From: a virus
Strand: one strand, 5' to 3'
DNA: 22,152 nucleotides
Virus record (IMG/VR): IMGVR_UViG_3300012936_004285
Location: 1 to 22,152 of that record
Shown: one piece after another, positions 1 to 22,152 of the stretch
How the letters are laid out: every line of letters starts with the position of its first letter
Position numbering within the stretch: position 1 is the stretch's first letter
Position numbers and translations under genes: made by a program
Notes under the pieces: model-generated
What the model was told of the DNA's origin: nothing
Seen by the model: the letters and a program-made list of their open reading frames with translations, nothing else
Database searches by the model: none

Positions 1-484
1 CACCCCAATCTGATAAATCTTCAAAGGCTCCAAGCGAAGCTACGTTGCCTGCAATTAAACATACTTCATCACCAAATGCACTTTTAAGTTCAATCAAGGC
101 CTCCTTCATTAGAGAGTGGTGGCCATGTGCCACATCTACACAAAATATTCGGGTACCGACCTCATATAGTGCTTTTGCCCTATCCATAAATTCAGTGCCT
201 GAAACACCAATTGCTGCGGCACGCTGCCATCCTCCTTTGGAGCACATATCAGCTTGTTCCTCTATTGTGTTATACCTGTGTATAACCCCAAGGCCCCCGT
301 ACATATTCATAACTGACGCCATATCTATTTCTGTGACAGTATCCATCGGAGAGGAAATAATCGGCAATCTAAACGATAACTTTCCAATTTTTGATGTTAA
401 GTCAACTTCTTTTCTAGATTCTATATCACTAGATTTCGGGACTAGTAATACATCATCAAAACTAAGTGCTTTTCTTATGTTCAT
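1..484 (-). CDS. guaB: IMP dehydrogenase without CBS domains (partial, N-terminal 161 residues)
   Basis: Product of the IMPDH/GMP reductase TIM-barrel family, which converts IMP to XMP with NAD on the way to GTP. The gene runs off the left edge, so the catalytic Cys loop is not visible. The N-terminus has the family signature LSFDDVLLVP (residues 7-16), then SSPMDTVTE (44-52), GGLGVIHR (63-70), VDVAHGHHS (116-124) and AGNVAS (145-150). The AHGH motif favours IMPDH over GMP reductase, which usually has ANGY there. Bacterial IMPDH carries about 120 residues of paired CBS domains after the GVIHR/EEQ segment. Here the barrel continues directly, so the regulatory module is absent. The ATG overlaps the end of the preceding zinc-protein gene by 23 bp and has GAGG six bases upstream. 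It is the last visible gene of the long operon. Confidence 0.85.
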   Translation of the reverse strand, partial: MNIRKALSFDDVLLVPKSSDIESRKEVDLTSKIGKLSFRLPIISSPMDTVTEIDMASVMNMYGGLGVIHRYNTIEEQADMCSKGGWQRAAAIGVSGTEFMDRAKALYEVGTRIFCVDVAHGHHSLMKEALIELKSAFGDEVCLIAGNVASLGAFEDLSDWG

Positions 485-740
485 TCAGATCCTCTTTAAT
501 GTCTTCAATCATGTTGTTTGCCTGATTCCAGCACTCATCACAATATAAATTTACTTTATCTTCTTTCTTTCTCACAACAACGGTCCACTTTTGAGCCATC
601 TCTTTACTGTTTTTAATATATGGCTTAAAACAGTTCACACAATGATCTGGCATCTTATCAAACCACATCATGTGCTGGTCAATTGACTTTTGCTTCTTCT
701 TTTCACCTTTTCTTTTTATCTTTCTTTTAAAGCTGGTCAT
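462..740 (-). CDS. Small basic zinc-finger protein of unknown function
   Basis: A 92-residue protein with two CxxC pairs, C34-x2-C37 and C67-x2-C70, which probably bind one zinc ion as a treble-clef or ribbon. The first 20 residues are almost all Lys/Arg, suggesting nucleic-acid contact, and the C-terminal 20 are acidic and probably helical. I do not recognise a named family. Small proteins of this shape are common in T4-like phages, where they may be DNA- or RNA-binding regulators. The ATG shares one base with the dUTPase stop (TGATG), so translation is probably coupled. Coding status is supported by its exact fit in the gene chain and the conserved-looking Cys spacing; the function is not. 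Confidence 0.75.
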   Translation of the reverse strand: MTSFKRKIKRKGEKKKQKSIDQHMMWFDKMPDHCVNCFKPYIKNSKEMAQKWTVVVRKKEDKVNLYCDECWNQANNMIEDIKEDLNEHKKST

Positions 741-1189
741 CAGAAATTGCCAGTTGAACCCAAGGCCCCATCACCACGACTTGTCTTTTGTCCATAGATT
801 TTGTCTTCTTTGATTTCATAGAGAGATGGTCTCTCGATCTTAACAAATACCCCTTGTGCAATCTTTTGATCTGGTTCGATGGTTGTAAATTGGGTGCCAA
901 TATTTTGTAAGTTTACAAAAATCTCACCATCATAACCTTCATCTACAACGCAGGCCCCAGCAATTAGTTGCTTTTTACTGGCGATACCAGACTTGTTCAT
1001 AACCTGCAACATATGGTTTACAGGAACCTGAATTTTTAATCCAGTACTTAGTAAAACACTCTCGCCAGGAGCGATGGTTACTGACGATCTTTCTTCTGGA
1101 CAAAAGAACAAGTCCATCCCTGCATCTGTATTGTGAGATCTTACCGGAATCTTTGCTGTGTTTCTAACTTTATAAACATTAACTTTCAA
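740..1189 (-). CDS. dut: dUTPase (trimeric dUTP diphosphatase)
   Basis: Hydrolyses dUTP to dUMP and PPi, keeping uracil out of DNA and supplying ThyX with substrate. All five family motifs are in order over 149 residues, the usual length: motif 1 DAGMDL (22-27); motif 2 NKSGIASK (65-72), where the usual P-R is N-K; motif 3 around VVDEGYDGE, with catalytic D83 and Y86; motif 4 DQKIAQGVF (107-115); motif 5 RGDGALGSTG (138-147). In motif 5 the usual aromatic residue that stacks on uracil is Leu. The start is TTG at 1189 with GGAG exactly six bases upstream, and no better in-frame start exists nearby. It overlaps the end of thyX by 11 bp and is followed by the zinc-protein gene with a 1-base overlap. 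Confidence 0.93.
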   Translation of the reverse strand: MKVNVYKVRNTAKIPVRSHNTDAGMDLFFCPEERSSVTIAPGESVLLSTGLKIQVPVNHMLQVMNKSGIASKKQLIAGACVVDEGYDGEIFVNLQNIGTQFTTIEPDQKIAQGVFVKIERPSLYEIKEDKIYGQKTSRGDGALGSTGNF

Positions 1190-1889
1190 TTTCTACTCCA
1201 TGTTTTTTAATATAAGAATCCACTGAATGTGGAAAATGTTGTTTGGCAATCTTCAAACAAGCTTTAGCAACTTGCTGAATTTCCCATTGAGCGCCTTCAT
1301 GCATTCTCAGAGATATAAACTTTAATAAATTGTGCAAGTTCGCAGTTCCATAATATTCAGTATACAAATTCTGTGGCAGTACGCCCCGAGCCTGTTCTCT
1401 GCATACACCTGCATCAATCATAGCTTTGTATAGATTGAGACTGCGAGCATTATGCATAGAAACAGCTTTTGATGCATTCTCATATCCTATTTGAAGGTAT
1501 GCAGAATCTAAAACTGGATCTATCATTTCATTATTGCTAGCCTGCCTGTTGCTTTTGTGTTGAGTTCTAAATTTTTTAGGACTATAAAAACGCATATCAA
1601 CACCTGTATATCTGCGACTTATCTCATTGTAAGCCCAGGTTCTGTGACGGTGGTGTTGAGACCTTATGAAAAGAGGCACAACAAAACGCATTGTAATACT
1701 ACAATGCTCAAATGGACTAGTGTGGTTGTGTTGCATAAGGTAGTTAATAAGTTTAATATCTTTTTCATTTAAATCCTTCCTTTGTGAACCAAAACTAACC
1801 CTTGCTGCATTAACAACAGATAGGTCATTGCCCATGTGATTAACATACTCAACGGAGCCAATGTCATCTCCAAAGAGTTGTATTTTCAT
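1179..1889 (-). CDS. thyX: Flavin-dependent thymidylate synthase ThyX
   Basis: Makes dTMP from dUMP using methylene-tetrahydrofolate, FAD and NADPH; unrelated to ThyA. The diagnostic RHRX7S motif is present as R81-H82-R83 with S91. The C-terminal family signature EQARGVLPQNLYTEY (165-179) is followed by a stretch ending in LRMHEGAQWEIQ (194-205). The length of 236 residues is normal. The ATG overlaps the stop of the upstream gene as ATGA, and the downstream dut gene starts inside its 3' end. With dUTPase and RNR it forms the operon's thymidylate branch. Phage ThyX is common and allows dTMP synthesis without host thymidylate synthase or dihydrofolate reductase. Confidence 0.96.
   Translation of the reverse strand: MKIQLFGDDIGSVEYVNHMGNDLSVVNAARVSFGSQRKDLNEKDIKLINYLMQHNHTSPFEHCSITMRFVVPLFIRSQHHRHRTWAYNEISRRYTGVDMRFYSPKKFRTQHKSNRQASNNEMIDPVLDSAYLQIGYENASKAVSMHNARSLNLYKAMIDAGVCREQARGVLPQNLYTEYYGTANLHNLLKFISLRMHEGAQWEIQQVAKACLKIAKQHFPHSVDSYIKKHGVEIES
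1196..1199 (-). promoter_or_regulatory. Ribosome binding site supporting the TTG start of dut
   Basis: GGAG lies within the 3' end of thyX, exactly six bases before the TTG at 1189-1187. The nearest ATG is out of frame, so this site decides the start. The spacing is the same as for the TTG starts of dnaE and recA. Confidence 0.7.
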
Positions 1890-2143
1890 TGTCTACCTAC
1901 CATTCTTTTAAGGCTGCTAAAATAGTCAACTAATTCGTCCATATCCGTATCATTCTTAAGTAGTCGGTATGCCTTTACAGCCATTCTCATCTCCTGTTTG
2001 GTGAGCCAACCATTCTCATCATAATTCTCTCTCAAGTCTCTTTTTTGATCCTTGAAAGGTTCCATAGCATCTTCAATTGCTACAAAGCTTTTGATAAACG
2101 TCTGTACGTGCTTTTCCTTGTTGATTTCATTGTTTTCTGACAT
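1886..2143 (-). CDS. Small helical protein, GapR/DUF2312-like
   Basis: An 85-residue protein if started at the ATG at 2143. An upstream in-frame ATG at 2158 would add five residues and form an ATGA overlap with dnaE. The 2143 start is preferred because AAAGG sits seven bases before it, whereas the 2158 ATG has no Shine-Dalgarno sequence. The protein is highly charged and helical, with the pattern EDAMEPFKDQKRDLRENYDE, then NGWLTKQEMRMAVKAYRLLK, then DTDMDELVDYF. This follows the layout of GapR (DUF2312), a coiled-coil protein that binds overtwisted DNA ahead of replication forks: Glu/Lys coil, Gly-x-x-x-K turn, Arg/Lys helix, acidic terminal helix. The resemblance is by eye and distant. Its position right after dnaE fits a replication accessory role, but this is inference. 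Confidence 0.55.
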   Translation of the reverse strand: MSENNEINKEKHVQTFIKSFVAIEDAMEPFKDQKRDLRENYDENGWLTKQEMRMAVKAYRLLKNDTDMDELVDYFSSLKRMVGRQ

Positions 2144-2150
2144 ATTTTTT

Positions 2151-2155
2151 CCTTT
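2151..2155 (-). promoter_or_regulatory. Ribosome binding site choosing the 2143 start of the GapR-like gene
   Basis: AAAGG followed by A lies seven bases before the ATG at 2143-2141 and just after the alternative ATG at 2158. It favours the shorter protein. Confidence 0.55.
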
Positions 2156-5100
2156 CATGCTAATAGTCTGAAACCAGACGAAACTCGTCTTGTACTAAAA
2201 CCCCACTGGGGATTATAATCTAGTTTAGCCATATAAGGGCGGTTTAGGTGGATTATGTCTTTTTCTGGTCTCACACCCCAACACCTTATTGAAGTAATCT
2301 CACTGTTACTATCGATAACCCTCAAAATGTAATAATCTTTATTGTTTTTAGTTTTCTTTCTGATAAGTTCCCTTGGAACAAACCAAACAACTCCCAACTC
2401 TGCGTCATATTCGCTAATCGGAGGAATATATAGTTCTTCCAAGCGACGCATAACATTTTCATTCATTACTAAGTTTAACGGAAAAGTACCTGTCAAGTCA
2501 ACTAAATACTGTATTTTTTCTTCTTCCGAAAAGTCTCCCTCTGGTGCATACTTCTCAATGTTTTCAAGTAGATTCTTTTCCTTTCTTGGCCTATCAATCG
2601 CTACAGCAGATACAAAATGTTTTAGACCTGTGAAGCGATCATCCATAAGGCAGTTTAAAGTCTGACTTTTAATCAAGGCACTGAGAGCTTTTTTGTTTAG
2701 CTTGCTGTATACAATGTCTTCATTGAAAATAAAATCTTCAATTGTATTAAAGGGCCTATTATCAATAATCTGCTCAATTGCTTTGTCACCTAACCCCTTG
2801 ATCGAGGTGAGTGGCTGAATTAGAGTTTTACCATCTTCACTAATCTCCCACACTGTACCGGAAGTATTAATATTAAGAGGTTCAATCCCAAAACCGTAAG
2901 CCTTAGCAACGTTGATGGCCCTCTCTTTTCTAGAGTCTGGCTCTTTGTCTAGAAAAGCCGCCATCCAACACTCAGGGTAATAATTAAGAAGCCATGCACA
3001 CTGAAAGGATAAAACACAGTAGGAAACCGCATGAGACTTGTTAAAGCCGTATCCTGAAAAGTATTCAAACTTCTCCCATAAATTTCTCGCTTCATGTAAT
3101 CGCATTCCTTTCTCAAGGCATCCTACCTTGAACTTTTCCCATATGATATCCTTTTGTTCTTGAACCCCGTCTGTCCCTTTTTTAGTTAGAAGTTTCCTTA
3201 GTTTGTTACCCTCATCTAGAGACAGATTCTTGCCCAGCATGTGCGCAAGCATAGCAATTTGTTCTTGAAAAATAAGAAAACCAAAAGTTTCTTTAGTCAC
3301 AGATTCCACAATATCGTTATCGTACTCAACATCAAATGGGTTTTCTTTTGCGCTAATAAACTGTTTATCAACTCCCGCCGAAAGAGGACCTGGACGATAA
3401 ATGCTGGTAATGGCTGCAAGTTCAATTATATTGTTTGGCTTTGCATTCTTACAAAAGGATTGTGCGCCAGCTTCTGTGAACTGGAATATACCTGCCCACT
3501 TTCCTTGGTGAAAGATATTTTGCCAGACTTCTTTATCTGAGAGGTCAATACTTTCTGGGTGTAAGTGTTTTTCATAGAACGATTTCACATCTTCAAAAGT
3601 AGGATCAGGCACACCTTCGTATCTTTTTAAAATGTGATGAATCGCATTCTCTACCATTCGCAGAGAAGCCAAACCAAGAATATCGAACTTAATAAAACCC
3701 ATTGGCTCCAAGTGTCTAACATTTTGCCCCTCGCTCCAGGGTGTTTGCCTTACACCCCCACTGTTAATTAGTGGCATCCACTCATTAAGCTTTTCTCCGA
3801 TAACAACACCGCCAGCATGACGCGAGGCCGATCTTGTTTGTCCATAAAGTCTTTCAATGTGATTCTTAATATCAGGATATTTCGCTAAAAACTTTTGCAA
3901 AGTTTCAGAATACTTCATCAATTCTTCAAAAGTAGGATTATAAACCCCTGCAGTGATACCATGAGCCTTCTTAGCTAGTGGTGTTGCTTCGAATATCATC
4001 TTGCTGGTTACTTTGTTGACTTCCTGGAAAGGCACTCCATAAAACTTGGAAATGTCCTTAACTAAGCTTCTTAATTGCAGGGTGTTCCAGTTTGTAATGG
4101 GCACAACTGTATCGTCGCCCCACTCATCAATAAGCTCTTCTTTCAAGGTCATCGGGTCCGAAACATCGTAGTCAATGTCAGGATATCCAGACCCGCCCTT
4201 CGTTAAAAATCTTTCAAATTGAAGGTTATATTTTATCGGGTCAATTTGGGTAATACCCAAGGTATAGGCAACTAGAGAACCAGCCGCAGAACCGCGTCCT
4301 GCCCCCACTAATTGCGATTTTGTAGCCCTGTCAGATATAGCTTTCATGGTCAAAAAATACTTACTAAAGCCACGATCATCGATAACTTCTATTTCTTTTT
4401 TGAGCCTTTCTGCATACTCTTTATTACGTGCCAAACCGAGTCCTCGGGCACCTTCGACACAGAGTCTGGCCAACGCTTCTCTTGGTGTGGCCCCAACAGG
4501 CACCACGAAATCAGGTAAGCGAACAGTATTATCAGGCATAAAATTGGCAATACGGTTATGGGCAATGTCATACGTTGCTTCAATAGATTTTCTAACCAAC
4601 TCGTCATCATATTTAACTTTTACCTTTTCTGAATATTTTTTATATGATTCCCACATTTGATCCCCATTTTTGGGGTATAGTTCATATCCGATCTCTTCTA
4701 CGTCAACTGGCAAATCATCACTAAGCCATTCAACCTTTCGTCCTAAAAAGCCCAGTCTCTTATATAGTTCCCTGTCTTTCCAAGCTTCTGGATTATAATA
4801 GTGACTATCAGCAGTTGAGATCAATTCAATCCCAAACTCATGATGCATTTGTATAATGTATTGATTTAGTTCGTGCTGTTCTGGTACGTCGTTCCATTGA
4901 AGCTCACCATACCATCGATCACCAAAAATAGACTGCATCTTTTGGGTTGTTTCCCTCATAGCATCCAGGATCGCATCGGGGCCGCTCTCTCTGTTCTCCC
5001 AATAATTGCCAGCATAAACTCCACCAAGACAAGCACTGGCAGCAATAACACCTTTGTTATACCTTTTGAGTGCAGCGTAATCTACACGGGGAAACCTATA

Positions 5101-5589
5101 GTAGTTTTCAGCACTGTAACTATCGGAAATTAGCTTAAAAATATTTTTAAGACCTTCTTGGTCCTGGGCTAAAAGAATTAGATGCCTTCTTCGGTTTAAA
5201 AGGCTTTTCATGGCCTTCTTAGATGCTTCATCCTCAACTGTTGTTCCGGTTTGGGTGTCGTCTAGTTGATTTTTATTTTTTACTCGCTCTCTAGCCTGTT
5301 CATATTCTTTTCTCCAGTTTGCGATAGAGGGCAAAAAGTATGCTTCAACGCCAAAGATCGGTTTAAAGTTCTTGCCCTGACTTTGCATTTTCTTGGCATG
5401 CAATACTTGATACGCTAGACCATTCTGGTTACCGTGATCAGTAAGTGCGAGCGCGTCCATTCCGTTATCATATGCAAAATCCATGTGCTCCGCAGGATAA
5501 CCCAGAGCATCAAAGATGCTCCCTGCAACACTGTGAGCGTGCAGTCCTACAAATTTAAGTTTTGACTCAACCCTATTGGATGGTTTCAA
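2155..5589 (-). CDS. dnaE: DNA polymerase III alpha subunit (family C)
   Basis: A replicative family-C polymerase of 1144 residues, close to the 1160 of E. coli DnaE, and apparently intact. Domains in order: PHP domain (about 10-270, with HAHS at 17-20, LTDHGNQNG at 49-57 and DSHYY at 261-265); palm with GAGRGSAAGSLVAYTLG (429-445); catalytic Asp pair in PDIDYD (D471, D473) and third Asp in KFDILGL (D636); fingers with YRPGP (732-736), FLIFQEQ (772-778) and GYGFNKSHAVSY (847-858); helix-hairpin-helix IKGLGDKA (931-938); and an OB-like C-terminal region (about 1080-1144). No 3'-5' exonuclease domain is fused. Partial retention of PHP His/Asp residues leaves PHP proofreading possible. The start is TTG at 5589 with a strong GGAGG; the gene overlaps its upstream neighbour by 17 bp. 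The T4 family-B polymerase is not in the window. Confidence 0.96.
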   Translation of the reverse strand: MKPSNRVESKLKFVGLHAHSVAGSIFDALGYPAEHMDFAYDNGMDALALTDHGNQNGLAYQVLHAKKMQSQGKNFKPIFGVEAYFLPSIANWRKEYEQARERVKNKNQLDDTQTGTTVEDEASKKAMKSLLNRRRHLILLAQDQEGLKNIFKLISDSYSAENYYRFPRVDYAALKRYNKGVIAASACLGGVYAGNYWENRESGPDAILDAMRETTQKMQSIFGDRWYGELQWNDVPEQHELNQYIIQMHHEFGIELISTADSHYYNPEAWKDRELYKRLGFLGRKVEWLSDDLPVDVEEIGYELYPKNGDQMWESYKKYSEKVKVKYDDELVRKSIEATYDIAHNRIANFMPDNTVRLPDFVVPVGATPREALARLCVEGARGLGLARNKEYAERLKKEIEVIDDRGFSKYFLTMKAISDRATKSQLVGAGRGSAAGSLVAYTLGITQIDPIKYNLQFERFLTKGGSGYPDIDYDVSDPMTLKEELIDEWGDDTVVPITNWNTLQLRSLVKDISKFYGVPFQEVNKVTSKMIFEATPLAKKAHGITAGVYNPTFEELMKYSETLQKFLAKYPDIKNHIERLYGQTRSASRHAGGVVIGEKLNEWMPLINSGGVRQTPWSEGQNVRHLEPMGFIKFDILGLASLRMVENAIHHILKRYEGVPDPTFEDVKSFYEKHLHPESIDLSDKEVWQNIFHQGKWAGIFQFTEAGAQSFCKNAKPNNIIELAAITSIYRPGPLSAGVDKQFISAKENPFDVEYDNDIVESVTKETFGFLIFQEQIAMLAHMLGKNLSLDEGNKLRKLLTKKGTDGVQEQKDIIWEKFKVGCLEKGMRLHEARNLWEKFEYFSGYGFNKSHAVSYCVLSFQCAWLLNYYPECWMAAFLDKEPDSRKERAINVAKAYGFGIEPLNINTSGTVWEISEDGKTLIQPLTSIKGLGDKAIEQIIDNRPFNTIEDFIFNEDIVYSKLNKKALSALIKSQTLNCLMDDRFTGLKHFVSAVAIDRPRKEKNLLENIEKYAPEGDFSEEEKIQYLVDLTGTFPLNLVMNENVMRRLEELYIPPISEYDAELGVVWFVPRELIRKKTKNNKDYYILRVIDSNSEITSIRCWGVRPEKDIIHLNRPYMAKLDYNPQWGFSTRRVSSGFRLLA

Positions 5590-5782
5590 TTAGTTCCTCC
5601 ATTTCACCCATAATATACTCAAGTGTTTCCTTGAATGGTTGCATTGTAAATCCCTTTGCTTTTTCACAAAAGGCATCTAAAAATTCTTGTTGATCCCTGC
5701 TTAAGAAAATATAATTTGTTGGAAATCCAATATTTTCTTTTACAAAGTGTGGCAAATCATTATAAAACTCTTCGCTATTCAT
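5573..5782 (-). CDS. Small acidic protein of unknown function
   Basis: A 69-residue acidic protein, predicted mostly helical, with an N-terminal segment NSEEFYNDLPHFVKENIGFP and a Glu-rich C-terminal helix ending MGEMEELIETIQ. I do not recognise a family. Coding status rests on a good ribosome site (GGGAG six bases before the ATG) and tight overlaps on both sides: 8 bp with the upstream 291-residue gene and 17 bp with dnaE. Its 3' end carries the dnaE ribosome binding site, so its translation may be coupled to dnaE and set polymerase output. There are no cysteines in CxxC pairs, no membrane segment and no signal peptide. Confidence 0.65.
   Translation of the reverse strand: MNSEEFYNDLPHFVKENIGFPTNYIFLSRDQQEFLDAFCEKAKGFTMQPFKETLEYIMGEMEELIETIQ
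5596..5600 (-). promoter_or_regulatory. Ribosome binding site supporting the TTG start of dnaE
   Basis: GGAGG lies exactly six bases before the TTG at 5589-5587, inside the last codons of the upstream 69-residue gene. Translation from TTG keeps the FVGLHAHS start of the PHP domain complete. Confidence 0.8.
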
Positions 5783-6650
5783 TTTCTTCTCCCGCTTTTG
5801 AATATTCAGTGTACTTTATAAGTCTATCATTTGGCCTATAAATTTCCAAGCTTTCTTTTGAATTTAAAAAAGAATGGTAATTGTTCCAATTGTCAATCGG
5901 GTAGTACCATGGAATTTCATAGCTGTTACTTGTTTCTATATTAGCAGAACCAAATATTTTGTCAAGTGTAAAGTTTCTTGATGACCATCTTTCCTTTGCT
6001 TTTATATCCATGTTGCCGCCTGTGCATGATTGTTTAAGATTCCAGACGTATTGTTTATACTCATTAGAGTTCATCGTAAAAGATAGGTAGTCACCTGTCT
6101 TTATAGACTTGCCATCATAAGTAAGAAAAAACTGATTTGTATGAGATATTTTCTTTCTGTAGTCCATAATCTTGGATGGGTCGTATACGCCATAAGGAAA
6201 GCAAACATAGTACCTGCTTGGAACAAGCCATTTGCTTATTTTTTTACTGACTATAAAGCTTGTTAGTGCACCATGGAATGCAGACCAACCTAAACTATCT
6301 CTTCTGTCGCGATCTTTCGGGTGTATTGGAGTGTAAAAAACAGGTATTTGTCTTCTAGCCTCCGCTGGAAACTTTTTATATTTTGACCTATCCATATAAT
6401 ATGGATCCTCAATAAAGTCACCTATCCTGCTTCTAATTAAAGGTTGAATGTCGTCATTGCAGACTATCCATATAGTTTCACAACCTGCATAGCCACATTC
6501 AATAACTGCTCTTTCAAGTGCTAAATAGTTCTTAGAAATTGGCTGCAAACAGCTGTGCCAGGGAAATCCAAAGTCTGTCTTTAGTCCAGACACAGGAATG
6601 ATCCCCGCTAGATGAAAAGCACTAATATTGTTTGATCCTGGTTCAAGCAT
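5775..6650 (-). CDS. Conserved-type phage protein, possible GT-A nucleotidyltransferase fold
   Basis: A 291-residue soluble protein. The N-terminal 75 residues read like the start of an NDP-sugar pyrophosphorylase or other GT-A nucleotidyltransferase: a hydrophobic strand with Gly (AGIIPVSGLKTDFG), then PW..CLQPI..NYLALERAV, then AGCETIWIVCNDDIQPLIRSRIGD. In that family the corresponding parts are GxGTR...KPLLPI...PLIE and the GVxxIxVVT strand. The usual GGxGTR loop and PKP lysine are not clearly present, so activity is doubtful. The rest is rich in Tyr, Trp and Lys, with motifs such as WLVPSRYYVCFPYGVYDPSK. The ATG overlaps the previous stop by 8 bp. It sits with the 253-residue gene between the MopE/VWA gene and dnaE. 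A role in sugar or nucleotide modification is a guess. Confidence 0.55.
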   Translation of the reverse strand: MLEPGSNNISAFHLAGIIPVSGLKTDFGFPWHSCLQPISKNYLALERAVIECGYAGCETIWIVCNDDIQPLIRSRIGDFIEDPYYMDRSKYKKFPAEARRQIPVFYTPIHPKDRDRRDSLGWSAFHGALTSFIVSKKISKWLVPSRYYVCFPYGVYDPSKIMDYRKKISHTNQFFLTYDGKSIKTGDYLSFTMNSNEYKQYVWNLKQSCTGGNMDIKAKERWSSRNFTLDKIFGSANIETSNSYEIPWYYPIDNWNNYHSFLNSKESLEIYRPNDRLIKYTEYSKAGEENE

Positions 6651-7404
6651 AACTACTAAGTAGTATATCTTTGTCCTTTGTAGAATTCAAGAATTTTATG
6701 CTTTCTGAATCTTTATATATGTGTTCGCTCGTAAGAAATACTTCTCTATTCGAAGGTTCAAGTTTTACTGAGTTTCTTCTTACATTTCCATTTTTTTGAT
6801 ACCCAGATTTAGAGCCGAGTATGCCAGCTTCTTTTAGAACACTGTGTAATTTAAACTTTACCATAGTATCAGAATATTCAAACTCAAATAGTTGGTCTTT
6901 AGTGAGAGTAGAGACAGTAACAATATCTTTGTGATTCCGACTACCATCTACTCTATAAGACTTATAGAAATATATTTCTTCTGCTAAGTTGTCCTCCGAA
7001 CTTAAAAAACTAGTTTCATGTGGAGAGCAAGATCTGACATTCACCCAATCGTAGACTTTGTAAATTTCCTTGTTGTGTTTTATTATTTCATTGTCACAAA
7101 CTATTCTATTTCCGTTAAAAACAAAGCAACTATCAAACTGTATTTCTAATTTTTGATGGCGAGCTTGAACTACTTTGCAGTTACCCTCTTTTAAACGAAC
7201 AGACTCTATATTTTCAGTGTTTAGAACCTGGCCACGAAAAGACATTTCAAATAAAAGTTCTGACCAAAGCTTTAATGATTCAACTCTATCAAAGCGAAAG
7301 GGCTTGTAGTATGTGTCACATATTAAGCTATACTTGTTTTGATGTGCATAGATAACCGAAGGTAGACAGCCACCTATGACAATATTAGGGTAAGCAAGCT
7401 TCAT
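6643..7404 (-). CDS. Hypothetical protein with a Rossmann-like N-terminus
   Basis: A 253-residue protein I cannot assign. It opens with a beta-strand and Gly-rich turn, NIVIGGCLPSVIYAHQNKYSLIC (split as strand, loop GGCLPS, helix, strand), which recalls the dinucleotide-binding start of FAD/NAD proteins such as UDP-galactopyranose mutase-type enzymes, but GxGxxG is not intact. The rest is beta-rich and charged, with no cofactor motif I can recognise. The start overlaps the end of the MopE/VWA gene by 20 bp, and its own end overlaps the 291-residue gene by 8 bp. The two therefore form a translationally linked pair and probably act together. Candidate roles include an inactive flavoprotein scaffold or a modification enzyme partner; both are inference. 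Confidence 0.55.
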   Translation of the reverse strand: MKLAYPNIVIGGCLPSVIYAHQNKYSLICDTYYKPFRFDRVESLKLWSELLFEMSFRGQVLNTENIESVRLKEGNCKVVQARHQKLEIQFDSCFVFNGNRIVCDNEIIKHNKEIYKVYDWVNVRSCSPHETSFLSSEDNLAEEIYFYKSYRVDGSRNHKDIVTVSTLTKDQLFEFEYSDTMVKFKLHSVLKEAGILGSKSGYQKNGNVRRNSVKLEPSNREVFLTSEHIYKDSESIKFLNSTKDKDILLSSYA

Positions 7405-9622
7405 CTATAATTGACATTAGATTTTCGTACATCTGGTTTTGATTCATGGTAAGCTCAAAGTTAATTCCGTTTGCTGAATTAGCAAGCCTTGTCCAATCTG
7501 CATTTCCCATACCACCTGAAAATGTGTACAGTTTTAAATCGGGTGTGCCAGCCATTGCATCTCTAACAGTTGCGGCATTAATACCAGGATCAAGATATGT
7601 CTGTGGCTCTTCATCACTAAAAACTATAATTATCTTTCTAGCTCCTGCTCTCCAGTTTATTATAAAATTTTCCTTTTCTGGTGTTGAGCCTGTACCATTA
7701 CCAACCCATCTTGCAGCTGCAACATCAAAGTTGTTATTTGCTGTGACATTTTGTACCGCAAAATACATTGCATCTAGCAGCATCTCTGAACCTGTGTCCA
7801 TGCCCTCGTTTCCAAGTTGTGCAAATCTATTTAAAAACACATTAAAAGGTGAGATGTTTGATACCAGTATCAAGTTTTCATGTGTTCCCGGTGTGTCTTT
7901 GGGGCCAACAACGAGACCCCACTGTAATTGATCTTCAGCCTGGAATTGTGTTGCAAATCTATTTAGGGCAACTTTTACTGCTTCAATCTCTTCTACCATA
8001 GAACCAGACCAGTCAACGATAAACAAAATGTCTGTATCAGCTATTTCTTCACCATAGTCCACTTCGCCATCGCAGTCGTTATCAGCACCATCGCACACCT
8101 CTTCTTGCGGTGTAACTTCACCCAAACAGTAGTTTCTGGTGAATACATCAACCTCTTCCCAGTTGCCCCAAACTCCTTCTTTACATATCATCTCACCCGG
8201 TAGACATACGCCGACACCCGCTGTATTTTCTGGGCCAGTATAACACGGGGACGTCACACCTTCGTCGATGGCTTCATCGCAGTCTTCATCAAAATTATTA
8301 CAAAGTTCATTTTGCAGTGCCACACCAAGGCGAGGGTCGCATGGTCCTTGGTTTTGTGGCAGATATGCACATATTGCCTGGCAGTCTGACATTGTGAGCG
8401 CACTACACTCTTCATCTACACATTCACAAGTTTTAAAACCTTGACCACATATCAGTGGTGGTTCAGAGCAGGGTATCAGGACTCCAACATCCTGTAGTGT
8501 GCAAGAACAATCAAGCCCCTCATCTACTGCTCCGTCACAGTCATCGTCTTCGCCATTACATATGTTACCTTCTTCAACCGGCTGCCTAGCTGTACAAGAT
8601 ATCCAGTTTCCATCTGAACATGTTTCAAATCCAAGTTCGCATTCTGTTTGACACTCTCTAAGTAAGTCTTCGTCTATCGCACCATCGCAGTCATTATCTA
8701 GGCCATCACACTCATCTGCAGGTACAGGGCCGCAACCATCACAAACATTCCTCTGCCCCTCATCTGTGTCTCCATCACAGTCATTATCCTGAAAGTCGCA
8801 AACCTCTTCTCTAGGTTGTTGTGCTGTACAATCTGCCAATTCACCATCAACACAAACTGCCTGACCTGCTTCGCATATTGTTTCACAAGGGAAAAAACCC
8901 TCGTCAACCCTCTCATCACAATCATCATCAACCAGGTTGCAGGTTTCCTCTGGCAGTTCCTGATCACCGCGACATTCACATAAGGTAAACCCTTCATCAA
9001 CGGGGCCATCGCAGTCGTTGTCAATCGCATCACACACCTCTTCTACAGGTGTAACCTGATCGATACACTCTCCGTAACCATATATTTGATGAATCTCTCC
9101 TGTCCATTCATCTTCAACCTCTTCTAAAAGTTGGCACGTAGATATCCCTGATTTGCATGGTGGATTTTTAATTGTATTGGGAGGGCCTGTGTAGCAAGAG
9201 CGTGCTAACAATTCATTTTGTGAATACTCATCTTCGTCTGTTGCTCCATCACAGTCATTATCAACGCCATCACAAACTTCCATTCTAGGAAAATTTATTT
9301 GAAAGCATTGACTCCAGTATGTAATATTGCAAGATTGCTGGCCTTCTGCACAAGGCCCAAGAAACTCTTCTAAGACACAAGGTCTGCGATGCTGGTGAAA
9401 CTCACAAACTATCGTTTCCGCATCTGGGAGAAGCGCGTCAGGCAAAGCGTCGCGACGTGCTTGAATTACTCTGGAATCAACCGCACTGTCTTCTATTGCC
9501 ATATCATAATTGTTTATGCGTAAAGGAGACGCATCCTGCGGTAGTTCTGATCCTTGTACAACAGTTTCGTCATTGCAAGATAGTAACAAAAACGAACAGA
9601 CAAAGATGAGTGCTTTTTGCAT
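7385..9622 (-). CDS. Secreted lipoprotein with eight MopE-type Cys/Asp repeats and a VWA domain
   Basis: A 745-residue predicted lipoprotein. Residues 1-16 form a short hydrophobic signal ending in the lipobox LLSC, with C16 as the lipid site and Asn at +2. Residues 117-522 hold eight copies of the C-x4-D-x-D-C-D-x3-D-E pattern (typical form VCDGxDNDCDGxxDE), starting near C117, C197, C228, C275, C305, C355, C441 and C510, as in the MopE family of putative metal-binding repeats. Between them are two CYTGP...C...C modules (143-163, 460-480). Residues about 528-745 are a VWA domain with the MIDAS motif D537-W-S-G-S and a downstream SDEEPQTY segment. This architecture is typical of Myxococcota and related bacteria and implies an extracellular, Ca/Mg-dependent adhesion role. 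It lies between the co-chaperonin gene (1-base gap) and two unknown genes. Confidence 0.9.
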   Translation of the reverse strand: MQKALIFVCSFLLLSCNDETVVQGSELPQDASPLRINNYDMAIEDSAVDSRVIQARRDALPDALLPDAETIVCEFHQHRRPCVLEEFLGPCAEGQQSCNITYWSQCFQINFPRMEVCDGVDNDCDGATDEDEYSQNELLARSCYTGPPNTIKNPPCKSGISTCQLLEEVEDEWTGEIHQIYGYGECIDQVTPVEEVCDAIDNDCDGPVDEGFTLCECRGDQELPEETCNLVDDDCDERVDEGFFPCETICEAGQAVCVDGELADCTAQQPREEVCDFQDNDCDGDTDEGQRNVCDGCGPVPADECDGLDNDCDGAIDEDLLRECQTECELGFETCSDGNWISCTARQPVEEGNICNGEDDDCDGAVDEGLDCSCTLQDVGVLIPCSEPPLICGQGFKTCECVDEECSALTMSDCQAICAYLPQNQGPCDPRLGVALQNELCNNFDEDCDEAIDEGVTSPCYTGPENTAGVGVCLPGEMICKEGVWGNWEEVDVFTRNYCLGEVTPQEEVCDGADNDCDGEVDYGEEIADTDILFIVDWSGSMVEEIEAVKVALNRFATQFQAEDQLQWGLVVGPKDTPGTHENLILVSNISPFNVFLNRFAQLGNEGMDTGSEMLLDAMYFAVQNVTANNNFDVAAARWVGNGTGSTPEKENFIINWRAGARKIIIVFSDEEPQTYLDPGINAATVRDAMAGTPDLKLYTFSGGMGNADWTRLANSANGINFELTMNQNQMYENLMSIIDEACLP
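8057..9274 (-). repeat. Protein-level repeat array: eight MopE-type Asp/Cys repeats
   Basis: Eight degenerate copies of about 13-15 codons with the core DNDCDG..DE or close variants (DDDCDE, DEDCDE), separated by 31-86 residues of Cys-rich linker. At the DNA level they appear on the plus strand as recurring variants of tcatcgcagtcattatc-like words. The copies differ at many third positions, so the array is old or selected for diversity rather than recently duplicated. Confidence 0.85.
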
Positions 9623-9623
9623 T

Positions 9624-9944
9624 CTATAGCTCGCTAATCATTCCGCAAACATAGTTTTCAAGGATGATATAGTAGTCTTTATCTTTATAATTTACTTTCT
9701 CAATCATAGAGCGATCCACGATTACAGTAGAGTTCTCTTCAAATTTGCGCGTATCTTTACTATGCCGTAAAAATGTATTAGAACAATCGCGAGCAACATC
9801 TAGTATCGTTGCAGATATGTATTTGTCTTCTTTGGGTTTGTAGTCATCTGGTAGCAAGACACCTTTGGTATCTTTCTCTTTTTTAAAGTGTGGCACAATC
9901 AGTATGTGCCTATTAACTGGTTTAAGGGTTGGCGCTATTTTCAT
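9624..9944 (-). CDS. GroES/gp31-like co-chaperonin
   Basis: A 106-residue protein of the cpn10 fold, probably the cap for the host GroEL chamber during folding of capsid protein, as T4 gp31 is. The N-terminus LKPVNRHILIVPHFKKEKD corresponds to the GroES opening strand, RPLxDRVLV. It is followed by a mobile-loop candidate with the hydrophobic contact GVLLP (28-32), then YISATILDVARD (42-53) for the GroES A.G.VVAVG strand, STVIVDRS (72-79), and a final strand KDYYIILENYVCGMI (89-103). The length is between GroES (97) and gp31 (111). AAGGAAG lies just before the ATG. It follows the RNR gene after a 44-bp gap and precedes the MopE/VWA gene by one base. Confidence 0.75.
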   Translation of the reverse strand: MKIAPTLKPVNRHILIVPHFKKEKDTKGVLLPDDYKPKEDKYISATILDVARDCSNTFLRHSKDTRKFEENSTVIVDRSMIEKVNYKDKDYYIILENYVCGMISEL

Positions 9945-9988
9945 TTATCTTCCTTTCATTTAATAGAATACACCACATATTACAATTT

Positions 9989-11851
9989 TTAAACAAATTT
10001 AATTTCACAAGAACCGCCCGCACAAGCTAACTCACCAGACAAGTCTGTATTGTCATCGGTTTCTGTAATCTTAGTCAAGTCGATATCTTCCAAAGCTGCC
10101 AGCATAGCTTCATAAGTTTCTTTTGAACAGTCCTCAAAGGGTGCCTGAACATACGAACCACCATCGTAGGGCAGAACTGAGAGTCCGTTATAGCAGTTCC
10201 TGTTCTCCCACATCCATTCACCAACATCAGGCCACTCCGCATCTTTGATGGAGATAGTAGCCGAAACATTATGCGTATTCTGTCCTTTTCTGAAGCCTGG
10301 TTTTACCCACTCAGTCGTGATCTTTTTTACTCTTTTTAAGAGCTGGAGGGCTGACTCTGTTCTTAGGATAGAACCCTCTGGTGCTTTCTGCGGTATTGAA
10401 ATGACTGCAGTTGAGTGAGGACTAAAATATTCATCCTCTACAAGTTCTGGATGGTTTTCGACCAAATATCCATATATATCTTCATTCTTTCCAACTCTAA
10501 GTCTACGAATGTAGAAGTCATTATGCCACGCATGAATGCCAGAGCTAGTGCCTAAAGTTAGGCTTGTTGTCCCAGCTGGTTTAACACATGTGGTCCTAGC
10601 AGCTTCCCTGATACCAATTAACTTGGCTGTCCTGCTGTTTTCTTCTTTAACAATATTCGCTGCAGCTTCCATATCCAAGTCCAAGATCTTCCCGGAAGCA
10701 ATACCCGTCATGCTAACACCGATTAGTGCGTCTCTCTCTGTCGTTCTTCTCCAAATGTCTCTAAGATAGTGAAAATCTGTATAGCTTGCTTGCAAAGTTC
10801 CAATAAAAGTTGCCGCTCTGACTCTTTCCTCTAAGTCCTCTTGGCTTTCCAAGTTTGAAACATTAACCTCAGTTAAATTACAGAACTGATAAGGTCTTAG
10901 TCCAATTTCACAGCAGGGGTTTGTACCCCAATCTTTATCGTTAGAAAAATAAAAACCTGGCTCACCTGCACCGGAGGCTTTTACTCTGTCCCACAAACCC
11001 ATGAAATATTCTTTGTCAATTTTGTGGCGCAATAGGACCACAGAGTTATTGGCACGACCCCTTTGAGGGCTGGTTTCCCACCAGTTGCCACTCTTTGCTG
11101 AAATCATCTCTTGATCATCTGCTGAAAACAAAGAAATCAAAGCTGCCCTTCTAATGCCGCCAGCTAAGACAGCATCTGCAATGTGACATACAATGTCATG
11201 TACCTCGATGGGCGACAATTTATCTCCATTTTCTTTTTCTCTAAGAATACCTTCAACTTTGACAAGACACTCTCTAAGTGGTTGAGGTCCTGGTGCCTTT
11301 CCACCAGAGGTTATTAATCTTGCGCCCTTTGGTCTAATATCCGAAAAATCAAACCTTAACTTGGAGCCACCCTGGAAATATGACCTCATAAGTGCTTTAA
11401 CGGCGTCTGCCCAACCTTCAATTGAATCGTTAACAAGAAATCTTCTTGTTCTTTTCTTGTTTGGTTTGCTTATTTCTGGTAATTTTTCAACATGATGCTT
11501 TTGAACACTATAGCCGACACCAGTGCCACCTAGTAGAAGAAACATTGCTTCACCGAAAGACCGCCAGTCATCAATGGGCATATAGGCACAATTAAATATT
11601 CTATTTGGTGCAACTTCAATTGGCTTGCCTCCAAACTGCATGGAACGCATAGAGGGTAAAACCTTCTTATCATACACTAATTTATATGCTTTGTGAATCT
11701 GCAATTCTAAGTCTGGATACTTCTTAAGATGCATCTCCATATTTCTAGAAACCAACTCCTCCCAAGTCTCCCTTCTATTTTGCTCAGGTAGGTATCTCGC
11801 ATACTTCATATAAACTGTGATATCAGATAAAATTTTACTAGCCAACTCCAT
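9989..11851 (-). CDS. nrdJ: Class II (adenosylcobalamin-dependent) ribonucleotide reductase
   Basis: Reduces ribonucleotides to deoxyribonucleotides in one polypeptide with coenzyme B12. The 620 residues resemble the monomeric triphosphate reductase of Lactobacillus leichmannii (739 residues). The redox Cys pair is C88 (FNCAY) and C324 (CNLTEVN). N311-P-C313-C-E315 supplies the radical cysteine and catalytic Glu; C313 and C324 are 11 apart, as C408 and C419 are in that enzyme. LLLGGTGVGYSV (106-116), AGGIRRAALIS (230-240) and VKPAGTTSLTLGTSSGIH (423-440) are barrel signatures. The C-terminal tail ends in the CX4C redox pair C610/C615, used for re-reduction. The shorter length suggests loss of part of the allosteric or cobalamin-side insertions. 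It overlaps the helicase gene by 14 bp. Confidence 0.93.
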   Translation of the reverse strand: MELASKILSDITVYMKYARYLPEQNRRETWEELVSRNMEMHLKKYPDLELQIHKAYKLVYDKKVLPSMRSMQFGGKPIEVAPNRIFNCAYMPIDDWRSFGEAMFLLLGGTGVGYSVQKHHVEKLPEISKPNKKRTRRFLVNDSIEGWADAVKALMRSYFQGGSKLRFDFSDIRPKGARLITSGGKAPGPQPLRECLVKVEGILREKENGDKLSPIEVHDIVCHIADAVLAGGIRRAALISLFSADDQEMISAKSGNWWETSPQRGRANNSVVLLRHKIDKEYFMGLWDRVKASGAGEPGFYFSNDKDWGTNPCCEIGLRPYQFCNLTEVNVSNLESQEDLEERVRAATFIGTLQASYTDFHYLRDIWRRTTERDALIGVSMTGIASGKILDLDMEAAANIVKEENSRTAKLIGIREAARTTCVKPAGTTSLTLGTSSGIHAWHNDFYIRRLRVGKNEDIYGYLVENHPELVEDEYFSPHSTAVISIPQKAPEGSILRTESALQLLKRVKKITTEWVKPGFRKGQNTHNVSATISIKDAEWPDVGEWMWENRNCYNGLSVLPYDGGSYVQAPFEDCSKETYEAMLAALEDIDLTKITETDDNTDLSGELACAGGSCEIKFV

Positions 11852-13226
11852 TTTTACTTTTCTCCTTCTTAAACGACTTATATCTATCTTTCAAATTTTG
11901 CAGCTGCTCCTTAGCTGTCTTTTCTACTATATCTTCTACACTGTCTCCGGTTTGAGGCAAAACTTTAATACTAACGCAACTAGTATCCATAAATATTGGA
12001 TACACTAATCCATCCGGTCCATTACGATTCTTGGCAACGAACACACGACCCCCATTAGTATTTTTGTCTTTTACAGTTCGCGAGACAGAAAAGATAAAGT
12101 CCGCAACAAAACATTTATTAAATGCTTCCGATATAGACTCCATTGTTATGACTTCCGCATTTAGTCCAGACCTATTGGTTTGTGAAGCGGTCCAAATAGG
12201 ACACTCACAAATCTGTGCTAAACCACGTAGCTCTTCATAAATAGTTTCGAGTTGGTGTCTTTTCTCATCTTTTCTTGAAGAAATTGGCCTAATCAAATCT
12301 CCGTAGTCAACAATTATCATATCAGGCTCAAAACCGCGAATTTTCATCTTTTCTAAGTGATTTTTTATTGTCTGAATTGTTGCTGATCTCGTTGGATATT
12401 CCTTTACTACCAGTCTGCCCTTGATTTCTTTTATTTCATCATAAATTTTTTCCTTAAATACTGCCAGGTTTCTTAACTCAACGCCAGTTATTGCACTGTC
12501 ATAACGACTAGCAACCACTGTATCCCCCAGCTCAAGTGTATAATGAATTACATTTTTACCTGCTTTTAGAGCCTGTGCTCCCAAGTGAACCAGCACCATT
12601 GACTTACCCGCACCCGTTGGAGCAACTACAACACCTAACTCTCCAGTGCCTAATCCGCCCTTTGAGATATCATCAATCTCTTTCCATCCAGTTGTGACTG
12701 GATTACGAAACCTTGGAATGAATCTAGCTTCAAAGTCTTTAAGGTATTCATAACCTAAATTGTTATCTGCCCCAAGCTTGATTGCATCGTTTATTACACG
12801 ACTCACTTCATCAAATGAAGATTTCTTAATTAAGTCTACTGACTTGATCAGAGCTTCTTTCAGCTTTTGTTTTTTGCAGAAATCCAGAGCTACATCTTTT
12901 ATATAAGTTGCACCCTCTGGTTCTAAATCTGTAGATAAAACTCTGGCATAATAATCTCTAATTCTAATTTGCACTGACTCGTTTTCATTATTAAGTTGAG
13001 TCCTAATAATAGAATTCATAATCTTCTGCGTTGGATGAACTCCATACTTCTCCCTGTATGAAATAATCCTTTTTATGAAGATCTGCAAGTGTTTAAGCTC
13101 TAAAAAATTAATATCTAGGACTTCAAAGATTTGATCCGCAAATGGTCTGTCCTTGAGAATTAGTTGACACAAATCCTCTTGAAAAGATTTACCAAACCTA
13201 GAAAAGTCTTCCCTTTCTTGTTCCAT
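11838..13226 (-). CDS. dnaB: Replicative DNA helicase, DnaB/gp41 type
   Basis: Ring helicase that unwinds DNA at the phage fork. The 462 residues are close to T4 gp41 (475). An N-terminal helical domain (about 1-150) is followed by a RecA-like core: Walker A APTGAGKS (202-209), catalytic E232 in YTLELGD, Walker B MIIVDYGDLI (303-312), the sensor TASQTNRSG (346-354) characteristic of DnaB-type helicases, and FVAKNRNGPDG near the C-terminus. The last 40 residues are Lys/Glu-rich. No primase domain is fused and no primase gene is seen in the window. The ATG has a weak AGGCGGG upstream. A 47-bp gap with a hairpin separates it from the exonuclease gene. Confidence 0.93.
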   Translation of the reverse strand: MEQEREDFSRFGKSFQEDLCQLILKDRPFADQIFEVLDINFLELKHLQIFIKRIISYREKYGVHPTQKIMNSIIRTQLNNENESVQIRIRDYYARVLSTDLEPEGATYIKDVALDFCKKQKLKEALIKSVDLIKKSSFDEVSRVINDAIKLGADNNLGYEYLKDFEARFIPRFRNPVTTGWKEIDDISKGGLGTGELGVVVAPTGAGKSMVLVHLGAQALKAGKNVIHYTLELGDTVVASRYDSAITGVELRNLAVFKEKIYDEIKEIKGRLVVKEYPTRSATIQTIKNHLEKMKIRGFEPDMIIVDYGDLIRPISSRKDEKRHQLETIYEELRGLAQICECPIWTASQTNRSGLNAEVITMESISEAFNKCFVADFIFSVSRTVKDKNTNGGRVFVAKNRNGPDGLVYPIFMDTSCVSIKVLPQTGDSVEDIVEKTAKEQLQNLKDRYKSFKKEKSKNGVG

Positions 13227-13252
13227 TGTTCCCGCCTATTTTGTATTTGTAT

Positions 13253-13272
13253 ATGATACCACAGGGTATCAT
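13253..13272. other. Perfect 8-bp inverted repeat between exonuclease and helicase genes
   Basis: atgatacc-acag-ggtatcat: two 8-base arms with a 4-base spacer in one of the few intergenic gaps of the operon. On the minus-strand transcript it would form a tetraloop hairpin about 26 bases before the helicase ATG, beginning two bases after the exonuclease stop codon. No U-run follows on the minus strand, so it is not an intrinsic terminator. It may be an RNA-processing or stability element, or a protein operator. Confidence 0.6.
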
Positions 13273-13273
13273 T

Positions 13274-14242
13274 TTATGGAAGATTAAAATCCGACACCAT
13301 CTTATTAAATGACTGGAAAAGATCATTTAAAGATATCTCCCCGATGCCGTCTTTGTGCATCATGCCTCTTAAAGAGGTCTTGTTAAACTCTGGAACGTGT
13401 TGTTCTAGTGTTTCTTGTATTCTGTTTCTACCCTGTATTGATATCGACGGAGAATACAATTGCATAATTTGATAGTTTTCTTTGATCAACTTTTCGGAAT
13501 TAGCAACATTGGTATAGACTTTTAAAATCTCAGAATTTTGCTCGGCAAAATTTATAACATCTGACAACATTGCTTCCTTTTCAGATTTCATAAATGGAAA
13601 CCTCTTTGCAACAGTGGCAAGGCCGACTCCCTTGACGCCCTTTAGATTATCACTCTTATCTCCAACAATAGCTCTAGCCATCGCAAAATTGTTTGGGTGA
13701 ATTTCAAATTTCTCTAAGATTTTATTTTTGTTTAAAATCTCATCCTGTGTCGGACGGAAAAGAATAGTGTTATCATCTAAAAGTTGGATGTAATCCTTGT
13801 CGCTAGATACAATCACTTTTTGTGCGCCACTTAAAAAGCTAAGCCTACAAACATAAGCAATTACATCATCTGCTTCCACATGTGGCTCCATAAATTGAAT
13901 CACTGGAGTAGAGTTTAGATACTCTATAATTCTAAGTTGCTGCCAGATTCTATTTAGTTTTTCCTGCTCCTCTGTCAAGCTGCTGTTGCCCCTGTTTAGC
14001 CTGATTGGCTTTCTCCCCTCTTTATAGTTTTTGTTGACCGCTCTTCGCTTTTGAGAACCACCTTCACCGTCCCAGACAACCACAATTGCACTGGGCTTAA
14101 TAGTTCTAGTCAGCTTATTTAATATTTTTAAAAACCCCTTGGACCCACCAATTGGTTGGCCATTTGAAGACAAGCTAGGGTCAACTATATAAGAGCGCAA
14201 AAACTGATTTTGCGCATCGATGATCATAATCCTGTCGTTCAT
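13274..14242 (-). CDS. 5'-3' exonuclease / flap endonuclease (RNase H type)
   Basis: Phage FEN-family nuclease, expected to remove RNA primers and 5' flaps from lagging-strand fragments. The 322 residues are near T4 RNase H (305). Acidic metal ligands fall in the family order: D9 (MIIDAQN), D58 (VVWDGEG), E123/D125/D126 (VEADDVIAY), D148/D150 (VSSDKDYIQLL) and D195/D198 (VGDKSDNLKGVKGVG). The last leads into the helix-three-turn-helix that grips DNA. Its start shares one base with the UVDE stop (TGATG), with GAGGG about eight bases upstream, so the two are coupled. The family-A polymerase in this window lacks a fused nuclease domain, so this gene probably supplies that activity in trans. Confidence 0.92.
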   Translation of the reverse strand: MNDRIMIIDAQNQFLRSYIVDPSLSSNGQPIGGSKGFLKILNKLTRTIKPSAIVVVWDGEGGSQKRRAVNKNYKEGRKPIRLNRGNSSLTEEQEKLNRIWQQLRIIEYLNSTPVIQFMEPHVEADDVIAYVCRLSFLSGAQKVIVSSDKDYIQLLDDNTILFRPTQDEILNKNKILEKFEIHPNNFAMARAIVGDKSDNLKGVKGVGLATVAKRFPFMKSEKEAMLSDVINFAEQNSEILKVYTNVANSEKLIKENYQIMQLYSPSISIQGRNRIQETLEQHVPEFNKTSLRGMMHKDGIGEISLNDLFQSFNKMVSDFNLP

Positions 14243-15174
14243 CAGGCTGCCCTCTCTAGCAATAGATCACGATACCTGATTAAAGACAGCTCTTTTGCCT
14301 TTGCTTCAATCATCATATCGTAGTCACACCCATAATTATTAACAGGTTCGTATACATAGTCAGAGTGAGCTTGAGGTCTAATTTTATTATCACCTTGCTC
14401 TTCTCTTCTAGATTCAGAAAGGTGTACTACTGGCTTAATACCATCGGGCCATGTGGACGCTGCCATCTTTACCGCCTCTTCTTCAGATTGGCCGCCAGTG
14501 CAAAATTTAAAATGGTGATAGTCAAAAACGATTGGAACGCCTACCCTGCTGTATATCAACTCATAAAGGTGTTTAACTGACCACATAGAAGCCTTATCAT
14601 CATTCTCCAGGGTAAGCCTAGCTCTTGTGCCTTCATCTAATTTTAAGAAATTCTCACACCACCTATTTGCCGTACCTTCAAAGTCTCCACCGTAAGTTCC
14701 GCCAACATGAATGTTGATTTTGTTGTAGTGACTTGGGATAAAACCCATCAAGTCCATCATCTCTGAATGTTGGTTTAATTCTTTGATTGTTTTGTTGATA
14801 ACAGATTCTTTGGGTGAGCCAAGAACATTGAAAGGTCCAGGGTGAAAAGTTAGTCTCTGGTTGTTTAGTGTTACAAACTCTCCTACCTGGTCAAGTACAT
14901 AGCAAATCTCGTTGTAATCTGGCAAGTCGCCAAATTCATACTCACTCATCCATGGAAAAATATCTGAAGACATTCTGTAAAACTTGATATTGTTTCGCTC
15001 ATTCCATTCTACAATCTTTTTTAAGTCTTTTACATTCTGCAAAGCCAGCTCGGATGCGTAAGAAATACCCTTCTCTAAAAAGGTTTTCTTAATCATTGAG
15101 CGATTAGTTGTAATTCTTTTTGATTTTGGCAGACTGGAGAAGCCCATGTTGATGCAAGCATAGCCAAGATTCAT
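14242..15174 (-). CDS. uvsE: UV damage endonuclease (UVDE/UvsE)
   Basis: Nicks DNA 5' of UV photoproducts and starts an alternative excision repair. The 310 residues form the family's TIM barrel. Candidate metal ligands are in the expected order: H111 (TFHPGP), H156 (NIHVGG), E190 (LTLENDD), D218 and H221 (FDYHH), H251 (VVHLSE), H270 (QAHSDYV) and E289 (MIEAK). The N-terminus LGYACINMGF matches the family start. From memory, characterised enzymes have a modified Lys two residues before the HLS histidine; here that site is Val and the nearest Lys is four residues before, so chemistry may differ. It is the first gene of the long operon, behind a sigma70-type promoter, with AAAGG about nine bases before the ATG. 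Confidence 0.92.
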   Translation of the reverse strand: MNLGYACINMGFSSLPKSKRITTNRSMIKKTFLEKGISYASELALQNVKDLKKIVEWNERNNIKFYRMSSDIFPWMSEYEFGDLPDYNEICYVLDQVGEFVTLNNQRLTFHPGPFNVLGSPKESVINKTIKELNQHSEMMDLMGFIPSHYNKINIHVGGTYGGDFEGTANRWCENFLKLDEGTRARLTLENDDKASMWSVKHLYELIYSRVGVPIVFDYHHFKFCTGGQSEEEAVKMAASTWPDGIKPVVHLSESRREEQGDNKIRPQAHSDYVYEPVNNYGCDYDMMIEAKAKELSLIRYRDLLLERAA

Positions 15175-15206
15175 GTGTAAGTGCCTTTCGTTTTATTGTG
15201 TATAAT

Positions 15207-15235
15207 ACAATACCAAAAAAGACGGGTTATGTCAA
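15207..15235 (-). promoter_or_regulatory. Sigma70-type promoter for the long replication operon
   Basis: On the minus strand TTGACA (15235-15230) is followed by a 17-base spacer and TATTGT (15212-15207). The -35 box is a perfect consensus and overlaps the stop codon of the phosphatase gene; the -10 box matches at 4 of 6 positions. Alternative -10 candidates lie a few bases downstream in the palindromic gtataatac. It precedes uvsE by about 33 bases and is the only promoter-like gap before the run of genes down to IMPDH. Confidence 0.6.
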
Positions 15236-15912
15236 CTTGATTTAATGTTTGGGAAGAGATATTTTTTAGCTATACTTTTGCCCTCTTTGTTGTCGCTAGG
15301 ATAGTGAGCGCCGCGAACAATCCTTGAGTGTTCTATTTTTTCAGCAATATCATACAACTCGTCTTTATGTTTTGGGTGCTTGTCTGCTAGGTAGTAAGCT
15401 AAAGTCCAAGCTTGAGCCGTGTGACCGCTTGGGTATGCTGGAGTATCGTCAGTCTCAGTTTTAATCGAGCTAACATCATAGCCAACTTTTGGGCCTAGTT
15501 GTTCTGGTCTTGGTCTGTTATACCTAACTTTTAACTTGAGAGTTATTATAGCTACATCCTTTACAATGTCCTCTAACATGTCTTTATCAAAGTCAAGATC
15601 ATTGTCTTTTAAGTATTTAACAAACATTTGTTTAGGTCTTTTGTCTGTTTGCTCTAATTCTTTCTTTGATAATTCTTTATTGTTTGTCATGGAATTGAGA
15701 ACTTTTTTAAGCTCGCCCTTAACAGCATCGCTATCGTTTGCTGGATATTTAGTTATCGGAATATCAGAAAGTTCAACGTCAATAACTTTTGTTTGTTGAG
15801 ATAGTCTCTTCTTGTGCTTATTATGCTTTAATTCACCATACTTAAGGTCTCTTATTTCTTGCTTTTTGTTTTCAATAAGAAATTTATTCCAACTTTCCAT
15901 AATGGCTTTCAT
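15232..15912 (-). CDS. Soluble PAP2-type acid phosphatase with a capsid-targeting-like N-terminus
   Basis: A 226-residue PAP2/vanadium-haloperoxidase-fold phosphatase. All three family motifs are present: K128-x6-R135-P, P161-S-G-H164, and S196-R197-x5-H203-x3-D207, where H203 is the expected phospho-acceptor. There are no transmembrane helices, so unlike lipid phosphatases it is soluble, and no secretion signal is seen. The N-terminus MKAIMESWNKFLIEN resembles the T4 capsid-targeting leader of internal proteins (MKTYQEFIAE, cut after the Glu by the prohead protease), with a possible cut after LIE. Residues 16-110 are Lys-rich and helical. The start is ATG at 15912, since the GTG at 15921 lies inside the Shine-Dalgarno sequence. 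The gene stands alone between a terminator and a promoter. The substrate is unknown. Confidence 0.85.
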   Translation of the reverse strand: MKAIMESWNKFLIENKKQEIRDLKYGELKHNKHKKRLSQQTKVIDVELSDIPITKYPANDSDAVKGELKKVLNSMTNNKELSKKELEQTDKRPKQMFVKYLKDNDLDFDKDMLEDIVKDVAIITLKLKVRYNRPRPEQLGPKVGYDVSSIKTETDDTPAYPSGHTAQAWTLAYYLADKHPKHKDELYDIAEKIEHSRIVRGAHYPSDNKEGKSIAKKYLFPNIKSS

Positions 15913-15920
15913 GTAAGGCA

Positions 15921-15926
15921 CCTCCT
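15921..15926 (-). promoter_or_regulatory. Strong ribosome binding site of the PAP2 phosphatase gene
   Basis: AGGAGG lies eight bases before the ATG at 15912-15910. The in-frame GTG at 15921-15919 overlaps this site and so cannot be the start. This matters because it places the leader-like MKAIMES sequence at the exact N-terminus. Confidence 0.8.
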
Positions 15927-15950
15927 AACAATATAATTATTAGCCAAGTA

Positions 15951-15984
15951 TAAAAAAAGGCACTCTAGATAGACTAGAGTGCCT
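15951..15984 (-). terminator. Rho-independent terminator after recA
   Basis: A perfect 11-bp stem (aggcactctag / ctagagtgcct, 15958-15968 with 15974-15984) with a 5-base loop. On the minus-strand transcript it is followed by seven T and then A. It begins about 26 bases after the recA stop codon and separates the recA unit from the phosphatase gene. Confidence 0.93.
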
Positions 15985-16009
15985 AAATGCCAAGGATAAG
16001 CGGGAGGAC

Positions 16010-17149
16010 TTATTCTTCCTTGACTGGCGGGTCTCCTGATTCCTCTGACTCATAAAAGTCAGCGGCGTTTCCTTCTCTATTACAGAATTTCATTATAACA
16101 TCTTCATCAATGATTTGTAAAACTCTTTTTCTAAAATTTTCATCTTTTAGTTCTTCGGTCCACCTTTTGCGCTGGAACTTCTTTTCTGTCCCATCCTCAA
16201 AAACAAGTGTGTACCAAGCGCCAGACTGCTTTAAGCTGTTTGAAATTTGAATTGCTTCAAACCAACTCTCTTCATCCTGGACACCGACTGTGTCGGTATT
16301 ACCCCAAAGAATTTTAAAGTTACAATGACGTCCTGCAGTGCCAAACCTTGACTTCTCAAGTTTGGCCTTCACCTCCGAACCAACTCGGAAGCCATTATCA
16401 TCCAATACAAAAGCCGCCTTTGCTTTTCTGCCTGTCAGCCAAATCCTCAAAGAGTATGCATAATGCATAGCTTTACCACCAGGTGTTACCCACGGTGTTA
16501 CCATAGCCTCTGATGGAGATCTTGTGATGTTAGTTTTTAGCTGGTTAAGGACTAAGAAAGTAGCCTGATTATTAGCGATTGGAACGGTCAGTTTTGACAT
16601 TCCCTTCGATAAAATCCTAGGCTTAACAGCCATTGAAGATTGTGGATTAAAGTCCCCTTCAACATCAGAGATAGATGGCGTCAAAGCCAAAGAATCCCAA
16701 ATAAAAAGCCACTTGTTATCTGTAGATAACAACTCTTCAATAGTTTCTAGTACAAACTCAACTGATTCTGCCTGGACATACATAAGCCTAGACAAGTCAC
16801 AGCCAGCTCTTTCTAGAAAGCCTGGATCAATAGCAGACTCGGAATCAAAATAGACAACATCAATGCCCATCTTTTGTGCATTACCAGCAATTTGTGCTGC
16901 CATAAAAGATTTGCCTGTTGCCTCAAGACCTGCAATCTCTACAACTTTACCAACAGGAATGCCTGCTAGTTTACCCTTGCAGATAATTGAATCTAACCAC
17001 CTGGAACCAGTTGGAATCCACTCCTTTACCTCAGTTGGGTTGTCCTCCTTAAGAGAGTGGGCAATCTCCCTGCCCGCTTTCTTATTAAGAAGTTTTCTTA
17101 TTTCGTCTACATTTAAAGACCCTGTTTTTGGTTTAACCATTTTAAGCAA
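16010..17149 (-). CDS. recA: RecA/UvsX-type recombinase
   Basis: Strand-exchange ATPase for recombination-dependent replication and repair. The 379 residues carry Walker A GLEATGKS (74-81), catalytic Glu in FDSESA (E104), Walker B WLFIWDSL with D152, and a DNA-binding loop region VLNQLKTNITRSPSE through VTPGGKAMHYAYS. The N-terminal segment KEWIPTGSRWLDSII matches the RecA/UvsX pattern for the strand before the core. The C-terminal tail is acidic (YESEESGDPPVKEE), as in many RecA proteins. The start is probably TTG at 17149, with GGAGG exactly six bases upstream; the ATG at 17140 would be 15 bases away. It overlaps the DUF262-type gene by 8 bp and ends at a strong terminator. Confidence 0.93.
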   Translation of the reverse strand: MLKMVKPKTGSLNVDEIRKLLNKKAGREIAHSLKEDNPTEVKEWIPTGSRWLDSIICKGKLAGIPVGKVVEIAGLEATGKSFMAAQIAGNAQKMGIDVVYFDSESAIDPGFLERAGCDLSRLMYVQAESVEFVLETIEELLSTDNKWLFIWDSLALTPSISDVEGDFNPQSSMAVKPRILSKGMSKLTVPIANNQATFLVLNQLKTNITRSPSEAMVTPWVTPGGKAMHYAYSLRIWLTGRKAKAAFVLDDNGFRVGSEVKAKLEKSRFGTAGRHCNFKILWGNTDTVGVQDEESWFEAIQISNSLKQSGAWYTLVFEDGTEKKFQRKRWTEELKDENFRKRVLQIIDEDVIMKFCNREGNAADFYESEESGDPPVKEE

Positions 17150-18464
17150 CTTTATCCTCCTTTATTTGATCAACTTCCTTCTTTGCCAAGAGTGAATTAA
17201 ACTTTGAACTAGATTTTAGTTTGTCAATAAGAGTCTCGCTTCGGCTAGCACGGTCCCCACTTTGATGAGGAAGTTGCGACTGTCTATGATAGAAGGCACT
17301 TTCACTAGGAGTTTGTCTATCATTTTTCAATGCCGACTTTACTTCTGCTGCAAACTTTGCTTGTGAGTCTGCGTAGAGGGAAATATCAGTGTTTACAACT
17401 AAATCATAAAGAACATCTTGGTCAAGAACCCTGCAATCTGAATCGTAAATGTGTGTGCATGCATGAAGCAGTGCCCAGCAGACTCTTGCAGGAATAATTT
17501 TATTGTTAAGTTTTCCCTCGTTTGAGATAACCAAGTCCTGTAGGGCGTACAATATACCCTCTACCCTTTCAAGCTCACTTGAAAGATAGGGAGAATTGTC
17601 CTCATCTTCGATGGAATACGCAGCCTTACCTCTATTATAAAAATAATCTAATTCACTTTTTCCCAAGGGTAATCCCACAGGTGTATTTAATTTGCCCTTA
17701 CTACTAGTAGTCTCGTCCTTAGTTTGTCTATATTCTCTAATTAGAGAAAGGGCAAACTTTGCCACTAGTTCATCATCAACCATTCTAGCAATGTGCTTTT
17801 TGGATACCAAATGCTTAAATAGGGGTGCAAAGTCGCTTGACATATCCCTCACCCACTCTGCGATTGCAGATTTAATTGCATTTCGCATTTCTTGAGCTGA
17901 TTGTTTAACTCCAGCATTTAAAGCAATATAAAGTTCTGATAGTTCGTCTACTGTTAAAGTGTTAAAGCGCGTAACTGTAGTTGCAGTCTGTTCCAAATTT
18001 AATTTAACAGACTCAGGAAAGTCTTTGTAGAATTTGTTTTTTATATATACATCTACACCTTCATTGTTACGAAGCCAACCAGTGAATGCAAACTCATTGT
18101 TATATAACTCTCTTAAGGTTACTAGTCTATTTTGAGCATCTATATTAATATAGTACTTGGCCCGATCATACATTTCTTGGTAGTAATGTTTTGAGTTAGT
18201 GCACTTTGTTGGAGAGCATGGATCTTCAAAATACTCCTTTGCTTCTCTAACTTGTGCAAAGACAAACTTAGATACAGCCCACCCCTTTGCAAAACTCTCT
18301 ACATACTCACATTTCTGCTTCTTTGACCACACCTCACGTCTTTGAAAACTGCGATCAACTTCTACATTATCTTCTGAAAACTTTTTCAGTAATGAACGCA
18401 ACCGATATTCGCTTTCTATTTTGTGCTCTTCTGCCAAAAGATGGCTATCAACTTGATTTTTCAC
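17142..18464 (-). CDS. DUF262/ParB-like domain protein of unknown function
   Basis: A 440-residue protein whose N-terminal 120 residues follow the DUF262 (ParB/sulfiredoxin-like) pattern: V.VDRSFQRREVWSKKQ (34-49), YVESFAKGWAVSKFVF (54-69), and YINIDAQNRLVTLREL (105-120). The usual family motif DGQQR is D109-A-Q-N-R113 here. Two cysteines (C83, C88) lie in an insertion between these motifs. The C-terminal 300 residues are helical and not recognised; there is no HNH (DUF1524) motif of the kind found in GmrSD-type nucleases. It sits directly upstream of recA with an 8-bp overlap, so a role in recombination or genome protection is plausible but unproven. The start is GTG at 18464 with AGGAGG eight bases upstream. 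Confidence 0.75.
   Translation of the reverse strand: MKNQVDSHLLAEEHKIESEYRLRSLLKKFSEDNVEVDRSFQRREVWSKKQKCEYVESFAKGWAVSKFVFAQVREAKEYFEDPCSPTKCTNSKHYYQEMYDRAKYYINIDAQNRLVTLRELYNNEFAFTGWLRNNEGVDVYIKNKFYKDFPESVKLNLEQTATTVTRFNTLTVDELSELYIALNAGVKQSAQEMRNAIKSAIAEWVRDMSSDFAPLFKHLVSKKHIARMVDDELVAKFALSLIREYRQTKDETTSSKGKLNTPVGLPLGKSELDYFYNRGKAAYSIEDEDNSPYLSSELERVEGILYALQDLVISNEGKLNNKIIPARVCWALLHACTHIYDSDCRVLDQDVLYDLVVNTDISLYADSQAKFAAEVKSALKNDRQTPSESAFYHRQSQLPHQSGDRASRSETLIDKLKSSSKFNSLLAKKEVDQIKEDKVA
17156..17160 (-). promoter_or_regulatory. Ribosome binding site supporting the TTG start of recA
   Basis: GGAGG lies six bases before TTG at 17149-17147, inside the end of the DUF262-type gene. The in-frame ATG at 17140 is 15 bases away, too far for normal initiation. 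The spacing equals that of the dnaE and dut TTG starts. Confidence 0.7.
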
Positions 18465-18493
18465 TATTTACTCCTCCTTTCTTTATGCGTAAG

Positions 18494-18530
18494 AGATTAA
18501 ACAATCCGCAACTTGCATACTGTTTAATCT
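18494..18530. other. Perfect 10-bp inverted repeat in the leader of the DUF262-recA unit
   Basis: agattaaaca (18494-18503) and tgtttaatct (18521-18530) are exact inverted copies with a 17-base spacer. The spacer itself contains the small palindrome gcaacttgc. The element lies between the ssb terminator and the ribosome site of the DUF262-type gene. It could be a DNA operator for a dimeric regulator or, in RNA, a stem-loop in the 5' leader. No convincing -35/-10 pair was found here. Confidence 0.6.
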
Positions 18531-18536
18531 ATAATG

Positions 18537-18566
18537 AAAAATAGGGGCACCTATAACCCGTGCCCC
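18537..18566 (-). terminator. Rho-independent terminator after ssb
   Basis: A GC-rich 7-bp stem (ggggcac 18544-18550 with gtgcccc 18560-18566) with a 9-base loop. On the minus transcript it is followed by TATTTTT. It lies 17 bases after the ssb stop codon, so ssb is transcribed as a short unit. Confidence 0.85.
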
Positions 18567-18582
18567 CCTGCGGTTTAATAAA

Positions 18583-19356
18583 TTATCCGTTTAAAAGATC
18601 GTTAAAAGCTGCTTCAACGGCATCGGTTCCTGTTCCGGTAACTGTTGTTTCACTTTTGGTACCACCAAATTTTTCAACCTGCTCGCCAGTATTGTCACCG
18701 TCTAGATACGCATCCAATAAACCCTGGACCTGTTCCGAGGTTTTTACCTCAAATAGAGTTTCAAAGTTTGGAATAGTTTCCAACAATTCTGCACATCGTT
18801 CATCGCCTCCAACTGCATCATCACACAACACCGTCTTTCTTGGGCGAGGACGAATGTCTGTTCTTGGAAAAGATGCACCAGCTGGCTTACCGTACATAAT
18901 TTTAAGATCATTACCATCGTCTGGATCAGTGATATCTCCATAGTCTGGATCCAGAACAATTGTTAGTAACTTCTCATATGCCTGCTTACCGTAGCCCCAA
19001 ACTCTTACACCTTCCGACTCTTCACCGCGAACGAGAACCGGTGAAAAAAAGCGCTGCTTTGCAAATAGTCCCTTGGCCATTTTTTTGCTTTCTTCTGTTC
19101 CCTCTTGCCACAACTTGGTTGCAAAGTTACAAACTGGACAATCATCTCCAAAGTTTTTCTTTGGACACATGAAGCCGCCTTGAGCCACATTATAGTGAAA
19201 CCACTTTTCCTTAAAGGGGTCGCCGTCTGCTGTTGGGACAATACGGATATTACTTTCCCCATCTTGTGGCTTCCAAAAATTTGTTCGATTAGTATCACCA
19301 GCTTTACCAGTAACATTGTTTAGTTTTTGTCGCATTCTATCTAAATCTAAAGCCAT
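18583..19356 (-). CDS. Single-stranded DNA-binding protein, T4 gp32 type
   Basis: Coats single-stranded DNA at forks and recombination sites. The 257 residues follow the gp32 layout: a short N-terminal cooperativity region (ALDLDRMRQKLNN), an OB-fold core containing a zinc site, and an acidic tail. Zinc ligands are H54, C64, C73 and C76 in FHYNVAQGGFMCPKK...DDCPVC, the same H-C-C-C order as gp32 with slightly shorter spacing. After a Gly/Thr-rich linker the tail ends DAVEAAFNDLLNG, which resembles the protein-docking tips of gp32 and bacterial SSB. AAAGGAG precedes the ATG. It has its own sigma70-type promoter, a leader hairpin and a terminator, as expected for a protein needed in large amounts. 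Confidence 0.9.
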   Translation of the reverse strand: MALDLDRMRQKLNNVTGKAGDTNRTNFWKPQDGESNIRIVPTADGDPFKEKWFHYNVAQGGFMCPKKNFGDDCPVCNFATKLWQEGTEESKKMAKGLFAKQRFFSPVLVRGEESEGVRVWGYGKQAYEKLLTIVLDPDYGDITDPDDGNDLKIMYGKPAGASFPRTDIRPRPRKTVLCDDAVGGDERCAELLETIPNFETLFEVKTSEQVQGLLDAYLDGDNTGEQVEKFGGTKSETTVTGTGTDAVEAAFNDLLNG

Positions 19357-19391
19357 TTCTATCTCCTTTTTTTGCTCTTTTGGCTAAAGCA

Positions 19392-19411
19392 GGTCGGCTA
19401 ATATCCCGACC
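19392..19411 (-). promoter_or_regulatory. Leader hairpin upstream of ssb
   Basis: ggtcgg (19392-19397) and ccgacc (19406-19411) form a 6-bp GC-rich stem with an 8-base loop in the minus-strand transcript. It begins within about 10 bases of the predicted transcription start and lies about 35 bases before the ssb ATG. An A-rich, probably unstructured stretch follows, up to the ribosome site. T4 gene 32 has a structured leader plus an unstructured A/U-rich tract through which gp32 represses its own translation; the layout here is similar, though I see no obvious pseudoknot partner. Confidence 0.5.
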
Positions 19412-19421
19412 AACTGTTAAT

Positions 19422-19450
19422 ACTATACTAAATGTTTTTTAATGTGTCAA
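19422..19450 (-). promoter_or_regulatory. Sigma70-type promoter of ssb
   Basis: On the minus strand TTGACA (19450-19445) is followed by a 17-base spacer and TATAGT (19427-19422). The -35 box is perfect, the spacer is ideal and the -10 box matches at 5 of 6 positions. It starts a few bases after the stop codon of the upstream gene and points into ssb. Confidence 0.85.
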
Positions 19451-19453
19451 GCA

Positions 19454-20290
19454 TTATCTTTGAATTTGTGAAGAATATTCTACAACAAACCCAAAATTGG
19501 TTTCATAGTCAGTTTCGTATATTGAATAACTAACTCCAACATTTTGGGTTTGTTTTTCTTTCAACTGATTTAGGATTTTTTTATGCAAACCTTTCTCGCT
19601 TTCAAGTGTTGATTTATTTATAGCATAATAGTATCTTTTTTCTTTTACTTCGTCAAGAGAAAAGAACATATTTTCTTGATTATTTTCCAACTCAAAAAAA
19701 CCAATGGTATGTATCCTAGAAGTTTCAGAAACGTCTGAGAACGTAGAACTGACCGGTTTAACGTGATTAAAATAGTTAATCATATGGAAGGCATCAGCTA
19801 CCGTTTTATTAAGTAAATTAAAGTGTTCTGATATGGAAACCTCTTGCAAAAACTCTTCGATAGTTTCGTTGGATACCAATAGAATATTTTTAAAAACTGC
19901 AGACCTAGCATACTCTTGAAGTACACCATATACTACTCTTTCTTGTAGCTTTTCCTTTTCACTCAAAAAAGAAACATCAGGCTTTATGTACAGAACAGAT
20001 ATACTGCACTTCTTAGAGAGGTACTCCAAGATAACCAAAGACGCAGCTGCAGCCCTTGAGCAGCCGCTAACCATAAAAAGAATGTCACCTTCAACTTTAG
20101 TAAGCTTACGCTTAAAATTTAAATTAACAGTTTCATAATCCTCTGGATTGTTGAGGGTTGGTATTTTTATAAAGTTATTTTGTTTTCTATCGCCTTTGTC
20201 ATTTATCTTATAAACCTTGTACTGTTCATAATTTTCAAAATGGCTTGCAAGGTTGCAGGCAGAGGTTCCTAGAGCTATTATTTTTTCCAT
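19454..20290 (-). CDS. Divergent FtsZ/tubulin-like protein (tentative)
   Basis: A 278-residue protein with an FtsZ/tubulin-like order of elements. Residues 3-16 (KIIALGTSACNLAS) resemble the first strand and Gly loop (xVIGVGGAGxNAV). Residues 67-94 (EGDILFMVSGC-SRAAAASLVILEYLSKK) match the strand and helix around the tubulin signature GGGTGTG, but the loop reads GCSRAAAAS. SVLYIKPDVSF then EKLQERVVYGVLQEY (98-127) resemble the following strand and helix. NILLVSNETIEEFL (135-148) resembles VIPNDRLL. NKTVADAFHMINYF (161-174) resembles the AF..AD..L helix. With the Gly signature altered, GTP hydrolysis is doubtful. It overlaps the family-A polymerase gene by 13 bp, with GAGG just before its ATG. 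The assignment is by eye; another Rossmann-like fold remains possible. Confidence 0.6.
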   Translation of the reverse strand: MEKIIALGTSACNLASHFENYEQYKVYKINDKGDRKQNNFIKIPTLNNPEDYETVNLNFKRKLTKVEGDILFMVSGCSRAAAASLVILEYLSKKCSISVLYIKPDVSFLSEKEKLQERVVYGVLQEYARSAVFKNILLVSNETIEEFLQEVSISEHFNLLNKTVADAFHMINYFNHVKPVSSTFSDVSETSRIHTIGFFELENNQENMFFSLDEVKEKRYYYAINKSTLESEKGLHKKILNQLKEKQTQNVGVSYSIYETDYETNFGFVVEYSSQIQR

Positions 20291-21468
20291 GATACCTCTT
20301 TCATGTCCAGCAAATTCTTACCCATCTTTACGTTCACTCTTGTCTTACCAAATCTAGTTTCTTCAAACATTTTAATTATAGATTTAGCAACCGATATATC
20401 TTCTGAAGAGTAATCTAAAATCAACGAGTCATGCATCATAAAAGCAATATTACTGTTTTTGTCTTTAAGAGTCAAGTTTATTTTTTGAGCTTGCTCTAAT
20501 AAAATATCATTAGAAAAAGACTGTAATATATAATTTACAGCGTGAAACTCATCACATTCTATGACTCTGCCATAAGGAGTAGTAATTTTCTCTCCGTCGT
20601 AAAACTTTGATTTTATACTATCTCTGTCATATTCTTTATTTAAAAGGTGATCGCTAGACTCCTGGTTATAGAGCCAGGCAAATACTCTTTTCTTTGCTTC
20701 ATCTCTGGTAATTGAATTATTAAAAACATTTCGACAGTTCCAATCGTGTATGTCTAAGTCTGGCTGTTCTCTATCTAATAAAAACAGCAGTGCTCTCAGT
20801 TCTGCACCGTTAACATCTATCTCTAGAAATAGATCGTTGTTTGGCACAACAAACTTGCGCAACTCTCTATCTAGATTTAAAATAGGAAAAGTCTTCTTTT
20901 TACAAGTTAGTCTTCCAGTCTTTGTACCAAAGATATCATAATCTATTCTCATAGTAAGTTTTTTAATCTTGCGAAAAAACCTATTTATCTTTGAAGGGCC
21001 AAGTGATCTTTTTAACTTTTTCATATCTAATTTGATGTTATTTTTTTTAATGTCTGAAACAAGTTTTGATGCACCAAGCAGATGATCGTAAATACTAGTC
21101 TTCTGATTGTTTTCTATAATATGTTTGGTTATGGTATTTTTAACCTGATAATAATCAATCAATATATGTTCTGGAATTATCTCGTACAAGCAATTTGTAT
21201 TGCAATCAACCTTGGCTGTTACCAGTGCCTTTTTGACTCTGTCCATTTTTCTATTTACTCTGTCCAGATCTTCTTTAAGATGCGGGGGGCATGCTTTATC
21301 TATAGTTTTAGCCTGAATTAGAAGTTGGGCTATGGTAGCTTTGTCTGAAACGTCATCAAAATATGACCAAGTACCTGAATATTCTAAATTTTCTGCTTCA
21401 AAAATCTGCCCACTATCAGAAACAAAAAGATTGCAGTCTCCCTTGTTGTCAATTTTTTGAATAATCAC
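20278..21468 (-). CDS. Compact family-A DNA polymerase (polymerase domain only)
   Basis: A 396-residue PolA-type polymerase with no exonuclease domain. Residues 1-130 are unassigned. The core has TGRLT (184-188), motif A as LEIDVNGAELRALL with catalytic D218 and E223, motif B as R255-x3-K259-x3-F263-x3-Y267, Q316 in the YILQSFSND segment, and motif C as MMHDSLILD with catalytic D347. These are the key residues of the fold, although motif C has HDS instead of the nearly universal HDE, and thumb and fingers are much reduced. Phe at the F762-equivalent site predicts discrimination against dideoxynucleotides. The start is GTG, sharing one base with the previous stop (TAGTG). Proofreading and primer removal would have to come from other genes, such as the exonuclease at 13274-14242. 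It coexists with DnaE. Confidence 0.85.
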   Translation of the reverse strand: MIIQKIDNKGDCNLFVSDSGQIFEAENLEYSGTWSYFDDVSDKATIAQLLIQAKTIDKACPPHLKEDLDRVNRKMDRVKKALVTAKVDCNTNCLYEIIPEHILIDYYQVKNTITKHIIENNQKTSIYDHLLGASKLVSDIKKNNIKLDMKKLKRSLGPSKINRFFRKIKKLTMRIDYDIFGTKTGRLTCKKKTFPILNLDRELRKFVVPNNDLFLEIDVNGAELRALLFLLDREQPDLDIHDWNCRNVFNNSITRDEAKKRVFAWLYNQESSDHLLNKEYDRDSIKSKFYDGEKITTPYGRVIECDEFHAVNYILQSFSNDILLEQAQKINLTLKDKNSNIAFMMHDSLILDYSSEDISVAKSIIKMFEETRFGKTRVNVKMGKNLLDMKEVSWKK

Positions 21469-22152
21469 TAATATCCGCCACTTCCACCGCCAGAGGCCCC
21501 GCCGCCACCAGAAGATCCACCGCCGCCAGACTCACCGCCACCAGACTGAGCATACACAGCACCAAGCTCTATCATTGCTTCCTGCTCGGTTATTCCTTGA
21601 TCAAGAATGTTCATATTACTTTTCTTTCTGTTATTTGCTTCTATCATTCTAGCTAATCTTGAGTTTCTGTCAAGGAAAAAATTATCTATTATGCTTAAAG
21701 CTCTGTTTGTATTTTCAATATACTTTGCTAAATTTTGATTGTAATTAGATGATGCGGCAGCTTCACCCAAATCGCCAGCTGTTGTAATGTACTCATTATA
21801 ATACCTATCTAGATTTGATTTTGGATGCAAATTTCTTATAACTCTTACTTTTTTCAACAAATCTCGCCTAACATTCTCTTTCACTAAAACGCCTGTTTCA
21901 ATTTGTCTAACAAAAAAGTATAAACTGTCCCAATACTGATCACCAGTCTCTCTTTCTAAACCTGCCTTATCTCTAACATACCTATCAACCTGTTCAATTT
22001 TTAGTTTTCCTGTATTTTCGCATATTCTCTGTTCTTTGTGAAAAGGCTTTGACTTGAAGAAAGTGTAATAAGTATCATACAAAAGGTCTTGTAAATTTTT
22101 CATGTCTAGTGTATATGCCTTTATGCAGTATTCATCAAAATATTGTTTTGCG
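21468..22152 (-). CDS. Protein with a Gly/Ser-rich C-terminal tail, unknown function (may be partial)
   Basis: An ATG at 22103 gives 211 residues, but the frame stays open to the right edge and the upstream codons look like protein (KQYFDEYCIKAYTLD), while the ATG lacks a good ribosome site. The gene therefore probably begins beyond the window. The visible part is helical and charged, with Tyr/Phe-rich segments (LYDTYYTFFKSKPFHKEQ, DQYWDSLYFFVRQIE), then a helix AKYIENTNRALSIIDNFF. The last 25 residues are almost only Gly and Ser, ending GGSGGY. Such flexible tails occur on phage structural or DNA-associated proteins. It is joined to the family-A polymerase gene by a TAGTG overlap, so a replication partner is possible. 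I do not recognise the family. Confidence 0.7.
   Translation of the reverse strand, partial: AKQYFDEYCIKAYTLDMKNLQDLLYDTYYTFFKSKPFHKEQRICENTGKLKIEQVDRYVRDKAGLERETGDQYWDSLYFFVRQIETGVLVKENVRRDLLKKVRVIRNLHPKSNLDRYYNEYITTAGDLGEAAASSNYNQNLAKYIENTNRALSIIDNFFLDRNSRLARMIEANNRKKSNMNILDQGITEQEAMIELGAVYAQSGGGESGGGGSSGGGGASGGGSGGY

Follow-up and report, generated by a model that had tools for sequence, protein, structure and literature searches.

A DnaE polymerase, a thumb-truncated family-A polymerase and a predicted tubulin-fold protein in the replication module of uncultured marine T4-like phages

The stretch of DNA analysed here (the window) is an entire viral record of 22,152 nt, a genome fragment that carries the replication module of an uncultivated phage of the T4 superfamily (Table 1). 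The likeness to the T4 replisome (Straboviridae) lies in the gp32-type SSB, UvsX, the gp41/DnaB-type helicase and the 5'-3' exonuclease, all named in the preliminary description and recovered at or near the places given there, and the portal, capsid and terminase of the clade are homologous to their counterparts in the T4-like Flavobacterium phage immuto. The occurrence of DnaE and a family-A polymerase in one such module was borne out as well, and as far as motifs can tell neither gene appears inactive. The N-terminal pattern of the ORF directly upstream of dnaE resembles that of sugar nucleotidyltransferases, a label read by eye with no tool match behind it; this ORF and its 253-aa neighbour found no support as a hidden clamp in the Pfam, PHROG and PDB-profile searches. 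The ORF upstream of the family-A gene reaches 405-487 aa in the relatives and has a Gly/Ser-rich tail.

Table 1. Genes of the replication module, in window coordinates
Feature	Coordinates	Strand	Basis
DnaE-type family-C DNA polymerase, 1144 aa	2155..5589	-	domain and profile matches; key residues in 65/65 homologues
Conserved ORF, 291 aa, directly upstream of dnaE	5775..6650	-	no family match
Conserved ORF, 253 aa	6643..7404	-	no family or PDB sequence match
GroES-like co-chaperonin	9624..9944	-	Cpn10 27.2 bits, cut-off 21.1
Ribonucleotide reductase large subunit	9989..11851	-	match including a B12-dependent-type insertion domain
gp41/DnaB-type replicative helicase	11838..13226	-	T4 gp41 phmmer 8.3e-33
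5'-3' exonuclease ("RNase H" of the preliminary description)	13274..14242	-	profile matches
UvsX/RecA recombinase	16010..17149	-	profile matches
gp32-type single-strand DNA-binding protein (SSB)	18583..19356	-	profile matches
Tubulin/FtsZ-superfamily protein (predicted), 278 aa	19454..20290	-	predicted structure; 13-base overlap with polymerase gene
Family-A polymerase, divPolA1 type, 396 aa, thumb-truncated, exonuclease apparently dead	20278..21468	-	motifs, model, literature
Conserved larger ORF, C-terminal part only, upstream of divPolA1	21468..22103	-	cut by contig end

The DnaE polymerase comprises PHP, DNA_pol3_alpha, finger and HHH domains, with 575.9 bits against TIGR00594 (cut-off 434) and an E-value of 2.7e-215 against PHROG 405. 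Its set of PHP metal ligands is complete (H17, H19, D27, H52, E82, H136, C187, D261 and H263), the catalytic residues D471, D473 and D636 are present in the palm, and both sets are kept in all 65 aligned homologues. Since a complete PHP metal site allows DnaE to carry its own proofreading, the enzyme, to judge by its residues, can polymerise and probably proofreads as well, and the same site may make a stand-alone 3'-5' exonuclease unnecessary; one of the RNase_T type was found in none of 15 records. The phage DnaE polymerases of PHROG 405, from Bacillus, Mycobacterium and Streptomyces phages, belong to the same family and have the same PHP, palm, finger and HHH layout. Unlike them, the DnaE of the window is paired with divPolA1 inside a T4-like module, and its identity to other phage DnaE is at most about 31% among the matches listed (the best 40 of 1,355 phage records).

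The family-A polymerase matched PF00476 with 39.8 bits (cut-off 34.3), and its structural model (pLDDT 93.5) aligned end to end with the large fragments of Bst and Taq Pol I at Z-scores of 25-26 over about 350-373 residues. Its motifs align to those of Taq, namely motif A (D218, E223, R225), motif B (R255, K259, F263, Y267), motif C (H346, D347) and TGR at 184-186, with D218, R255, K259, F263, Y267, H346 and D347 invariant in 78 of 78 aligned homologues; the motif C histidine is lost only in the distant proteins of immuto, Mel-JY01 and LR756508. The fingers are shortened, and only about 36 residues separate an 'IKLD' segment from TGR, an interval that, on Klenow-type spacing, we take to be the thumb position. 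The enzyme was earlier said to have no exonuclease domain, which holds in so far as the N-terminal invariants of the 78-sequence alignment include no conserved acidic triad, whereas a collapsed N-terminal remnant is still present. On these motifs the 396-aa enzyme is a divPolA1, with its polymerase residues kept, thumb and fingers short and the exonuclease apparently dead. The gene of the window is related to immuto gp001 (phmmer 2.1e-8), and the clade divPolA1 HMM, with immuto included in its seed, matched Mel-JY01 at 8e-22 and LR756508 at 5.5e-34. The true divPolA1 of Mel-JY01 is a 408-aa ORF, a 428-aa ORF further downstream having been considered and rejected. A bacterial home for the enzyme was likewise discarded, as the single genome-contig match, in a WOR-3 MAG at a locus containing 300 N, is most likely a misplaced phage piece.

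Since the window is only a fragment, the genome-wide check was run on its relatives. At least 592 candidate relatives of divPolA1 and at least 591 of the tubulin-fold family were found in IMG/VR, and the DnaE/divPolA1 module belongs to a group of T4-like phages that are marine, uncultured and widespread. The counts of PF00476 and family-B polymerase cover 50 of 87 loci, nine of them on contigs of 118-193 kb, those left out being mostly shorter contigs. PF00476 was present in 36 of these 50 records, so that the co-occurrence of DnaE with a family-A polymerase is not a matter of chance; in 13 of the remaining 14 the contig stops 11.3 kb or less upstream of DnaE, and the other (G047) is also without the SSB region. 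Four large relatives have 11.1-15.3 kb between the two polymerase genes. A scan selected on divPolA1 covered 31 of 80 loci (at least 20 kb, outside the first set) and three named records, and another selected on the tubulin-fold gene 14 of 80 loci. DnaE was met in four of the 31 divPolA1-selected contigs; the other 27 end no more than about 12.5 kb downstream, too soon for its absence to be informative, let alone contrary. The alignments used comprise 77 of 80 complete homologues and the window (A2), 77 of 78 (A3), 25 of 55 sequences (A4) and 26 of 53 (A5).

A family-B polymerase (gp43) was found in 0 of the 50 related records and in 0 of the 14 tubulin-selected ones, which together with the presence of DnaE supports the polymerase replacement suggested in the preliminary description; a family-B enzyme with a complete clamp and loader set, named there as evidence to the contrary, was not encountered in the relatives. 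The gp44 clamp loader (phrog_168) is clear in T4 (2.9e-135) and Mel-JY01 (6e-77), while the clade gave only weak AAA matches (best 1.7e-8). One such clade protein (L123) is an AAA_5 protein assigned to a different PHROG from gp44, and a 360-aa AAA protein was rejected as a loader, with phrog_1297 at 6e-49 against only 0.001 for phrog_168. No DnaN, gp45-type clamp or true loader was detected in 12 clade records including the window, with a clamp search that is insensitive, PF02916 matching T4 alone of 15 records and nothing in Mel-JY01 despite its loader genes. A DnaG-type primase, another part proposed for a search, is present in all four large clade genomes and is related to immuto gp091. Unlike T4, the clade records searched have no gp43, with DnaE in its place, and no true gp44 loader, and the primase is of the DnaG type.

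The pairing of a small divPolA1 with a regular polymerase is already in print and not new, a status that the preliminary description had overlooked. Yutin et al. (2024, PMC11348598) described divPolA1 as a divergent family-A polymerase with truncated thumb, inactivated exonuclease and catalytic residues kept, encoded in 14 phages upstream of conserved replication genes and accompanied by a second polymerase of family A, B or C. The conserved replication context belongs, according to these authors, to divPolA1 and not to the regular polymerase, the neighbours of which include GroES-like co-chaperonins such as that of the window, and it was left open there which enzyme acts at the fork. The divPolA1 of immuto and its relatives is of the same type and stands in the same replication context as that of the window; in contrast to the published 14 phages, the present set concerns the DnaE-bearing part of the group, with a tubulin-fold gene directly behind divPolA1. 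Across related phages the main replicase is swapped and divPolA1 retained, as it stands alongside a family-B polymerase and a clamp loader in Mel-JY01, a 777-aa PolA in immuto and DnaE in four large clade genomes; LR756508 likewise contains a family-B polymerase. Its persistence beside three different main polymerases makes a division of labour plausible, and replacement combined with such a division is a plausible reading of the gene content, although the conserved replication context of divPolA1 could also mark it as the enzyme nearer the fork.

The ORF between the divPolA1 and SSB genes, also overlooked at first, had no match in sequence searches of Pfam, PHROGs, NCBIfam and PDB, nor its family among 50,697 annotated phage records. 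The structural model (pLDDT 94.5) shows both domains of a tubulin fold along the entire protein, with Z-scores of 23.8 to CetZ (257 residues), 22 to TubZ and 21 to FtsZ, none of them standing apart within this range of 21-24, and the BFVD matches include PhuZ of phage Noxifer (E 9e-6). As modelled, the protein is a complete tubulin/FtsZ-superfamily fold, an assignment that rests on the predicted model and not on sequence matches: the family profile aligned by hhalign with single FtsZ and PhuZ sequences at non-significant E-values of 0.22 and 0.036, and the Pfam tubulin model matched five of 78 members (best 0.0073), fewer than the 11 of 78 matched by Rossmann families such as TrkA_N (best 6e-5). 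The positions for guanine contact in T1, T6 and H7, assigned by alignment to FtsZ residues that we presume to contact the base, are conserved (G8 in 78/78, G11 in 73/78, N141 in 70/78, Y/F157 in 62/78 and N161 in 71/78). PhuZ, TubZ, CetZ and FtsZ are thus resembled in the full-length modelled fold and in these positions; unlike them, the protein is short, its gene sits in a replication module beside a polymerase, and across 78 sequences the exact T4 signature GGGTGSG is missing, with GxGxISG in its place, as is a conserved NxDxx(D/E) with the T7 catalytic acids. The window copy departs further from several of the loop residues conserved in the family (A6, A11, N30 and SGCSRAAAA), and with these features the protein may be unable to form filaments or to hydrolyse GTP. 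A TubZ-like centromere was sought nearby and no clear iteron array was seen in 18400-22152. Neither tubulin nor FtsZ is mentioned in the main text of two divPolA1 papers including PMC11348598, and, supplements aside, no published description of a tubulin-fold protein behind divPolA1 was found, so that it looks new.

The linkage of the two genes is close. Among 86 divPolA1 loci, 84 have the tubulin-fold ORF directly behind the polymerase gene and two have no room for it; the genes overlap in 54 loci. Conversely, divPolA1 lies upstream in 71 of 80 tubulin-selected loci, with no room in three and none found in six, five of which have at most 395 nt upstream; the two sets have contigs in common and are only partly independent. 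Such an overlap indicates co-expression and is not proof of a complex. The tubulin-fold gene was not detected in the sequence searched from immuto, Mel-JY01 and LR756508, though divPolA1 is present in them.

The arrangement considered reasonably probable is that DnaE serves as the replicase in place of family B, with divPolA1 as an accessory and the tubulin-fold protein coupled behind it. DnaE would stand in for the T4 family-B replicase and, following the gp41-type helicase and the DnaG-type primase, synthesise most of the DNA on both strands. The accessory divPolA1 would be a polymerase of low processivity for short patches, closing Okazaki gaps alongside the 5'-3' exonuclease or, with UvsX and gp32, carrying out D-loop and repair synthesis. 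That divPolA1 is itself the main fork polymerase, with DnaE confined to repair or late synthesis and the tubulin-fold protein or another neighbour replacing the thumb as the DNA grip, seems unlikely: it has the conserved SSB-UvsX-exonuclease-helicase context, while the contexts of regular polymerases are more varied, it is common to the DnaE, PolA and PolB backgrounds and it has a strictly linked partner gene, but a truncated thumb, short fingers and a dead exonuclease remnant would then have to copy a genome of 150-190 kb without proofreading, and the proposed grip goes undetected in the three distant divPolA1-bearing phages. It is more improbable still that the family-A enzyme is no longer a DNA polymerase, acting for instance in DNA-end binding or RNA synthesis while DnaE does all DNA synthesis; its strong divergence, truncated thumb and short fingers would suit such a role, and Yutin et al. 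(PMC11348598) raised RNA polymerase activity for another divergent group, divPolA2, but none of the 78 homologues departs from the catalytic residues of motifs A, B and C, and the motif C histidine is missing solely from the distant proteins. The use of a host sliding clamp and loader by DnaE, the phage having lost only its own set, would agree with the clamp and loader search and is somewhat doubtful, as a pattern search, which a non-canonical contact would escape, found the canonical clamp-binding motif in the C-terminal region of just one of 65 DnaE homologues, and the clamp search itself lacks sensitivity.

For the tubulin-fold protein, GTP binding and production in step with divPolA1 are envisaged; it might form a filament or scaffold that anchors the phage replication complex or sets its position, or might be a non-hydrolysing, GTP-sensing subunit of divPolA1. 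A role unrelated to the polymerase, in phage DNA positioning or segregation of the PhuZ/TubZ kind or in blocking host FtsZ, with merely a shared early operon, deserves serious weight while falling short of an even chance. The modelled fold matches TubZ, FtsZ and CetZ, with the PhuZ of Noxifer among the BFVD hits, and known phage tubulins act in DNA positioning (PMC4244570); against this, the gene order is retained in nearly all loci under two ascertainments, and the family is without the conserved T7 acids required by the usual GTPase cycle. As a tentative proposal, a cryptic GTP-binding protein of the tubulin superfamily would be made by translational coupling with a thumbless family-A polymerase, and would act together with it, in a large marine clade. 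It would either organise replication factories in phages other than the jumbo phages that form a nucleus, or provide the DNA grip or regulation that the polymerase has lost.

The tubulin-fold family is a common marine gene that has so far been invisible to annotation and, if the proposal is true, divPolA1 would be the first case of a polymerase partnered by a tubulin-fold protein. Two questions thereby become testable: why some phages exchange their main replicase yet retain a second polymerase that is crippled, and whether DNA replication is organised by tubulin-type proteins in phages without a nucleus.

The window, a complete 22,152-base IMG/VR record that is itself a genome fragment, carries every gene of note on the minus strand. 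The pairing of DnaE with a 396-residue family-A polymerase, claimed in the preliminary description, was borne out by the family models, and the SSB, UvsX, helicase and 5'-3' exonuclease named there were likewise recovered by family searches. The 745-aa putative lipoprotein lies outside the core clusters common to the window and four large relatives and is probably host-derived.

Features of the window and, where a record is named, of its large relatives
Feature	Position	Strand	Remarks
DnaE	2155-5589	-	PHP, polymerase, finger, HHH domains; family-C polymerase by TIGR00594
Putative lipoprotein, 745 aa	7385-9622	-	five Cu-binding_MopE repeats, VWA domain; between 253-aa ORF and groES
UV-damage endonuclease UvdE	14242-15174	-	195 bits; inside replication module
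PAP2-superfamily phosphatase	15232-15921	-	flanked by UvdE and UvsX
440-aa protein	17142-18464	-	between UvsX and SSB; sub-threshold GmrSD_N match; PHROG 1583
Tubulin-fold ORF, 278 aa	19454-20290	-	predicted structure
Family-A polymerase ORF, 396 aa	20278-21468	-	Pfam DNA_pol_A 39.8 bits (cut-off 34.3)
Partial gene	21468-22103	-	just upstream of the 396-aa ORF; end of a conserved gene (405-487 aa in relatives); long Gly/Ser tail in window copy
Metallophosphoesterase/SMC-like ATPase fusion, 1,050 aa	L154:10229-13381 (G028)		SbcD/SbcC (T4 gp47/gp46)
DUF2201 metallopeptidase/VWA-like protein	L123:1622-2836 (G041)		paired with next
AAA_5 (MoxR-like) ATPase	L123:2919-4001 (G041)		

A profile of 78 homologues of the small polymerase matches Taq, Bst and Klenow sequences, and its catalytic residues are invariant across all 78. 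In the predicted model (pLDDT 93.5), residues 1-390 superpose on residues 316-876 of Bst with 373 positions aligned (Z about 25), so that about 170 residues are absent relative to Bst; judging from the spacing in Pol I, much of this loss presumably falls on the thumb and some on the fingers. The N-terminus of the model overlies a domain that in Bst/Taq is exonuclease-like but itself vestigial, and no conserved acidic triad was found in the N-terminal part of the family. Exactly such a protein, divPolA1, is described by Yutin et al. 2024 (PMC11348598) from 14 phage relatives of Flavobacterium phage immuto, all of which also encode a regular polymerase belonging to family A, B or C, so the two-polymerase finding, though real, was already known. 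The immuto genome encodes a 441-aa gp001 followed by SSB, RecA, exonuclease and helicase, with a 777-aa PolA elsewhere, adjoining GroES/GroEL, and phage Mel-JY01 has a 408-aa divPolA1 homologue (E 8e-22) together with PolB and loader genes. The 484-kb uncultured phage LR756508.1 encodes a 452-aa divPolA1 homologue and shows PolB matches in two reading frames, plus a DnaE-like frame of 575 aa.

The DnaE search of IMG/VR gave 561 confirmed relatives, of which 80 were retained and 50 records were searched over their full extent. DNA_pol_A was matched (E <= 0.01) in 36 of these, 28 above the Pfam cut-off, and family-B polymerase, which the preliminary description had stated to be absent from the window, in none of the 50. 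By arithmetic on the locus table, contig ends account for 13 of the 14 records without DNA_pol_A; the remaining one (G047) also misses SSB. Four large records examined over all or almost all of their length (G041, 190.6 kb; G004, 170.9 kb; G011, 192.8 kb; G028, 160 of 161.7 kb) share the order divPolA1, 278-aa ORF, SSB, UvsX, exonuclease, helicase, 253-aa ORF, 291-aa ORF, DnaE; in G008 and G009, also large records, a DnaE locus is accompanied by a match to DNA_pol_A. Among 14 records selected through the 278-aa ORF, DnaE occurs in 8, including all four of at least 155 kb, and PolB in none.

The tubulin-fold gene lies downstream of divPolA1 on the same strand in 84 of 86 divPolA1 loci, the reading frames overlapping in 54, with a 13-base overlap in 27 of them; in each of the remaining two loci, less than 900 bases lie downstream. 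Conversely, divPolA1 precedes the tubulin-fold gene in 71 of the 80 loci selected with the tubulin-fold profile. Loci without divPolA1 are three with <150 bases upstream, five with 152-395 and one (L320) with 1,973, and in two other tubulin-picked loci a 2,475-base gap separates the genes. The tubulin-fold HMM had no match in immuto (all ORFs) or the divPolA1 loci of Mel-JY01 and LR756508, so the gene appears, as far as tested, confined to the DnaE-bearing part of the group. In the WOR-3 MAG CP070664.1, divPolA1, tubulin-fold, SSB and UvsX genes lie within a 2.8-Mb 'chromosome'; this locus contains 300 N bases and is therefore probably a piece of phage sequence that was joined to the bin during scaffolding.

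Family searches with the 278-aa ORF gave no credible match, a PDB profile search none up to E 10, and tblastn none against 50,697 phage records. The AlphaFold2 model (78 sequences; pLDDT 94.5, pTM 0.92) retrieved by Foldseek only TubZ or FtsZ among the first 50 PDB rows listed (best E 1.5e-13), and VIA-align over residues 1-278 gave CetZ Z 23.8 (rmsd 3.0, 257 aligned), TubZ 22.3 and FtsZ 21.4; matches in BFVD include a phage protein annotated as FtsZ (E 6.8e-12) and the Noxifer phage PhuZ (9e-6). Of the 78 family members, 5 match the Pfam tubulin model (best 0.0073) and 11 match TrkA_N (best 6e-5); TrkA_N is a Rossmann family, and these matches probably reflect a GxGxxG-like T1 loop. The conserved columns G8, G11, D30, N141, Y/F157 and N161 fit a putative guanine nucleotide site; the T4 signature is degenerate, no conserved T7 acid was seen in the family alignment, and the window's own copy deviates from consensus at A6, A11 and N30.

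As to the remaining replisome, the gp43-like polymerase that the preliminary description had suggested seeking in the full genome was found by phmmer at 1e-3 neither in the window nor in the four large genomes, nor were T4 gp44, gp45 and gp62; a DnaG-type primase is present in 4/4 large genomes and resembles immuto gp091. The loader profile phrog_168 scored 2.9e-135 in T4, 6e-77 in Mel-JY01 and at best 1.7e-8 in 11 other clade records; the AAA copy of G041 matched by it belongs to another group, which we would call MoxR-like. DnaN was found in 0 of 15 records, and the gp45 search matched T4 alone among 15; since Mel-JY01 was missed too, a diverged clamp may exist in the clade. A canonical clamp-binding motif occurs in 1 of 65 DnaE homologues. 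RNase_T exonuclease was matched in 0 of 15 records, and DnaE may proofread by itself, because the nine PHP positions that alignment to Taq Pol III alpha assigns as metal ligands are identical in 65/65 homologues. Both the SbcD/SbcC-type fusion and the DUF2201/AAA_5 pair are kept in 4/4 large genomes.

From these genes, motifs, predicted fold and linkage, we infer that DnaE would be the replicase and divPolA1 an accessory patch polymerase, and that the tubulin-fold protein may be a co-expressed partner of divPolA1 or a DNA-positioning factor; this partner, with its predicted fold, is the new and testable element.

Follow-up and report, generated by a model that had tools for sequence, protein, structure and literature searches.

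What is a gene for a large, cysteine-rich lipoprotein, built like a bacterial surface protein, doing in the replication operon of a phage? The question arises from virus record IMGVR_UViG_3300012936_004285, a complete, linear record of 22,152 bases that is perhaps a fragment of a genome and that was analyzed here at its full length (the window). A preliminary description had reported a 745-residue protein at positions 7385-9622, with a lipobox, eight MopE-type repeats, two CYTGP modules and a von Willebrand factor A (VWA) domain with an intact MIDAS motif. The reading frame and all of these elements were recovered (by pattern, Pfam and fold prediction), with the strand corrected: the plus-strand reading of this interval contains many stops, and the 745 open codons lie on the minus strand. 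The features are as follows.

7385-9622, minus strand: MopE-VWA lipoprotein gene, 745 aa, ATG start
9575-9622, minus strand: signal peptide and lipobox LLS-Cys16 (pattern), Cys16 being the predicted acylation site
8978-9445, minus strand: N-terminal Cys-rich region, residues 60-215, a mosaic segment closest to type B (segment BLAST)
8051-9274, minus strand: MopE repeat array, eight motifs and two CYTGP modules (Pfam and pattern)
7388-8038, minus strand: VWA domain with MIDAS residues D537/S539/S541/T610/D670 (Pfam, fold prediction and motif)
9624-9944, minus strand: GroES co-chaperonin, the upstream neighbour (Pfam Cpn10, E=4.2e-6)
6643-7404, minus strand: p253, conserved, no function assigned, downstream of the VWA gene at the main site; no Pfam match
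5775-6650, minus strand: p291, conserved, no function assigned, in at least 564 viral contigs, including relatives without the VWA gene
2155-5589, minus strand: DnaE-type DNA polymerase III alpha subunit, the backbone gene of the operon

The N-terminus of the protein matches the pattern of a bacterial-type (SPII) lipoprotein signal, with an n- and an h-region followed by the lipobox cysteine. PF11617 (MopE) was detected over seven stretches (E=1.1e-25; 90 bits versus a cut-off of 27), while eight Asp/Cys motifs were found by pattern, seven of them within residues 117-454 and the eighth just before the VWA domain; the CYTGP motifs are located at residues 143 and 460. The match to PF00092 (VWA; E=2.9e-5) was barely above the gathering score (24.8 versus 23.8 bits), and the MIDAS set is full. 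The protein contains 54 cysteines and has a pI near 4, and its acidic MopE array is of a metal-binding type. In an AlphaFold2 prediction, for which an alignment of 46 family members served as input, residues 220-745 were folded confidently (pLDDT mostly 75-96) and residues 17-219 were not. Residues ∼524-745 of the predicted structure assume a VWA fold (best Z 18.1, rmsd 2.6 Å over 180 residues), and the matching VWA domains come from, among other proteins, a TFIIH subunit and integrin beta chains; the family profile had no match among PDB sequences.

A shared VWA fold, here a modeled one, gives no function by itself. The same fold is present in other phage proteins (TerF of the Ter operons, CobT-like proteins and VWFA entries of BFVD), whose match is structural only, at 9-16% identity. 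The Ter and CobT types belong to systems that work inside the cell. One BFVD entry of 266 aa, A0A516KYY5, gave a match with E=2e-20 and 26% identity; it may represent a fragment of a member of the MopE-VWA lipoprotein family.

Close homologues of the window protein were detected in 72 IMG/VR viral contigs, at 42-62% identity and usually at the same site in one replication operon. The 745 open codons, these homologues and a dN/dS of ∼0.1 (12 pairs, partly redundant) together argue that the reading frame is not a chance one, and the last of these values indicates purifying selection on the gene. An alignment search with the window type of protein (type A) returned 438 related viral contigs, a count that may include relatives with MopE repeats only. 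A second type, B, comprises paralogues of ∼690-780 aa that share the lipobox-MopE-VWA plan, carry the MIDAS motif D[VI]SGSM and occupy the same site in other phages. The corresponding search returned 171 related contigs, many without p291 nearby, and in nearly all of the loci read from it a VWA domain stands behind a MopE array, most with a recognizable lipobox. Among the contigs of the wider family are records of 120-280 kb; in a tblastn search of 50,697 deposited phage records, no homologue was found.

Within the close family, a lipobox is present in every complete N-terminus (consensus [LIVA]-x-[SAG]-C-[SAN]-D), although a few rows required an internal start codon and the automatic pick sometimes fell on an earlier cysteine. 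The family proteins contain 46-57 cysteines each (7.2% of residues), mostly invariant, as would suit a protein that folds outside the cytoplasm. The MIDAS sequence DxSGS occurs in every representative, while the loop 2 threonine varies among some of the family members. The predicted MopE-VWA lipoproteins constitute a conserved family of large, mostly marine phages, which in the clade of the window are related to the Far-T4 group. Lipoproteins of phages are already known, and so are VWA adhesins of bacteria. Of a widespread phage family that combines the two, the literature searched (open-licence papers) contained no account and, as the preliminary description had stated, no phage function for this architecture.

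The placement of the gene in a phage replication operon was borne out by relatives at the same locus with phage neighbours. In the window, 1 nt separates the lipoprotein gene from groES, and its other end shares 20 nt with p253, all on one strand towards dnaE. The earlier statement that it stands between a co-chaperonin gene and genes leading to dnaE thus holds on the groES side, and on the other side dnaE follows only after p253, p291 and one further small ORF. The usual order in the relatives is ssb-recA-exo-dnaB-rnr-p90-groES-thyX-VWA-p253-p291-(p69)-dnaE-dut-guaB; the window operon has the opposite orientation, and its thyX and p90 genes are found across dnaE from their usual place. Between the window and the relatives, identity of the core replication genes reaches 81-87%. 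A T4-type capsid gene was found in 14 of the 16 long records that carry the lipoprotein gene, and the nearest named isolates by capsid protein are Flavobacterium phage immuto, Microcystis phage Mel-JY01 and Rhodothermus phage RM378, whose type of capsid belongs to the Far-T4 group (PMC4360716, PMC7198788). The window itself, at 22 kb, has no capsid gene, and its assignment to this group is made through operon synteny and gene identity.

The domain plan had been read earlier as that of surface proteins of Myxococcota and related bacteria, with a captured host gene as one possible origin and a myxococcal host as a likely consequence. The window protein shares the Asp/Cys motifs of PF11617 with the MopE-repeat proteins of Myxococcota and with MopE of Methylococcus capsulatus, and its CYTGP-MopE module was detected in 122 of 189 Myxococcota genomes versus 7 of 299 Pseudomonadota genomes. 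Given this spread, the ancestry of the module may lie in Myxococcota-like bacteria. The phage-type VWA domain, however, gave only weak matches in the same 189 Myxococcota genomes (best E 6e-7), and none of the bacterial (Myxococcota) loci read had it fused to MopE repeats. In that sample, the closest relatives of the phage gene were not found on Myxococcota chromosomes. As to the host, the proposal is half supported: the MopE modules point to Myxococcota, and base composition does not, with a GC content of 38-46% in the phage loci versus a median of 69% in the Myxococcota loci read. The nearest isolates by capsid, which infect Flavobacterium, Microcystis and Rhodothermus, also speak against a myxococcal host. 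The host should therefore not be read from the MopE repeats alone.

A single contig from a Halieaceae metagenome-assembled genome (MAG), L074, carries cellular genes and, at its end, a truncated MopE-VWA gene of the phage type (L074:5703-7109). A host assignment from this contig was rejected; it is probably chimeric or mis-binned, and the gene runs off its end. A search for p291 in 398 Pseudomonadota genomes, intended to find infected MAGs, gave no match and, having no positive control, is uninformative. The abundance of MopE-CYTGP modules in Myxococcota and the existence of L074 are what could be said for a recently captured host gene with no role in the phage, or for an assembly chimera. Such an origin is most improbable, considering the dozens of independent phage contigs with the gene at one syntenic locus, the low dN/dS, the lack of a close phage-type VWA domain in the Myxococcota sample and the doubtful nature of L074 itself. 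Capture as a recent event is contradicted by a family that is widespread, diverged and under purifying selection in phages. A chimeric contig and relatives confined to chromosomes, both named beforehand as outcomes that would count against a phage gene, are likewise contradicted, by the 72 viral contigs and by closest relatives that are overwhelmingly phage contigs with phage neighbours.

Within the phages, the gene has a history of its own. Residues 60-215 of the window protein are nearest to type B (∼51%, in L090/L109), and the remainder is nearest to type A (55-68%; segment BLAST). The window dnaE is closest to that of L091, and p291 to that of L110/L090, contigs which, as far as readable, belong to the type B subgroup. 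From these affinities, the window gene looks recombinant and its product looks like a mosaic of types A and B. Both types occur in tandem in L002, L090, L106 and L109. Mean identity is 52% for the VWA protein versus 81% for DnaE, and VWA distances correlate poorly with dnaE distances (Mantel r 0.24, versus 0.87 for dnaE and p253); p253 and p291 also diverge fast, so that divergence at this locus is not unique to the VWA gene. Faster evolution, recombination between paralogues and tandem duplication are as expected of a host-interaction protein. Most type A relatives bear a C-terminal tail of ∼30-60 residues, missing in the window protein, the terminal cysteine of which, judging from the coordinates, probably reflects the overlapping p253 start codon. 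The hypervariability of this tail prompted a search for a diversity-generating retroelement, which was rejected: no RVT_1 was found in the 16 long records, and no template-like repeat in the loci.

What the protein might do can be framed from these properties. The main reading, to which we give a probability of about 0.4, is that it is an exported, adhesin-like outer-envelope lipoprotein resident in the phage, which alters the surface or envelope of the infected cell. The adhesin or superinfection-blocker role suggested in the preliminary description is plausible in this light. In this scheme, its expression would coincide with that of the replication genes; the host Sec and lipoprotein pathways would then export and acylate the protein, leaving it anchored in the outer membrane. 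This last placement is proposed since the protein has no Asp at position +2, the inner-membrane retention residue of E. coli lipoproteins. The MopE array, stiffened by disulphides and probably by Ca2+, would hold the VWA head off the membrane, and the MIDAS of the head would bind a protein ligand. MopE itself is stabilized by calcium (PMC3423442); the copper chemistry of MopE is not implied for the phage protein.

Our tentative first choice for the consequence is superinfection exclusion, in which the head would occlude or jam the phage's own receptor, acting alone or with an exported peptidoglycan hydrolase often encoded alongside. It is preferred on the grounds of operon position, fast evolution and the precedent of Llp, the receptor-blocking protein of phage T5, an early-expressed lipoprotein whose site of action is a receptor in the outer membrane (PMC9586334). 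Llp and the Cor proteins of the T1 type are likewise phage-encoded lipoproteins made during infection, but they are small and lack MopE repeats and VWA domains, and no sequence relationship is expected. The superinfection-exclusion lipoproteins known to us are all small, which counts against receptor blocking. As to timing, the gene is closely packed among replication genes, with overlaps, both in the window and in most of its relatives, as expected for early or middle expression, which we infer from gene order; such overlap need not mean early expression, as some relatives have a GH25 endolysin gene there. T4-type late promoters (TATAAATA) were uninformative as a clue to timing, the motif not being seen upstream of the capsid gene either.

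Ranked closely after receptor occlusion, and itself a doubtful reading, is a partnership in which the lipoprotein tethers or admits, at the outer membrane, an exported peptidoglycan hydrolase or protease encoded next to it, the envelope being remodeled or opened as infection ends. Of the 46 type A representatives (distinct loci), 13 have an SLT transglycosylase gene as the immediate upstream neighbour, often with an overlap between the two genes, and in L024/L025 and L050 the pair occurs outside the replication operon. A VanY carboxypeptidase is encoded two genes downstream in L250, L253 and L260, a trypsin-like lipobox protein adjoins in L223, L248 and L267 (two genes off in L259), and an exported HExxH-type protein is found near the gene in seven further loci, one with a sub-threshold SprT-like Pfam match. 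In total, 43 of 168 adjacent ORFs (25.6%) were predicted to be exported, versus 152 of 1417 other ORFs (10.7%; Fisher p=6e-7); the test ignores shared ancestry, and its heuristic miscalls the start regions of some p253 proteins as exported, so that the enrichment is suggestive. Relatives lacking the VWA gene keep p253-p291-dnaE and often carry an SLT, a GH25 or a weakly S-AdoMet-lyase-like gene at the same site. Conversely, most VWA loci, the window among them, have no adjacent hydrolase, SLT is missing from 10 of the 16 long records searched (some of them fragments), and we know of no lysis protein of such size and architecture. The SLT, VanY and protease neighbours could equally mean lysis or envelope attack. 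More doubtful still is the broader proposal that several large-phage lineages share a hitherto undescribed class of integrin-like, metal-stiffened outer-membrane lipoproteins, which with exported peptidoglycan hydrolases or proteases of the same locus would form an envelope-remodeling system of the infected cell.

Two further readings concern where the VWA head would be presented. CglB, a VWA surface protein of Myxococcus xanthus, is an outer-membrane lipoprotein adhesin of gliding. Compared by description only, it resembles the predicted phage protein in being an outer-membrane lipoprotein with a VWA domain, and it has no link to phages. By analogy, the infected cell or its debris might display the lipoprotein for aggregation or for capture of new hosts, a use that the architecture of a stalk with a MIDAS-bearing head and the typically myxococcal MopE modules would suit. 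We consider this unlikely, as surface exposure is itself a prediction and the gain for a lytic phage is speculative. Less probable again is that the protein belongs to the virion, for example as a fibre or adhesin, and bears its lipobox incidentally: a VWA domain with Cys-rich repeats would suit an external fibre, but every complete N-terminus carries the SPII signal, and the gene resides in the replication rather than the structural module.

Receptor occlusion retains first place, and the family supplies a concrete candidate protein for excluding superinfection or for remodeling the envelope. Among phage proteins reaching the host envelope, it is an additional conserved family of adhesin-like architecture, carried by uncultured phages for which no host-surface function has been assigned so far, and the recurrent SLT, VanY and protease neighbours offer a testable functional link.

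Several minor observations concern the neighbouring genes. The trypsin-like proteases with lipobox-like signals are encoded at L223:8073-8780, L267:7932-8651 and L248:4470-5522 (Trypsin_2, E=5.5e-18 in L267). At L133:2987-3676 and in similar loci lacking the VWA gene, the groES-p253 site is occupied by a gene of ∼230 aa that weakly matches S-adenosylmethionine lyase (E=1.5e-4, under the cut-off) and might serve anti-restriction. A single system linking the VWA protein with p253 and p291 was considered and rejected, as p253-p291-dnaE stay together in relatives without the VWA gene. In the loci read, p291 adjoins dnaE; like p253, it matches no Pfam family, and by eye its start resembles a GT-A nucleotidyltransferase, while that of p253 resembles a Rossmann/FAD protein. 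The distance from the dnaE start to dut varies from ∼3.4 to 5.6 kb among relatives (L003-L073), and in L042, L043 and L068 a split dnaE or rnr is seen; for these observations, inteins or inserted genes are possible.

Elsewhere in the window operon, all on the minus strand, a 440-aa protein encoded between ssb and recA (17142-18464) has a sub-threshold GmrSD_N match (E=9e-7) and also matches two PHROGs of unknown function. A PAP2-family phosphatase (15232-15921; Pfam E=4e-9) and a gene that by eye is UvsE-like (14242-15174) are mostly absent from relatives at this position. A short PolA-like protein of 396 aa (20278-21468) is encoded in the same operon as the DnaE-type polymerase.

What the first reader, a model, noticed from the sequence alone, without database searches (positions are those of the whole stretch)
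15232..15912. PAP2 phosphatase with a T4-type capsid-targeting leader: a candidate packaged enzyme
The chosen start places MKAIMESWNKFLIEN at the N-terminus. This resembles the T4 leader MKTYQEFIAE, which sends internal proteins into the prohead and is removed by the prohead protease after a (L/I)-x-E site. If correct, a soluble acid-phosphatase-like enzyme would be carried in the capsid and injected with the DNA to act early on host phosphate compounds.
Basis: partly seen in the sequence, partly recalled or inferred. Interest (0 to 1): 0.7.

Follow-up and report, generated by a model that had tools for sequence, protein, structure and literature searches.

The report
Phosphatase tagged for phage-head packaging
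A marine phage gene encodes an intact acid-phosphatase-like enzyme whose first 14 amino acids match a short tag found at the start of many unrelated phage proteins, often beside the head-maturation protease gene, so the enzyme is probably packed into the virus head and injected into the host; packaging itself has not been shown.

Summary
The gene is real: 15232-15912 (-), ATG start, AGGAGG 8 nt upstream. It encodes a soluble PAP2 / class A acid-phosphatase-like enzyme with intact catalytic motifs (Pfam E 4e-9; AlphaFold pLDDT 93; best PDB folds are acid phosphatases).

The leader MKAIMESWNKFLIE belongs to a recurrent class, consensus MKLIMENWRKFLxE. It starts unrelated ORFs; [LIVM]-x-E follows at residues 12-14 in 57%, against 1.3% background.

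Leader genes often sit beside the T4 gp21-type (S77) protease gene. Contigs sharing the window's replication module (DnaB 75-84%) carry S77 and, in three of four examined closely, leader genes. Both PAP2 orthologues (65-67%) keep the leader and lie among other leader genes; about 78 distant phage PAP2s lack it.

The tag is a longer analogue of the T4 capsid-targeting sequence; homology is not shown. Cleavage, packaging, injection and substrate are inferred: the window is a 22-kb fragment without head genes or a second leader gene.

The parts
15232..15912 (-). PAP2 / acid-phosphatase-like gene with N-terminal leader (226 aa)
   Evidence: ORF; PF01569 E 4.4e-9; AlphaFold pLDDT 93; PDB folds 7f17/7f18, PhoC, PhoN
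15871..15912 (-). Leader codons 1-14, MKAIMESWNKFLIE; predicted cut after E14 (LIE|N)
   Evidence: Matches the leader pattern and PSSM; kept in both orthologues; the cut itself is inferred
15921..15926 (-). Shine-Dalgarno AGGAGG, 8 nt before the ATG
   Evidence: Sequence
15505..15531 (-). Catalytic motif 1, K128-x6-R135-P136
   Evidence: Translation and invariant columns
15421..15432 (-). Catalytic motif 2, PSGH (161-164)
   Evidence: Invariant columns
15292..15327 (-). Catalytic motif 3, S196-R197-x5-H203-x3-D207
   Evidence: R, H and D invariant
14242..15174 (-). UvdE-type UV endonuclease, inserted together with PAP2 between RecA and FEN
   Evidence: PF03851 E 1.6e-57; in most relatives RecA and FEN are adjacent
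16010..17149 (-). UvsX/RecA recombinase, upstream neighbour
   Evidence: PF00154; phrog_97

Best explanation
The gene encodes a soluble acid-phosphatase-like PAP2 enzyme fused to a capsid-targeting leader. SHOWN: the enzyme has intact catalytic motifs; the leader belongs to a class carried by many unrelated phage proteins; leader genes cluster with each other and with the gp21-type protease gene; both orthologues keep the leader. INFERRED: during head assembly the leader helix binds the prohead core, the S77 protease cuts after E14 (LIE|N), and the basic 24.5-kDa enzyme (pI 9.3) stays in the head with the DNA and enters the host at infection. There it would remove phosphate from host nucleotides, nucleotide signals or other phosphomonoesters. 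The substrate is a guess, weakly guided by Nudix and nucleotidyltransferase-like neighbours with variant leaders in relatives.
For: Leader recurs on unrelated ORFs: at least 120 viral stretches vs 16 for the reversed pattern; 116 of 132 viral matches but 0 of 62 matches in cellular genomes are real leader ORFs. [LIVM]-x-E at 12-14 in 57% vs 1.3% background, positions not fixed by the search. S77 protease in 14 of 20 leader contigs. 35 leader-S77 pairs in 31 loci, all same strand, 28 of them 0.6-3 kb upstream and 3 directly downstream in the scaffold position. Relatives of the window carry S77 and leader genes and a Gp23 capsid protein whose propeptide has matching L-x-E sites. Both PAP2 orthologues keep the leader and lie among leader genes. 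T4 precedent for a 10-residue CTS sufficient for packaging and delivery (PMC9026906).
Against: No proteomic or experimental data. The window has no protease and no second leader gene. In 11 of 113 leader proteins no [LIVM]-x-E was found in residues 11-25, so cleavage may not be universal. P1' asparagine is not a common residue at that position in the sample. PAP2 is a rare cargo: absent from 25 relatives and 49 leader contigs. Leader positions 1, 2, 5, 6, 8 and 11 are conserved by construction of the search.
Confidence: 0.68

Rival explanations
1. The leader binds the prohead core, but the protein serves head assembly (a core component) or is expelled or degraded before DNA packaging; it is not delivered to the host.
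For: Many leader genes lie where T4 has its core and scaffold genes, next to the protease.
Against: An enzyme with all catalytic residues kept across orthologues is not needed for scaffolding; PAP2 and other leader genes also lie far from the protease in enzyme clusters.
Confidence: 0.15
2. The leader is an amphipathic helix with another role (host membrane or replication-compartment targeting, or a translation or stability element), and the nearness to the protease is incidental.
For: The leader is amphipathic by hydrophobic moment, strongly only for the consensus. Function was not tested.
Against: Conserved L-x-E after F11, same-strand adjacency to S77 in 31 loci, S77 enriched in leader contigs (14 of 17 vs 3 of 13). 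Synonymous codons vary, against an RNA-level element.
Confidence: 0.12
3. The match is chance and this is an ordinary cytoplasmic phage phosphatase acquired as a metabolic gene.
For: About 78 other phage PAP2 homologues have no such leader.
Against: Exact match to a leader pattern not found on real ORF starts in cellular genomes; conserved in both orthologues, which lie among other leader genes, while 25 contigs with leaderless PAP2 have no leader match at all.
Confidence: 0.03

Closest known systems
T4 capsid targeting sequence (CTS) of IPI, IPII, IPIII and Alt
   Same: Short N-terminal peptide starting MK, ending F-[LI]-x-E, on unrelated proteins, in phages with a gp21-type S77 protease and Gp23 capsid; residues just before the cut are hydrophobic and E (PMC9026906).
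   Different: 14 rather than 10 residues; consensus MKLIMENWRKFLxE with W8; on many more, mostly uncharacterised proteins; homology to the T4 peptide not shown; no packaging data.
Propeptides of SPN3US and phiKZ-like giant phages
   Same: Head proteins with N-terminal propeptides removed by the prohead protease; SPN3US head proteins enter the host (PMC5694885, PMC7411985).
   Different: SPN3US propeptides are mostly over 100 residues and cut after A-x-E (PMC5694885, PMC10052503); here 14 residues and L-x-E.
Class A acid phosphatases (PhoN, PhoC, Pseudomonas acid phosphatase 7f17)
   Same: PAP2 fold and catalytic motifs, soluble.
   Different: Bacterial enzymes of this class are secreted (own knowledge); this one has a phage head-type leader instead of a signal peptide, and only about 20-26% identity in the structure alignments.

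Membership tests
T4-type capsid targeting sequence | Short N-terminal peptide shared by otherwise unrelated proteins of the same phage | tested here: met
   G077 nine, G076 four, G022 two, G019 two leader genes; in the window itself only one
T4-type capsid targeting sequence | Prohead protease of gp21 (S77) type in the same phage | tested here: met
   Met in relatives and in the contig of orthologue G076; not testable in the window fragment
T4-type capsid targeting sequence | [LI]-x-E cleavage motif at the end of the leader | tested here: met
   LIE at 12-14 in the window; 57% of 113 leaders vs 1.3% background
T4-type capsid targeting sequence | Sequence homology to MKTYQEFIAE | tested here: inconclusive
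   Only MK and F-[LI]-x-E shared by eye; too short for a homology test
T4-type capsid targeting sequence | Protein is packaged, cleaved and injected | not testable with these tools
   Needs virion proteomics or a packaging assay
PAP2 superfamily | Pfam PF01569 above gathering score and K-x6-RP, PSGH, SR-x5-H-x3-D | tested here: met
   36.6 bits vs 27.2; motif residues
PhoC acid phosphatase (NCBIfam equivalog) | Score above the NCBIfam PhoC cut-off | tested here: not met
   31.6 bits vs cut-off 430; related fold, not a PhoC equivalog

The most novel reading that the evidence does not exclude
An uncultivated marine branch of T4-like phages uses one 14-residue head-targeting tag as a general delivery address, grafted onto many unrelated proteins (PAP2, GNAT acetyltransferases, zeta-toxin-like kinases and, with variant leaders, Nudix and nucleotidyltransferase-like proteins) that are injected with the DNA, so that candidate injected proteins can be listed from metagenomes by reading N-termini.
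Probability: 0.6. Interest if true: 0.8.

Novelty: new variant of a known kind. Interest (0 to 1): 0.62.

Why it matters
Injected head proteins are the first phage products to act in a host, yet the cargo of uncultivated phages is unknown. A sequence tag readable from metagenomes would give a direct catalogue of candidate injected proteins, with a phosphatase among them, and a simple proteomic test.

Tried and rejected
Strict leader pattern in LR756508 and Microcystis phage Mel-JY01: none. PAP2 in 25 replication-module relatives and 49 leader contigs: none, so PAP2 is a rare cargo. A second leader class (M-x-SL-x-LFEE) suggested by longer phage PAP2 proteins of S77 contigs was not repeated on other genes of G095 and G087 and was dropped. 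Phage-collection searches found only weak PAP2 matches or none. First search for related loci with the single PAP2 sequence found nothing; the alignment query did. Literature: no held paper has the string MKLIMENW; searches for CTS with cyanophage and for PAP2 phage genes gave nothing specific; the library lacks most subscription journals.

Full report
OBSERVATION. The ORF at 15232-15912 (-) is real. The ATG at 15912 has AGGAGG 8 nt upstream; the longer GTG start overlaps that site. The product is 226 aa, starts MKAIMESWNKFLIENKKQ and matches PF01569 PAP2 (E 4.4e-9). Nearest solved structures by sequence are class A acid phosphatases. AlphaFold on an alignment of 49 phage homologues gives mean pLDDT 93.2; the best PDB folds are 7f17/7f18, PhoC and PhoN (TM about 0.6-0.7). 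K128, R135, P136, PSGH, R197, H203 and D207 are invariant in those homologues.

THE LEADER IS A RECURRENT CLASS. In the sampled loci 116 of 132 matches are high-scoring starts of ORFs of 50 aa or more; of 62 matches in bacterial and archaeal genomes none is. The fixed residues are conserved by construction. Not fixed are L at 3 (79 of 113), N at 7 (73 of 113) and [LIVM]-x-E at 12-14 (57% against 1.3% elsewhere in the same proteins). Synonymous codons vary, so selection is on the peptide. The proteins behind the leader are unrelated: of 100, Pfam names only GNAT acetyltransferases (4) and a few zeta-toxin or P-loop kinase domains; PHROGs gives mostly families of unknown function.

LINK TO HEAD ASSEMBLY. 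Of 20 leader contigs searched whole, 14 hold an S77 (gp21-type) protease. In sampled loci there are 35 leader-S77 pairs in 31 loci, all on the same strand: 28 leader genes start 0.6-3 kb upstream of the protease ORF, 3 start directly after it, which is the scaffold position in T4, and 4 lie 7-9 kb away. Among contigs of 100 kb or more, S77 occurs in 14 of 17 leader contigs and 3 of 13 PAP2 contigs without leader (Fisher p 0.0024). Two of the three leader contigs without S77 (G003, G004) look like fragments of phages whose longer contigs (G009, G001) have it, judged from identical leader positions or spacing. Contigs are not fully independent, so the p value is a guide only.

THE WINDOW'S OWN LINEAGE. 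The window is the whole record held and has no head genes. Its DnaB finds contigs at 75-84% identity with the module SSB, RecA, FEN, DnaB, RNR conserved. Eight of 25 such contigs carry S77, including five of the six of 140 kb or more. A PSSM at ORF starts finds leader genes in G022 (2), G026 (1), G019 (2) and the window (1), none in G021, and none in any reversed sequence (one further low-scoring internal G019 match is not counted). The strict pattern found leaders in only 2 of the 25, so leader use or leader sequence varies within the lineage. G022 has a T4-type head cluster with S77 and Gp23; its Gp23 propeptide holds LTE, LLE, LLE and LRE sites, the last as LRE|A. Beside the two G022 leader genes lie a Nudix gene (PF00293) and a nucleotidyltransferase-like gene with variant leaders MFKKWWSLLKEE and MINFNKKWKNFVNE; G077 repeats the pair.

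THE PAP2 ORTHOLOGUES. A PAP2 alignment query found two orthologues at 65-67% over residues 1-224: MKLIMENWNSFLTENKKQ (G076) and MKLIMENWNNFLSENKKK (G077). G076 has S77 on the same contig, and its PAP2 lies in a run of leader genes with overlapping or nearly touching ends. G077 has nine leader genes on 63 kb. About 78 further phage PAP2s (28-44%) lack the leader, and 25 of their contigs searched whole have no leader match. Leader identity between the window and its orthologues is 71%, equal to the catalytic part and above the linker. In the window, PAP2 and UvdE sit between RecA and FEN, which are adjacent in most relatives; in G019 the same gap holds the two leader genes.

MECHANISM. In T4, residues 4 and 7 of the CTS matter for targeting and 8 and 10 for processing (PMC9026906). 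The T4 end F7-I8-A9-E10 lines up with F11-L12-x-E14 here. By analogy the leader helix binds the core, S77 cuts after E14, and the basic mature enzyme (24.5 kDa, pI 9.3) is retained and injected. These steps are inference. The substrate is unknown.

VERDICT. The tag works like a T4 CTS in every respect that sequence can show; homology to it and actual packaging were not shown.

Noticed in passing
window 7385-9622 (-): 745-aa putative lipoprotein with three MopE-type metal-binding repeats and a VWA domain, unusual in a T4-like phage; possible hint to the host group.
   Followed up: no
window 2155-5589 (-) and 20278-21468 (-): The phage encodes a bacterial-type DNA polymerase III alpha subunit (TIGR00594) as well as a partial family A DNA polymerase (PF00476).
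   Followed up: partly
window 17142-18464 (-): GmrSD_N (DUF262)-like protein just under the Pfam cut-off, between SSB and RecA; only 2 of 84 relatives searched have a match.
   Followed up: no
L241:6849-7886 (-) (G022) and G077 47904-48902 (-): Short adenylosuccinate synthetases inside the leader-gene clusters; the G022 one matches PurA models better than PurZ and is below all cut-offs. Could bear on base modification.
   Followed up: partly
L344-L423: A large family of phage PAP2 proteins (28-44% to the window), including a 416-434-aa form and an 886-aa form, none found in the cultured-phage collection with one member as query.
   Followed up: partly
L466:7340-7567 (+), Flavobacterium phage immuto: Small gene right after the prohead protease of a cultured relative starts MENNFDIHKWQAKFLKES, with a W-x3-F-L-x-E like the leader end; a possible proteomics target.
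   Followed up: no
L123 and L122 records (W02, W01): Microcystis phage Mel-JY01 and the 484-kb uncultured phage LR756508 have S77 but no strict leader match; in LR756508 the S77 match falls in two pieces about 1 kb apart, perhaps an insertion such as an intein.
   Followed up: no
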